52,710 bases of DNA from Opitutales bacterium (GTDB lineage Bacteria > Verrucomicrobiota > Verrucomicrobiia > Opitutales > UBA953), in assembly GCA_017935025.1 (NCBI GenBank), contig JAGBIL010000003.1:1-52710 (forward strand). Direction: 5' to 3'. A program made the position numbers and the translations under genes. Shown here in pieces: positions 1 through 52,710 of this stretch. The notes under the pieces are model-generated. The model did no database searches. It was not told the DNA's origin and worked only from the letters and a program-made list of their open reading frames with translations. Numbering within the stretch: position 1 is the first letter of the stretch; each line of letters opens with the position of its first letter.

Positions 1-208
1 AGAAAAGTTTTCGAGAAAAATATGAAAAATATAAAAATACAATAAATAAAAAGAAAATAATAATATTTGTAATGTTAAATTAATTACAAAAATAAAACAC
101 AAACCCTCCAATCTACCCCTAAACACCCCCTCAAAAAAAAAAGTTCCCGGGAAAAACATTACATCCCGGAAACTTTCTATACGTCGATTCTTTGCGAGAG
201 GAAATCAG
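1..208. other. AT-rich gene-free left edge
   Basis: The first 140 bases are strongly AT-rich and contain no plausible gene. The only recognisable element is the terminator at 141-175, which serves the minus-strand gene ending at 209. The region may be the upstream part of something outside the window. Confidence 0.5.
141..175 (-). terminator. Rho-independent terminator of the RGG-rich gene
   Basis: An imperfect 12-bp inverted repeat (AAGTTCCCGGGA at 141-152 against TCCCGGAAACTT at 164-175, one mismatch) is followed on the minus strand by about ten T residues. It lies 34 bases beyond the stop codon at 209, as expected for an intrinsic terminator. Confidence 0.75.
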
Positions 209-1051
209 CTATGCTGTCGGCGAACTACTTCCTCCGCCTTGCGGGCGGGCACCGGATTTTCCGGGGCGCGGTCCGCGATGATGACGCCCTCGACGATTTC
301 CGCCTCGGAAATCTCGCTTTCCCCCGTGATCATTCTTCCCTCCCTGAAAGTTCTTTCCGTGTTTGTTACGGAACTTTCCGCCGCGACGTTTTTTGTCGTG
401 TTTCTTCTTTTTCTTATCCAAACCGAAGATCGAAAGAATCTTCGCCTTAAACTTTTGCCAGAACGACGGGTCTTTTTCCTGTTCCGGAATCGGTGCAGGC
501 TCAATTATGAGCTTTGCGCGATTGGAGTTGGTATTCGACTGCGGGTGTCGACGGCGTACGGATTCCGACGCTTCTTTCAAACACCACCCCTGCGCACCCT
601 GCGAATCTCCCTTAGGAGAAATCTCCGTTTTCTCACGACGTTCCCGCGCACGACGAGGCGCTTTCTCTTTTTCGTAACCGTCCACAAACTTCCCGGAAAG
701 CGTTTCTCTAACTTCTCCGGGATTTTCGACGACACCGACAGACTGAGCCATATTGGCATTTCCGTCACGACGTCCGCGCCCGGAATTTCCGCGACGCAAG
801 CCACGGCGCGCGTACTTGTTGTCGGTATTTTTTCCGGTAGCGGGAGCGACTTCTTCCGTCCCGGCGACAACCGGGCTAAGCGGAAGCGCTTCGCTATGCG
901 AGGCTTCGAGCGAAGACTCGACGAGCCGTTCCTGTTTTTGTTCTTCCGCAGGCGCGGATTCGGGAGCAAGCGCGGCGGAAGCCTCCGCCGCAGGGGGAAT
1001 GACGACCGGATCCGCAGTTTGCGGGGCGTCCTGTTTCTGTTCTTCTGTCAT
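209..1051 (-). CDS. Hypothetical basic RGG/RGR-rich protein
   Basis: A 280-residue protein that I do not recognise as a known family. Residues 1-60 are acidic and rich in Ala, Pro and Glu. Residues 80-150 are mixed charge, and residues 205-280 are very basic with Lys runs followed by RGG/RGR-like repeats (KRDFRGGNRRGRHHRG). A single hydrophobic patch (FKAKILSIFGL, about residue 202) precedes the basic tail. RGG tails usually bind RNA, so an RNA-associated role is inferred from composition only. No signal peptide is visible. The ATG at 1051 has no clear Shine-Dalgarno sequence. The gene stands alone and ends in an intrinsic terminator. Confidence 0.7.
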   Translation of the reverse strand: MTEEQKQDAPQTADPVVIPPAAEASAALAPESAPAEEQKQERLVESSLEASHSEALPLSPVVAGTEEVAPATGKNTDNKYARRGLRRGNSGRGRRDGNANMAQSVGVVENPGEVRETLSGKFVDGYEKEKAPRRARERREKTEISPKGDSQGAQGWCLKEASESVRRRHPQSNTNSNRAKLIIEPAPIPEQEKDPSFWQKFKAKILSIFGLDKKKKKHDKKRRGGKFRNKHGKNFQGGKNDHGGKRDFRGGNRRGRHHRGPRPGKSGARPQGGGSSSPTA

Positions 1052-1293
1052 TGCAGTTATGTTTACTTGGGTTGTTGCTTGTCTTCGCTTACCCGCAGGA
1101 AACGCAAGAACGGTCGGCTATGATCATCGGCGTTGTTCGCATTCCCGAAAAAGGGATTTATTCCGACTCTGACGGCAAAAAACTTCGTCAATAGCGCATC
1201 ATTGGCGCGGGCGATTCCGGCGAAGCAGTTCGAAGAACTGTGAAAATTTTTCGTATTCAAAAGAAATTTACACCGCCGCTCAATGCTAAATTT

Positions 1294-1857
1294 CTATTTC
1301 ACAATGCCAGCCCACCACGGTTCGATAGGATTGTGCACCCCACAGGTCAAAATCTCCGCACGGGAACGCATCTTTTCCAACCAGACCGCAACCCGTGCAG
1401 ATTCCTCAAAGCCGCCCGGATGCTGCGTATAAACGGTCAGCGAAATAAATCCGCCCGCTGCGAGCATTTCCCACGCCGCATCAAGCGCGCGCAACGTCGT
1501 CGCCGGCAAAGTCGTTATTGCGTGATCCCCTTTCGGCAAATACCCGAGATTAAAAAAGACGGCGTTGACGTTCCCGTGCCACTCCACGCCGAGAGTTTCC
1601 GCCATTTTTTCATGCCCGCACAAAAATAATTCGACGTTCCTGCCGAGCCCGTTTTTCGCCAAACGCGTCCGCGTCGCCTCAATCGCTTCGGGCTGAACGT
1701 CAAACGCCGCGACCTTCCCTTCCGTTCCCGCAAGTTCCGCAAGAAACGCGGTGTCGTGCCCGTTGCCCGCCGTCGCGTCCACGGCGAAAATGCGGGGAAT
1801 CCCGCTCAACCGTTCCCGTGCGAAATCATGCGCACGGCTCACCAAATTAATTTTCAC
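1294..1857 (-). CDS. Class I SAM-dependent methyltransferase, YtqB/MnmM-like
   Basis: Short Rossmann-fold methyltransferase resembling the putative rRNA methylase family that includes YtqB (MnmM, tRNA wobble-uridine methylation). The SAM-binding motif I reads VDATAGNGHDT, followed by the acidic end of strand 2 in AAFDVQPEAI. NLGYLPKGDH occupies the position of the family's NLGYLPGGDK motif. The frame stays open to an ATG at 1953, but that start would overlap hpt by 56 bases and add about 32 residues unlike the family. A GTG at 1857 gives a family-like start and lies just downstream of the hpt stop, so I prefer it. Co-transcription with hpt is likely. The substrate is inferred from family resemblance. 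Confidence 0.8.
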   Translation of the reverse strand: MKINLVSRAHDFARERLSGIPRIFAVDATAGNGHDTAFLAELAGTEGKVAAFDVQPEAIEATRTRLAKNGLGRNVELFLCGHEKMAETLGVEWHGNVNAVFFNLGYLPKGDHAITTLPATTLRALDAAWEMLAAGGFISLTVYTQHPGGFEESARVAVWLEKMRSRAEILTCGVHNPIEPWWAGIVK

Positions 1858-1897
1858 CTTTTGAGAATGAACGTCGTTTAAAGGAGAAAATTCCGGC

Positions 1898-2443
1898 TCA
1901 GAGCGTCGACGTATCAATCTTCCCGACGTACGGCAACGTGCGCCACGCGTCATTCAAATCCAAGCCGTAACCAACGACAAAAACGTCCTCAATCGGGAAG
2001 CCGACATAATCCGCCTTTCCGGGCACAACGCGCCGCGACGGCTTATCAAGCAAAACGCAAGTGCGTACGTCTTTCGCCCCGTGAACCTCCGCCGCCAAAC
2101 GAATTTTCGCAAGCGTATGTCCCGTATCGTAAACATCGTCGATAATAATCACTCGCCGTCCGCGAAACTTATCTGCAGGGAAACCGCCGATGATTTCCGG
2201 AGCGCCGTTGGAACGCGTTCCCGCGCCGTAAGACGACACTCGCACGACCTGCACGTCGACATGAAAATTTAATCCGCGTAGCAAATCCGCCGCGAAGAAA
2301 ATTGCGCCGTTGGCAAGCACCAAGGCAATCGGCGGGGCATCGTCCGCTTCGAGGCACGTTGAGAAATCGCGAGAAATCTCCTGCGCCATTTCCTTTACGC
2401 GGGCGCAAATTTGTTGTTCGGTAAACAGAGGTTCGATTTCCAT
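1898..2443 (-). CDS. hpt: Hypoxanthine phosphoribosyltransferase
   Basis: Purine salvage enzyme that joins hypoxanthine or guanine to PRPP to give IMP or GMP in the cytosol. The diagnostic PRPP-binding motif VIIIDDVYDTGHT sits at residues 98-110. The N-terminal LVLANGAIFFAADLLRGL segment and the flexible-loop region with SSYGAG match the type I phosphoribosyltransferase fold. At 181 residues the length is normal. The C-terminal hood contains DYVGFPIEDVFVVGYGLD, typical of bacterial Hpt. The methylase-like gene follows after about 40 bases if its GTG start is used, which suggests one transcript. Confidence 0.95.
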   Translation of the reverse strand: MEIEPLFTEQQICARVKEMAQEISRDFSTCLEADDAPPIALVLANGAIFFAADLLRGLNFHVDVQVVRVSSYGAGTRSNGAPEIIGGFPADKFRGRRVIIIDDVYDTGHTLAKIRLAAEVHGAKDVRTCVLLDKPSRRVVPGKADYVGFPIEDVFVVGYGLDLNDAWRTLPYVGKIDTSTL

Positions 2444-2459
2444 CGTCTATATGAAAACC

Positions 2460-4571
2460 TCACGGAGCGAAAATATCCAACAAATTTTCTGCGGGAACGC
2501 CTTCTTCTGACGAATGTCGAATTTTTCGTCCGGACGCCGCATTCATCAAATCTTCAAAAAAACGCTCCGAGCCCGACGCTGCAGTTCCGGAAAATTCCAC
2601 CGGACGAACCGCGACAAATCCGCCCCCGTCCGGCGTTCCCGCGCCGCGCAAAACGCCGATCACGCGCAACGCCTCGGCAAGCTCTCCGCAAACCTCCGGC
2701 TGTGCCAAAAACTTCAGCGGCCACAACTCCGGAGCTTCGCCGGCAAGCGGCCGAGCGGTTGCGTTCCCGCGAATTCTCAAATCTTTTCCGACCAGACCGA
2801 AGTCTTCGCAAACCAGATCTCCGCCTGCCCGGTAACGCCCGCGAGCACTCAATTCGGAGTACGAGAAATCCGTCAGCAAATCTTTCACAAACCCGGCGGC
2901 ATCCGCCAAACTCGCCGCCCGCGGTTCCAAGTTCCGCGTTAATCCGCCGAACATACTCGCGAGGCTTCCGCCGATTTTCAAAACATCTCCGGCAAGCCGG
3001 ATTTTTTTGCTGTCGGCATTAAAAATACGAATACGCCCGCTCCCGACATTTTTCACGCCAAAATCCACGGCAAACGATTTTTCAAGATGCTCGGGCAAAT
3101 CCGCATCGGCAGACAAACGGAAATCCAAATCAAAACGCCCTTCAATCGGCGCGGGATTGCGGGAACGCAACGCGGGAATGACCTGGTGAATCTCGATTCC
3201 GCGCCCGACAAGCGTTCCGCCGAAACGGTAATGCGGAGCTTCTTCCGAAAAATCCAGAGTAAACGCTCCCACCGCGTTCCCGCGGTAAAGATCGGGCAAT
3301 GTATATTGAAACCCGATACGTTTTTCATTCACGGAAAAACTCCCGCGATGCTCCCCGAATTCATTTTCCGGAAAAACCACACGCTCCACGCAAAAATCCA
3401 TTGACCCGGAAACTCCATGCCAAAGCGCTTCTGAAGGTATCTCAACCTCCGCCGGTGAAAAAACGATTTTCTCCGCCGACGGGGCCTCATCGGGAACAGC
3501 AGGAGCAGGAACGGAGTCCGGTTTTTCCGTCACAGAGACCGGAGAAGCTCCCGCCGGAAACTTCGTTGCGGGAACACGAGCCGGAGCCGGCGGGCATACC
3601 GAGGTTCTCGAAGAGGATTTTTCCGCCCTCGACAAATTATTCCACCCGCGAAAGAGCAAACCCGTATGCAGAATATCGGCGACGACAAGCGTTTCAGCGC
3701 GCATTTCTCCGGAGAAAATCAGTTGCCCTTCCCCGAACGCCAAATGCGAAAAATTCACTTCTGCGCAGGATTTTTGTTTTCCGAAAATTTCCGCCGAAAG
3801 CGTTCCCGTCGTTCCTCCGCCGCGCTTCGCCGAAAAATTCAGCGCTGGAATCTCAATTTCCCCATAGCGCGAACGCAAATTTTTCAGCGAAAGCCGAGCA
3901 CTTTTCCCCTGCCCGGAAAGTTCAAACGTTCCCGACGAAACATTGTTGATTTTTGAAAAAACCGGCTGCGCGAGCAAGGCGGCAAGATCTCCGCAAACGG
4001 TCCCGGAAAGGTTGAGCGGTTCCGCGCCGACAAAATCGCCGCGCACGTTTCCCTCTGCGATCCTTGTTCCCGCGCGGGAAATATAAAGGTCTTCCGCGAA
4101 AAACGACCACGCGAGCGGCGAGCCGAGCGTAAATTTTTCCAACGGAGCCCACGGCAAAAAATCCGCGCCGATTTGCTTCGCTCTCGCCGAGAACGCAAGT
4201 TGACGCCTACCGCGCGCATCATCCACCGCAAAACCTTCGCAGGAAAAATCGCGAAACGACGGCGTTCCCGTAAAAAGCCCGCGCGTGCCGTTATGCCGCG
4301 CAGAAAATTTTTCCACGCGCAAACACGTCCCGTCGGGAAGCGTTACCGACGCGCCGCTCAGCGAGATTCTGTCCGAAATCAGAAAATCGAAATGCAACGA
4401 TTCAAAATGCGCTTCAATTCCCTGCTTTTCCAAAATCCGCGTAACCCAAAACCGTTGCACCGCCGCACTATTAAGCGCAACCAGCGTTCCCGCAAACCCG
4501 ACAACGGAAATTCCCGCGCACCACGCAAAAACGCGGAAAATCCGCCGCAACCATTTCGATTTTTTTCTCAT
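2460..4571 (-). CDS. AsmA-like large envelope protein
   Basis: A 703-residue protein with one N-terminal membrane segment (about residues 13-33) and then a long beta-rich region with no cytoplasmic-type motifs. This layout and the opening phrase ending in IEAHFESLHFD are typical of AsmA/YhdP/TamB-type proteins, which bridge the envelope and carry phospholipids between membranes. A proline-rich linker lies near residues 340-370. The C-terminal third has features reminiscent of AsmA C-terminal domains (GTLVGRGIEI, FGLVGKDLRIRGN). The next gene, hpt, starts 17 bases downstream. Assignment to the superfamily rests on architecture rather than a firm motif. Confidence 0.65.
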   Translation of the reverse strand: MRKKSKWLRRIFRVFAWCAGISVVGFAGTLVALNSAAVQRFWVTRILEKQGIEAHFESLHFDFLISDRISLSGASVTLPDGTCLRVEKFSARHNGTRGLFTGTPSFRDFSCEGFAVDDARGRRQLAFSARAKQIGADFLPWAPLEKFTLGSPLAWSFFAEDLYISRAGTRIAEGNVRGDFVGAEPLNLSGTVCGDLAALLAQPVFSKINNVSSGTFELSGQGKSARLSLKNLRSRYGEIEIPALNFSAKRGGGTTGTLSAEIFGKQKSCAEVNFSHLAFGEGQLIFSGEMRAETLVVADILHTGLLFRGWNNLSRAEKSSSRTSVCPPAPARVPATKFPAGASPVSVTEKPDSVPAPAVPDEAPSAEKIVFSPAEVEIPSEALWHGVSGSMDFCVERVVFPENEFGEHRGSFSVNEKRIGFQYTLPDLYRGNAVGAFTLDFSEEAPHYRFGGTLVGRGIEIHQVIPALRSRNPAPIEGRFDLDFRLSADADLPEHLEKSFAVDFGVKNVGSGRIRIFNADSKKIRLAGDVLKIGGSLASMFGGLTRNLEPRAASLADAAGFVKDLLTDFSYSELSARGRYRAGGDLVCEDFGLVGKDLRIRGNATARPLAGEAPELWPLKFLAQPEVCGELAEALRVIGVLRGAGTPDGGGFVAVRPVEFSGTAASGSERFFEDLMNAASGRKIRHSSEEGVPAENLLDIFAP

Positions 4572-4626
4572 TCGGAAAAAACTTCAACCTCCGGCAACGC
4601 GCCGCAACGGACTCGGCGCAAGCGCC

Positions 4627-4983
4627 CTACTCAAGTTCGTGAGGAATTTTCGTGTAAACCTTCCCGGACTTCACGCTTTCCAGCACGCGCCGGATGTACG
4701 GCACAATTTCCGGCTGGTTCGTGTAAACCTCCGGATTCACGGAAAGATACACCGGCTTGCCCTCAACGGCCTTTCCCTTCGCGCGAATGAATTGAGCAAA
4801 TTCGCCGGGTTTAACAATCATGCCGTCGTAGCGGATATAGCCGCGATGATCGACTTCGACGACCTCCATCTTCGCCAAATTTTCACGCGCGCGTTCCCGC
4901 CGGGACACGCATCCGGAAAGCGTTCCCGCCAGACAAATCGCAGCGAGCGTAACCAAAAAACATTTTTTCAAAGCGTTTTTCAT
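4627..4983 (-). CDS. Small lipoprotein with an ExbD-like periplasmic domain
   Basis: Begins with a lipoprotein signal, MKNALKKCFLV up to lipobox LSGC, so the mature protein should be acylated at the cysteine. The remaining ~95 residues (VVEVDHRGYIRYDGMIV, then FAQFIRAKG and VYLSVNPEVY) follow the pattern of the periplasmic domain of ExbD/TolR: a strand, a loop with G-x-I, a short helix, a strand and a final helix. It lies directly downstream of a true exbD gene, so it may be a soluble partner or decoy of that domain. The frame opens at a TTG at 5013, but the ATG at 4983 begins a clean signal peptide and is preferred. Confidence 0.65.
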   Translation of the reverse strand: MKNALKKCFLVTLAAICLAGTLSGCVSRRERARENLAKMEVVEVDHRGYIRYDGMIVKPGEFAQFIRAKGKAVEGKPVYLSVNPEVYTNQPEIVPYIRRVLESVKSGKVYTKIPHELE

Positions 4984-5042
4984 AAATTTTTTTCGTTTCG
5001 GGGGTAAAAACAACGCGAAGCACGGCGGGAACGCCTTTCACT

Positions 5043-5456
5043 CTAATCCGCATTCGGACGTGCCAGAAGGCGAATTTCCAAACCGTTACGACGGGCTTCG
5101 TCCACCGCAAAAATAGCGTATTTCATCGCCGCATCTTCATCCGCAATAATCACAACATCCGACAACTTTTGCCCGCCCGCAATCCGCGCCAGACGGCTCG
5201 AAAGCTCCTCCGCGGGAACGCGCTCGGAATTGACAAAAAACTCTCCGCTTTTGTTGACTGCAATCACCAACTGCGGAGCTCCGCCCTCCGCATCCGTAGC
5301 GGACTCCGACTGCGGCGGTGTAATTCCTAACTGCCGCAAATCATCAAACTTCATGCTCATCAAAAAAAAGAAAATCAACACCGTCATCACGTCGATGAGC
5401 GGCACGATGTTGATTCCCGTAATGCGCTTTCTGCGGGCCGGAAGCAGCGGATTCAT
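5043..5456 (-). CDS. exbD: ExbD/TolR-type biopolymer transport protein
   Basis: Inner-membrane component of a proton-driven Exb/Tol-like motor that energises outer-membrane processes. It has a short basic cytoplasmic start, one transmembrane helix with the family signature (NIVPLIDVMTVLIFFFLM, in which the Asp takes part in proton conduction), and a C-terminal periplasmic domain (LVIAVNKSGEFFVNSERVP, VVIIADEDA). The ATG at 5456 is chosen over an upstream GTG at 5474 because ExbD proteins start just before the membrane helix. The next gene encodes a lipoprotein with a similar domain. The matching ExbB-like channel candidate lies far away at 48199-48750. Confidence 0.88.
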   Translation of the reverse strand: MNPLLPARRKRITGINIVPLIDVMTVLIFFFLMSMKFDDLRQLGITPPQSESATDAEGGAPQLVIAVNKSGEFFVNSERVPAEELSSRLARIAGGQKLSDVVIIADEDAAMKYAIFAVDEARRNGLEIRLLARPNAD

Positions 5457-5507
5457 GCGCAAAGCGTAGCACACAAGCCCGGCACGGTCAAATTCTGCCC
5501 GCGAAAA

Positions 5508-6968
5508 CTAAATTGCGCGGATAGTAACGAGCGTCAAATCATCCGCCGGTTCGTTCCCGTCGGTAAACGCGTTCAACTCACGCAGAACGGCTTCATTGAT
5601 TTTTTCCGCCGATAAATCATGAGATTTTTCGAGCACGGCTCCGAGGCGGGCGGAGCCGAATTCTTCTCCTGCCGGATTCAGCGCCTCGGTCAAACCGTCC
5701 GTGTAAAATACAAGTACGTCGCCCCGGGAATACGATCGTGAAATTTCGGTAATCGTCGCATCGAAAACTTCCGGTTTGGAAATTCCGATGGCAAGGCCCT
5801 TGGAATCGAGAAATTCTATTTCGCTTTCCCCGCGCTCAATGAGGTGGTTGGAAATAAGAATCGGGCGCTCGTGCCCACCGCGGGCGATGGAAAGCGTGTT
5901 GCGTTGCGTATCAATAAACGCGCAGGTAATCGTGATAAACATCCCGCGCTTGAAGGAGTGCATCATAGCGCGATTGAGCCCGCGGAGCAGGTCGGCGGCG
6001 GAAATTGCTCCGCGCGCGACGTGCTGAAAGTTCGTTCGGCAAATTGCCATAAGGAGCGCCGCAGAAATGCCGTGGCCGGAAACGTCCGCCACAATAGCCG
6101 CAATGCGACCGCCTCCGAGATCGAACACATCGTAAAGATCCCCGCCGATTTTTTGTGCGGGCTGATACACCGTCGCAATATCGAGGGAATGCGCTTGCGG
6201 GATATACTGCGGAAGCAAAAGTTTCTGAATACTTCCCGCGAGACCAAGTTCGCGATCGAGGCGCAACTTTTCCGCTTCCACGGAAAACAGCCGTTGCATT
6301 TTCAGCGAAGTTGCAAGCTGCTCGCCGAGCACACCGACGAGATGAAGCTCCGCCGGTGTAAATTGCCCGCCGTGGCGCGGATTCGCCACCGCGATAATTC
6401 CCGCGAGTTTTCCTTCAAAAAAGAACGGAACGGCGAGCAGGGACCGCGGGAACGACGGCGGAGATTTTATTTGAACGGCTCCGTCACGTATCGGAAACGC
6501 ATTAATAAGCCCGCCGGTTTTCTTCAAGACGACTTCGGAGAAAACGGAATCGCCGATAACGTATTTTTTTCCGCGAAAGAGCGCACGAATCACGTCCGTG
6601 CGACTCGCGTTTTTCAGCGTTTCAGGGAAACCGTCAAGAAACGGGAACAAGCCCGACATGCTCGCGGGAACGAGTTCTCCGCCCTCTACGGCAAAAATAC
6701 AGCCGCTCATCGCGCGAGTGCCGCGAACGGCGGTGCGCAACACGCTGTCGAACAGACGTGTTTGCGATATCTCGTGATCGCCCGCTTCGCCGCTGAACGT
6801 ATCGGAAAGCGCGTGGAGAAAATCCACCGCAATTTTCCCGGCGTAACGCTCGTGCTGAAGGCTCGCCTCAAGGCGCGCAAATTCAAATTTCCACCGTTTC
6901 CGCAAATAATAAACGGAAGCGACGAATGCCGCGATGCCGACTGCGACGACTTCGGGAACGCCGATCAT
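5508..6968 (-). CDS. Membrane-anchored GAF-SpoIIE serine phosphatase (RsbU-like)
   Basis: Predicted PP2C-type phosphatase acting on anti-sigma-factor antagonists or similar phosphoproteins. An N-terminal membrane helix (VVAVGIAAFVASVYYL) is followed by a GAF-like sensor region (about residues 60-230) and a C-terminal SpoIIE domain with the metal-binding motifs GGDLYDVFDL, VADVSGHGISAALLM, FYTDGLTEA and PADDLTLV. The start at 6968 overlaps the stop of the upstream ABC exporter gene by one base (TGATG), which implies translational coupling. A longer reading to 7022 would run into the exporter. No partner STAS or kinase gene is next to it, so its target is unknown. Confidence 0.88.
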   Translation of the reverse strand: MIGVPEVVAVGIAAFVASVYYLRKRWKFEFARLEASLQHERYAGKIAVDFLHALSDTFSGEAGDHEISQTRLFDSVLRTAVRGTRAMSGCIFAVEGGELVPASMSGLFPFLDGFPETLKNASRTDVIRALFRGKKYVIGDSVFSEVVLKKTGGLINAFPIRDGAVQIKSPPSFPRSLLAVPFFFEGKLAGIIAVANPRHGGQFTPAELHLVGVLGEQLATSLKMQRLFSVEAEKLRLDRELGLAGSIQKLLLPQYIPQAHSLDIATVYQPAQKIGGDLYDVFDLGGGRIAAIVADVSGHGISAALLMAICRTNFQHVARGAISAADLLRGLNRAMMHSFKRGMFITITCAFIDTQRNTLSIARGGHERPILISNHLIERGESEIEFLDSKGLAIGISKPEVFDATITEISRSYSRGDVLVFYTDGLTEALNPAGEEFGSARLGAVLEKSHDLSAEKINEAVLRELNAFTDGNEPADDLTLVTIRAI

Positions 6969-8800
6969 CACGAAATCTTCTCCATCGCCTGCTGGTCGTA
7001 AAGCCCCCGGTAGAGCGGGCAACTTTCGTAGATTTTCTCGTGCGGACCGTCAGCAATAATTTTCCCCTCATCAAAGACCAAAATCCGTTTCGCCGTACGA
7101 ATCGAAGAAAAGCGGTGCGCAATCATAAACGTCGTACGCCCGCGAACGAGTTCTTCCAGCGAAACCTGAATTTGTGCTTCGCTTTCGGTGTCGAGAGCAG
7201 ATGTCGCTTCGTCGAGAATCAAAATCGGCGCATCGCGCAAGAATGCACGAGCCACGGCAATACGCTGGCGCTGACCTCCGGAAAGACGCCCGCCGCGCTC
7301 GCCGACGACCGTATCCCAACCATTGTCAAGCGACTCAATAAACTCAAGAGCTGAAGCTCGTTTTGCGGCGGCAATGACTTCTTCCCGCGTGGCATCAAGA
7401 CGTCCGATGAGAATATTGTTGTAAATGGTGTCGTTGAACAGAATCGGCTCCTGAGAAACGATGGCGATATTTTTACGCAAATCGGCAAGGCGAACGTCGC
7501 GAACATCAATTCCGTCGACGGCAACGCTTCCGATGCTCACATCGTAAAAGCGCGGAATAAGATTCACGAGAGAACTTTTCCCCGCACCGGACGGACCGAC
7601 GAGCGCAATGGTGTCGCCGGGTTTTGCCTCAAACGAAACCCCGCGCAACACGGGAACATCAGTGTACCCGAACGTGACATCCCTGAAATTGATTTCGCCG
7701 CGAACGACGCCAAGAGGATGCGGATTCGCGGGATCGGCGACTTCGATCGGAGCTTGCCAAATTTCTTCCAAGCGAGCGAGACCCGCAGTGCCCTCTTTGA
7801 CGCGGTTGTTAATTTTTCCGAGTTTTTTAATCGGGTCGTACGCAAAATAAAGCGCGCCGACGAGCGCAATTACGGTATCCTGATCGAGCTTTGCCGCCGC
7901 CGCCTGATAAACCGCAAAAGAAATGGAGCACGCGGCAATGATTTCAATGAGCGGTGTCAGCATTTTGTCGTATTTCACGCACTTCATCTGAAGCGCGAAA
8001 AAATCGCGCACGCATTTGCGGAAGCGGGAACACTCGCGTTCTTCCAAATTGTAGGCGCGGATTTCGCGCGGCGCCTGCAAACTTTCCGAAAGCACGCTGG
8101 AAAGTTCGCCCGCACTCACGAGCATCTTTTTGGAGCGCTTTAAAAGGCGCTTCCCGATAAACTGCACCGGAAGAACGGAGATCGGAACCACGCAGAGGCT
8201 GAGCAAAAATTGCTGTGTCGCCGCACTCTGAAATGCGGACCAAACGATGAACCCGACAGCACCGACAAGCGTAAACGGCTGGATCACGAGGTCGTTCGTC
8301 ACTTCGACAAGGACGGTTTTGACAAGCATCGTATCGCCCGTCGTGCGACTGAGCAAATCCCCGGATTTATTTTTTCCGAAAAATCCCAAATGCAAATGTT
8401 GCAGGTGTGTAAAAAGCTTCATACGGATGGATTCGAGCACACGAATCCCGCAGAGATTGAGCAAATACGTGTTCCCGAACATTGCCACACCGCGAATGAT
8501 AAAAACGAGCGGCATCAGCAGCAGCGCAAAAATCAGCACATAATTCGCGGGAACGACGAGGTGAATATCCGGAAGCCACGTCGCGGAAATCCCGCCGAAA
8601 AGTTCCTGCGAACTGTCGAAATTGATCAGCTCCAAATCCTGCGGGGCCGTTCCCGCGAAAAGGACGGGAAGCACTTTTTTTAGCATCAGAGGAAGCCCGA
8701 AACCGCTGGCAATCCCGGACAATGCCCCGCAAAGCAAAGCGATGACAAAGGTGCCGATCACGGGCTTCAACATCGGATAATAGGGAAGAAATTTTTTCAT
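6968..8800 (-). CDS. ABC exporter, MsbA-like half-transporter
   Basis: A 610-residue fusion of a six-helix membrane domain (residues 1-350) and an ATP-binding domain. Walker A reads GPSGAGKSS, the signature LSGGQRQR, Walker B ILILDEATSALD and the switch His lies in MIAHRF. This is the arrangement of MsbA-type lipid or drug exporters that work as homodimers in the inner membrane. The extracytoplasmic loop between helices 1 and 2 is longer than usual (about residues 45-80). The gene is translationally coupled to the phosphatase downstream. The substrate cannot be read from the sequence; lipid A-type flipping is the family default. Confidence 0.92.
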   Translation of the reverse strand: MKKFLPYYPMLKPVIGTFVIALLCGALSGIASGFGLPLMLKKVLPVLFAGTAPQDLELINFDSSQELFGGISATWLPDIHLVVPANYVLIFALLLMPLVFIIRGVAMFGNTYLLNLCGIRVLESIRMKLFTHLQHLHLGFFGKNKSGDLLSRTTGDTMLVKTVLVEVTNDLVIQPFTLVGAVGFIVWSAFQSAATQQFLLSLCVVPISVLPVQFIGKRLLKRSKKMLVSAGELSSVLSESLQAPREIRAYNLEERECSRFRKCVRDFFALQMKCVKYDKMLTPLIEIIAACSISFAVYQAAAAKLDQDTVIALVGALYFAYDPIKKLGKINNRVKEGTAGLARLEEIWQAPIEVADPANPHPLGVVRGEINFRDVTFGYTDVPVLRGVSFEAKPGDTIALVGPSGAGKSSLVNLIPRFYDVSIGSVAVDGIDVRDVRLADLRKNIAIVSQEPILFNDTIYNNILIGRLDATREEVIAAAKRASALEFIESLDNGWDTVVGERGGRLSGGQRQRIAVARAFLRDAPILILDEATSALDTESEAQIQVSLEELVRGRTTFMIAHRFSSIRTAKRILVFDEGKIIADGPHEKIYESCPLYRGLYDQQAMEKIS

Positions 8801-8837
8801 AAAATTTGCAAATTCCGACAGGTAAAAAAAGAAAATA

Positions 8838-8864
8838 TTCCCGCGCTTTTTTCGAGCGCGGGAA
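8838..8864 (-). terminator. Rho-independent terminator after the LamG/PEP-CTERM gene
   Basis: A perfect 10-bp stem (TTCCCGCGCT at 8838-8847 against AGCGCGGGAA at 8855-8864) is followed on the minus strand by a T-rich tract. It is built from the GCGGGAA word that is overrepresented across the window. Confidence 0.85.
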
Positions 8865-8872
8865 CGGGAAAA

Positions 8873-9712
8873 TTACTTGCGGCGGCGGCGCACCAGAGAG
8901 AGAGCCGCAACGGCGGCACCGAGTCCGGCAATCAACGGGAACATCGACGGCTCGGGAACACGCGCCCCGTATCCTTCGTCCCACATCGCAACAATTTCTT
9001 TTTCCGTGAGCGGACGCGTCCAGATCGCGTAGTCGTCGATGTACGCCCAGTGATTATTGGACCCCGGCGCAGAGAACGCGCCGTTCCCGGAACCGCCGAC
9101 AAGCGTTTCAATCCCCGTGCCGATTACTCCCGCAGGAATTTTCTGCGGATTGCCGAGGCGTTTACCGTCGCCGTAAAACGTCACGGTTCCCGCCTTGCGG
9201 TCAACAACGAACGCGACGTGGTGCCAGTTGCCGTCGGTCATTTTCGGGAAGCCGAGATTGACGTGCGTTCCGCCGACGGAGAGCGAAAGGTTTTTTCCGT
9301 CAATTGCCGTAATCGCCCAGCCCGGTTCATTCGGTTTGAGCCAGTCTTTGTTGCCGGAAATCATTGCCGGAGTGTTGCCGGTTTTTTCGGTTTTAAACCA
9401 AAACGCGACAGAGAAGCTGTCTTCAAAATAACCGTCGAGCTCGCCGAGATTGACGGTGTAGTTGTTCGGCTCCGTGCTTCGTCCGTTCCCGTTTTTAAAC
9501 GCTGCGGAATAAACGAACTTCCCGCTCGTAAGACGCGCGGTCGGACGCATCCCGAAAATGCCGGCTTCGCGATCCTCCCCGCAAACGTTTTTGACGGGAT
9601 TTTTTGCATCGTCAAAATCCATGTAATACAAAAGACCTTCGTCACGGCGCGCGAACAACGCACACGGGAGAGCAAGGGCGGCAATGAAGCAAAAGCGAAA
9701 GATATTTTTCAT
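8873..9712 (-). CDS. Secreted LamG-like lectin-fold protein with PEP-CTERM tail
   Basis: An exported 279-residue protein. A signal peptide (FRFCFIAALALPCALFA) leads into a single concanavalin/LamG-type jellyroll domain, marked by SVAFWFKTE, WHHVAFVVDRKAGTVTFYGDGK and the closing YIDDYAIWTRPLTEKEI. The C-terminus carries a PEP-CTERM sorting signal: the VPEPS motif, a hydrophobic helix and the RRRRK tail. In families with this tail, an exosortase removes the C-terminus and anchors or secretes the protein, usually alongside exopolysaccharide. A carbohydrate-binding or surface role is inferred. The gene is followed by its own terminator. Confidence 0.9.
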   Translation of the reverse strand: MKNIFRFCFIAALALPCALFARRDEGLLYYMDFDDAKNPVKNVCGEDREAGIFGMRPTARLTSGKFVYSAAFKNGNGRSTEPNNYTVNLGELDGYFEDSFSVAFWFKTEKTGNTPAMISGNKDWLKPNEPGWAITAIDGKNLSLSVGGTHVNLGFPKMTDGNWHHVAFVVDRKAGTVTFYGDGKRLGNPQKIPAGVIGTGIETLVGGSGNGAFSAPGSNNHWAYIDDYAIWTRPLTEKEIVAMWDEGYGARVPEPSMFPLIAGLGAAVAALSLVRRRRK

Positions 9713-9795
9713 CGCGAAAAATAATGAAATGAGCCCGTTTTTAACGCAATCATGAAAAGCAGAAAATTGTAGGTGAAAAATTCAGGCGAGCGGCA

Positions 9796-10707
9796 TTATT
9801 TCTTTGCTTTTGTGCGGTCGCGGAAGGCAACGCGCGTAAGAATGTTTACACAGAGAACGGCAACGGCAATAACGAGCGCAGCCCCCCAACCTGCCGTGTG
9901 CATTTCTTCAAACGGCGAATTGGTGGCGTATTCCGTAATCAGAACCGGCATATTCGCCGTCGGCTCGGAGAAAAATCCCGTCGGCCACGCGTCCGCAAAC
10001 ATCGCCGTGAAAAGTAGCGGCGCGGTTTCGCCGGAAACGCGGGCGAGCGAGAGCAGCACGCCCGTAAGCAACCCGTTTTTTGCCGCGCGGCAAATGATGC
10101 AAAGCGTCGTCCGCGCACGTGACATACCGAGCGCGAGCCCGCTTTCCCGCAACGTGTCCGGCACCATCGCAAGCATATCTTCCGTAGTTCGCATAATCAC
10201 CGGGAACATGATAATCGCGAGCGCGACCGCTCCCGCGAAGCCGGAAAAATGCCCCGTCGGAATCACCAAAATCGTATAAACGAAGAGCCCGACAATGACC
10301 GACGGCATCCCCATCATCACGTTCGCGCTGAAACGCAACGCGGCGGCGATTTTCCCCTTGCGACCGAATTCCGAAAGATAAATTCCCGCGGCAACGGCGA
10401 GCGGAACGGCAATCACAGCACCACAAGCGGTGATGAAAAGCGTGCCGAGCAACGCGTTCGCTATTCCGGAGTCAGGAATCCCGTAAGGCTTGGAAGGATT
10501 GGTCAAAAATCCGAAGTCAATCGCGGGAACGCCATGCGAAACAACCGTGAAGAGAATCCACGCCATCGCTCCGACGGCGAGCGCAACCGCGAAAACGGAA
10601 AACAGTCTGACGACGAGATCCGTCGCCTTGCGGAAAAACAGCGGTCGCCGCCGCGGAGACACCACAGAAACGGAAACAACGGGAATTTCGGAAGAAGAAT
10701 TACTCAT
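9796..10707 (-). CDS. pstA: Phosphate ABC transporter permease PstA
   Basis: One of the two inner-membrane permeases of the high-affinity phosphate transporter. It has about six hydrophobic helices and the conserved binding-protein-dependent permease loop (ESGLALGMSRARTTLCII). The ATG at 10707 starts MSNSSSE; an in-frame start at 10755 exists only because a heptad-repeat array lies there (it would add MRYSLFTINYS), so it is rejected. It is the last gene of the porin-pstS-pstC-pstA cluster. No ATPase gene pstB follows, which is unusual for a pst operon. Confidence 0.93.
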   Translation of the reverse strand: MSNSSSEIPVVSVSVVSPRRRPLFFRKATDLVVRLFSVFAVALAVGAMAWILFTVVSHGVPAIDFGFLTNPSKPYGIPDSGIANALLGTLFITACGAVIAVPLAVAAGIYLSEFGRKGKIAAALRFSANVMMGMPSVIVGLFVYTILVIPTGHFSGFAGAVALAIIMFPVIMRTTEDMLAMVPDTLRESGLALGMSRARTTLCIICRAAKNGLLTGVLLSLARVSGETAPLLFTAMFADAWPTGFFSEPTANMPVLITEYATNSPFEEMHTAGWGAALVIAVAVLCVNILTRVAFRDRTKAKK

Positions 10708-10720
10708 GGGAAAACTTTTT

Positions 10721-10843
10721 AGTGAATAGTTAATAGTGAATAACGAATAACGCATTCTTCAAAATGGAACCTTCGGCGGTATTTGCTCGAACGAGCAAAA
10801 ATCTTAGCACTGAATTATTCACTATTCATTATTCGTTATTAAT
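10721..10843. repeat. Heptad-repeat element between pstC and pstA
   Basis: The left array (10721-10752) consists of 7-base units of the type AGTGAAT, AGTTAAT, AGTGAAT, AACGAAT. The right array (10813-10843) holds the reverse-complement type (ATTATTC, ACTATTC, ATTATTC, GTTATTA). Between them is a 60-base core with a TTTGCTC-GAAC-GAGCAAA hairpin. The same core is found, inverted, at 37611-37671 between atpB and atpE. In a pst transcript the two arrays would pair into a long stem. Confidence 0.85.
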
Positions 10844-10849
10844 TGATAT

Positions 10850-11773
10850 CTACGCTTTTTCGCCGCGTTTGGCAGAAGTCAAATGCAGGTAATACTGAGC
10901 GAAAACCTGAATTCCGAACGACATCGCAAGTAACACGAGTCCGAGCGCGAAAAGCGCGCTGCGCTGGAGTCCGTCCGCTTCCGCAAAATTGTTCGCAAGA
11001 GTCGCGGCAATCGTCGTTCCCGAGTCAAAGAGCGCGCCGGGAACTTCCATCATGTTTCCGACAACGAAAAGCACCGCCATCGTTTCGCCGAGCGCGCGCC
11101 CGAGTCCGATAAACACACCGCCGAGCAAGCCGCGCACGCCGTATTTCATCACGATATCTTTCGCACATTCCCATTTCGTACAACCGATTCCGTAGGCGGA
11201 TTCGCGTAAAACCGCAGGCGTCATTTTAAAAACGTCGCGCATAATCGCGCAAATATACGGCAAAATCATCAGCGCAAGAATCAGTCCCGCCGTGAAAAAT
11301 CCGAAACCGTTGAAACCGTATTCGCCGACCAAAAGCCCGCCGAGCACGGGAACGTTTTCCAAACCGATCGTTTCCGCAAGAAACGGCTGAACGTAATTTT
11401 GCATCAGCGGCGCGAGAACGAAAAGCCCCCACATCCCGTAAATCACGCTCGGAATCGCGGCGAGCAAGTCGATCGCCTGCGAAAGCACGCGCCCGACAAG
11501 CGGCGGAGCGTCCGTCAGATAAAGCGCGGAAACGAAGGCAAGCGGGAGCGCGACGGCGAGCGCAATCACCGTCGTGAGCAGCGTTCCCGCGATCGACGGG
11601 AGCGCACCGAATTTTTCGGCAACCGGGTCCCATTCCGACGACCAGAGAAACCCGAGCCCGAATTGCGCCCAGGCATCGCTCGAATTGACGAAAAGCTGGA
11701 CAAAAAAGCTCAGCATCAGCAACCCGATCAAACAGGCGCAACCGAGGCAAAGCGTCTTGAAAAAGGAATCCAT
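10850..11773 (-). CDS. pstC: Phosphate ABC transporter permease PstC
   Basis: The second permease of the Pst complex, partner of PstA. At 307 residues it has the N-terminal helix and a periplasmic region (WAQFGLGFLWSSEWDP) characteristic of PstC, followed by six further hydrophobic segments. The cytoplasmic EAA-like loop reads ESAYGIGCTKWECAKDIVM. Heptad-repeat elements separate it from pstS upstream and pstA downstream, so the operon is spread out, but all four genes point the same way. Confidence 0.93.
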   Translation of the reverse strand: MDSFFKTLCLGCACLIGLLMLSFFVQLFVNSSDAWAQFGLGFLWSSEWDPVAEKFGALPSIAGTLLTTVIALAVALPLAFVSALYLTDAPPLVGRVLSQAIDLLAAIPSVIYGMWGLFVLAPLMQNYVQPFLAETIGLENVPVLGGLLVGEYGFNGFGFFTAGLILALMILPYICAIMRDVFKMTPAVLRESAYGIGCTKWECAKDIVMKYGVRGLLGGVFIGLGRALGETMAVLFVVGNMMEVPGALFDSGTTIAATLANNFAEADGLQRSALFALGLVLLAMSFGIQVFAQYYLHLTSAKRGEKA

Positions 11774-11783
11774 TTTTTTGAAA

Positions 11784-11940
11784 GGTTACGGGTGAATGGT
11801 GACAAGTGACAGGTTCTCACCTTTTCGGCAAACGCGTGGAACGTTGAATGTGTAATGTTTAATAAACAATAAACCTTAAACAATCCACGCGCCGCAGGCG
11901 CTGTATTAACCGGTCACCTGTCTCCGCCCACCTGTTACGT
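11784..11940. repeat. Nested heptad-repeat element between pstS and pstC
   Basis: The outer left array (11784-11817) reads GGTTACG, GGTGAAT, GGTGACA, AGTGACA. The outer right array (11910-11940) is the inverted type (CCGGTCA, CCTGTCT, CCGCCCA, CCTGTTA). Inside lies a second array pair with a different unit (AACGTTG, AATGTGT, AATGTTT, then AATAAAC, AATAAAC, CTTAAAC), itself bounded by CGCGTGGA and TCCACGCG. This looks like one element inserted into another. Confidence 0.8.
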
Positions 11941-12998
11941 TAGTTCAGTGCTTTTTCCCGAATGAGAGAAACGACGTTTTCCGGAATCGGAACGTAATTC
12001 AGGCGCGCTGCGGAAGAAGCGCCTTCCGTAAAGCACCAGTTAAAGTAATCTTTCAGCGCCGCTTTCGTTCCCGCGTCCGCATCTTTGCGGAGCAAAACGT
12101 AAGTAACACCGGTAATCGGCCACGATTCTGCGCCGGGCTGATCGGTGAGCATCATCAGAAATCCGGGAGCGTTTTTCCAATCCGCGTTCGCCGCACTCGC
12201 CGCAAAACTTTTCGCCGTCGGAGCGATAAACGCACCGCTTTGATTTTCAAGTTGCGTGCAATTCAGGTTCGCTTCCAGCGCATACGTATATTCGGTGTAG
12301 CCGATGCTTCCGCGAATTTTGGCAACGTTGTTACAAACGCCCGGATTCTTTTGTCCGCCGATTCCGACCGGCCATTTGACGGACGAGCCCGCACCGACTT
12401 TTTCCTTCCATTCGCCGGAAATCTTGCTCAGATAATCCGTGAAAATAAACGTCGTTCCCGAAGAATCCGAGCGACGCACTACCGTAATTTTCAGATTTTT
12501 CGGAAGGCGTACGCCGGGATTGATTTTCGCAATCGCGGGATCATTCCAATTCGTGATTTTCCCGAGAAAAATATCCGCCAGCACTTCGCGGCTGAGTTTG
12601 AGCTCGCCGGACTTTACGCCGGGAACGTTGACGATGACAACCACACCGCCCGTGAGCATCGGAAACTGGATCAGCCCGTCGTTCGCCTGCTGCTCCGCCG
12701 TAAGCGGATTATCCGTTCCCGCGAAGTCCACCGTTCCCGCCCTGATTTGGCTAAGTCCGGCACCGGAGCCGAGGCTTTGGTAGTTGACGCTCGCTCTGCC
12801 CGTCTGCGTGTAAGCGTAGGTCCACAGCTGGTAAACCGGAGCCGGGAACGACGCGCCCGCGCCGTTGAGCGTAATCGCATTTGCGGCGGGCTTTTTCGCC
12901 GGAATTGCATTTTCTGCGTCGCCGCAGCCCGACAGGAGCAATGCCGATGCCGCCGCGAAAACCGGGAAAAGTGTTCCGATGAGCAATTTCTTTTTCAT
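11940..12998 (-). CDS. pstS: Phosphate-binding lipoprotein PstS
   Basis: Periplasmic phosphate-binding component. A lipoprotein signal ends at LLSGC. The mature domain carries the family hallmarks: LNGAGASFPAPVYQLW at its start, NYQSLGSGAGLSQI, DFAGTDNPLT, and VVRRSDSSGTTFIFTDYL, where Ser, Arg and Thr side chains bind phosphate. At 352 residues the length is normal. Lipid anchoring rather than a free periplasmic form is common outside Proteobacteria. It lies between the porin and pstC genes. No clear Pho box was found upstream of the cluster. Confidence 0.95.
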   Translation of the reverse strand: MKKKLLIGTLFPVFAAASALLLSGCGDAENAIPAKKPAANAITLNGAGASFPAPVYQLWTYAYTQTGRASVNYQSLGSGAGLSQIRAGTVDFAGTDNPLTAEQQANDGLIQFPMLTGGVVVIVNVPGVKSGELKLSREVLADIFLGKITNWNDPAIAKINPGVRLPKNLKITVVRRSDSSGTTFIFTDYLSKISGEWKEKVGAGSSVKWPVGIGGQKNPGVCNNVAKIRGSIGYTEYTYALEANLNCTQLENQSGAFIAPTAKSFAASAANADWKNAPGFLMMLTDQPGAESWPITGVTYVLLRKDADAGTKAALKDYFNWCFTEGASSAARLNYVPIPENVVSLIREKALN

Positions 12999-13088
12999 AA
13001 CGTTTTCAAATATTGGTTGTTTTCGATTTTGTTCCTCTATTTTCGCGTTCCCGCGTTTAGAGATTATTCCAAAATTATTAGTTTTCGG

Positions 13089-14279
13089 TTAGAACGTTGC
13101 TTGAAGCTGGAGGCGAAACGCATTGGCGTTTTCGTCCCGTTGCCCGCCGTCGAAGTCAGTGTATTCGTACCCGGCGGAGATTTTGATATGCTTATTGGCG
13201 TAAAAATTGGCGCCGATATAAATCCCCTGAGCGGAATCGTAGTCCTTGCGTCCGTCCGTAGGGACGTTTTTGAGCTTAGACGGATCGATATTTTGATTGT
13301 CGCCGACATCGAGGCAGGAAAAGCGAATGACCGGTTCGATATTGTTATCGAATTTGTAAGCGAACGTCGCGTTCAGCCCCCACGCCGAATCCGTCATTAC
13401 CTCGCTGTCGCCGTCGGCGAAAAGTCCGTCGAAAACAGCTTGGAATCCTCCGGAAGAAATCTTCATATACGGTTCCAGACCGTAAACATTTCCGGCAACG
13501 CGTTTTGCAGCGCCGGAGGTTTCGTCATCATTCCCCGGATTGTAAACGCCGTTGATTCCGAGTTCCACGCGGGCGGCATCCGTCTCCCATTCGTAAGCGA
13601 CGTTCCCGTAGAATGCGACTCCGTCGTTTTGGTCGGCGTTAATGTCTTCCTTGTATTGATTCGTGATTGCGAAGCCGTATTTGATGTCGGAGATTTTTCC
13701 GTCCCACCAAACGCCGCCGTGGCGTCCGGCGAGCGATCCGTTTGCGAGAGTTGTGAAGTAAACGGTCGCGACGGATTGCTCGATGCAAAGCTGCGTTTTT
13801 GAGGAAGAATATTCTTCCATCACAAAGCTCGGCTTTTGGTACCCTGCCGTAAATTTTCCGGAATCGGATTTGTAAGCGATAATTGCCTTATCGACGAAAA
13901 TCGTACTGCTGTCTGCTCCGAGTTTTCCGCCTTTGTTGCCGCTGTCGATTTCAAAACCGACTTCGGCACTCCATTCGTCGGAGATTTCGCCTTTGACGGA
14001 AATCGCCGCTCGCCGAATGGCGAATCCGGAATTTGCGTTTGCGGAGTTATTTTTACTGTCGTTGTAAAAATACTGCGCCTGCGCGTAGCCGGAGATTTTG
14101 ATTTTCGCCTGCTCGGCGGCTTTTTTCAGATTCGGGAGCGTTACGGTTATTGTGTCGTCGGAATTTTTCCCGTCGGCTACACTTGTCGTTTGCGTTCCCG
14201 CGGTTTCGGCAGCGGCAACGTTCGCGATGAGCATCGCTGCTGCGGTTAAAGAGTATAGGTTGAGCTGTTTTTTCATCAT
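13089..14279 (-). CDS. Phosphate-selective porin, OprP/OprO family
   Basis: Outer-membrane beta-barrel of 396 residues. A signal peptide (LTAAAMLIANVAAAE) is followed by a short coiled segment, then alternating strands that begin with ISGYAQAQYFYND and end with a terminal aromatic (QLQATF), typical of barrel proteins. Motifs such as FAIRRAAISVKGEISDEW and VDKAIIAYKSDSGKFTAGYQKP are those of the phosphate-selective porin O/P family. Its position in front of pstS supports phosphate or polyphosphate as the solute. ATGATG is preceded by AAAGGA, a good ribosome-binding site. Confidence 0.9.
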   Translation of the reverse strand: MMKKQLNLYSLTAAAMLIANVAAAETAGTQTTSVADGKNSDDTITVTLPNLKKAAEQAKIKISGYAQAQYFYNDSKNNSANANSGFAIRRAAISVKGEISDEWSAEVGFEIDSGNKGGKLGADSSTIFVDKAIIAYKSDSGKFTAGYQKPSFVMEEYSSSKTQLCIEQSVATVYFTTLANGSLAGRHGGVWWDGKISDIKYGFAITNQYKEDINADQNDGVAFYGNVAYEWETDAARVELGINGVYNPGNDDETSGAAKRVAGNVYGLEPYMKISSGGFQAVFDGLFADGDSEVMTDSAWGLNATFAYKFDNNIEPVIRFSCLDVGDNQNIDPSKLKNVPTDGRKDYDSAQGIYIGANFYANKHIKISAGYEYTDFDGGQRDENANAFRLQLQATF

Positions 14280-14427
14280 TTTCCTTTAATGAATTGAAGT
14301 CCCTACAGCCTACGCCTGTTATGTTGCAGAAATATTTGTTCCGAGTTAGGAATGCGTTAAATCCGTTTTGTTTCGGAATAATCTCTACGTCCGAAAAGAT
14401 AATTGCACGGGAAAACCGATCTCCGGA

Positions 14428-14459
14428 CGGGCGACGTTGTTGCAACCGCCCGGATTTTT
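14428..14459 (+). promoter_or_regulatory. GC-rich hairpin with short T tract upstream of the thioredoxin gene
   Basis: A two-part stem (CGGGCG at 14428-14433 with CGCCCG at 14447-14452, plus GTTG with CAAC inside) is followed by GATTTTT on the plus strand. It lies about 95 bases before the ATG of the thioredoxin-fold gene and upstream of the divergent porin. It could be an attenuator in that leader, or chance structure. Confidence 0.3.
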
Positions 14460-14552
14460 GTCCGCAGATACCGATCCTAAACGGCGGGAACACACAAATT
14501 CCTATAAAAACAGTTGAAATTAAAGGGCCATTCTCTTACAAAAGAACCCGTT

Positions 14553-15545
14553 ATGAGACCCCACAAATTCTATACTCTTGGATTGGCGCTTTGCGCCCTC
14601 GCTTGCCCGATTTTTGCCTGGGCGATTCCCGCCGCGGAGACAGACCTTGCCGCTGCCACAGAAAAAGCGAAAGCGGCACAGACTCCAATACTCGTCGAAT
14701 TTACCGGATCGGACTGGTGCCCGCCTTGCAAACATTTGCGTAAAACCGTTTTGAACACTCCGGCATTTGAAGAATTTCTCGCCCGAAAAGGCTGGGTCTA
14801 TGTCGAGCTGGATTTCCCGCGCAAGCCCGGAGCGCTCCCGCCGGAAGTCATGAAGACACGCGAAGAAATCGCGATGCGCTACGGCGTTCGCGGCTTCCCG
14901 TCGATGTTGCTCCTTGATTCCGACGGCAACCCCTACGCCGTCATCGTCGGCCCGGGAAAATCTCCCGCAGACTATTTTGACAAACTGGGCAAAGCGGAAT
15001 CTCTGAAAAAGGAATTTGAGTCCGCCGTCGCCGCCGCGCAAGAACAGCGCGGATTCGCACGCGCCGAGGCTCTCGCCGCCGCAATTGCAAAGCTCCCGCC
15101 GCATTTTCAAACGTTCCAAACGGCTCTGATTCGCGACATCATCTCCGCAGACCCCGAAGACCGCTTGGGCTTCGCAAAAAAAATACAAGAAGGAGAAATG
15201 CTTCTCGAACAACAAAAAATGCTTGAGGCGTTTTTTGAAACTACGCGCGGCAAGACGACTCCCGAACACCTTCAAAAAAGCCGCCTCGAAGCACTGAAAC
15301 TTTTGGAAAATAAAGATTTGCTTCCTCCGATCCGCTTGGCGTTGAACAAGTTCATCAGCGACGGCTACGCGATGGAGCACAATATCGAAAAAGCACTTGA
15401 ATACCTGAAATTGGCACAAGCATCCGATCCCGAATCCCGCGAAGGCAAACGCCTCGTTTCCTGGATTCAGAATATGGAGCGCGTTCTCGCATCCATCAAA
15501 GAATCCGAAGCTAAGTCGAAAAAAGACTCTGACGGGAAGAAATAA
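14553..15545 (+). CDS. Secreted thioredoxin-fold protein
   Basis: A 330-residue exported protein with signal peptide MRPHKFYTLGLALCALA. The N-terminal domain is thioredoxin-like with redox motif DWCPPCK, the downstream cis-proline in RGFPSMLLLD, and a preceding strand ILVEFTGS. Residues ~170-320 form a helical, charged region with TPR-like character. It probably reduces or isomerises disulfides in the periplasm. The open frame starts at a TTG at 14514, but the ATG at 14553 opens the signal peptide and is preferred. The gene is monocistronic and ends at a strong terminator. The porin gene diverges from it. Confidence 0.85.
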   Translation: MRPHKFYTLGLALCALACPIFAWAIPAAETDLAAATEKAKAAQTPILVEFTGSDWCPPCKHLRKTVLNTPAFEEFLARKGWVYVELDFPRKPGALPPEVMKTREEIAMRYGVRGFPSMLLLDSDGNPYAVIVGPGKSPADYFDKLGKAESLKKEFESAVAAAQEQRGFARAEALAAAIAKLPPHFQTFQTALIRDIISADPEDRLGFAKKIQEGEMLLEQQKMLEAFFETTRGKTTPEHLQKSRLEALKLLENKDLLPPIRLALNKFISDGYAMEHNIEKALEYLKLAQASDPESREGKRLVSWIQNMERVLASIKESEAKSKKDSDGKK

Positions 15546-15569
15546 TTCCGGTTGCTCCGATTTCAAAAA

Positions 15570-15607
15570 AGCGTTCCCGCGATCTCTTCGCGGGAACGCT
15601 TTTTTTT
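15570..15607 (+). terminator. Rho-independent terminator made of an inverted GGGAACG pair
   Basis: A 12-bp perfect stem (AGCGTTCCCGCG at 15570-15581, CGCGGGAACGCT at 15589-15600) is followed by seven T residues. Both arms are copies of the overrepresented GCGGGAACG word. It terminates the thioredoxin-fold gene. Confidence 0.93.
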
Positions 15608-15718
15608 ACAGTTCTCCGGAACAAAAGAAGGATACTCGCGCCCGTGAACGCTTGATTCTCGATGCATTTTTCTCCAAACTTGCGCAAAACCCCAAACTTC
15701 TTCGGGAGAAAGCAAGTT

Positions 15719-16564
15719 ATGACGAATACTCCGACCACCCTTTCCCAAGCGCCGGACAGCATCAAAGCGGAAAACGTGTCAGCCGCCAAAATCAGCCTGC
15801 GCAATGTCAGCAAAACCTTTCGCTCGCGCCAAGGCAGCGTCCTCGCGTTGGACAACGTATCGCTCGATGTTGCCGAAGGCGAATTTCTCTGCCTCGTCGG
15901 TCCCAGCGGTTGCGGGAAATCCACGATTCTGAACCTGATTGCCGGGCTCGACACCGCCACGGAAGGCGAAGTGCTGATGGAAGGCGAACCGATTACCGGC
16001 CCCGGGCGGGAACGCATGGTGATGTTTCAGGAAGCGGCGCTGTTCCCGTGGCTGGACGTTTTGCAAAACGTCATGTTCGGACTGCGCCTGAAACCGAATC
16101 TGAACAATGCCGAGCGCGAGGAAGTCGCCATGTTCTACCTCAACCTCGTCGGTCTGCAAAAATTTTACCGTTCGCACATTCACGAGCTTTCCGGCGGGAT
16201 GAAACAGCGCGTTGCCCTCGCTCGCTCGCTCGCGCCGAACCCGCGAATCCTGCTAATGGACGAACCGTTTTCCGCCCTCGATGCCATGACGCGGGAACAG
16301 CTCTACGGAGACCTCCAGCGCATTTTCGTGCAACGGCAAAAAACCATCGTTTTCGTCACGCACAATATTCGCGAAGCCGCCTGCCTCGGAGACCGCATCA
16401 TTTTGCTTTCGCCGAATCCGGGACGCATTGCGCACGACTTCCGCGTCAATCTCCCGCGCCCGCGCGACATCAACGATCCCGCGCTTTCGCAAACCTCCAT
16501 TCCGATTACTGCCGCGCTGAAAAACCATTTGAAAAAATCCGGCAACGTCGCTGAAGCCGACTAA
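15719..16564 (+). CDS. ABC transporter ATP-binding protein, sulfonate/taurine/nitrate type
   Basis: ATPase subunit of an importer of the SsuB/TauB/NrtC group. Walker A is GPSGCGKST, the Q-loop lies in MVMFQEAALFPWLDVL, the signature is LSGGMKQR, Walker B is ILLMDEPFSALD and the switch His is in VFVTHNIREA. The FPWLDV phrase after the Q-loop and the THNIREAACLGDRI ending are typical of this group. The ATG at 15719 has GGGAGAAAG upstream; an earlier in-frame ATG at 15662 lacks such a site. It lies 55 bases before the fused binding-protein/permease gene and clearly forms one transporter with it. Confidence 0.93.
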   Translation: MTNTPTTLSQAPDSIKAENVSAAKISLRNVSKTFRSRQGSVLALDNVSLDVAEGEFLCLVGPSGCGKSTILNLIAGLDTATEGEVLMEGEPITGPGRERMVMFQEAALFPWLDVLQNVMFGLRLKPNLNNAEREEVAMFYLNLVGLQKFYRSHIHELSGGMKQRVALARSLAPNPRILLMDEPFSALDAMTREQLYGDLQRIFVQRQKTIVFVTHNIREAACLGDRIILLSPNPGRIAHDFRVNLPRPRDINDPALSQTSIPITAALKNHLKKSGNVAEAD

Positions 16565-16619
16565 CGGAAACGCCGTTCCCGCCGTTTTTCAGATTTTTAA
16601 ATTTCTGGATAAATAAAAA

Positions 16620-18332
16620 ATGAAAAAATCCGTTTTCTATATTTTGTTTTTTGTCGTTTTGCTCGGCGTGCTCGAAATCGTAGGACGCAGCGATTGGCTC
16701 GCTGCATTCCAACTCCGCAAACGCGCCTCGGAGGATTCCACGGAATTGCGCATCGGCTATTTCCCGAACATCACGCACGCGCAGGCACTCATCGCCCGGC
16801 AAATGGAACTCGAAGGTCGCTCGTGGTACGCACCGCGACTGCCGAAGGGAACAAAACTTTTCTGGCAACCGTACAACGCCGGACCTGCGGCAATGGAAGG
16901 CCTCACGCTCGGCACTATCGACCTGAGCTACGTCGGTCCGTCGCCGGCGATCATGGCGTACATTCAGCGCGGCGGGAGCGTGCGCGTTGTCAGCGGAAGC
17001 GCGGAAGGCGGCGCCGCGCTTGTCGTGCGTCAGGATGTTGTCGCCTCCGCCGCAAAGGATTTTGTCGGAAAAGCCATTGCCACACCGCAACTCGGAAACA
17101 CGCAGGACGTCGCCTGCCGCGCGTGGCTGATTAAAAACGGAATTCCCGTTACCGCTTCCGGCGGGAAAGTTCAAATTGTTCCCACCAAAAACCCCGACCA
17201 ACTCGCTCTTTTCAAGGCGGGAACGCTCGAAGCCGCGTGGACGGTAGAACCGTGGGTTTCGCGTCTCGAACTCGAAGGCGGGGGAAAAATCGTACGCGAA
17301 GATTTTGAAACCGTCACCACGGTGCTCGCGTCTGCGACCGATACGATTTCGCGCCGAAAACCGTTACTGCTTGCCTTTGCGAAAGCTCACGCGGAGCTGA
17401 CGACGTGGATTAACGCGCACCCGGAAGAAGCCAAAATTCTGCTTCAACGCGCGCTCACGCGCGAAACGCACGCGGAGTTCCCGCAACGCATCGTAAACAA
17501 CGCGTTCCCGCGCATTCGTTTTGTCGCGGAGCTGAACAAAGCGTCTCTGCGTTCTTACGTCGAAGACGGCTACACCGCAGGTTTGATTCCGGAAAAAATC
17601 GATGTCGCCGCGCTCATGTCGCTCGAAAATCCGGACGATTCCGCAAACAATTCCGGTATTTTCCCGCTCCCGTCAAAAATTCTGGTTTTCCTCTGGGAAG
17701 GCTTGCTCGACGGCTCGATTTTGAGCGCGCTTTGGGTAACGCTCCGCCGCCTCGTGCTCGGTTACGCCATCGGCTTTGTCATTGCGATTCCGCTCGGACT
17801 TTTGCTCGCGCAAAGCCGGTTCATGCGCGACACGCTCGGCGTTCTCGCCCTCGGATTCCAATCGCTTCCGAGTGTTTGCTGGGTGCCGATTTCACTCGTT
17901 ATCTTCGGGCAGGACGAACGCACGATTCTTTCCGTCGTCGTCATGGGCTCGGTTTGGTCGCTGATGCTCGCCACGGAAAACGGCATCCGCAGCGTGCCTC
18001 CGCTTTATTTGCGCGCGGCGCGCACGATGGGCTCAAAGCATTTTCACCTGTGGACGCGCGTCATGTTCCCGGCGGCGCTCCCGTCAATTTTCAGCGGCAT
18101 GAAACAGGGTTGGGCGTTCGCGTGGCGGTCGCTGATGTCGGCAGAAATCTACGTTTATATTCTGAGCGGAATCGGATTGGGCTGGATGCTTAACGCGGGG
18201 CGCGAAGAAATGAACGTGGAAAAAGTTTATGGCGTGATGCTCGTCATCATCATTGTCGGGCTCGTCATGGACCGCCTCTGTTTCGCGCCCGTCGAACGAC
18301 GGTTGCGGGAACGCTGGGGCTTGGACAAATAG
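16620..18332 (+). CDS. Fused substrate-binding protein and permease of a sulfonate/taurine-type ABC importer
   Basis: A 570-residue fusion. A membrane anchor (VFYILFFVVLLGVLEIVG) precedes a periplasmic SsuA/TauA-like binding domain at about residues 43-330: LRIGYFPNITHAQALIA, GTIDLSYVGPSPAIMAY, TPQLGNTQDVACRAWL. Residues ~345-570 are a complete SsuC-like permease with about six helices and an EAA loop (RAARTMGSKHFHLWTRVMFP). The usual organisation is two separate genes, so here the binding domain is tethered to its own channel. The exact solute (aliphatic sulfonate, taurine or another small anion) is not determined. Confidence 0.9.
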   Translation: MKKSVFYILFFVVLLGVLEIVGRSDWLAAFQLRKRASEDSTELRIGYFPNITHAQALIARQMELEGRSWYAPRLPKGTKLFWQPYNAGPAAMEGLTLGTIDLSYVGPSPAIMAYIQRGGSVRVVSGSAEGGAALVVRQDVVASAAKDFVGKAIATPQLGNTQDVACRAWLIKNGIPVTASGGKVQIVPTKNPDQLALFKAGTLEAAWTVEPWVSRLELEGGGKIVREDFETVTTVLASATDTISRRKPLLLAFAKAHAELTTWINAHPEEAKILLQRALTRETHAEFPQRIVNNAFPRIRFVAELNKASLRSYVEDGYTAGLIPEKIDVAALMSLENPDDSANNSGIFPLPSKILVFLWEGLLDGSILSALWVTLRRLVLGYAIGFVIAIPLGLLLAQSRFMRDTLGVLALGFQSLPSVCWVPISLVIFGQDERTILSVVVMGSVWSLMLATENGIRSVPPLYLRAARTMGSKHFHLWTRVMFPAALPSIFSGMKQGWAFAWRSLMSAEIYVYILSGIGLGWMLNAGREEMNVEKVYGVMLVIIIVGLVMDRLCFAPVERRLRERWGLDK

Positions 18333-18363
18333 GGATTTTCCCCGGCGAATTTCTTTTCTCTAA

Positions 18364-18457
18364 GTGCCAAACATCAAATATCAGGCATCAAATGCTCACT
18401 TCAAAATTTTGCCAAAGGAACACTTCGCTTGAAGCTTGATGCCTGGCGCTTGGGGCT
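18364..18457. repeat. Heptad-repeat element between the ABC fusion gene and ftsY
   Basis: The left array (about 18366-18393) reads CCAAACA, TCAAATA, TCAGGCA, TCAAATG. The right array (18428-18457) reads CTTGAAG, CTTGATG, CCTGGCG, CTTGGGG. Both keep an exact 7-base period and are inverted relative to each other. The core between them contains CTTCAAAATTTTGCC, the word that recurs in other cores of the family. Confidence 0.8.
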
Positions 18458-18463
18458 AAAAAA

Positions 18464-19381
18464 CTATTCCGTGTCAAAAATCGCGGAAACGTAGTTTTCG
18501 ACGGAGAACGGCTGGAGATCTTCCGGCTTTTCGCCAAGACCGACGTAGTAAATCGGAATCCGGAGTTCCCGCCAAATGCCGACGAGCGCACCGCCACGGG
18601 AAGTCCCGTCGAGCTTGGTCACAATCAGCCCCGTCAGATTAAACGCTTCGTGGAAAATTTTCGCCTGCTCAATGGAATTGGACCCGAGCGTTCCGTCCAC
18701 CACCAACCAACGATGATGCGGAGCGGAAGCATCGAGCTTTGCGACCACGCGGGAGATTTTTTTCAATTCTTCCATCAGGTGCGACTTCGTGTGCAAGCGC
18801 CCTGCAGTATCTAAAATCGCAATACGCTTTCCGCGGGAACGCGTCGCCTGCACCGTATCAAACGCAACGGCGGCGGAATCCGCACCGTGCCGACCGGGAA
18901 CGAGGTCGAGATTCAGACGCGCCGCCCACGCGGCGATTTGCTCATTTGCGGCGGCGCGGAAAGTATCGCACGCGCCGAGAATGACGCTGTCCCCGTTTTG
19001 TCCGAAAAGATGCGCGAGCTTCGCGGCAGTCGTCGTTTTTCCTGCGCCGTTAACGCCGACGAGCGCAACGACTTCGGGCGTATTTTCCGGCGCGGGAACG
19101 AACTTTGCCTCCGCGCCTTCGAGCACGCGCGTCAGCACGCGTTTCCCGATTTCGGCGGCGGCGCGGCCGTGCAAGTCTTTGTCCTTCGCGTAAGCTTTGC
19201 GAATTTCGTCGAGAATTTCCTGCGTGGTTTCCACGCCGAAATCCGCGCCGTAAAGCGCTTCTTCAAGCTCTTCGATGGACGCGGCGTCGAGTTTTTTTGA
19301 AAAAATCCCGCCGATTGCGCCGAACAGTTTCGCCGTTTTTTTGAAACCGTCCTTAAACTTTTGAATGAGAGAACCGAACAT
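18464..19381 (-). CDS. ftsY: Signal recognition particle receptor FtsY
   Basis: SRP-family GTPase that docks ribosome-SRP complexes at the membrane for co-translational insertion. The short N-terminal A region is followed by the four-helix N domain and the G domain with G1 GVNGAGKTTTAAKLA, DTFRAAANEQ, the G3 element ILDTAGRLHTK and the G4 element TKLDGTSRGG. At 305 residues it is the compact form without the long acidic N-terminus. Heptad-repeat arrays lie on both sides: immediately upstream of the ATG (19383-19424) and just beyond the stop. Confidence 0.96.
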   Translation of the reverse strand: MFGSLIQKFKDGFKKTAKLFGAIGGIFSKKLDAASIEELEEALYGADFGVETTQEILDEIRKAYAKDKDLHGRAAAEIGKRVLTRVLEGAEAKFVPAPENTPEVVALVGVNGAGKTTTAAKLAHLFGQNGDSVILGACDTFRAAANEQIAAWAARLNLDLVPGRHGADSAAVAFDTVQATRSRGKRIAILDTAGRLHTKSHLMEELKKISRVVAKLDASAPHHRWLVVDGTLGSNSIEQAKIFHEAFNLTGLIVTKLDGTSRGGALVGIWRELRIPIYYVGLGEKPEDLQPFSVENYVSAIFDTE

Positions 19382-19382
19382 C

Positions 19383-19424
19383 CGGTGATAGGTGAAAGTT
19401 GATAGTTGAAAAGTGAAAGTTTAG
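19383..19424. repeat. Solo heptad array abutting the ftsY start
   Basis: Six consecutive 7-base units (GGTGATA, GGTGAAA, GTTGATA, GTTGAAA, AGTGAAA, GTTTAGG) start two bases from the ftsY start codon. No inverted partner with the same unit was found nearby; another element with a different unit follows at 19430. Confidence 0.75.
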
Positions 19425-19429
19425 GGAAG

Positions 19430-19523
19430 CCGGATAGAGACCGGTAAATACTTCAAAATTTTTGCCTCCGGCAAAAATCTTAGCACGATGCCGGTCTCTC
19501 ATCTCTGGTCTCCGGTCTCTATT
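19430..19523. repeat. Heptad-repeat element between nusB and ftsY
   Basis: The short left arm (GGATAGA, GACCGGT) is followed by the core CTTCAAAATTTTTGCC with loop TCC and GGCAAAAATCTTAGCAC. The right array then reads CCGGTCT, CTCATCT, CTGGTCT, CCGGTCT, CTATTTC. The last unit, read on the minus strand, contains the TAG stop codon of nusB, so the array begins inside the end of that gene. Confidence 0.8.
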
Positions 19524-20004
19524 TCTGCGCTTCGCGAAGCGGACGCGTGAGATGCGCTTTCACGCGGTCGAGCATTCCGTTGACGAAGCGGTGTGAATCC
19601 TCCGTGGAGAAAATTTTCGCCAAGTCGATGGCTTCATTGATGGAAACAATCGGCGGAATATCCGTGCGGTAAAGCAATTCGTAAATCGCAAGGCGAAGAA
19701 TCGCGAGGTCGCAACGCGCGATGCGCGAGAGCGTCCAGTTTTTCGCGCAGTCGGAAATCACTTCGTCGATGCGGGCTATGTTTTGGAGCGCTCCCGTGGC
19801 GAGTTCTTCCGCGAACGTGTAGTATTCGCGCGGCTCGGTCTGTGCTGTAAAAAAATCGAACAGCATTTCCGGCATTTTTTCCGGTTCGCACGGAGAAACG
19901 CCCCAGGAATAAATAAACTGCATTGCCGCAATGCGGTTTGCGCGGCGACGCGAAATTTTTACGGGCTTCTGCGGAGCCTCACTTTCAAAAGTTTTTTCAG
20001 ACAT
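19519..20004 (-). CDS. nusB: Transcription antitermination factor NusB
   Basis: All-helical RNA-binding protein that joins NusE/S10 on boxA during rRNA transcription. The basic start SRRRANRIAAMQFIYSW is the arginine-rich family motif. ILRLAIYELLYRTDIPPIVSINEAIDLAKIFST matches the conserved C-terminal helices, and residues near FVNGMLDRV complete the fold. Its 161 residues fit the family. It lies nine bases downstream of ribH, an arrangement common in bacteria. Its stop codon is supplied by the outer unit of a heptad array. Confidence 0.95.
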   Translation of the reverse strand: MSEKTFESEAPQKPVKISRRRANRIAAMQFIYSWGVSPCEPEKMPEMLFDFFTAQTEPREYYTFAEELATGALQNIARIDEVISDCAKNWTLSRIARCDLAILRLAIYELLYRTDIPPIVSINEAIDLAKIFSTEDSHRFVNGMLDRVKAHLTRPLREAQK

Positions 20005-20013
20005 AGAAGAGAA

Positions 20014-20625
20014 TCAGTTTTTGTGAAAAGGATTGTTCCCGCCGAAGGAAAAACCGCCGGGAGCATCGTCGTCGTCGTCGTGGAGGAAATTACTGCCGAA
20101 GATTTCCTCATTGCGTTCCCGCTCGATGTCGTCGCGGTCGAGCTCTTCGAGGTAGCGAGCGAGGCGCAAACCGGATGCGGCAATGTCGAGCGCGGCGAGC
20201 GCAAATTCCGCGCCGCGGTCGGTTTCGCCGAAAACGCGTTCGTCCGCCTGCGCTTCGTTGTTGGTCACGATAATTCCGTTGATGACGGGAACCTGCGTGT
20301 TGATGCCGATTGCCTGAAGTGCCGTTGCCGTGCCATTGGCGATAATTTCGTGGTGCGGCGTTTCGCCGGCGATGACAACACCGAGCGTAATAATACATTC
20401 GTAGTCGCCCGTGAGCGCGAGCATATTGGCGATGTAGGGAAGTTCGTTGGCTCCGGGAACTCGAGTAATATCAATTCCGTTCGCGGGAACGTCGGATTCG
20501 CGGAGTTTTTGTCGGACGCGGGAAATCAAATGATCGACATGCTTCGAGTTGTAGCGGGAAGCGACGATTGCAAAGCGCAAATCGGAACGTGCTTCCGGTC
20601 GGTGAGTCGGTTTATTTTTGCTCAT
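20014..20625 (-). CDS. ribH: 6,7-dimethyl-8-ribityllumazine synthase
   Basis: Penultimate step of riboflavin synthesis, joining 5-amino-6-ribitylaminouracil and a 3,4-dihydroxybutanone phosphate. Core motifs are present: FAIVASRYNSKHVDHLI at the start, VPGANELPYIANM, and a LGVVIAGETPHHE segment holding the catalytic His region, then PVINGIIVTNNEAQADER. The protein is 203 residues, about 45 longer than most homologues. The excess is a C-terminal tail with an Asp run (HDDDDDAPGG) of unknown purpose. It is paired with nusB. Confidence 0.94.
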   Translation of the reverse strand: MSKNKPTHRPEARSDLRFAIVASRYNSKHVDHLISRVRQKLRESDVPANGIDITRVPGANELPYIANMLALTGDYECIITLGVVIAGETPHHEIIANGTATALQAIGINTQVPVINGIIVTNNEAQADERVFGETDRGAEFALAALDIAASGLRLARYLEELDRDDIERERNEEIFGSNFLHDDDDDAPGGFSFGGNNPFHKN

Positions 20626-20705
20626 GAAAATTTATTAAAAAAGAAATTTAACTCTGCGAATTTGAAAGAACATTTTTCAAAAAAAGAACGAAACGCGGGA
20701 ACGAA

Positions 20706-20978
20706 TCACGCAGGAAGCGGCCTATCCGAAAGATTCTTCTTCCTCCAGGATTTTCGCCACCCGCCGCGATGCTTCGCAATCCAATCGTACATGGCGTGAA
20801 CGTAACCTACGTCGTACCCGGCACGTTCGCTCAGAAACCACTTGTGGCGCATGATTTCTTCGCGCTCCGCCGCCGCTTCACGGTACAAGCTGGACTTTGC
20901 CGCGACCGTTTGCACCAGTCGCGGAGAACGCAAAGCCTGCGCCGATTTCGGCGAGCCGAATGCCCTTCTCGGTTTCAT
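20706..20978 (-). CDS. Small conserved protein with HKWxxSExAGxDxG motif
   Basis: A 90-residue basic protein. Its C-terminal half, HKWFLSERAGYDVGYVHAMY, followed by DWIAKHRGGWRKSW, resembles a small uncharacterised family in which a His-Lys-Trp start and a G-x-D-x-G turn are conserved. I know no function for it. The ATG at 20978 has a weak AAGG upstream. The left copy of the 68-bp direct repeat begins five bases upstream of the ATG. The region between it and ribH has no clear terminator. Confidence 0.6.
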   Translation of the reverse strand: MKPRRAFGSPKSAQALRSPRLVQTVAAKSSLYREAAAEREEIMRHKWFLSERAGYDVGYVHAMYDWIAKHRGGWRKSWRKKNLSDRPLPA

Positions 20979-20982
20979 ACCT

Positions 20983-21050
20983 TGTGCAATATGCCCCGAA
21001 ACGGCTTTTTTTCAAGCCCAAAAACGGAACGGGAAATCGCCGCGGGAACG
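20983..21050. repeat. 68-bp perfect direct repeat, left copy
   Basis: These 68 bases, from TGTGCAATATGCCCC to CGCCGCGGGAACG, recur without a mismatch at 23156-23223. The repeat contains a GGCTT-TTTTTC-AAGCC hairpin and ends with the overrepresented GCGGGAACG word. The two copies bracket a two-gene cassette. Confidence 0.9.
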
Positions 21051-21120
21051 TTTCTGACTCTCGCAAAGCCCGCGAAGAATCACGATGTTTTTTTTACAAA
21101 AGAAAATCTCTCCTGCCGGA

Positions 21121-22179
21121 TTACTCGCAAAACGGAGGCGAAACGATGCGAATTGCCCATGATTCCGGAGAAATATCAACCCATATGACGGGTAGAGATT
21201 TACCTTCGAGTTCCCGTGCCCTGTCGGAGAAATATTCCGTAAAAATCGTTTCGTATTTTTTGTCGGAAAACAAAATCCGCTCCAACGCGGGAACGCATTC
21301 CGGAAGTAGTTTGTAGCTACGTTTTCCTCGTATTTTGACGTGAAGAAATACGGGGGCGTACTGCAAATCTTCTTTAAAAAGAATTCCGACGCGAGTTTCG
21401 TTCCCGCGCGGCAAAACCACCCCTACAATGTTGTCTCGAAAATTTGCGGGGAAACTGAAAAAGTCCACCGGAGCAGCCATACCACGCCCTCCGTGGGTGT
21501 CCGCAATCACATTAAGAGTCAATGTTTTCGCATAGCGATGAACATTGAGAGAGCCGTAAGAGGTCAGCCTCAACGCTAATGCCTTCCATGAGTTGTTCCT
21601 TTCTTCGTCAGACGTTTCCCGGATGATTTTAAGCCCTTTCAAAAATGCGAACTCGCCCACGCTAAGACTTCTGAGAACACTTTCGCGGGAACAACTAATG
21701 AGCCCTTTTGGTGTCAAAAAATAAAATCCGCCGAGCCCGTAGCGGACATCTCTCCGAGAAAAAACCCGCTCCGTTTCGCCCCGAAAATCCTTTTCATCGA
21801 AAGCAACGAATGGCTCCGTATTCCGCACACACATTGTTGCGGGTTTTTCGGTGCGCTCTCCACTCTCGCCCAACATCATCACCGGAACCCACGTTCCTTC
21901 CGGGCTCCTTCGTGCGATGCCGTAATCGGTAAACCGAGGGTCAAACGGATCCGGTTGCTGCGGAAGCGGGAACAAAACCTCGTCAAAGCCGTCCCCGTCA
22001 AGATCCAGATAGCGGCAAATGCTTTTTTCCGTAACGCCGAGCCGTTCCCGCGCAGACGCATTCTCCGCGCTTTTCCATGAAACGATTGCCGGATTTTCGG
22101 CGAATGCCCAAACACTACCGATTACGAAAATCGCAACGGCAGAGAGATATTTGAAGCTTTCCGCAAATAGAATTTTCAT
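21121..22179 (-). CDS. Secreted protein with an FG-GAP-like Asp loop, cassette gene 2
   Basis: A 352-residue protein that starts at the ATG at 22179, where ATGA overlaps the stop of the upstream gene. Signal peptide MKILFAESFKYLSAVAIFVI leads into a domain with one calcium-loop-like motif, DLDGDGFDEVLFPL, as in FG-GAP or integrin-type blades. The rest is not recognised; WVPVMMLGES and GGFYFLTPKGLISCS suggest beta-rich blades. Its partner gene carries the same kind of motif, so the two are probably related products of one operon. Function is unknown. Confidence 0.7.
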   Translation of the reverse strand: MKILFAESFKYLSAVAIFVIGSVWAFAENPAIVSWKSAENASARERLGVTEKSICRYLDLDGDGFDEVLFPLPQQPDPFDPRFTDYGIARRSPEGTWVPVMMLGESGERTEKPATMCVRNTEPFVAFDEKDFRGETERVFSRRDVRYGLGGFYFLTPKGLISCSRESVLRSLSVGEFAFLKGLKIIRETSDEERNNSWKALALRLTSYGSLNVHRYAKTLTLNVIADTHGGRGMAAPVDFFSFPANFRDNIVGVVLPRGNETRVGILFKEDLQYAPVFLHVKIRGKRSYKLLPECVPALERILFSDKKYETIFTEYFSDRARELEGKSLPVIWVDISPESWAIRIVSPPFCE

Positions 22180-23009
22180 TGCTTTTCTTCTTTCTCGAGG
22201 ATGCACTTAATCCACGGCGGAGCTTGGTCCGGCCGCGGCTTTGTCCCTTCCGGAATTTCGTAAGCGAAAACCGTCAACCCGTCAGGCAAGTTACTAAAAA
22301 AATTTTCAAAAAACGTAGAATCTTCGCCCAAATCTTCAGGTGTCACCTCTGTTCCGTTCGAAGCATTTTCCACAGGGAGAAAACCGTCCGGCGAGAGAAC
22401 ATATAAAGATCGCGGAATAGGACGAGGCACCATATCGCTTGCGCTTTCCCAAGCCAAAAAACATCCGTGCGGATATTTTTTCGTCTTTAAGAAAATCACG
22501 GGCTCCTGCAAATCAAGATTGAGGAGGGCGTATAGCGTCATTTGACGAGGCTCTTCAAAAGGGAACGTCCACTCGCCGGACTCATCTTGCGTTGCCAAAT
22601 GAAAATCCCACCCGGGGAAATTTATCGTTCCGGCGATAGAAAACGTTAACAACGCCTCGTCGCGACCGTCTCCGTTCAAGTCCTGAAAAATACAAAGAAT
22701 ACGCTCTCTTTCGTCAAAATAAGAAGCAAGCTCGACAAAACGATCCAAAAGCTTGGACTCTGCAGAAGTTTGCTCGCTTTTCTTTATATGCACTATCGGA
22801 GCGGCAACATCGTCGATTCCGCGCGCAAACATACTCAACAAGGCTTGGTCCGCTACGGAGACATTGCTTTGCAATCCGAAAAGACCGCAAAGCAACCACG
22901 GCAAAACTTTTCCGCCAAACGCATTGTTGTGGCGCATTCTTTGCGTTGCGAAAACAGGCGAAAGCAAATCAGAATTTGAATACGTACTCGTATTTTTTGC
23001 GTTTTTCAT
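22176..23009 (-). CDS. Exported protein with an FG-GAP-like Asp loop, cassette gene 1
   Basis: A 277-residue protein. Residues 34-55 are hydrophobic (VLPWLLCGLFGLQSNVSVA) and could act as a signal after a long N-region; a start at the internal Met 25 would make it conventional. The loop DLNGDGRDEALLTFS parallels DLDGDGFDEVLFPL in the next gene. FHLATQDESGEW and SLYVLSPDGFLPVE likewise mirror features of the neighbour, suggesting old duplication and divergence. It is coupled to the next gene by a four-base overlap. The pair lies between two copies of a 68-bp repeat. Function is unknown. Confidence 0.7.
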   Translation of the reverse strand: MKNAKNTSTYSNSDLLSPVFATQRMRHNNAFGGKVLPWLLCGLFGLQSNVSVADQALLSMFARGIDDVAAPIVHIKKSEQTSAESKLLDRFVELASYFDERERILCIFQDLNGDGRDEALLTFSIAGTINFPGWDFHLATQDESGEWTFPFEEPRQMTLYALLNLDLQEPVIFLKTKKYPHGCFLAWESASDMVPRPIPRSLYVLSPDGFLPVENASNGTEVTPEDLGEDSTFFENFFSNLPDGLTVFAYEIPEGTKPRPDQAPPWIKCILEKEEKQ

Positions 23010-23155
23010 GTGTTTGTGTGAATTAAAAATCCTTTACGCGAAACACACAAATTTTCGTCATCTGAACACCGAAAGAGTTTCTGACTTCATAAATTTTCGT
23101 AGAGTTTCGTCGTAGTAGATTTTCCGTGAACCGAAATTTCCGCGGATTCGTTTCC

Positions 23156-23223
23156 TGTGCAATATGCCCCGAAACGGCTTTTTTTCAAGCCCAAAAACGG
23201 AACGGGAAATCGCCGCGGGAACG
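23156..23223. repeat. 68-bp perfect direct repeat, right copy
   Basis: Identical over 68 bases to 20983-21050, same orientation, 2.17 kb apart. Sequence similarity stops sharply at both ends, as expected for a duplication junction or a target for recombination. Confidence 0.9.
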
Positions 23224-23283
23224 CGTCACCGGAACAAACCCTCTCACGGCGCGGAGTTTTTCAACGCGAAGAACGAAAAAGCG

Positions 23284-23340
23284 CCAAGCATCAAATATCG
23301 GACATCAAGCAAAATGCTTTTTGAAGAATTAAGAATGAAG
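23284..23340. repeat. Solo heptad array downstream of the giant PEP-CTERM gene
   Basis: Units CCAAGCA, TCAAATA, TCGGACA, TCAAGCA keep an exact 7-base period and resemble the unit at 18366-18393. They are followed by TTTTTGAAG and a second short run (AATTAAG, AATGAAG). No inverted partner is visible. Confidence 0.65.
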
Positions 23341-23397
23341 ATTTTTCTTAAAAAACGCTACGTTTCTCTGTGTTAAAAAAGAAAAATCCGTGTTTTG

Positions 23398-26268
23398 TTA
23401 GCGACGACGGCGGTGGGAAGCGACGAGCGCAAGAGCAAGCGTTCCCGCGAGTAAGCCGAACGCCGACGGCTCCGGAATAAACGTAATTCCCCAACCGCCT
23501 GCGACGTTCCCGTAAGTATAGAACGCGGAATTCAACGTCACACCGTTTTGCAAAACTTCGACGTTTTCGATTTTGTCAAACGACGAATTTCCGCTGACAA
23601 GCGTAATCACGTCGCCTTTTTCATAGGTGCTGTTGTGATCAAGCACGACGGAGATCGTTGTTGCAAGAGCTGCGAGCGTTGCACCGTCCGCGACTGAAAT
23701 CACGGCATCCTGCGCCGCGCGTGTTTGCGGTTCTTTGACGTAGAAAATCATTTCGTTTCCGGAAAAATCCGTGTTCGCCGTGAGCATGACGCTCGCCGTC
23801 GTAACGTTTCCGCTTGCGTCCGCGCTCCCGATTTCCCACGTTTTAGCAGAAATCGTTTTCGCGTTAAGCGAAAACGCGCCTTGCGTGAAATGAAGTTTTT
23901 CCGCGACGGAAACATTTCCCGAAATCTGCGCCGCAGATTGACCGACGGACGCGAGCGACATCGTTCCGTCGGACGCAAGCGCATCGCCCGCCGTCGCCGT
24001 AATCGTTGCACCGTTGAGCGAAATTGTGCTCGCCGTTCCCGCCCAAAGCCCGACAAGTTTTCCGGTTCCGTCTCCATCCCGCGTCGCCGTAATCGTTCCC
24101 GCAAGCGTAACCTCTCCGGCGGCGACGTACGCGCCGTAAATATCGCCGTTCCCGCTTCCCGAAACGCTAATTTTTACCGACGGAGTCGAAACGGTTTGGT
24201 TTCCGGAAACATAAATTCCGTAAGTCGTGTTGTCGGAGCTTTTGTTGTTTATTTCGACGGAAACGTTTTCCGAAAGCAAAATGCCGGAAGAATCGTTCGT
24301 TGCCGCATTATAAACGGCGACAGACGCGCCGGCGGCGAGTGCCGCGTCCGAATAATACAAACCGTAAACGGCATTTTTCGGATTAAGCGTTTTGAGAGAA
24401 ATTTTTCCCGAAAAATTGTTAAAGGAACTTTCTGCACTCGCCTTGTAAATGCCGAACGCGCTCCCGTCAACCGTGTTGGATTCCGACACAATCTCCGTCA
24501 GCGTTGCCGCGTCCACGGACGCGGAGCCGTCCAGGTAAACCCCGTAAGCGTGTTGAGATTCCTTCGCCGAAACCGTTACCAGATTCGAAACCGTTGCCGT
24601 TCCCGTAGCGTACAAACCGTAGGCGTTCCCGCCCGAGGTCATTGCCGTGAAAGAATTTCCCGTCATGCTGTAGGAACTGTCCCCGACAAGATAAAGCCCG
24701 TAGGCGGAAGCCGTTCTTTCCGTTGTTCCGTAGGCATACGCAGTAAACTGCGAGTTTGTAATATTCAACCCTGACGAATCTTTTTCCGTGTGGTTAAACA
24801 CGCCGACCCCGCCGTCGTTTGCGTTCCCGCCATTTTCCGCATCGCCGGAAACGTCTTTCCCGTAAGCCAAACCGTAGCTGTCGCGCCCGCTTCCCGGTTT
24901 TACCGTAATCGCAGAATCGTCGAGCGTGAAATCGACCTCCTTCCCGATTACGATTCCGGCAGCGCGACCGCACGAGTCTGTTGTAACGCCGATTGTTTCT
25001 GCCGTGATGTTGAGTCTGCTTACCGTCCTGCTTTCTCCGACGGACATCGCTTCCGTGCCCGTATTGTCGTAAACAAACCCGGCGGACGGTCCGACATAAG
25101 ACGTAGCGGTAATATTTAAATCACTCATCGAACCGACCGACGCACCGTTGTGCATGTAAACGCCGACCGCCATAGGATCCGGCTCTGTCGATTTGCTTTT
25201 TACCGTAATGTTGTAATTCGAAAGGGCACCGGTGACGGTTCCGCCGTCGGTTTCTCCGGTTTCGTTCCCGCTTGAGTCAAATGTACTTTTCCCGCCCAAG
25301 AGAATACCGACCGCGTCTCCGGAAGCCGTTACGGAGAGAGTTGCTTTTTTGACGCTCCCGTCAGCATTCGTAATCGTGTTCCCGTCTGCGCCGATTGCGC
25401 CATTGATGCTTCTGGCAGTTTCTACCAGATAAATTCCTGCCGCAGACCCGTTTTTCGCCGTAACCGTCAGATCTGCCGCGATGTTGCCTCCGTAATAACC
25501 GCCCTTGATACCGATTGCGTTCGCACCGACCACGTTCCCGTGAAGTTCGACGTTCCCGTTGATGTGCGCATTCCCGTCCTGAAAAATTCCGTAAGCCGCT
25601 GCACCGCTTCCCGTTGCCGAGATATCAAGTCCGTTCAATTTCACGCTCCCGCGAATATACGGCGGTTCGCTCGTGTCCGAGCCTTTTTGCCAAATCCCGG
25701 CGACACTCGCATTTTCCCCGGAATACGAAACCGAAAAACTTTCCGAGACGGAAACGGAACCGAAATCCTGCTGTGCGCCAACGCCGCCTTGAACGTGGTA
25801 AATTCCGCAAATCGCTTCAAGCGAATCGTTTCCTGAGCTGACCGAGACGCTCTTAACGTCAATGTAGCCGCTGTTCGACGCTTCCGGGTAAAGGTCTTTG
25901 ATGTAGTAGCCGGCGACGATTTTGTCGTTCGTGTAATCGCCTGCATCGTTCGGTCCGAATGTAATCCCGTCGCCCGTTTGCTCTTCGTTCTGAGACCCGC
26001 TAATCGTAACCTTGGCATCGACTTCGTCGGTTGCGTCAATCAGCGATTCGATGAGAAATTTTTCCACTTTTGCCATGCGCACAATGTAGTGGATGAGATA
26101 TCGGATCGCCTTTGTCGTACCGCCGCCAACGATTTCGTCGGAGACGGCATCACCGGTTTCGGCGCTTTCCGAGAGAACGGTTTCCGTTCCCGCGATATCT
26201 TCTGCGCAGAGTGAAGCGGCGGCGAACAACGTAAAGGCGGAAAGTCCTGCCAGTTTTCTAATAGTCAT
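23398..26268 (-). CDS. Giant Ser/Thr-rich surface protein with PEP-CTERM tail
   Basis: A 956-residue exported protein. A signal peptide (LAGLSAFTLFAAASLCAE) is followed by some 850 residues rich in Ser, Thr, Gly, Asn and Val. They form irregular repeats in which phrases such as AYGLYATGTAT, AYGVYLDGSAS and TYGIYVSGNQT recur every 35-40 residues, as in beta-helix adhesins and autotransporter passengers. There is no C-terminal barrel. It ends instead in IPEPS, a hydrophobic helix and RRRR, a PEP-CTERM signal for exosortase processing. A surface or biofilm-matrix role is inferred. No own terminator was identified. Confidence 0.85.
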   Translation of the reverse strand: MTIRKLAGLSAFTLFAAASLCAEDIAGTETVLSESAETGDAVSDEIVGGGTTKAIRYLIHYIVRMAKVEKFLIESLIDATDEVDAKVTISGSQNEEQTGDGITFGPNDAGDYTNDKIVAGYYIKDLYPEASNSGYIDVKSVSVSSGNDSLEAICGIYHVQGGVGAQQDFGSVSVSESFSVSYSGENASVAGIWQKGSDTSEPPYIRGSVKLNGLDISATGSGAAAYGIFQDGNAHINGNVELHGNVVGANAIGIKGGYYGGNIAADLTVTAKNGSAAGIYLVETARSINGAIGADGNTITNADGSVKKATLSVTASGDAVGILLGGKSTFDSSGNETGETDGGTVTGALSNYNITVKSKSTEPDPMAVGVYMHNGASVGSMSDLNITATSYVGPSAGFVYDNTGTEAMSVGESRTVSRLNITAETIGVTTDSCGRAAGIVIGKEVDFTLDDSAITVKPGSGRDSYGLAYGKDVSGDAENGGNANDGGVGVFNHTEKDSSGLNITNSQFTAYAYGTTERTASAYGLYLVGDSSYSMTGNSFTAMTSGGNAYGLYATGTATVSNLVTVSAKESQHAYGVYLDGSASVDAATLTEIVSESNTVDGSAFGIYKASAESSFNNFSGKISLKTLNPKNAVYGLYYSDAALAAGASVAVYNAATNDSSGILLSENVSVEINNKSSDNTTYGIYVSGNQTVSTPSVKISVSGSGNGDIYGAYVAAGEVTLAGTITATRDGDGTGKLVGLWAGTASTISLNGATITATAGDALASDGTMSLASVGQSAAQISGNVSVAEKLHFTQGAFSLNAKTISAKTWEIGSADASGNVTTASVMLTANTDFSGNEMIFYVKEPQTRAAQDAVISVADGATLAALATTISVVLDHNSTYEKGDVITLVSGNSSFDKIENVEVLQNGVTLNSAFYTYGNVAGGWGITFIPEPSAFGLLAGTLALALVASHRRRR

Positions 26269-26476
26269 GGGTTCTTATTGAGGAAGAAAAGATGAATGCG
26301 GAAATTCTGCACGGCACAAAAATCGGGACGCAAGCACAAACACAACGAAAACGGTAATCTTTATTTGCGTTAAAAATGCCGCTCCAATAGGAACGACCCC
26401 AAGCGGCTCTCGGATTTTTCATAAAAACCGCACAACGCCTCAAAGATTCTTTTTCCGTGTTTTTTAAGAAATTCGG

Positions 26477-26497
26477 GGACAGCCGGGACGGCTGTCC
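26477..26497. repeat. REP-like palindrome, GGGAC loop
   Basis: A perfect 8-bp stem GGACAGCC/GGCTGTCC with loop GGGAC. It is not followed by a good T tract on either strand. It resembles other intergenic palindromes here in having a short fixed-type loop and a locus-specific stem. Confidence 0.6.
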
Positions 26498-26639
26498 TCC
26501 TTTAAAAAACTTTCTTTTACTTTTCGTTAAAAAATTTTGCGCAAAGCCGCTAAGCCACAAGGTTTTTGTAAAAAAAACTGAAGAAAATCCGCGTTAAATT
26601 GCGAGAATTTGTGGTTGAAAAAAAAACGTGCGTCACTCG

Positions 26640-26663
26640 GAAGCGACAGGCGTGTCGCTTCCC
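26640..26663 (-). terminator. Likely terminator or processing hairpin after atpC
   Basis: A perfect 10-bp stem (GGAAGCGACA, loop GGCG, TGTCGCTTCC) begins 14 bases beyond the atpC stop codon. A run of nine T residues follows on the minus strand, but only after about 13 bases, so it may be a REP-type processing hairpin rather than a classical terminator. Confidence 0.6.
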
Positions 26664-26676
26664 CCGTTTTACGCGT

Positions 26677-27087
26677 TTAGTGCTTGGTTTTGACGAGTTT
26701 TTGCGCGATGGCGAAGCGGGCGACGGCTTCGAGGCGCTCGAGCTCGGCGGGATCGATTTCTTTCTGGTGGCGCGCCGCTTCGAGTGCGGCTTCGGCGCGG
26801 CGTTGTGCGTCTTCCACGGCGGAAAGATCGATTGCCTTGACGTCGATTGCGGCTTCGGCGAGCACGCTCACGCGATCTGCGAGCACGCGTGCGTAGCCTT
26901 TGTCCACGGCGAGCTTTGTCGTTCCCGCGGAGGTTTCGACATTGATTTCGCCCGGCTCGACTTCCGCCGTCAGCGGAATGTGTCCGGGAAGAATCCCGAG
27001 TTCGCCCGCCGTCGTCGGAAGCGTCACGGAATTCACGTTTTCCGCCTGATAGACAATTCCCGTCGGTGTTACGATTTCAAAAGTCAT
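26677..27087 (-). CDS. atpC: ATP synthase epsilon subunit
   Basis: Central-stalk subunit of F1 that couples rotation to catalysis and can inhibit hydrolysis. The N-terminal beta-sandwich (FEIVTPTGIVYQAENVNSV, GELGILPGHIPLTAEV, VDKGYARVLADRVSVLAEAA) is complete, followed by the two-helix C-terminal region (AQRRAEAALEAARHQ). The 136 residues match the family. A good ribosome-binding site (AAGGA) precedes the ATG. It is the last gene of the atp locus and is separated from atpD by a four-helix-bundle element. Confidence 0.95.
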   Translation of the reverse strand: MTFEIVTPTGIVYQAENVNSVTLPTTAGELGILPGHIPLTAEVEPGEINVETSAGTTKLAVDKGYARVLADRVSVLAEAAIDVKAIDLSAVEDAQRRAEAALEAARHQKEIDPAELERLEAVARFAIAQKLVKTKH

Positions 27088-27105
27088 ATGTTTTTCCTTT
27101 TTTAT

Positions 27106-27562
27106 TTAATGAATAGTGAATAATGAATAGTGAATAACGCAGTGCTAAAAGGATTCAGATTTTCTCTTCGAGAAAAATTCGGCGTTTCGTCGTATTGATT
27201 GTAGCCGTAAGCATTTTTATTAACTCGATGCAATCCGCTTGTAGAGATTCAAACTGAGTTTGTGTAACAAACTCCCCTTCAAACAGAAGTTCCAACCAAT
27301 ATTCGGTTCCCGCAGCTTCCTTCAACGCAATGCTCATTTTTGAAACGAAATCTCTTTTGCTCTGCGCGTATCCCGCTTCGCAAACATTTGCACCGATGCT
27401 CGTTCCGCTCCGAAGGAGTTGATCGGACAAAATGCGTTCCCGCACTTTATCCGTTAAATATCGATTCAGTTTCACAATTCGCATTGCGAACTTCTTCGAT
27501 TTTTCTCTCAACTTATTTTCAGGCACTGCGTTATTCACTATTCATTATTCACTATTCGTTGG
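27106..27562 (-). mobile_element. Heptad-repeat element carrying a four-helix-bundle gene, copy 1
   Basis: Arrays of TAGTGAA/TAATGAA units bracket the gene at 27155-27538. The two arms are a perfect 35-base inverted repeat (27111-27145 and 27523-27557) including the inner boundary GAATAACGCAGTGC. The gene starts within the right arm. Inserted between atpD and atpC. It has the same arms as the protein-less elements at 37160-37274 and 37582-37690, so those look like non-autonomous relatives. Confidence 0.75.
27155..27538 (-). CDS. Four-helix-bundle protein, 23S-rRNA-intervening-sequence/Avd family
   Basis: A 127-residue all-helical protein. KKFAMRIVKLNRYLTDK, then LLRSGTSIGANVCEAGYAQSK and a late EYWLELLFEG segment are family hallmarks of the small proteins first known from intervening sequences in 23S rRNA. 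The same fold occurs in Avd of diversity-generating retroelements. They bind nucleic acid through a basic pore in a pentamer. The start is a GTG at 27538, lying inside the heptad array of the right arm. The gene is inserted between atpD and atpC and read in the same direction. No reverse transcriptase is nearby. A role in the element's mobility is inferred. Confidence 0.88.
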   Translation of the reverse strand: MNNAVPENKLREKSKKFAMRIVKLNRYLTDKVRERILSDQLLRSGTSIGANVCEAGYAQSKRDFVSKMSIALKEAAGTEYWLELLFEGEFVTQTQFESLQADCIELIKMLTATINTTKRRIFLEEKI

Positions 27563-27564
27563 CG

Positions 27565-28986
<1,422 letters not shown>

Positions 28987-29013
28987 TTAGGGGTTTGGGT
29001 GTTGTTTAATGAT

Positions 29014-29439
29014 TTAATGAAAATGATATTTTCCGGGTTCCTGTTCGACGCAATTACCGGAAGAGTCAAATGTCAACTTCCACGCCTGATCTTCGTGAAA
29101 CCACGGAACCGGAATGAGCGAACGCTTCGTTTTTCTCCAGTTGACCGCCCATTTTTCTTCTTTCATAAAATGCGCCGGAACCTCGGAGATGCCTCGACAG
29201 TAAGAAAAACTACCGTTGGAAGAAAGTGTAACCTCATTATCAAAAACACGCGGTTCGTCCGGCATCGAAAAAACAATTTCCAAAACCTCCTGTTTGGTTT
29301 TTCCGACGTAATTAATTTCCGGAAGTTCCTGCGTAAAGCACCCGCTCAGCAACAACGAGAACACGCACAGCACGCTCCCGCGAAAGCGGTTAAAAACCGC
29401 TTCACCCATGCGAGAAATTCTGTGAACGAGCACGTTCAT
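29014..29439 (-). CDS. Small lipoprotein of unknown function in the atp locus
   Basis: Up to 141 residues. The hydrophobic stretch SVLCVFSLLLSGC ends in a lipobox, so the mature part of about 110 residues should be lipid-anchored. EINYVGKTKQEVLEIVFSMPDEP resembles the small outer-membrane SmpA/BamE-like pattern of a G-x-T-x-x-E-V-x-x turn, but the match is weak. The ATG at 29439 is two bases from the dinD stop; Met 11 (29409) is an alternative start. It sits between dinD and atpD and is not normally part of an atp operon. Function is unknown. Confidence 0.6.
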   Translation of the reverse strand: MNVLVHRISRMGEAVFNRFRGSVLCVFSLLLSGCFTQELPEINYVGKTKQEVLEIVFSMPDEPRVFDNEVTLSSNGSFSYCRGISEVPAHFMKEEKWAVNWRKTKRSLIPVPWFHEDQAWKLTFDSSGNCVEQEPGKYHFH

Positions 29440-29441
29440 TT

Positions 29442-30305
29442 TTACAAATTATTTTCGTTTCTTTGTAATTTCGAGTTTTGCGCGAGGCGTTTTTCCTCGT
29501 TTCGCACACGACGTTCGAGTTTTTTGATATCTTCTGCGGGAGGAAGATTTTCGGGAACGATTCCGCGGGCGTTCAGCATTTTGCGAACGCCGAGATTGTT
29601 CTGAACGTGTTCCCGCGTAATGGGAGATTCTTCCCGCAAATCGTTGGCTTCCACATTGTGATTCGTTATTTCGGTTGCCAAATTCTTTGCCGCGATAGTC
29701 AGCGTCGGTAAGAAATCTGCAAGCGGGCGATTTTCCGGCATCCCGAATTTATTTTTCATCGCCACGGTTGTGTTCCCGCCGAACAATGCGGCATCGCCTT
29801 TAGAGCGAATTCGCGCGAAGCCGTCATCGTCGACTCCTCGCTCATAAATATTTTGCGAAAGCCGTTTTTCAGCTTCTTTTAATCGTTCCCGCGCATCAAG
29901 GCGTGCGAGCAAATTCATCCGATCGCGAATAAGCTCCTGACGGCGCGTCTGAACGGCAAAATAGCTTTGGGCAAAAGCAATCTGCTCCTTGCGCGGGTCT
30001 CCGTTTTGGGCAATCAGATAGCACGCGTAGCGAGTGAGCATCATATCGGCGATTTCGCGTTTTGCGCCGCTCCCGAGATCGACCATTTTCGTGATGTCAC
30101 GAAAATGGTCTTCGACTCGACCTGACGCATTTTTACATGCGGTTTTCGCACGTTCTAATGCGACCGAAAAATTTTCCCACCGCGCATATCCGAGCAAAGA
30201 CTGCAAATCACGAGCGTACCAAAATTCGACACCGCTCATTCCGTCTTGCCGGGCGACCTCGTCGAAATTTCTCTGCAAAAGCGCAATCTGCTCGTCTGTG
30301 CTCAT
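29442..30305 (-). CDS. dinD: DNA damage-inducible protein D
   Basis: A 287-residue DinD homologue. It opens with a BRO-N-like domain (GVEFWYARDLQSLLGYARWENF, then ALERAKTACKNAS) and contains LTRYACYLIAQNGDPRKEQIAFAQSYFAVQTRRQE, the most conserved region of the family. E. coli DinD is SOS-induced and inhibits RecA strand exchange late in repair. The gene often travels on mobile DNA, and its place here, between atpG and atpD, is not standard. A solo heptad array lies just upstream, between it and atpG. Confidence 0.9.
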   Translation of the reverse strand: MSTDEQIALLQRNFDEVARQDGMSGVEFWYARDLQSLLGYARWENFSVALERAKTACKNASGRVEDHFRDITKMVDLGSGAKREIADMMLTRYACYLIAQNGDPRKEQIAFAQSYFAVQTRRQELIRDRMNLLARLDARERLKEAEKRLSQNIYERGVDDDGFARIRSKGDAALFGGNTTVAMKNKFGMPENRPLADFLPTLTIAAKNLATEITNHNVEANDLREESPITREHVQNNLGVRKMLNARGIVPENLPPAEDIKKLERRVRNEEKRLAQNSKLQRNENNL

Positions 30306-30314
30306 AAAAAAACG

Positions 30315-30352
30315 TTTCTTTAAGCTTTAAGCCCTAAGCTCTCAACTTTCTA
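30315..30352. repeat. Solo heptad array after atpG
   Basis: On the minus strand, starting at the atpG stop, the units run TAGAAAG, TTGAGAG, CTTAGGG, CTTAAAG, CTTAAAG. The TAG stop codon is part of the first unit. No inverted partner follows before dinD. Confidence 0.75.
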
Positions 30353-31249
30353 CCCTGCGTTGGAGGCGGCGAGCTCGTTGATTTCGTTCGTGATGGCGGC
30401 TTGGCGCGCCTTGTTGTATTCGAGGGAAAGCGAATCGACGAGGTTTTTCGCGTTGTCCGTTGCGGCTTTCATCGCGACCATGCGCGCGGACTGCTCGGAC
30501 GCCTTCGCTTCCAAAATCGCCTGATACAAACTCTGTTTGAAAAACAGCGCGGGAAGCCCTTCGAGAATCGTTCCCGCGTCGGGCGCGAAAGACATTTCGC
30601 GGTCGTCTTCAAGTAGCTTAAATTCTTCCTTTTTGCCCTGCGCGGCAAACTGCGCCTGCATACGTTCCTCCAAGTTCCCGAGCGGGACGAGCGGAGTCAT
30701 CGTCGGCACCTGTACAATCGTGTTTTTGAACTGCGAAAGCACAATTTCGATCGTGTCGATCGTTCCCGCGAGATATTCCTTAATCAAAAATTCCCCGATC
30801 GGGCGCACTTCGGAAAAGTTCACGCGGTCGCTCACGGTAAAATCCGCCACGAGGTCGCGCTTCGAACGCGCCACGAACTGCGTCGCTTTTTTCCCGACGG
30901 TAAAAAACTTCGCCGGCGTTCCCGCGGGAACGTTTTTGTTCAAAAAGCGAAACAGGTTGGAGTTGAGCCCGCCGCACAGCCCTTTGTCCGTCGCGATAAC
31001 GACGATCCCGCGCGTTTTCACGGGACGGTCCTGCATGAGCGGATGCGAAAAATCGCCCGACAAATCGAGCCCGCGCAACGCCGTCGCCAAAATCCGCGAA
31101 AGCAGCACCGCATACGGACGCCCGGAGGTCGCGGCGTCCTGCGCGCGGCGCATTTTCGACGATGCGACCAGCTGCATCGCACGCGTGATTTGTCCGGTAT
31201 TCGTCACCGAACGAATACGATTTCGAATTTCTCGTAAACCTTTGGCCAT
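30350..31249 (-). CDS. atpG: ATP synthase gamma subunit
   Basis: Rotating central shaft of F1. The N-terminal coiled coil (LREIRNRIRSVTNTGQITRAMQLVASSKMRRAQ) and the C-terminal coiled coil (MVAMKAATDNAKNLVDSL, LEYNKARQAAITNEI) form the shaft, with a Rossmann-like globular part in between (GIVVIATDKGLCGGLNSNL). At 299 residues it is slightly long, with a small loop around residue 200. A second four-helix-bundle element separates it from atpA. Within the coding sequence, 30918-30934 holds a palindromic pair of the GGGAACG word. Confidence 0.97.
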   Translation of the reverse strand: MAKGLREIRNRIRSVTNTGQITRAMQLVASSKMRRAQDAATSGRPYAVLLSRILATALRGLDLSGDFSHPLMQDRPVKTRGIVVIATDKGLCGGLNSNLFRFLNKNVPAGTPAKFFTVGKKATQFVARSKRDLVADFTVSDRVNFSEVRPIGEFLIKEYLAGTIDTIEIVLSQFKNTIVQVPTMTPLVPLGNLEERMQAQFAAQGKKEEFKLLEDDREMSFAPDAGTILEGLPALFFKQSLYQAILEAKASEQSARMVAMKAATDNAKNLVDSLSLEYNKARQAAITNEINELAASNAG

Positions 31250-31258
31250 TTTTGGAAA

Positions 31259-31730
31259 TAGATTAAAGATTAAAGTTTAAAGATTAAAGACGGGTTAAAG
31301 ATTAAAGAATTTTAGACTGTTTGTTTCGTCGCAAAACGCTAAGCATTTTTCCCAACTCCTCAAATTGAGGGGCAAGACGGTCGAAGTTTTCCTGCGTCAA
31401 ATAGCCTAAATCAACGGCGATCTGAAGCTGGCAAAACGTCTCAACCAAGGAACCATACGCAATTTCAAGGAACTGAACCTGATCGCGATCGGACCCGCGG
31501 CTGCTCCCTTCCGCGATATTCGACGGCACGGAAACAACGGCTCGCCGTATCTGTGCGGTAAGTGTGTACTGTTCAACCGCCGGAAAATCCGAAATGGCAA
31601 GATATACGTCTTTTACGAGTTGGCGCGACTTCTGCCACACCAACAACTTTTGGAACGCAAAAAACGAATTCACCATTTTTAGAAAATTACAAATTCTTTA
31701 ATCTTTAACCTCTAATCTTTAATCTTTTTA
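31259..31730 (-). mobile_element. Heptad-repeat element carrying a four-helix-bundle gene, copy 2
   Basis: The left arm (31259-31307) is a run of GATTAAA units, and the right arm (31694-31730) is the inverse (CTTTAAT, CTTTAAC, CTCTAAT, CTTTAAT). The innermost 20 bases of both arms are identical in inverted orientation. The gene at 31302-31676 ends inside the left arm, and the right arm begins at the atpA stop codon. The heptamer differs from copy 1, but the architecture is the same. Confidence 0.7.
31302..31676 (-). CDS. Four-helix-bundle protein, second copy in the atp locus
   Basis: A 124-residue member of the same broad family as the protein at 27155-27538 but of another subgroup. FQKLLVWQKSRQLVKDVYLA, LTAQIRRAVVSVPSNIAEGSS and FLEIAYGSLVETFCQLQIA are the standard conserved blocks. 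The SVPSNIAEG block is the most diagnostic. The low similarity between the two copies argues against recent duplication of one by the other. Its stop codon (TAA) is provided by the CTTTAAT heptad array. Inserted between atpA and atpG and co-oriented with them. The molecular role is unknown; nucleic-acid binding is inferred from the family. Confidence 0.88.
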   Translation of the reverse strand: MVNSFFAFQKLLVWQKSRQLVKDVYLAISDFPAVEQYTLTAQIRRAVVSVPSNIAEGSSRGSDRDQVQFLEIAYGSLVETFCQLQIAVDLGYLTQENFDRLAPQFEELGKMLSVLRRNKQSKIL

Positions 31731-33254
31731 GCCGGCATAAGCCGACTTCCACTGCGAGCAGGCGGCTTTGATTTTGCCTTCGAGCTCGTCGTCGAGTTTC
31801 GCTTTGGTGCGGATTTCCGTGAGCGTGTCCTTGGCGGACGTTTCGAGGAATTCCTGAAGCGCGAGCGAAGCGGCGAGCGTTTTTTCCCGCGGAATGTCCG
31901 CGAAGAAATCGTGCTGCATCGCCCAAATCAACGCGATTTGCGAGGCGACGGGCTTCGGCTCGCCGGGTCCTTGCTTGAAGAGCTCGACGAAGCGGTCGCC
32001 CTTGTCGAGAATCGTTTTCGTCGCCGCGTCGAGGTCGCTCCCGAACTGCGCAAACGCCGCCATTTCGCGGTACTGCGCAAGCTCGCCTTTGACCTTCCCC
32101 GCGACTTGCTTAAACGCTTTGATTTGCGCGGAAGAACCGACGCGGGAAACCGACAAACCGACGGAAATCGCCGGACGCACGCCTTGGTTGAACAAGTCCG
32201 TTTGCAGGAAGATTTGCCCGTCCGTAATCGAAATCACGTTGGTCGGAATGTATGCGGAAACGTCGCCCGCCTGCGTTTCGATAATCGGAAGCGCCGTGAG
32301 CGAGCCTTTTCCCGTGAGGCGCGCGGCGCGTTCGAGCAAGCGGGAATGCAGGTAGAAAACGTCGCCCGGATACGCTTCGCGCCCGGAAGGACGTTTCAGA
32401 ATCAAAGAAATCTGGCGATACGCGGCGGCGTGCTTCGACAAGTCGTCGTAAACGACGAGCGCGTCCATGCCGTTTTCCATAAACCATTCGCCGATTGCCG
32501 CTCCCGCGAAAGGCGCGTACATCTGGTTCGCGGCGTTTTCCGACGCTCCCGCGACGACGATCACGCAGTATTCGAGCGCTCCCGCCTTTTCGAGCGTCGC
32601 AATCAGGCGCGCCACGCTGGAATTTTTCTGACCGACGGCAACGTAAATCGAGTAAACCGGGCGGAAATTCGGGTCGCCCGATGCCAAACCTTCGCGGTTG
32701 ATGCGTGCTTGGTTGATGATGGTGTCGGTCGCAATCGTCGTTTTTCCCGTCGAGCGGTCGCCGATGATGAGTTCGCGTTGTCCGCGCCCGATCGGAATCA
32801 TTGCGTCAATCGGCATAATGCCGGTTTGAAGCGCCTGATTGACGGGTTCGCGCGGCATAATCCCCGGAGCGATTTTTTCAATCGGAGCGCGCTCGGCGGC
32901 GTTGATCGGGCCTTTGCCGTCCACCGGATTCCCGAGCGTATCAACGACGCGCCCGAGCAATTCCTTGCCCACGGGAACGCTCAGCAGGCGACCCGTCGTT
33001 TTGCAGGTCATGCCTTCTTTGAGCGTCGAAGTATCGCCCATGACGACGACGCCGACAATGTCCTGCTCCAAGTTGAACGCAATGCCTTCGAGCCCGTTTT
33101 CAAACGCGAGCATTTCCGTCATTTGCGTTTTGGAAAGCCCGTCCACCTTCGCCACGCCGTCGGCGAGTTCAATAATCGTGCCGACGTTCGCCTTTTCCGG
33201 TTTAGCGTCGAGCGAAGCAATCGCCGACCGAATATCATCAAGAATCTGACTCAT
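31728..33254 (-). CDS. atpA: ATP synthase alpha subunit
   Basis: Regulatory, nucleotide-binding F1 subunit of 508 residues. It has the N-terminal crown, P-loop GDRSTGKT, the alpha-specific [17 protein letters not shown] signature containing the arginine finger, and [19 protein letters not shown] sequence (here [16 protein letters not shown]). It has only one copy of the GGGAACG word in 1.5 kb, fewer than most genes here. The stop codon lies directly at the edge of a heptad array. Two genes of unknown function lie upstream, between it and atpH. Confidence 0.98.
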
Positions 33255-33269
33255 AGTTGTTATTTCGTT

Positions 33270-34118
33270 TTAAGTTTTTTTGTTTTTGTTAAATGGGTTT
33301 GAAATCTTGCGTTCCCTCCGGGATTCTTCTTCGCGAATCGCATTAAAAACGCAAAGTTTTTCCTCAGAATCGACTCTCCTACGTATGTACACCGATTTAT
33401 AAACATCAGACATTTTTCCCCAGGTCGTTTTTTGAGGAAGTAAGCTTTCTTCGTAAATTGAAAGTGCTTTGCCAATATTATTCGGATAAGCAACAAGGAT
33501 TGTCTTTAAAAAATCGCTTGCAGCATTTTCAAGAACGTATTCCTTTTCCTTAAGAATACGTAAACGGTAGCTATAGAACTGAGCCCGATGAATTAAGGCC
33601 GAATCCAATTCTTCTTTCGAGAGTTTTTGTGTCCGCAGAAATTCTTTTTCCAGAGCCAAACGAGAACACCCCCACTCTTCTTCGGAAAGAATATCGGCGA
33701 ACAACGTTGCAGCCTTCGATACACGTTCCCGCACCTCCGGTAGTGTTAAATTTTTCACTTCCCGCAATTGTTGTCCGCACAAATCCCGCACGAGCTGATA
33801 CTTTGAATAAAATTCCGTAATTAGGGGATACGTTGAAATATGGTTAAACTTTACCTCTAACGGTCGCTCTAATTTCCCCTTCAACGCTATAAAGTCCTGA
33901 TAGGAAATACTGCGCCCACAGAGCACGTCATAACGCTCATACACAGAAAGCGCAAAAAAATCTTTTTGGGACGAGTGGAAAAACGCTCCCGGCTGACATT
34001 CCTGATATCCGCCCTCTGCTCCAAGTTCGACCCACGCGGGTAGCTCCACTCCCGCCTGTGCTAAAACCGCACAAACGAAGAGCTCAAGCCCCGCAAAGAA
34101 TCGAAACAACAAGTTCAT
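33270..34118 (-). CDS. Exported protein of unknown function in the atp locus
   Basis: A 282-residue protein with signal-like N-terminus (LLFRFFAGLELFVCAVLAQA). The remainder is largely helical and charged, with EVRERVSKAATLFADILSEEE and a basic tail (REEESRRERKISNPFNKNKKT). I recognise no domain. The base composition is visibly more AT-rich than that of the flanking atp genes. Its ATG overlaps the stop of the preceding 573-residue gene (ATGA), so the two form a coupled pair. The pair is wedged between atpH and atpA, and nothing in the sequence suggests a role in ATP synthesis. Confidence 0.75.
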   Translation of the reverse strand: MNLLFRFFAGLELFVCAVLAQAGVELPAWVELGAEGGYQECQPGAFFHSSQKDFFALSVYERYDVLCGRSISYQDFIALKGKLERPLEVKFNHISTYPLITEFYSKYQLVRDLCGQQLREVKNLTLPEVRERVSKAATLFADILSEEEWGCSRLALEKEFLRTQKLSKEELDSALIHRAQFYSYRLRILKEKEYVLENAASDFLKTILVAYPNNIGKALSIYEESLLPQKTTWGKMSDVYKSVYIRRRVDSEEKLCVFNAIREEESRRERKISNPFNKNKKT

Positions 34119-35836
34119 TTTACATTGAAATCTTTCTGTACATGGACAGTCAGCAAGGGCGGTGGTGGCACCGGTCGTTTAAATTTCATTGTCTGTATCC
34201 GATCAGCCAATTCTCCATCACTTGCAAACGATGTATTAGGTTCTCCTTCTTCCTTGGTCGGCTCCTGTTTACTCCACCGAACGGGACACACCCAAGTCAG
34301 GACCCCAACGTTCCACTCTTCATCATCTTGAGCTCCTGCAATAATTTCATCCGCAAAGGTTGCTGCATAGTAGGCTTTATCAGTCCATCTGTTATATTTA
34401 TCCAATTGTTTTGGCGTTGTCGGCCTATGGGTCGTATCAAGCCCGATTTCAAGAAATAAGCCAGATTTTTCTTCCGGGAATTCCGTTTCCCAAAAATACA
34501 GATGTCCTAAAACGACATCTGTCGGACAAACTGTCACAACATAGTAATGCCCGTCGTAATACGGGTAGTTTTCATAATTAATCAATTCTCTTTCTATATT
34601 CTCTTCTGACTCCCCGGCATCTCTTAGTACAGTCTTAAATTCCTCCTCGGTTATTTCCCGGGCAGACTCACCCGTCGGATACTTCAACGTAAACTCCTTC
34701 CAAATTATTTCGCCATCACTAAACTGAACGAAAACTTCGCACACACGAGTCGTATTGCCGTTAACAGGAAGAAGACCAGTATCTGCACAAAAAAGCTTGT
34801 TGTGCTTGGAAATATCGCCCGTACAATTATCTGGCAATTCCACGAATTGAGCATCTGCCGATTCTGTTGAATTTGTCCCCCCCCCCGAACTTGTATTAGT
34901 TTTTTTTCTCCCCTTTATGTATGCGACCTCCATACACCCAAATACAGTCCTTGTTTCTCTTTTTTGTTTAAGAGTAGAATCATCAAGAGGAGGAATTTGA
35001 AGAAGTTCGTCCGGCGTATTTCGAGGCGTTTCAAAAAAAACCTCTCTCAGCGAACGTTTCACTGTGACAGTTACGGAAAGGCTATAGGGACCGCCAGCAT
35101 TACGATAGGAAACAGTAACAGGGAACGAAGTTGGTGCTTCTTCCATCCAATCCGAAGCATATGTTTCAGGATTATTTAGGCGTGCAGTCACCATATGATC
35201 GCCCACCGAAACCGTTGCTTCATCATCAGCTTCAATGCTGATATCAACCCAATTCCCGCCATCAATGTTGATCGGTAGGCTGTTCCATGAAAACCCTTGT
35301 GTATCTGAACGAGCAGTTCCGCTGAATGAAAGCGTAGCTGTTTTTACCTGGTAGATTCCAGATTCAGACCACTCGCCACTAACGGACCATTCCGCTCCGA
35401 CCAAGCGCTTAAGAGTAACCGTCACAGAAAGCGAATACGGTCCCCCGATTGTTTCAAACGTTCCCGAAACAGCAGGAATTGCACTTGCCGTTCCGTTCCA
35501 CGCAGAAGAAGCGATATCGGGAACATTGAGACGAGACGAAACAAAATCATTCCCGCCGAGACGAACGGTCGCTGTATCGTCCGAAGAAACAGAAACCTCG
35601 TAAAAATTTGCAACGCTAGAAACGGAAAACGAAAACTCCGCCGTAAATTTTTGCTGATTATACGGAGCCGTTCCCGAAAAGCCGAACGAGATGGTTGTAA
35701 TTTCAAAAAGTCCGTCCGACGCTCTCGTAACCGTCGGGACAACACTTGCATCCAAGCCATCCGGCGGGGACTCTCCGCCACTCACAAAGCTCCAATCGGA
35801 TATAAAATCCTGCCAATTCAATGTTTCTGAGCTCAT
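34115..35836 (-). CDS. Large protein with two PA14-like repeats, unknown function
   Basis: A 573-residue protein. Two tandem units of about 110 residues (roughly 10-135 and 140-255) share the plan FSFS/ISFGFSGTA, then SSDDTATVRLGG or EADDEATVSVGD, and end in the same phrase GGPYSLSVTVT. The D-D-x-A-T-V-x-x-G loop recalls PA14-type carbohydrate-binding folds. The C-terminal half has none of this and includes a Gly-Ser-Thr linker near residue 320. No signal peptide is visible. It is more AT-rich than its surroundings and overlaps the next gene by four bases. It looks like acquired DNA; function is not known. Confidence 0.75.
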   Translation of the reverse strand: MSSETLNWQDFISDWSFVSGGESPPDGLDASVVPTVTRASDGLFEITTISFGFSGTAPYNQQKFTAEFSFSVSSVANFYEVSVSSDDTATVRLGGNDFVSSRLNVPDIASSAWNGTASAIPAVSGTFETIGGPYSLSVTVTLKRLVGAEWSVSGEWSESGIYQVKTATLSFSGTARSDTQGFSWNSLPINIDGGNWVDISIEADDEATVSVGDHMVTARLNNPETYASDWMEEAPTSFPVTVSYRNAGGPYSLSVTVTVKRSLREVFFETPRNTPDELLQIPPLDDSTLKQKRETRTVFGCMEVAYIKGRKKTNTSSGGGTNSTESADAQFVELPDNCTGDISKHNKLFCADTGLLPVNGNTTRVCEVFVQFSDGEIIWKEFTLKYPTGESAREITEEEFKTVLRDAGESEENIERELINYENYPYYDGHYYVVTVCPTDVVLGHLYFWETEFPEEKSGLFLEIGLDTTHRPTTPKQLDKYNRWTDKAYYAATFADEIIAGAQDDEEWNVGVLTWVCPVRWSKQEPTKEEGEPNTSFASDGELADRIQTMKFKRPVPPPPLLTVHVQKDFNVK

Positions 35837-35884
35837 TGTTTTATCTTTTCGTTTGAGTTATTCATTTGTAGAGGGAAAGACATT

Positions 35885-36295
35885 CTACGCGGAAGCGAGG
35901 GAGGCGCGGAGGCGGGCGAGTGTTCCCGCGAGGGAGGCATCGTAAACGTCGTCGCCGACTTGGACACGCAAGCCGCCGAGCAACGCGGGATTTTCTGTCG
36001 CGACGGGAGAAATCGGGCGATTGTAGAGCGCGGAAAAATGCGCGGCGACATCGCTTGCCGTTTTTGCGTCGAGCGTTCCCGCATATTCGATACGCGCTTC
36101 GGAAAAACGAAGTTCGCGGGCGACGGCGGCGTAAAACGCTTCGAGAATCGGACGCAACTGCGCCGGCGGGAACGCCTTGCCGACTTCCGCGAGCACCGCG
36201 CGCACGCGTTTTTCGTCGATTCGCCCGTCCGCCCCGCACGAGAGCTCCGTGAGCCGCGCCGTCACTTTCTGCAAATTTTTATCTTTCTTAGCCAT
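35885..36295 (-). CDS. atpH: ATP synthase delta subunit, short form
   Basis: Peripheral-stalk subunit joining F1 to the b dimer. The C-terminal segment is recognisable (IEYAGTLDAKTASDVAAHFSALYNRPIS, then NPALLGGLRVQVGDDVYDASLAGTLARLRASL). The protein has only 136 residues, where bacterial delta subunits usually have 170-180; the missing part is the first half of the N-terminal helical domain. There is no in-frame extension, because a zinc-ribbon gene stops only 28 bases upstream. Either this is a naturally compact delta or the true N-terminus was lost. Confidence 0.85.
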   Translation of the reverse strand: MAKKDKNLQKVTARLTELSCGADGRIDEKRVRAVLAEVGKAFPPAQLRPILEAFYAAVARELRFSEARIEYAGTLDAKTASDVAAHFSALYNRPISPVATENPALLGGLRVQVGDDVYDASLAGTLARLRASLASA

Positions 36296-36323
36296 TTCGT
36301 TTTAAAGATTTTTTATTTACGAA

Positions 36324-36539
36324 TTATTTTCCCCGCATCAGAAAATCCACGATGTTCCAAGCCATCGAAGACTCCTGTTTATAAAATTCGGTGTAACCGC
36401 ATTGCGTGCAGGAAACGGCTGTGAACTTTTTGTTCTGCACGTTGAAAATCTTGGAGAAATTGCCGCCCGTCGTCTGAACCGTATCGTGTTCAAACGATGT
36501 GCTTCCGCACTTCGGGCAAATGTAATTTCCGCTTCTCAT
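36324..36539 (-). CDS. Small zinc-ribbon protein inserted in the atp locus
   Basis: A 71-residue protein with two CxxC knuckles, ICPKCGSTSFE and VSCTQCGYTEFYKQ, forming one zinc ribbon. Such small proteins are annotated as predicted nucleic-acid-binding zinc-ribbon proteins (DUF2082-like). The C-terminal NIVDFLMRGK completes the match. It lies between atpF and atpH, an unusual place, with a solo heptad array between it and atpF. Its function is not established. Confidence 0.75.
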   Translation of the reverse strand: MRSGNYICPKCGSTSFEHDTVQTTGGNFSKIFNVQNKKFTAVSCTQCGYTEFYKQESSMAWNIVDFLMRGK

Positions 36540-36544
36540 GACGG

Positions 36545-36584
36545 CTTTCTTTAATCTCTAATCTTTAACCTTTAATCTCTTTCG
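36545..36584. repeat. Solo heptad array overlapping the end of atpF
   Basis: On the minus strand the units are GAGATTA, AAGGTTA, AAGATTA, GAGATTA, AAG. They start inside the atpF coding region and contain its TAA stop codon, so the last residues of the protein (KEIKG) are encoded by the array. The unit is close to that of the four-helix-bundle element at 31259-31730. Confidence 0.75.
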
Positions 36585-37119
36585 CTGCGGCTTCGGCGAG
36601 GCGGGATTTTTCCGCGGCGGGAAGGTCGCGCGCGAGGAGCTTAGCGGTCGTTTCGACGACGAGCGCGGCGACTTCGCCCTTCAGATCGGCGAGCATTTTT
36701 TCGCGTTCCCGCGCGATATTTTCGGCGGCGCGTTTTTCGGTTTCTTCGGCACGGGAAATCGCGTCCTGTGCGGCTTTTTCCACCGTTTCCTTAGCGGCTT
36801 TGCGTGCGGATTCGATGACGGCGGCGGCATCCACGGCGGCTTGTTGCATTTTCGCTTTGTAGTCGGCTTCGGACTGCGCGAGCTTCGCCTTCATTTCGTC
36901 GGAAAACTGCAAGCCTTCCGCGATCTTTGCTTGGCGCTCCGCGATGGTTTTCATCAACGGGCGAAAGCCGAAGTACCACACGACGAGCGCAAGCACGGCG
37001 AAGCTGATGATTTGGACGACAAGCGGTCCGGCTTCAATTCCGAACTTTGTCGTTACCTGCGTAAATTTGTTCCCGCCCGCGGCGGATTGAACGGCGCTTG
37101 CCAGAATTTGAGAAAACAT
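36565..37119 (-). CDS. atpF: ATP synthase b subunit
   Basis: Peripheral-stalk subunit of 184 residues. One membrane helix near residues 34-52 (VVQIISFAVLALVVWYFGF) is followed by a long right-handed coiled coil rich in Ala, Lys and Glu (QAKIAEGLQFSDEMKAKLA, VESARKAAKE-type sequence) that dimerises and reaches up to the delta subunit. The N-terminal tail before the helix is longer than in E. coli. The last five codons lie within a heptad array. Between it and atpE lies a full heptad-repeat element. Confidence 0.93.
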   Translation of the reverse strand: MFSQILASAVQSAAGGNKFTQVTTKFGIEAGPLVVQIISFAVLALVVWYFGFRPLMKTIAERQAKIAEGLQFSDEMKAKLAQSEADYKAKMQQAAVDAAAVIESARKAAKETVEKAAQDAISRAEETEKRAAENIAREREKMLADLKGEVAALVVETTAKLLARDLPAAEKSRLAEAAAKEIKG

Positions 37120-37159
37120 TTTTTACGTTGGGAAAAAATTGGATAAATAACCGGTGGGG

Positions 37160-37274
37160 GGTAGTGAATAATGAATAGTGAATAGCTAATAATTCATTGC
37201 TCAGGTTTTTGCCGACGGCAAAAACTTTGAACACTGCGTTATTCATTATTCACTATTCATTATTCACTAACTTT
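37160..37274. repeat. Heptad-repeat element between atpE and atpF
   Basis: The left array (TAGTGAA, TAATGAA, TAGTGAA, TAGCTAA, TAATTCA) and right array (GTTATTC, ATTATTC, ACTATTC, ATTATTC, ACTAAC) flank a core with hairpin GTTTTTGCC-GAC-GGCAAAAAC and the boundary ACACTGCGTTATTC. No gene inside. The arms closely match those around the four-helix-bundle gene at 27155. Confidence 0.85.
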
Positions 37275-37275
37275 C

Positions 37276-37497
37276 TTACGCCAAGAAGAGCACGTAGAAC
37301 GCGATAGCTTCGGCAAGAGCCATACCGAGAATCGCAAGAACGAGGATCTTCCCGAACGCGCCCGGATTGCGCCCGACGGCTTCGACAGCCTTGCTGCCGA
37401 CCCATCCGACGCCAATCGCTGCCGCCGCGCAACCGAGCGCGACGTGGAGGCTTCCGTCAACGGCCGAAGCCGCTTGTGCGAGGAGTGCTGTAATCAT
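37276..37497 (-). CDS. atpE: ATP synthase c subunit
   Basis: Membrane ring subunit of 73 residues with two helices joined by the polar loop EAVGRNPGAFGK (the R-N-P of the RQP-type loop). The ion-binding glutamate lies in the second helix (GMALAEAIAFY). The residue after the glutamate is Ala, not Ser or Thr, and the first helix lacks an obvious Gln partner, so proton coupling is more likely than sodium. The array of a heptad-repeat element begins about two bases after the stop codon. Confidence 0.96.
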   Translation of the reverse strand: MITALLAQAASAVDGSLHVALGCAAAAIGVGWVGSKAVEAVGRNPGAFGKILVLAILGMALAEAIAFYVLFLA

Positions 37498-37581
37498 GTT
37501 TCGTATATTTGTTGTGGGTTATTGTGGATTCCGGCGTGGACACTCACGGCATCCTCCCGCACGGAAAAATTGTTTTTTTAG

Positions 37582-37690
37582 CGAACAACGAACAATGAAT
37601 AGTGAATAACTCAGTGCTAAGATTTTTGCTCGAATGAGCAAATACCGCCGAAGGTGCCATTTTGAAGAATGCGTTATTCATTATTCACTA
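37582..37690. repeat. Heptad-repeat element between atpB and atpE
   Basis: The left array (GAACAAC, GAACAAT, GAATAGT, GAATAAC) is followed by the core CAGTGCTAAGATTTTTGCTC with loop GAAT, then GGTGCCATTTTGAAGAATGC, and by the right array (GTTATTC, ATTATTC, ACTAAC). The core is nearly identical, in inverted orientation, to that between pstC and pstA. The TAA stop of atpB lies inside the right array. Confidence 0.88.
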
Positions 37691-38553
37691 ACTTCCTCGT
37701 GGCCGTCGTCGTGATTCGTAATCAGCCCGATGTAGACTGCGGAAAGCAACGTAAACACGAGAGCCTGAACAACGCCGACGAGTATTTCCAGAAAGTAAAA
37801 AGCCGTAAAGTAACCGGTTGAGTGCATCAACGTTTCGCCGCCGAAAACGTTCCCGAAAAGTCGGAACGAAAGTGAAACCGGACGAAACACAATCGAGATA
37901 ATTTCGATAAATCCGACCGCGAAAAACACGAGCGAGAGAAAGTAATAAACCGCCGCAGGAACGTCGCGCTTATCCGCCTTGTTCCCGAACCAATCAAAGA
38001 AAACCGCCTTCGGGCCCGCGTACTTGAAAATCAGAATCGCCCACGCACCGAACGACACGAGCGCGAGCCCGAGCGTGCCGTTCATATCCGCGCCGAGCGC
38101 ACGAAACAACGGGACAAAATGCTCGGTTTCCGTGCCGTCTGCCGCAATCACCGTTTCGTGCCAACCGATTGTCCCGACACCCGGAATCAGCCCCGCCCAA
38201 TTTTGCGCAAGAATGAAGAAAAACAGGCAAATCAACAGCGGGAACGCTGCAGGAAACGCCTTTTTTCCGAGAATCGGCTCCAAAATTTCCTTAAACATAC
38301 CGATCACGGTTTCGATCGCGTATTGTCCCTTCGACGGAACGAGTTTCGGGTTCCCGCACGCGAGGCGAATCAGCACAATCAGCAGAATCGCCACAATCCA
38401 CGCTGTCACGATACTGTTCGTAATCGGCAACGAAAATCCGTCCCAAAGCGGAATTTCAAAAAGATTTTCGGCAGCTTCCGTCGCCGCCGAGGCGACAGGC
38501 GCCGCCATGAGCAACGCTGCAGTGCAGGGGAAAAGTTTCATCAAACGAGTCAT
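37681..38553 (-). CDS. atpB: ATP synthase a subunit
   Basis: Membrane stator subunit with about five to six helices that forms the ion half-channels. An N-terminal signal-like stretch (CTAALLMAAPVASA) is followed by WDGFSLPITNSIVTAWIVA and the C-terminal signature with the essential Arg (SLSFRLFGNVFGGE). The frame opens at a GTG at 38577; the ATG at 38553 is preferred. It is the first gene of the atp locus. The final codons and stop (V-S-E-stop) are built from a heptad array. Confidence 0.95.
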   Translation of the reverse strand: MTRLMKLFPCTAALLMAAPVASAATEAAENLFEIPLWDGFSLPITNSIVTAWIVAILLIVLIRLACGNPKLVPSKGQYAIETVIGMFKEILEPILGKKAFPAAFPLLICLFFFILAQNWAGLIPGVGTIGWHETVIAADGTETEHFVPLFRALGADMNGTLGLALVSFGAWAILIFKYAGPKAVFFDWFGNKADKRDVPAAVYYFLSLVFFAVGFIEIISIVFRPVSLSFRLFGNVFGGETLMHSTGYFTAFYFLEILVGVVQALVFTLLSAVYIGLITNHDDGHEEVSE

Positions 38554-38568
38554 ATCTCTACGTCCTTC

Positions 38569-38597
38569 ATTATGCACACGGGAACGAAGCTTGTAAA
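38569..38597 (-). promoter_or_regulatory. Candidate sigma-70 promoter of the atp locus
   Basis: On the minus strand TTTACA (38592-38597) and CATAAT (38569-38574) are separated by 17 bases, a good match to -35 and -10 boxes. The start point would fall near 38562, leaving a very short leader before the ATG at 38553, so translation might begin at the next Met (38541). The spacer holds one copy of the CGTTCCC word. Confidence 0.4.
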
Positions 38598-38711
38598 ACG
38601 AGTTTTCCGTTCCCGCTCAAATATTTCGTCACAGGCTATTACAAAAAGAACAATCGTTCAAGAAGAAAGAAAAAGTTTCCCCCTTGAAAAAACTCAACCC
38701 TCTCGAAAAAT

Positions 38712-39725
38712 TCAGGAAATTTTGCGGACTTGGGACGCGACAAAATCCGACATCGCGAGCAAGTGTTTCGCGCCTTCCGTGTCGGCATAAGGAGCGAGCG
38801 CCTCCGCCGCGAGTTGCGTTTCTTTCAGAAAATACGCCCGGCTTTCGTCGAAAATACCGGCATCACGCATTTGAGAAACCACTTCTTTGATGCCGAGCGT
38901 TCCCGCGGCGACATCCGCGAGGAAGCGTTCCCGCGCCTCCGGAGAAAGTTTTTGCAGGAAAAGAATTTCCGGAAGCGTGAACTTTCCGCTGGAAAGATCC
39001 GTACCGAGTGTTTTTCCTATCGCATTTTCATCGCCGAGATAGTCGATAATGTCATCAAAAATCTGATATGCACGCCCGAGATGGCGCCCGAATTTTGCGA
39101 AAGCCTTTCCTTTTTCGATTCCGCCGCCGGCAAGCGTCGCGCCGAGCAAGGCGCTGACTTCAAAAAGCTCGCCGGTTTTCATCTGAATCATTCCGAAATA
39201 ATCATCGAGCGAAATGGACGCGTTCCCGCGCTCGGCGGTTTGCCAAATTTCGCCGGTGCAAATTTCGCGCGTTGCGGATGCAAGCGCGCGGCAAAGCTCC
39301 ACCGCATCAAAATCCGACATCAGCTTGAGCGCGTGCGCGAAAATCGCGTCGCCGAGCAAAACGGCGGTGTGCGAACCGTATTTCGCGAAGAGCGTGGGCG
39401 AGGAATGGCGGATTTTTGCGTCGTCCAAAATATCGTCGTGAACGAGCGTCGCGAGGTGAATCAGCTCCACCGTAGCGGCAGCGCGCACGAGTTCCAGAGA
39501 AACCGTTTCCGCATCTTCCCAGCCGGAGAAAAACACGAGTGCCGGACGCAAACGCTTCCCGCGATGCGTGAACGTGTAGCGCAGGCTTTCCCGCGCCGCG
39601 GGAGCAAATTCCTGCACCTGTTCTTCCAAAAACGCATCAAGCGCCGCCAGATGATTTTTCAACGGAGCAAAAATTCCGCTGGCGTTCAACGTTTCCGTAA
39701 GCGGTTTCGTGGACGGTTTTTCCAT
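38712..39725 (-). CDS. Polyprenyl diphosphate synthase
   Basis: Trans-prenyltransferase that elongates allylic diphosphates with isopentenyl diphosphate to make the side chain of quinones. The first Asp-rich motif is DDILDD (in LIHLATLVHDDILDD) and the second is DDIIDYLGDE, with the conserved GKRLRPALVFFSG near residue 55. At 337 residues the size suits the octaprenyl or heptaprenyl class; chain length cannot be read with certainty. The gene sits between gltX and the atp locus, all on the same strand. Confidence 0.92.
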   Translation of the reverse strand: MEKPSTKPLTETLNASGIFAPLKNHLAALDAFLEEQVQEFAPAARESLRYTFTHRGKRLRPALVFFSGWEDAETVSLELVRAAATVELIHLATLVHDDILDDAKIRHSSPTLFAKYGSHTAVLLGDAIFAHALKLMSDFDAVELCRALASATREICTGEIWQTAERGNASISLDDYFGMIQMKTGELFEVSALLGATLAGGGIEKGKAFAKFGRHLGRAYQIFDDIIDYLGDENAIGKTLGTDLSSGKFTLPEILFLQKLSPEARERFLADVAAGTLGIKEVVSQMRDAGIFDESRAYFLKETQLAAEALAPYADTEGAKHLLAMSDFVASQVRKIS

Positions 39726-39758
39726 GGCAAAAGCGGGAACGATTTTTTCGGAGAAAAT

Positions 39759-41135
39759 TTATTGCGCGCGGGCTTCGACGAATTTTTTCACGCGGGAAAG
39801 CACGCGTTCCTTGCCGAGAAGTTCGAGTACTTCGTGTAACCCGGGACCGCCCGCCTGCCCGGAAACGGCAAAGCGCATCGGAGCAAAATAATCCGTCGGC
39901 TTCACGCCGTTTTCCGCACCGAGTTTTTCAAAAATCGCGTCAATCGTCGCGGGAGCGACATCGGCGGCGGCTTCAATCGCGGGAACGAGCTCACGGCAAC
40001 GCGCCACGGGATCGCCGCGCTTGCAAAGTTTCGCAAACGCTTTTTCGTCGCACGGATATTCATCCGAAAAAAAGTAGCCGACGAAATGCGGAAGCGTGTC
40101 GAGTGCGTTCATCTTCGGCTTGCTCAGCGCGAGGACTTTTTGCAGGTAATCTTCGTCCGTTTTGTCATCGATGATTTTCGCTTCGCCGAGCACGGGAGCG
40201 GCGAGCCACGCGAAGGATTCGTCCGGGAGCGCGCGCAGATATTCCTGATTGAAAAACGCCATTTTACGTTCGTCGAAGCGCGCATTCGCCTGGTGCACGT
40301 CGGCGAGGTCGAACTGCTCGATAATGTCTTCAATCGGAAGAATTTCGCGCCCGTCCTTCGGCGTCCAGCCGAGCATACAAAGGAAGTTGCGCACGGCGGC
40401 GGGCAGGAAATGGCGGGACTGATATTCTTCGATGAGCGCGCCACGGTCGCGTTTGGACATTTTGCCCGAGCCTTCCGTTTTCAAAATCAGCGGAATGTGC
40501 GCGAATTTCGGCGGCTCCACGCCGAAAGCCTTGTAAAGCTCGACGTGCTTGCTTGTGTTGGAAAGGTGGTCTTCGCCGCGAATGACGTGCGTGATTTTCA
40601 TCGCGATATCGTCCACGACGTTGACGAGGTGGAACACGGGTTCGCCGTTCCCGCGCACGATAACGAAGTCGCGGTCTTCCGCACGCTCAACGCGTCCGCG
40701 GATAATGTCGTCGATAATTACCGGAGCAGCGTGGACGCGTTCGTATTCTTTTTTCAGAAAATCGTCGTAAACGGTTTCGCGCTCGCCTTCGAGACGGAAC
40801 CAAATTGCGCCGTCTTTTTCGTACGCGCGCCCTTTGTCCATGAGCTCTTGGACTTTCTGTTTGTAAAAATCGCTGCGTTGCGACTGGAAATACGGACCGT
40901 AATCGCCGCCGGTTTGCGGACCTTCGTCCCAATCCATGCCGAGCCAGCGCATAGATTCCAAAATGACGTCGAGAAATTCCTGCGTGTTGCGTTCTTTGTC
41001 GGTGTCTTCAATGCGCAAAACGAACGTCCCGCCCGTGTGCCGGGCGTAAAGCCAGTTAAACAGCGCCGTGCGCGCGCTTCCGATGTGAAAAAAGCCCGTC
41101 GGGCTCGGTGCAAAACGTGTGCGAACTTCACTCAT
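39759..41135 (-). CDS. gltX: Glutamyl-tRNA synthetase
   Basis: Class I aminoacyl-tRNA synthetase that charges tRNA-Glu. [20 protein letters not shown] contains the HIGH-type motif as HIGS, followed by EDTDKERN, and the second signature is KMSKRDR. At 458 residues it has the normal length, with the C-terminal anticodon-binding helices present. Whether it also charges tRNA-Gln cannot be decided from this window. A large nested palindrome lies upstream between it and the divergent tilS gene. Confidence 0.96.
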
Positions 41136-41177
41136 GGTTTAGAAAAATGCGTTCCCGCAAGAGAATCACGTTCCCCG

Positions 41178-41320
41178 CGTTCCCGCAAATTGAAATTTAG
41201 CGAAGCGCAATGAGAGGAATGGGAAGAAAGAGAAGAATGAGTATTTTCCCGTTTCTCTCATTCATCCCATTCTTCTCATTAATCACCTGGCGCTTCGCTA
41301 AATTTCAATTTGCGGGAACG
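41178..41320. repeat. Nested palindrome between gltX and tilS
   Basis: An outer perfect 31-base inverted repeat (41178-41208 with 41290-41320), whose ends are CGTTCCCGC and GCGGGAACG, encloses an inner pair of heptad arrays (units like AATGAGA, GGAATGG, GAAGAAA, GAGAAGA on the left; TCTCATT, CATCCCA, TTCTTCT on the right). The whole 143-base region could fold into one long hairpin. It lies in the divergent promoter gap. Confidence 0.85.
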
Positions 41321-41352
41321 GGCGGCGGGGACGCATAATAACGCCGAAAACC

Positions 41353-42861
41353 ATGCACGCAACGGACTGGCAGAACAATGCAATTGCGCTTTTTGCGAAA
41401 ACGAAAGACTCGAAATTTTTCCGGACATTTCATTCGGAATTTGAAATTCGAGATTCGCAATCCGCAATCGCCGTAGCCTGCTCCGGCGGCGCGGATTCGC
41501 TCGCAGCGTTGCTTCTGACTTGGGCAAAATTTCCCGGAGCGCGGGAACGGCTTTGCGTTTTGCATTTCGACCACGCCGTGCGCAAAGAAAGCGCGGCGGA
41601 CGCCGAATTCGTGCGCAAAGTTTGCGCCGCGCTCGACATCGGATTTATTTGCCAGCGCCGCGTTCCCGCGCCCGAGGAAAACCGCCATTCCGAAGCGGAT
41701 TTGCGTGCCGCTCGCCTGGACTTTTTCGCCCGGGAAATGCACAAGCGCGGCATCAAAATCCTCGTGCAGGGACACCAGCGCGACGACATCGCCGAAACGC
41801 TTTTGATGCGCCTCACGCGCGGCGCGGGAACGGACGGACTTGCCGCACCGCGAAAAATTTCGCCGCAACCCGACGGGCGCGTTTTTGTGCGTCCGCTTCT
41901 GGACATTCCCAAAGAAAACATCGTTTCCGCTCTGCGCGACTGCGAAATTCCGTGGTGCGAAGATGCCACCAACGCGGGAACGGATTATTTCCGCAATCGC
42001 GTACGCAACCGCGTTTTGCCGGAACTCCGCGATGCCGCACCGTTTGAAAACATCGCGCGTTCCCGCAAACTCGCCGAGGAAGATGCCGATGCCTTAGATT
42101 TTTTCGCAAACGAGATTTTCAAAAAAAGTCATACTTCGAGCACTACGCATCGAGCCGTTTTTTGCCTGATGCCTGATGCCCGATGTTCGAAACTCGTCTC
42201 TTTCCCGGCGATTGCGCGTCGCGTTTTGAGAAAAATTTTTGCGCAGGAAAAAATCGAAACCGACGGTGCGGCGGTCGCCGACGCATTCGTCGAAGCGATT
42301 TGCGCGGGAACGCCGTTGAAAAAACAAATCGGCAACCGCGAAATCGTTTGGACGGGAACGGAATTACGCCTGGGAGAAGCGGAGTCCCGCCGCCTTATCT
42401 TGGGAGAAGCGGACTCCGGCCGCTTCCGCGAAAACGAAAATTCGTCCGTAAATTTTCCTACGCGCCAAAATTCCGCCTCCCGCGAAAACCGCGAGATGCA
42501 GCTTCGCCCATACTTTTTTGAAAAAGTCTTCGTCACGGAAGAACTTTTCGCAAAAATCCGCGCGGGAGCATTTTCGCCGGATGAAACGGTTTTTCTCGCG
42601 GGAACGCCGGAAATTTTCGTGCGCGAACTTTTGCCCGAAGAAAAATTCCGTCCGCTCGGCGCACCGGGCGAAAAATCCGTTTTGAGAATTTTTACAGACA
42701 AAAAAATCCCCCGGGAACGCCGAAAAAACATCCCCGTTTTCGCCGACGGCACGGGAATTGCATGGATTCCGGGATTGCCGCCTGCGGAACGCTTCCGAAT
42801 CCGTGCGGCGGGAACGACGGCTCTGCGGTTGACTTACCGCCGCGAGGCTTTACCTTTATAG
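41353..42861 (+). CDS. tilS: tRNA(Ile)-lysidine synthase with internal repeat insertions
   Basis: Modifies C34 of tRNA-Ile2 to lysidine using ATP and lysine, so that AUA is read correctly. The PP-loop signature VACSGGADSLAALLL (about residues 40-55) and GHQRDDIAETLLMRLTRGAG are clear. The C-terminal TilS domain is at about 380-502. At 502 residues it is longer than many. Three stretches are repeat DNA in frame: heptads at 41436-41470 just before the PP-loop, GCCTGAT heptads at 42164-42184, and two copies of a 27-base palindromic unit at 42371-42427. These probably lie in linkers. Confidence 0.93.
   Translation: MHATDWQNNAIALFAKTKDSKFFRTFHSEFEIRDSQSAIAVACSGGADSLAALLLTWAKFPGARERLCVLHFDHAVRKESAADAEFVRKVCAALDIGFICQRRVPAPEENRHSEADLRAARLDFFAREMHKRGIKILVQGHQRDDIAETLLMRLTRGAGTDGLAAPRKISPQPDGRVFVRPLLDIPKENIVSALRDCEIPWCEDATNAGTDYFRNRVRNRVLPELRDAAPFENIARSRKLAEEDADALDFFANEIFKKSHTSSTTHRAVFCLMPDARCSKLVSFPAIARRVLRKIFAQEKIETDGAAVADAFVEAICAGTPLKKQIGNREIVWTGTELRLGEAESRRLILGEADSGRFRENENSSVNFPTRQNSASRENREMQLRPYFFEKVFVTEELFAKIRAGAFSPDETVFLAGTPEIFVRELLPEEKFRPLGAPGEKSVLRIFTDKKIPRERRKNIPVFADGTGIAWIPGLPPAERFRIRAAGTTALRLTYRREALPL
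41436..41470. repeat. Heptad array inside the 5' end of tilS
   Basis: Five exact 7-base units (GGAATTT, GAAATTC, GAGATTC, GCAATCC, GCAATCG) encode residues around EFEIRDSQSAIA directly before the PP-loop. This is coding DNA with the same periodicity as the intergenic arrays. Confidence 0.65.
42164..42184. repeat. Heptad array inside tilS
   Basis: Three units (GCCTGAT, GCCTGAT, GCCCGAT) are read in frame as CLMPDAR. The unit matches the TCAGGCA-type arrays at 18366-18393 and 48805-48832 in the opposite orientation. The surrounding segment is Ser/Thr-rich and looks like an extra loop. Confidence 0.7.
42371..42427. repeat. Two REP-like palindromic units inside tilS
   Basis: Two 27-base copies, both starting TGGGAGAAGCGGA and spaced 30 bases apart, encode the near-duplicate LGEAESRRLI and LGEADSGRF. 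Each is palindromic (for example GAAGCGG with CCGCTTC), so they resemble REP units captured in a coding sequence. Confidence 0.65.
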
Positions 42862-42913
42862 CTTTTATTATTTTCGCGCGCGCACGCGCAAGAGAAACGC
42901 ACACAAATTTTCC

Positions 42914-44977
42914 ATGGCACAAAACGAAAACGACAGTAAAAAACCGGCACCGCGAACCGATTTTCGCGTGTTGCTGATGTGGGGCGCGATTATCGCCGTG
43001 CTCGTAGGCTTGCTGATTTACACACCGGGCGGAAAAACGACCTCCCGCGAAATCACGATCGCCCAAGTCCTCGAATTTGCGAAACAAAAAAGCATCAGCT
43101 CGATTACGCTGAAAAACAATCCCGTCGGCGGGGCAAAAAATTACTACACCATCACCGGCGAATTGCACACCGTTCCCGCCGCAACGGGAACGACGCAAGC
43201 CGGACAGCCGAACGCCGTCTCTCCCGTGCAGAATCTCGCCAAATTCAACGCGAGCGGCACGCTTTTGGAGGACGACATCAAACTGCTCCGCGATTCCGTT
43301 CCCGCGCAATCGTTTAAGGACACGCCCGCCGGTTCGCGCATGGGCGACCTGATCTGGGCGATTTTACCTTCGCTGATTATCGGCGGAATTATCCTGTTTC
43401 TCATTTTCCGCTCCATCAGACGTGCGCAATCGCAACAATTCCTGTTCGGGCGTTCCCGCGCCAAACTTCTCGACAAGGAAAAATCAAAAGTTTCCTTCAA
43501 AGACGTTGCCGGATGCGACGAAGCGAAGGAAGAAGTTTCCGAAGTCGTCGATTTTCTGCGCGAACCGAAGCGCTTTTCCGAAATCGGCGGGCGCATCCCG
43601 AAGGGCGTTTTGCTCGTCGGGCCTCCCGGCACGGGAAAAACGCTTCTCGCACGCGCAGTCGCAGGCGAAGCGGACGTTCCGTTCTTCTCAATTTCAGGCT
43701 CGGACTTCGTCGAACTCTACGTCGGCGTCGGAGCTTCCCGCGTTCGCGATACGTTTGAACAGGCACGCAAAAATGCGCCTTGCATCATTTTCATCGACGA
43801 AATCGACGCTGTCGGGCGCCAGCGCGGAAGCGGTCTCGGCGGCGGGAACGACGAACGCGAACAAACGCTCAACTCGCTTCTCGTCGAAATGGACGGATTC
43901 GCGCCGCAGGAAGGCGTTATCGTTATCGCAGCGACCAATCGCGCGGACGTGCTCGACGCCGCCCTGCTTCGCCCGGGACGTTTTGACCGTCAGGTTTACG
44001 TTGATTTGCCCGACCTGAAAGGACGCGAAGCCATTCTCCGCGTTCACGCGAAAAAATTTAAAATTTCCGAAAAAGTCGATCTGGCATACGTCGCCAAAAC
44101 GACAACCGGATTCGCGGGAGCGGATTTGGCAAATCTTTTGAACGAAGCCGCACTCGTCGCCGTTCGCGCGAAGAAAACCGAAATTGATATGATTTCCGTC
44201 GAAGAAGCGCGCGACAAAATTTCCTACGGGCGGGAACGCCGCCGCGTGATGGACGACAAAGACCGCGCCACCACCGCCTATCACGAAGCCGGACACGCGC
44301 TCGTGCAAGTCGCCATCGACGACGGTACGATGCCTTTGCACAAGGTAACGATTATTCCGCGCGGCGGAGCGCTCGGTATGGCGATGTTCATGCCCAGCAA
44401 GGACATTCTCGGACGTACGAAAACACAACTGCTAAACACGATTTGCTCCACGATGGCGGGACGCATCGGCGAAAAAGTTTTTACGCACGATATTAGCTCC
44501 GGAGCATCGAGCGACATCAAAAGCGCCACGTCGATGGCACGCCGCATGGTTTGCGAGTGGGGCATGAGCTCGCTCGGCCCCGTAGCCTTCGGCGAAAACC
44601 AGCAAAATCTTTTCCTCGGACGCGAAATCGCGCGCACGCAAAACATCAGCGAAGCGACTTTGCAAAATATTGACCGCGAAATTCGCGACATCATCGACAG
44701 TCAATACGAACGTGCGGAAAAGATCATTTCCGAAAACGCCGAAGCCCACAAAAAAATCGCCGAAGCGTTGCTCGAATATGAAACGCTCGACGGCGTTCAC
44801 GTGAAGGAAATTCTCGAACACGGAGAAATCCGCACGTCCGTCGAATACAAGCCGCTTTCCGCCGTCAAAGACGATGCCGAAGAGGAAAAAGAAAGCGAAA
44901 ACAAGCCGGAAACCGTTCCCGCGCCCGAGCAAACGGAAGCGCCTTCCGCCGAGCCGACGCCGGAGCCCAAACCGTAA
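42914..44977 (+). CDS. ftsH: ATP-dependent zinc metalloprotease FtsH
   Basis: Membrane-bound AAA+ protease that removes misfolded membrane proteins and regulatory substrates. Two membrane helices ([18 protein letters not shown] and [20 protein letters not shown]) flank a periplasmic domain. The AAA module has Walker A GPPGTGKT, Walker [13 protein letters not shown] and SRH region [21 protein letters not shown]. The zinc site is HEAGH. The periplasmic loop is larger than usual and includes Ala/Thr-rich insertions. The C-terminal tail of about 50 residues is Glu/Pro-rich. It follows tilS after 52 bases; the tilS-ftsH order is common in bacteria. Confidence 0.97.
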
Positions 44978-45015
44978 TTCCTTTCTTCCTCCAAAATTGC
45001 TCATTTTTTCGCCTC

Positions 45016-46038
45016 ATGATTTTTTCGAAAAAAACTTTGACCGCCCTTGCCCTCGCCGCCGTTCCCGCGCTCGGCTTCGCCATGTCCGAAACCGAAAAGG
45101 AGCAAGTGCGGGAACTGTTTCACGACCAAATGCGAGATGCCATCGTCGTTTGCGTCAACGGAGAAATCATCACGCTGAACGACTTGCGCCGGGAAACCAT
45201 GCGCTACATTCCCGAACTGCGCCGCTCGGCAAAATCGCAGCAGGATTATCAGCAAAAAATTCAGGAACTGACGCAAGGCACGATTCAAAGCCTTACGGAC
45301 ACGCACCTGCTTGTCAGCGCTTTTGACGATTCCGGAGCGCAAATGGACGAAAACTACATTGAGCAGCGCATCAACGACATCATTGAGCAGGAATTTGACG
45401 GCGACCGCTCAAAATACCTGCAAATGCTCCGCCAAACGGGAAGCAATCCGCTCGCCGATAAGCGCCGTATGCGGGAACGCATCAAAGCCGCAAGCTGGGA
45501 CGACCACATCGTACAATCCGCCGTCAGCGAAATTTCTCCCGCCGAAGTCAAAGCCGAATACGACGCAAACATTGAGCAATTCAAAAATCCTGCATCCGTC
45601 GAATACGCGCAAATCGTGATGTTCGCGGGAGCGTCGGAAACGGACGAACAGGTTCGCACCACGGCGGCGCGGCTCCAAAAACAACTTGCCGCAAAAGAAA
45701 CGGAATTTGAATCCGCGGCAAAATTTTTCTCGCGCGACGATTATCGTTCCAACGGAGGCTACGTCGGCTGGATGCCTCTTGCCGACCTTTCCGAACAGAT
45801 CGTTCCCGCATTTGAAAAAATCAAAGACGGAGAAGTTTCGGAACTCATCGAACTTGACGCGCCCAACGGAAAAATTTTCGTCATTTTGAAAAAAATCGCG
45901 TCGCGCGAAGCGGGAATCACACCGCTCAAAGACGTGCGTGCGCAAATCGAAAACCAGTTGCGTTCCCGCAAAATTCAGCAACGGCGTGCCGAAAAAATGG
46001 CGGAACTTCGCGACGAATATTACATTCGCTCGTACTGA
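45016..46038 (+). CDS. SurA-like periplasmic chaperone with parvulin domain
   Basis: A 340-residue exported protein: signal peptide ALALAAVPALGFA, a SurA-type helical chaperone region (VVCVNGEIITLNDLRRE, then helices with EQRINDIIEQEFDGD), and one peptidyl-prolyl isomerase domain of the parvulin kind (ASVEYAQIVMFAG, FFSRDDYRSNGGYVGWMPLADLSEQI, GEVSELIEL, ILKKIASREAG). SurA of E. coli carries two parvulin domains, whereas this one has a single domain. It probably aids outer-membrane protein folding. It follows ftsH by 38 bases and may share its transcript. Confidence 0.88.
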   Translation: MIFSKKTLTALALAAVPALGFAMSETEKEQVRELFHDQMRDAIVVCVNGEIITLNDLRRETMRYIPELRRSAKSQQDYQQKIQELTQGTIQSLTDTHLLVSAFDDSGAQMDENYIEQRINDIIEQEFDGDRSKYLQMLRQTGSNPLADKRRMRERIKAASWDDHIVQSAVSEISPAEVKAEYDANIEQFKNPASVEYAQIVMFAGASETDEQVRTTAARLQKQLAAKETEFESAAKFFSRDDYRSNGGYVGWMPLADLSEQIVPAFEKIKDGEVSELIELDAPNGKIFVILKKIASREAGITPLKDVRAQIENQLRSRKIQQRRAEKMAELRDEYYIRSY

Positions 46039-46554
46039 CATTTCTACGCTGAGAATGTAAGCGCCGATTCGTTTTTCAACACAGAGGCGCACAGAGATGA
46101 CTCTGGCGTGCGGAGCTTGGGGAATGCACGCAAACAAAACTGCGCCGCGGGAACGACGTCTTCGCTCACGGATGCTCTCGCGGCTCAATGGAACGGGCTT
46201 CGCTACGCTCGCGAATATCAAATCTCAAACTCCGAATAAAAAATTCGTGAAAATTTGTGTAAAACATCGGATGTCTCACGAAAGCGACAAGAGTGTCATT
46301 ACGGTCCGAAACGTTTTGGCGGCGCGGGAATGGTGTTTATTTATGCGGGAGAGAGCCCGAACGTGTGATTTTTTCTTTTTTAGAAAACTCAACGCCTCGG
46401 AGAGGCGTTATGTTCTAAAACCCTGCGCGTAAGCGTAGGGAAAGGAACGAAAAAAGACGAAACAAAACCGGATGACGCGCAGATACGCAGTGTTCGCGTT
46501 CCCGCCGCCAAAAACGTTTGGGACGGGAATGGCAGGATGTCGCCCCTCCCGCCG
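46039..46554. other. Gene-free gap between convergent surA-like and udg genes, with REP-like palindromes
   Basis: The 516-base gap has no credible gene. It holds a possible heptad run at 46213-46233 (GAATATC, AAATCTC, AAACTCC), two palindromes (46391-46409 and 46421-46440), one GGGAACG word (46149) and one CGTTCCC word (46497). No clear terminator for either flanking gene was identified. Confidence 0.5.
46391..46440. repeat. Pair of REP-like palindromes
   Basis: AACGCCTC-GGA-GAGGCGTT (46391-46409, perfect 8-bp stem) is followed 11 bases later by CCCTGCGC-GTAA-GCGTAGGG (46421-46440, one mismatch). Two palindromes at fixed short spacing in a long intergenic gap is the arrangement of REP or BIME-like elements. 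Confidence 0.65.
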
Positions 46555-47607
46555 TTATTTTTTCGGAAGGAAGAAGTTGCGCTGGCGTTCGGAAATCGGA
46601 AGCTCGGCAATTTCCATCATGCGAAGAAAATCTTCCCACGCCGCACGCTTGGATTTTACCGAATCGTTGCGCAAAAGATACGACGGGTGATACGTCGCGA
46701 CGACGGGAATACCGCGAAAATCCAGCGTTTTCCCGCGCATCGCGCCAATGCGCCGATCGGGGTCGAACCCGAGCAACCCGTTTACGGCTGTCAGCCCGAG
46801 CGCAACGATGACGCGCGGACGGATAATTTCCGTTTGCGCCGCAAGATACGGCAGGCAGTACGCCATTTCTTCGGGCGTAGGCGGACGGTTGCCGTAAAGC
46901 GTCGGAAGTTCCGGCCTCCATTTCATAATGTTGCCGATGTAAACCTGCTCGCGAGCCAGTCCGGCGGCGGCAATCATTTTGTCCAAAAGTTTACCCGCAG
47001 GACCGACAAACGGACGTCCGGCGGTTTCTTCTTCCGCGCCGGGAGCTTCGCCGCAGAAAAACACGGAGGCTTCCGCGTTGCCTTCGCCGAAAACGAGATG
47101 TTTTCCTTTGTGCAAGTGCTCGTTGCAAATCGGATCGCCGAGCATTTGCGTACGCAGCGCGTCGAGGCGTTCGGCGTTCGTTCCCGTCGCGGGAACGGCG
47201 GCAACGCGCGCTTTGCTGACGGAAACATCGAAGCTCGGAGCTTTTTTCTCCGGCGCGGCGGGAACGCTTTTTGCCGGAGTCGGTTTCGAGGAAACAATTT
47301 CGTCGAAAGAAATCGGCGGGAACGGTTCCGGATCGGGCGCACGCAGATTTTGTTGCGGAGGCGGAGAAACCCGGGGCGACGAGTGCGGCGACGGTTTTTT
47401 GGAGGAAACGGGCGACGGAGTCGGGCGAACGGAAGCCGCAGAAGCAACATCGGCGACGCGCGTTCCCGTGGCGGCGTTTTCGCGCACGGCGGCAGCAACG
47501 CGCGTACGCAAAGTCTCGAGCGCTTCTTCGCTGACGAAAACATCCGTCGTGCCCTCGTTTTTGAGGGCACGCAGATTCCCGAGCAAAACCTCCAACTCCG
47601 CGCGCAT
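46555..47607 (-). CDS. Uracil-DNA glycosylase, family 4 type, with Pro/Ser-rich N-terminal extension
   Basis: Base-excision repair enzyme removing uracil from DNA. The catalytic C-terminal half (about residues 155-350) has VFFCGEAPGAEEETAGRPFVG, YIGNIMKWRPEL, VIVALGLTAVNGLLG and VVATYHPSYLLRN, all typical of family 4/5 enzymes, which often bind an iron-sulfur cluster. The first ~140 residues are a low-complexity extension rich in Pro, Ser and Ala, seen in several bacterial phyla and probably flexible. Transcribed after hisI, from which it is separated by a heptad inverted pair. Confidence 0.92.
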   Translation of the reverse strand: MRAELEVLLGNLRALKNEGTTDVFVSEEALETLRTRVAAAVRENAATGTRVADVASAASVRPTPSPVSSKKPSPHSSPRVSPPPQQNLRAPDPEPFPPISFDEIVSSKPTPAKSVPAAPEKKAPSFDVSVSKARVAAVPATGTNAERLDALRTQMLGDPICNEHLHKGKHLVFGEGNAEASVFFCGEAPGAEEETAGRPFVGPAGKLLDKMIAAAGLAREQVYIGNIMKWRPELPTLYGNRPPTPEEMAYCLPYLAAQTEIIRPRVIVALGLTAVNGLLGFDPDRRIGAMRGKTLDFRGIPVVATYHPSYLLRNDSVKSKRAAWEDFLRMMEIAELPISERQRNFFLPKK

Positions 47608-47611
47608 TTTG

Positions 47612-47683
47612 AGTTAATTGATAATTAATAACGGATAATGGATAGTCTTAAAAATTATCAATTATCCGCTATCCGTTATTCCT
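47612..47683. repeat. Heptad inverted pair between hisI and udg, almost no core
   Basis: The left array (TAATTGA, TAATTAA, TAACGGA, TAATGGA) and right array (ATTATCA, ATTATCC, GCTATCC, GTTATTC) are inverted and separated only by about ten bases. It is the clearest case of an array pair without a hairpin core or gene. Confidence 0.85.
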
Positions 47684-47690
47684 TAAAAAA

Positions 47691-48119
47691 TTATTCCATC
47701 CCCGGAACAAAACGCAGCGTTTTACCGTCGGTCAAATCGAGCGAGCGATAGTAACACCCGCGACGTGCGAGCCCGTCCTGGCCTTTCGTGTGGCACGCGC
47801 CTTTTCCGGCGGGACGCACGAGATAAAGAAGCGAGTTCTGTTCGCAGTTGACTCGGACTTCAACGAGTTTCAGGTAATCACCGGAAGTTTTTCCTTTAAT
47901 CCAAAGCTCGTTGCGGGACGTGCTCCAAAACGTCGCCATGCCTTCTTTTAACGCCGTTTCAAGCGCAAGCGCATTCGCGTAAGCGACAATCAGCACTTCT
48001 TTTGTATCGGCGTCCTGCGCGACCACGGGAACGACATCGGACTCGCATTGCGCAACCGCTTTGCGCAGTTTCGTGAAGTCGAAATTAAAAACGGAACCTT
48101 CTTCGATTTCTTTGCTCAT
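47691..48119 (-). CDS. hisI: Phosphoribosyl-AMP cyclohydrolase
   Basis: Third step of histidine synthesis: opens the adenine ring of phosphoribosyl-AMP. DADTKEVLIVAYANALALE and the Trp-Ser region FWSTSRNELWIKGKTSGDYL match the family. The zinc and magnesium ligands are in VNCEQNSLLYLV and CHTKGQDGLARRGCYYR. At 142 residues it is the monofunctional form without a HisE domain. No other his gene lies nearby, so the pathway is dispersed. Confidence 0.94.
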   Translation of the reverse strand: MSKEIEEGSVFNFDFTKLRKAVAQCESDVVPVVAQDADTKEVLIVAYANALALETALKEGMATFWSTSRNELWIKGKTSGDYLKLVEVRVNCEQNSLLYLVRPAGKGACHTKGQDGLARRGCYYRSLDLTDGKTLRFVPGME

Positions 48120-48198
48120 GATGATGATTTATAAAAAAGTTAAAAATGAGGAATGAGGGAAGTTGTTTTGACGATTATTCCGCAACGGTTTCCGATTA

Positions 48199-48750
48199 TC
48201 AATTACTATTCAGCCGCTCAACGACAAGAGTGAGCCGCGCGGAAAGCACTTCGATGCGGCGCATAATAAAATTGTTGGCGAGAAGCACGGGCATCGCAAT
48301 CAGCAAGCCGAGCATCGTCGTCGTCAGCGCGAGTCCGACCCCGCGCACCAGCATTTGCTGATCCGGCATTCCGCCGTCCTCAGGAAAAAGAATGTAGAGC
48401 CCGTAAACCGTCCCGAAAAGACCGATTAGCGGAGCGATAGAAACAATGGATTCCGGAATGAACATTCCGCGTTCCATGCGGGAAACTTCAATGCGCGCAA
48501 ACGCCGTAAGAGCTGCCGCGTCCGGTTTTTCCCGAAGCGCAAAATCAACGATGCGTCCGCCGGCAGTTTTCGGAAACGCTTTTGCCGTCGCCGCGAAATC
48601 GCCGGAGAGAATCAGTTCCAGCGCTTTTCGCGGCAGGATGCGGTTTTCGCGCAGGGCGATCATGCGCTCAAGAATTACCGCCATCGCCAGAAGCGAACAA
48701 AAACCCAAAGGCCAAATAAACCAGCCCGCGCCCTCAATAATCGTTTGCAT
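48199..48750 (-). CDS. MotA/TolQ/ExbB proton channel protein
   Basis: A 183-residue inner-membrane protein. A first helix (WFIWPLGFCSLLAMAVILERM) precedes a cytoplasmic loop and two more helices (VSIAPLIGLFGTVYGLYILF, then GLALTTTMLGLLIAMPVLLANNFI), the ExbB plan with the conserved Gly/Thr-rich pore. It is short and partners an ExbD/TolR protein; the only candidate here is at 5043-5456, over 40 kb away. The frame runs back to 48813, but that start codon is part of a heptad array, so the ATG at 48750 is preferred. Confidence 0.85.
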   Translation of the reverse strand: MQTIIEGAGWFIWPLGFCSLLAMAVILERMIALRENRILPRKALELILSGDFAATAKAFPKTAGGRIVDFALREKPDAAALTAFARIEVSRMERGMFIPESIVSIAPLIGLFGTVYGLYILFPEDGGMPDQQMLVRGVGLALTTTMLGLLIAMPVLLANNFIMRRIEVLSARLTLVVERLNSN

Positions 48751-48795
48751 AAAAGAAAAATAACGCCGAATCTCCGGTAGCGAAACGTAAAAGTT

Positions 48796-49076
48796 GAATT
48801 TAGCGTCAGGCATCAGGCTTCAAACATCAGGCAAAGTGTTAAGAGAACCTCTATAAATAGAGTTTCCGATGAGAGAGGAGAGGTAAGAGATGACAGGTAT
48901 TTGCATTTCGCTTCGCGGAAGAGGTTTTCGAAATTCTTTTTCCCGCTCGCGGGAACGCATTTACCTCTAAGCTCTCAGCCCTCAGCTCTCATCGGTTTCC
49001 TCAAAAACGAATTCCTATAGGCTACCTTAAGATTTTTGCCAAAGGCAAAAATCTTGAAGCGCGCGCCTGATATTTT
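48796..49076. repeat. Nested heptad-repeat element upstream of the ExbB-like gene
   Basis: The outer left array (48805-48832: GTCAGGC, ATCAGGC, TTCAAAC, ATCAGGC) faces a right part with GCGCGCC, TGATATT, TTGAGCC and the perfect hairpin AAGATTTTTGCC-AAA-GGCAAAAATCTT (49030-49056). Inside is a second inverted pair with a different unit (48866-48899 and 48962-48995; CTCTAAG, CTCTCAG, CCCTCAG), whose ends share ten bases (CCGATGAGAG). One element appears to have entered another. Confidence 0.8.
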
Positions 49077-49085
49077 GAGCCCCCC

Positions 49086-49118
49086 AAAAAAAAACCTTCT
49101 TCGCCGTTGCGGGCGAAG
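49086..49118 (-). terminator. Rho-independent terminator of the long greA-like gene
   Basis: A perfect 7-bp stem CTTCGCC/GGCGAAG with a 6-base loop is followed on the minus strand by GAAGG and nine T residues. It lies about 60 bases beyond the stop at 49178. Confidence 0.85.
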
Positions 49119-49177
49119 GAGGAAAACACATGAAAAACCAATTACAACAGCTTCTGTTATGATTGGAAAGGGATTGA

Positions 49178-51145
49178 TTATTTACCCGCACGGTCAACCC
49201 AGCGGGACATGGACTTAATAGACCATGTTTCCTTGTTGCCGTCAATAATCGTTTCAACGACATCGCCAACAACCTTGCCGATGAGCTTCTGCGCGAGCGG
49301 CGTTTTATAGGAAAGAATATTTTCTTCCGGATTGCTGTCCCACGCGCCGAGAATCGTATAAACGACGGGAACGCCCGACGCGGGAACGAGTTCGACAACG
49401 GACCCGACGCCGACTTTGTCCGTCGGCGTATCGGAAAAGTCCGTAACGTGCGCGCGTTCGAGTTCGGATTCGAGCAAGCCCTTGCGAGCGAGCAACGTTT
49501 CCTGGTCCTGACGCGCCATTTTGTACTCGGAGTTTTCCTTGAGGTCGCCGTGTTCTTTCGCAACGGCGATGGCTTCCTTGTTCGCCGGAATCTGAACCTT
49601 GATAATATCTTCAAGTTCGTTTCGACGTTCCTGCAGAGACCATTCGGAAACGATAAGCGCGCTGGAAACTTCCGGTTCGTTGTCTTCGACGTTCCCGCCG
49701 GAGATGAGCGAAAGAATGCGCGGATAAATTTTGATGAAGCGGGCGAGAAGCGATTTCTTCATCAACGGCTCGAAGCCCTGATTCAAATTGAGCGCCTGCG
49801 CGAGGTCGCGGGCGATTTCTTCGTTTGCGTTTTCGAGCAAATCCGGAATCAGACCGTAGTCATCGCTGAGTTCTTCGGCGAGCTGGATACGACGGTTCGA
49901 CGTGGACATGACGGCTTCGCGGTCGATCGCGTAGAGAATCGCGTTGAGGAGCTGGTGCGTCATCAACGGTTTAACGATTTTCTGATACTTGCGGGAATTG
50001 CGGTTTTTGATGACCCAAATCAAAACCGGGCTACGGAGCGTTTGTCCGTCAAGCCATTCCTGAAGTTTGCGGGAAAGCAGTTTGTCTTCTCCGCGCTCGA
50101 CGAGGAACGTGATGCATTCGCCCGTGAATTTTCCCGTGCTGTCTTCGAGGAGCTTGAGCGTAACGTTTTTCCATTCGCCGTTTTCCGCATATACGCGGGA
50201 AAGCAGGTCGAGAAGGCGCTTCAGGCAAGCGGGCGTCTGCGGGATCTGTTGCGCGACTTCGTTCAGTTCTTCCTGAGAGCAGGAAAGAATGACGGATTTG
50301 GACGTCGGTTCGAGCGAGTCCACGTCTTCCTTAAAGAAGCGGCAGAGGTCGTTTCGCACCCAAAGACCGTAGAGGCATTCCGCCTTGGTGAGGCGCTTCG
50401 CAGCCTTAATCGCATCGGTCAATTCTTCAAAAATCTTGTGCAAGTCTCCGACAATTTCCGGGTCGCTCGCCTTGTAGTGGTGGAGCGGCTGCGGCATATT
50501 CGGGTCGGTCTGCGGAAGCTCGTCCGCCGCCTTAACCGAAGAAAACTGGAAAAGTTTTTCTGCGAGAAGAATTTTCTTCTTCGGGTTTTTGTTGCGATAG
50601 TATTCTTCGAGAATTTCGCGTTCGGGACTGACTTCGTCGTCCTTGTCGCGAAGCTCGAAATCGCCTTCCTTCTTCGCGGGAACACCGACGGACGGGTCTT
50701 TAAGCAAAGCCTTTTTCGTCGCGACCCACCATTTTTTCATCTTCGCGGGACCGAGCAGACGACCGAGCACGAGCTCAATTTCCGTCGCTGTCATTTTATG
50801 ATCGGGAGCGACCGCCAAAATTTCCTTAACGAGCTGAACCGGATCGTTCTTGATGAGTTTTTCGATCGTCGCGGCATCCGTGTGCTTGCGGACAAGCAAA
50901 TGATTTTCCGGAAGAATTTCAAGTTTTCCCACACTAAAACCCGGATCCATGCGGTGCCCGGTCTTCCCGACCTCAGGGAAATCGACGAGAAGGCGTTCTG
51001 CGGCGGAATCATAGCCCGTAATCTTCCCCAATCCCCACGCGCGGTGCATACAGTACGCACCGACCTTCATGGCTTCCAACTGTTCGCGAACAGTCGAAAG
51101 TTCAGGATTTTTCAAAATCAAAGCGTCAATTTCTTCTCTGGTCAT
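49178..51145 (-). CDS. Long GreA/GreB-type transcription elongation factor
   Basis: A 655-residue protein. Only the last ~150 residues are GreA-like: a coiled-coil stretch (AVAKEHGDLKENSEYKMARQDQETLLARKGLLESEL) with the catalytic acidic tip, then the C-terminal FKBP-like domain (VGVGSVVELVPASGVPVVYTILG, ILSYKTPLAQKLIGKVVGDVV). About 500 N-terminal residues are helical and repeat-like, starting with a small beta domain (HRAWGLGKITGYDSAAERLLVDF). Chlamydiae carry a similarly long GreA, which supports PVC ancestry. The role is rescue of paused RNA polymerase; the N-terminal function is unknown. The ATG at 51145 is chosen over one at 51232. Confidence 0.9.
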   Translation of the reverse strand: MTREEIDALILKNPELSTVREQLEAMKVGAYCMHRAWGLGKITGYDSAAERLLVDFPEVGKTGHRMDPGFSVGKLEILPENHLLVRKHTDAATIEKLIKNDPVQLVKEILAVAPDHKMTATEIELVLGRLLGPAKMKKWWVATKKALLKDPSVGVPAKKEGDFELRDKDDEVSPEREILEEYYRNKNPKKKILLAEKLFQFSSVKAADELPQTDPNMPQPLHHYKASDPEIVGDLHKIFEELTDAIKAAKRLTKAECLYGLWVRNDLCRFFKEDVDSLEPTSKSVILSCSQEELNEVAQQIPQTPACLKRLLDLLSRVYAENGEWKNVTLKLLEDSTGKFTGECITFLVERGEDKLLSRKLQEWLDGQTLRSPVLIWVIKNRNSRKYQKIVKPLMTHQLLNAILYAIDREAVMSTSNRRIQLAEELSDDYGLIPDLLENANEEIARDLAQALNLNQGFEPLMKKSLLARFIKIYPRILSLISGGNVEDNEPEVSSALIVSEWSLQERRNELEDIIKVQIPANKEAIAVAKEHGDLKENSEYKMARQDQETLLARKGLLESELERAHVTDFSDTPTDKVGVGSVVELVPASGVPVVYTILGAWDSNPEENILSYKTPLAQKLIGKVVGDVVETIIDGNKETWSIKSMSRWVDRAGK

Positions 51146-51264
51146 AAGATTTCTTCGATTCAACCACAAAAAAGAGTCAAAACGCAAGCAAAAGCGCGGG
51201 AACGCAAGATGCCACCACACATTCCCCGACACGTTCTCTCCCCGCCATCTTTGCGGAAAAATTC

Positions 51265-52419
51265 TCAGATTTTTCGTAATTCAACGGTTTGCGTCGGGAA
51301 CGCGAAACTGATTTCGGCATCGGCAAAGCGCCGCAAAATTTCCAAATTCACCTCGTGTGCGAACGCGTTCGCAGCGGCGATGTCGGAATCGGCGTAAGCG
51401 TAAATCACGCGAATATTCAGCGTGGAATCCGTAAAATCGCTGAAAAACACGGTCGGCGGACTTCCGGGCGCGAGCTTTCCCGAGCGATTCAGAATTTCCT
51501 TCACGATCGACACGGCTTCTTCGATTTTTTTCGGCGGAGTATCGTAAGTCAACCCGAGATTCATCACGCGGCGAATTTTCTCGCGGGAAGAAATCGTCGT
51601 CACGACCCGATTCGCAAGGTCTGCATTCGGAATGGAAATTTCGTGGTCGTCCACCGTGCGCAGGCGCGTCGAACGCAACCCGATGCGAACCACCGTTCCC
51701 GGCGTTCCCGTGCCGATATCAATGACATCGCCGACGGAAAACGGGCGGTCAATGACGAGCATTGCCGTGCCGAAGAAATTCTTTACCGTATCCTGCGATG
51801 CCAAACTGACGGCGAGACCGCCGATCCCGATCATGGCGAGAATTTCCGCCGGGCTCGTATCCGTCACAACGCGCACACAAAGCAAGACTCCCCAGAAAAC
51901 GACAAGCACCTGTAAAATCGCGCCCGTCAGCGGCACCAACGACGCAAACGCCGAATTGCGGTGATTTTTCTCCGCATAACTTTTTATAAAACGCATCGGC
52001 AGCCGCACAAGATTCCAGAGCACCTGCGTCTGCGCCACGATGCCGAAAATCCAAAACGCACGATCAAGCAACGCCGTCGCCGCAACCGTCCCGGGCGTAT
52101 CTGCGGGAACGGGAAAATAAACCAACCGATACGCCAAAATCCCGGCGGAAAGCCCGAGCAAAGGAAGCGCCCGGAAAAGCGCATCCGCCGTAATAAAAAA
52201 TGCACGGCCCCGCCCTTTGCAGCGGGAACGCAACTTTTCCGAAATGCACAGGAGAAAATGTTTGAGAATTTTTCCGGCAGAAAGCCCGACCACAACGAGC
52301 GCAACAAAAATCAACGCATCAAGCCCGCTCGGGAACGCGATCTTGACCGCATCAAAAAAAGAAATTGCAGGCTCGGCAACGGTTTCGACGGAAACGGAAC
52401 TTTGGGCAAAAATCAACAT
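51265..52419 (-). CDS. Small-conductance mechanosensitive channel, MscS family
   Basis: Opens under membrane tension to release solutes during osmotic downshock. A 384-residue protein with a hydrophobic N-terminal part of several helices and the MscS core: the pore-lining helix region (AEILAMIGIGGLAVSLASQDTVKNFFG), the beta domain (AMLVIDRPFSVGDVIDIGTGTPGTVVRIGLRSTRLRT-type sequence with the IDRPF motif), and a C-terminal mixed domain. It has more N-terminal helices than E. coli MscS (286 residues). The gene stands alone between the greA-like gene and the PEP-CTERM remnant. Confidence 0.92.
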   Translation of the reverse strand: MLIFAQSSVSVETVAEPAISFFDAVKIAFPSGLDALIFVALVVVGLSAGKILKHFLLCISEKLRSRCKGRGRAFFITADALFRALPLLGLSAGILAYRLVYFPVPADTPGTVAATALLDRAFWIFGIVAQTQVLWNLVRLPMRFIKSYAEKNHRNSAFASLVPLTGAILQVLVVFWGVLLCVRVVTDTSPAEILAMIGIGGLAVSLASQDTVKNFFGTAMLVIDRPFSVGDVIDIGTGTPGTVVRIGLRSTRLRTVDDHEISIPNADLANRVVTTISSREKIRRVMNLGLTYDTPPKKIEEAVSIVKEILNRSGKLAPGSPPTVFFSDFTDSTLNIRVIYAYADSDIAAANAFAHEVNLEILRRFADAEISFAFPTQTVELRKI

Positions 52420-52602
52420 CGTGAAAATTCTCTACCACGAAAAGCGCCATGGCGACGTTTTATTTGAAAAAACTCCGCCCCATCCCCTCTCTAATTTATT
52501 TTCAACACCAAGAACGCAATTTTTTTTGTTTTACCCGGAAAGAAAGAAAAAGAAGGTTTTAGTTCGCGAAAGCACGGCGAGGCCGCTTCTCCCATAAAAA
52601 AA

Positions 52603-52628
52603 CGCTCCCGAGAAAACCCTCGGGAGCG
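52603..52628 (-). terminator. Rho-independent terminator of the edge PEP-CTERM gene
   Basis: A perfect 10-bp stem (CGCTCCCGAG at 52603-52612 and CTCGGGAGCG at 52619-52628) is followed on the minus strand by seven T residues. The arms differ by one base from the GGGAACG word (GGGAGCG). Confidence 0.92.
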
Positions 52629-52670
52629 CCAACTTAATAATTTTGATCTACAAAACCAAAGAATACGTTC

Positions 52671-52710
52671 TTAGCGGGAACGGCGGCGACGCGATGCGGC
52701 AAGCGCAATC
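52671..52710 (-). CDS. C-terminal end of a PEP-CTERM protein, cut by the window edge
   Basis: The last twelve codons of a minus-strand gene read IALAASRRRRSR and stop at TAA. A small hydrophobic run followed by an Arg cluster at the very C-terminus is the end of a PEP-CTERM sorting signal, as in the proteins at 8873 and 23398. The rest of the gene lies outside the window. A strong terminator follows about 40 bases later. Confidence 0.7.
   Translation of the reverse strand, partial: IALAASRRRRSR

What the first reader, a model, noticed from the sequence alone, without database searches (positions are those of the whole stretch)
10721..49076. A family of heptad-repeat elements: inverted 7-nt arrays around a hairpin core or a four-helix-bundle gene
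At least a dozen intergenic sites carry runs of 4-6 degenerate direct repeats with an exact 7-base period. The unit differs by locus (TAGTGAA, GATTAAA, GGTGACA, TCAGGCA, CTCTAAG, GGTCTCT, TAACGGA). Most occur as an inverted pair. Between the pair lies either a short core hairpin (10753, 19451, 37198, 37611, 49026), almost nothing (47612-47683), or a four-helix-bundle gene (27155, 31302). Seen directly: period, inversion, shared boundary words (AACGCAGTGC, AAGATTTTTGCC). Known: heptanucleotide tandem repeats (STRR) exist in heterocystous cyanobacteria, and this protein family occurs in 23S rRNA intervening sequences and as Avd in retroelements. Inference: one mobile family with autonomous and non-autonomous members, whose arrays are rewritten at each site while the period is kept, perhaps by templated slippage. 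In mRNA the arms would form long stems that RNase III could cut.
Basis: partly seen in the sequence, partly recalled or inferred. Interest (0 to 1): 0.93.

Follow-up and report, generated by a model that had tools for sequence, protein, structure and literature searches.

The report
Seven-letter rhythm brackets S23 genes
In bacteria of many phyla a gene for a small helical (S23-type) protein, or in some copies only a hairpin, lies between two mirror-image arrays of a seven- or eight-letter repeat whose letters differ from lineage to lineage while the rhythm stays; the protein likely reads that rhythm at the ends of a mobile element, which would explain the seven-letter repeats long known from cyanobacteria and other bacteria.

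Summary
In 448,710 bases of this genome there are 70 arrays with exact 7-base period, against 0-5 at lags that are not multiples of 3 or 7 and 0 in a simulated control. The seven PF05635 (S23/23S-IVP) genes over the cut-off lie between inverted arms, each with its own unit (two weak, one mixed 7/8). The rule is general: 156 of 183 tested PF05635 loci from more than ten phyla have matching inverted arms, against 16 of 183 (reversed flank), 27 of 913 (flanks swapped) and 3 of 30 (nusB). Period is 7 in 100 and 8 in 40 of the 156. Letters turn over with protein divergence, in both arms together; an inward AG step is kept in 112 of 132 units. Related species differ: empty sites, and different elements at one site. 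Ten relatives without the gene show no 7-base array in 436 kb sampled. Cyanobacterial loci behave alike (27 of 30), linking old heptanucleotide repeats to S23 genes. I infer a mobile element whose ends the S23 ring reads; binding and the moving enzyme are untested.

The parts
10720..10755 (.). 5' heptad array (TAGTGAA type) of a gene-less hairpin element
   Evidence: lag-7 score 19
10756..10815 (.). hairpin core with GCAAAAATCTTAGCAC and inner boundary word
10816..10840 (.). 3' heptad array, inverted partner of 10720-10755
   Evidence: pair score 15-16; in G007 this site holds a GAGCTGA-type element instead
11790..11940 (.). nested element: outer GGTGACA-type arms (seen by eye) around an inner GTTTAAT-type self-inverted array (11835-11881)
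   Evidence: absent from G003 and G007
18427..18457 (.). heptad array (CATCAGG/AAGCTTG type) with a poor partner upstream
   Evidence: lag-7 score 12; pair score 11
19384..19519 (.). mixed site: GGTGATA-type array, hairpin core, GGTCTCT-type array (arms do not match well)
   Evidence: AAATTAG type in G005 and G007, none in G002
27107..27136 (.). heptad array (TAGTGAA type), one end of gene-bearing element A
27155..27538 (-). S23/23S-IVP four-helix-bundle gene (PF05635)
   Evidence: 91.1 bits, cut-off 33.8
27532..27557 (.). inverted heptad array, other end of element A
   Evidence: pair score 26-27; RNA fold with 41-bp closing stem, z -10.3; GATAACT-type element at this site in G001, G003, G007, bare in G002
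30318..30353 (.). single heptad array (GCTTAAA type), unpaired
31260..31290 (.). heptad array (GATTAAA type), one end of gene-bearing element B
   Evidence: lag-7 score 20
31302..31676 (-). S23/23S-IVP four-helix-bundle gene (PF05635), relative of crystal structures 2gsc and 2rld
31684..31727 (.). inverted heptad array, other end of element B
   Evidence: pair score 27; GCTTAAA-type element here in G001, G003, G005, G007, bare in G002
36548..36578 (.). single heptad array (GATTAAA type), unpaired
37162..37191 (.). 5' heptad array (TAGTGAA type) of a hairpin element
37239..37269 (.). 3' inverted heptad array of the same element
   Evidence: pair score 24-25; fold z -11.9
37582..37608 (.). 5' heptad array (TAGTGAA type) of a hairpin element
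   Evidence: GATAACT type here in G001, G003, G007
37671..37691 (.). 3' inverted array of the same element (short, below the array threshold)
   Evidence: sequence; fold z -4.4
41432..41469 (.). single heptad array (AATTCGG type); an S23 gene with the unit AATTCCG occurs in G005
42163..42190 (.). single heptad array (TGCCTGA type)
47615..47685 (.). two inverted arrays (GATAACG/GATAATT type) with almost no core
   Evidence: self-inverted score 29; fold z -5.7
48872..48991 (.). arms of a GAGCTGA-type element inserted in a CATCAGG-type element
   Evidence: absent in G005
49027..49060 (.). core hairpin AAGATTTTTGCC...GGCAAAAATCTT of the outer element

Best explanation
These are copies of a likely mobile DNA element made of a PF05635 (S23/23S-IVP) gene, or only a short hairpin, between two inverted arrays of a 7-nt (elsewhere 8-nt) repeat, whose repeats the S23 protein, predicted to be a pentameric ring like its solved relatives, likely binds as end signals. 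Shown: the architecture in 156 of 183 tested loci; a unit that goes with the lineage and is alike in both arms; an inward-pointing AG step every 7-8 nt in most units; gene and arms present together in one species and absent together in five congeners at one site; gene-less copies sharing array and boundary word with a gene-bearing copy. Inferred: about 4-5 repeats per arm (median 4.6) would let each of five subunits hold one repeat, so that rings on the two arms bring the ends together; the enzyme that cuts and joins is not encoded in the element and is probably borrowed (host replication, or a transposase in trans, as in the cyanobacterial copies that sit inside ordinary terminal-inverted-repeat elements). 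The letters would drift because tandem copies homogenise within an arm by slippage and one arm is copied into the other by template switching at the inverted repeat, while the reader protein keeps spacing and polarity.
For: Array excess. Flank test: 156 of 183 loci at score 16 or more, reversed flank 16 of 183, swapped flanks 27 of 913; with 250-base flanks 30 of 35 loci of the order against 3 of 30 for nusB in the same clade and 15 of 366 for all ORFs of the sampled genome. Period 7 in 100, 8 in 40 of the 156. Inward strand richer in G than C in 144 of 156, poorer in 11; AG in 112 of 132 units inward, 31 outward; 121 distinct units. Median 4.6 copies per arm, 298 arms. Unit goes with lineage, arms in step. 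L004 site: gene plus arms in G000, no arrays in G001, G002, G003, G005, G007 (G004 and G006 not inspected). Two different elements at each of sites A and B. 0 lag-7 arrays in 436 kb of ten gene-less genomes, 144 in 1,033 kb of eleven gene-bearing ones. 55 of 81 arrays match a unit carried by a gene in the genus, 13% of column-permuted controls. Relatives 2gsc and 2rld have five chains each; homopentamer toroid stated in PMC4990558 (passage).
Against: No binding or transposition data. 27 of 183 loci fail the arm test; of the seven own-genome genes L001 and L004 have weak arms and L007's arms are mixed 7/8 with hardly any lag-7 score. Four of the eleven gene-bearing genomes (G009, G018, G029, G034; 40 kb each) had no lag-7 array, so the gene does not always come with many gene-less copies. 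No target-site duplication could be read at the arrays in the window's genus because the spacers are too diverged; the duplications found (G125, G107) belong to outer terminal inverted repeats. 26 of 81 arrays match no known gene's unit. The similarity of the two arms of one locus (0.63) was measured on loci chosen for matching arms; the swapped-flank control is the unbiased one. Many loci are related or share a search pattern.
Confidence: 0.6

Rival explanations
1. An RNA element like the 23S rRNA intervening sequence: the arms pair in the transcript, RNase III cuts the stem and frees or removes the S23 segment, which makes the insertion harmless; pairing, not protein reading, keeps the arms alike.
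For: Element A folds with a 41-bp closing stem (-145.7 against a mean of -96.0 kcal/mol for shuffles, z -10.3); four of five further elements fold with z between -4.1 and -11.9, the fifth with -1.6. The Coxiella intervening sequence has the same gene family, complementary ends, heptamers before the gene, and is cut by RNase III in vitro (passages of PMC4990558).
Against: If the sense RNA stem were selected, G.U should outnumber A.C among arm mismatches; the counts are 233 and 307 (144 loci; a mutation bias could blur this). Pairing alone does not ask for a 7-nt period or for an inward AG step. The elements lie between genes, where removal is not needed.
Confidence: 0.2
2. The S23 gene with its arms is cargo of ordinary transposons: it moves only inside elements with non-periodic terminal inverted repeats, and the arrays serve expression or termination.
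For: In a cyanobacterium (G125) ten copies of one family were looked at; seven have both CTGACGTTACGCA-type ends, and in the six whose two junctions were printed a 7-bp duplication can be read by eye (TTANTAA in five, TAATTAA in one). In another (G107) two 576-bp copies, 99.8% identical, have GTAGGGCTGTTTCATTCT ends, one with a 10-bp duplication.
Against: No such outer ends were noticed by eye at sites A, B, L001 or L004 of the window's genus, and gene-less array pairs there appear to end with the arrays; a systematic search for outer ends was not made, there or in the 183 loci.
Confidence: 0.14
3. Heptad arrays are plain slippage products that happen to mark spacers, and S23 genes land in them as a target.
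For: Arrays without a gene are far commoner than arrays with one.
Against: At the L004 site five congeners have neither gene nor arrays; ten gene-less genomes have no lag-7 array in the stretches sampled; the unit goes with the gene lineage; arms are inverted with a fixed polarity.
Confidence: 0.05

Closest known systems
Intervening sequence (IVS) of 23S rRNA with an S23p gene (Coxiella and others; PMC4990558, passages read)
   Same: same protein family, gene between complementary ends, heptamer repeats (GACAGAT) before the gene in Coxiella
   Different: lies in spacers between genes, not in 23S rRNA; many gene-less copies; units differ between lineages; period-7/8 arms were not described as a general rule in the passages read
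STRR heptanucleotide repeats of heterocystous cyanobacteria (name and host range recalled; a passage of PMC4692102 mentions three heptanucleotides in Calothrix)
   Same: intergenic tandem heptanucleotides; arms of cyanobacterial PF05635 genes look alike
   Different: STRR are described as repeats without a gene (recalled); here they are the ends of an S23 element and occur in many phyla
GGGAATC and GGGGA(C/T)T heptamers of Xanthomonas and Nostoc (PMC4692102, passages read)
   Same: intergenic heptamers; in Xanthomonas 70 and 75 inverted pairs in convergent orientation, so that the G-rich strand points inward as here
   Different: the authors generally found no tie to mobile elements; terms S23 and four helix: 0 hits in the paper; few inverted pairs in Nostoc
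TAACTGA repeats of Beggiatoaceae (PMC4679880, passages read)
   Same: intergenic heptamer arrays, one inverted
   Different: one unit only, discussed as translational control; four-helix and intervening sequence: 0 hits
Avd of diversity-generating retroelements (PMC10053308 and PMC12875486, passages read)
   Same: homologous four-helix-bundle fold
   Different: works with a reverse transcriptase; here RVT_1 is found in 9 of 57 genomes while PF05635 is in 30 of 57; G003, G005, G007, G009 have PF05635 but no RVT_1, though G000 and G001 have one RVT_1 match each

Membership tests
PF05635 (23S rRNA-intervening sequence protein, S23) | profile score over the curated cut-off | tested here: met
   91.1 and 129.2 bits against 33.8
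23S rRNA intervening sequence | S23 gene between complementary ends | tested here: met
23S rRNA intervening sequence | location inside a 23S rRNA gene | tested here: not met
   spacers between protein genes; no Rfam match in the window
23S rRNA intervening sequence | excision by RNase III | not testable with these tools
   needs RNA; stem predicted
STRR heptanucleotide repeats | tandem heptanucleotides in intergenic DNA | tested here: met
   63 of 81 arrays lie mostly outside predicted ORFs although these cover 89%
STRR heptanucleotide repeats | restricted to heterocystous cyanobacteria (recalled) | tested here: not met
   like arrays in many phyla
DGR / Avd | reverse transcriptase in the genome | tested here: not met
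   no RVT_1 in G003, G005, G007, G009, which have PF05635; one match each in G000 and G001, place relative to the elements not examined; Pfam bAvd is under its cut-off
MITE / DNA transposon | terminal inverted repeats | tested here: met
   inverted arrays on both sides
MITE / DNA transposon | target-site duplication at the array ends | tested here: inconclusive
   spacers too diverged; duplications only at outer ends in G125 and G107
REP/REPIN with RAYT transposase | RAYT (Y1) transposase gene | not tested
   no search made

The most novel reading that the evidence does not exclude
A class of mobile element found across bacteria whose ends are defined by rhythm, not by letters: a ring of five S23 subunits counts an inward AG step every 7-8 nt, both arrays drift to new letters in step, and these elements are the source of the heptanucleotide repeats noted for decades (recalled) in cyanobacteria, Xanthomonas and others, with the 23S rRNA intervening sequences as the members that landed in rRNA.
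Probability: 0.35. Interest if true: 0.95.

Novelty: new variant of a known kind. Interest (0 to 1): 0.88.

Why it matters
Three loose ends join: the unknown role of a protein family found across bacteria and in 23S rRNA insertions, the unexplained heptanucleotide repeats of cyanobacteria and xanthomonads, and the excess of 7-base simple repeats reported for bacterial genomes (passages of PMC4679880 and PMC4692102). If the S23 ring reads spacing rather than sequence, it is an unusual way for an element to know its own ends, and it can be tested with one purified protein and a few oligonucleotides.

Tried and rejected
Chance and composition: rejected by lag spectrum and simulation. Reverse transcriptase as a needed partner: rejected, no RVT_1 in several gene-bearing genomes, though G000 itself has one match. 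Sense-RNA stem as the selected feature: not supported. Stop codons in all frames as the function of the arrays: 74 of 132 units hold a stop triplet inward, 59 outward, so no rule. Rfam family in the window: none. Xanthomonas-type repeat in 395 genomes of one class: a single hit, in a genome (G257) that has eight PF05635 genes, five with arms at 16 or more, one of them with GGGAATA/GGGGATT-like arms; suggestive only, and these eight are not in the 183. Clean junctions for a target-site duplication at the arrays: looked for among congeners, not found; the 48.9 kb insertion has TTAAG on both sides but its ends lie outside the arrays. Gene-strand context of arrays: no clear bias. Searches for a paper joining PF05635 or S23 with heptad arrays: (listings); none seen apart from the Coxiella heptamers; the library holds open-licence papers only. 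One search looked for Avd-RNA structures and found nothing to the point.
Full report
What was checked. The window is contig 18 of an unnamed 2.03-Mb draft genome. I scored lag-7 self-matches in the window and in 20 further stretches of the same genome (448,710 bases). At score 12 there are 70 arrays at lag 7, 31 at lag 14, 0-5 at lags from 4 to 30 that are not multiples of 3 or 7, 3-12 at multiples of 3 (codon signal), and none at lag 7 in a first-order Markov simulation. The window holds 19 of the 81 arrays at score 11. Of the 81, 45 have an inverted partner scoring 12 or more within 700 bases (control 8), 29 at 16 or more (control 0), and 7 are inverted within themselves, four of these not among the 45.

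The genes. Both small genes of the window are PF05635. The genome has nine PF05635 matches, seven over the cut-off. These seven have repeat arms on both sides by eye, each with its own unit: GGTGACA, GATTAAA, GAGCTGA, GTTTAAT, AAGCATC, TAGTGAA and a GTGGAAA-like mixed 7/8 array around a shortened gene. By the automatic test with 300-base flanks five of seven reach 16; L001 and L004 reach 15 and 13, and for L001 the test picked a different match, its heptad arms scoring 14. The two matches below the cut-off (L008, L009) are longer frames without arms by eye.

How general it is. I ran the same flank test (300 bases left of the domain against the reverse complement of 300 bases right of it) on 184 PF05635 loci: 35 plus 20 from the window's order (seven of them from the window's genome), 80 named loci from a scan of one genome per species, 20 from three of those genomes and 29 cyanobacterial ones. 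183 could be tested; 156 reach 16, while with the right flank only reversed 16 do. Swapping right flanks between loci gives 27 of 913. With 250-base flanks 30 of 35 loci of the order reach 16, nusB, a gene of like size in the same clade, 3 of 30, and all ORFs of the sampled genome 15 of 366, two of them the window's own S23 genes. By set the positives are 30 of 35, 18 of 20, 64 of 79, 18 of 20 and 26 of 29. By record title the positives include Bacteroidota, Cyanobacteria, Acidobacteria, Planctomycetes, Kiritimatiellae, SAR324, Desulfobacteraceae, KSB1, Hydrogenedentota, Omnitrophica, Gottesmanbacteria, Oscillospiraceae and Nitratifractor; the Nitrospirales and Raymondbacteria loci are among the failures. 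The period is 7 in 100, 8 in 40, 14 in 5, 15 in 4, 9 in 2, others 3, none 2. The median arm has 4.6 copies (298 arms).

What varies and what does not. Among 132 units there are 121 distinct ones. Between loci whose proteins are under 60% identical median arm similarity is 0.15-0.17; at 60-70% 0.29; at 70-80% 0.36; at 80-90% 0.70 (9 pairs); at 90% or more 0.94 (16 pairs). The two arms of one locus agree at 0.63, a figure taken on loci chosen for matching arms. So letters turn over as the protein diverges, and both arms change together. Sometimes each arm is homogeneous in its own way (L104 AAGTGGCA against AAGTTTCA, L151 GGTGAAT against TTGTGAA). Fixed are the spacing, the inversion and a polarity: the strand that reads inward has more G than C in 144 of 156 loci, fewer in 11, and carries AG in 112 of 132 units, against 31 outward. 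The positives include near-relatives; 144 remain after removing loci with alike arms.

Related species. Stretches of the window align at 70-92% with congeners. At site A (27.1-27.6 kb) G000 and G005 carry the TAGTGAA element, G001, G003 and G007 a different S23 gene (51-59% identical) with GATAACT arms, and G002 a bare 38-base spacer; at site B (31.25-31.73 kb) G000 has GATTAAA arms, G001, G003, G005 and G007 a gene 58-59% identical to it with GCTTAAA arms, and G002 23 bases. The tree groups the two site A genes together (94/90), so these may be diverged alleles of one old insertion; at site B it gives no such grouping. Hairpin elements change type in the same way: the 10.7 kb site is TAGTGAA in three species and GAGCTGA in G007; the 37.6 kb site is TAGTGAA in two and GATAACT in three. 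The L004 gene with its arms is present in G000; G001, G002, G003, G005 and G007 have the spacer without any array, G004 and G006 were not inspected. At the L001 site G005 has a hairpin element instead of the gene, G003 and G007 one arm of it, and G002 nothing. Three own-genome copies (L001, L003, L004) begin, by eye, within about 10 bases behind a stop codon.

Gene and arrays across genomes. Ten relatives without PF05635 gave no lag-7 array in 435,628 bases (two lag-8 hits). Eleven with it gave 144 in 1,032,537 bases, but four of these eleven (G009, G018, G029, G034; 40 kb each) gave none. 55 of the 81 arrays of G000 match the unit of an S23 gene found in the genus at score 16, against 13% of column-permuted arrays. 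The hairpin elements of TAGTGAA type share the word AA[CT][GT]CAGTGC next to the array with both ends of the site A gene element (10 of its 11 occurrences follow such an array, two of these degenerate), as expected of internally deleted, gene-less copies.

Cyanobacteria. 87 of 120 genomes of the order of a cyanobacterial locus have PF05635; 27 of 30 tested loci have arms at 16 or more (control 4), with units such as AGTGCTG, AGGGAAC and AGGCTTT, which look like the published heptanucleotide repeats of that group (resemblance recalled). In one genome (G125) ten copies of one S23 family were read; seven have outer inverted ends on both sides, with 7-bp duplications read by eye in the six whose junctions were printed. 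In another (G107) two 576-bp copies, 99.8% identical, lie inside other outer ends. So S23 units can also travel inside ordinary transposons.

Mechanism. The solved relatives 2gsc and 2rld have five chains each, and PMC4990558 calls the Xanthomonas protein a homopentamer with toroidal structure (passage). Four to five repeats per arm, a fixed spacing and a fixed inward polarity with free letters fit a ring that holds one repeat per subunit at each end. That is inference. The RNA-stem rival has strong predicted folds and the Coxiella precedent, but the mismatch test gives sense G.U 233 and A.C 307, the wrong way for selection on a sense-RNA stem. A reverse transcriptase is not needed in the genome: G003, G005, G007 and G009 have the gene and no RVT_1 match, although G000 and G001 have one each. 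Template switching between arms and slippage within arms are proposed for the letter drift; neither was tested.

Known and new. The protein family, the 23S rRNA insertions and the heptamer repeats are each known. No paper found in eight searches joins them, except that the Coxiella paper notes heptamers before its S23 gene. I file the window elements as a new variant of the S23 intervening-sequence kind that lives between genes; the general rule of rhythm without letters is, as far as these searches show, new.

Noticed in passing
41150-41330: A conserved outer hairpin (AAATTGAAATTTAGCGAAGCGC) holds a 9-periodic AATGAGAAG-type inverted array here, while in G005 the loop of the same hairpin holds an AATTCCG-type heptad element.
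   Followed up: partly
48840-49030: About 185 bases with GAGCTGA-type arms, flanked by TTAAG on both sides, are absent in G005; the ends of the insertion lie outside the arrays.
   Followed up: partly
L007: A shortened S23 gene (81-codon frame) between a mixed 7/8 array pair, apparently a decayed copy in the same genome.
   Followed up: no
L336-L345: Cyanobacterial genome G125 holds ten copies of one S23 family, seven with CTGACGTTACGCA-type ends on both sides; the left array has 3 or 4 units depending on the copy.
   Followed up: partly
L349, L350: Two 576-bp copies, 99.8% identical, with GTAGGGCTGTTTCATTCT ends around an S23 gene; one has a 10-bp TATTAGGAGA duplication.
   Followed up: partly
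36300-36550: G001, G003 and G005 carry about 1 kb more than the window at the spacer beside the single array at 36548.
   Followed up: no
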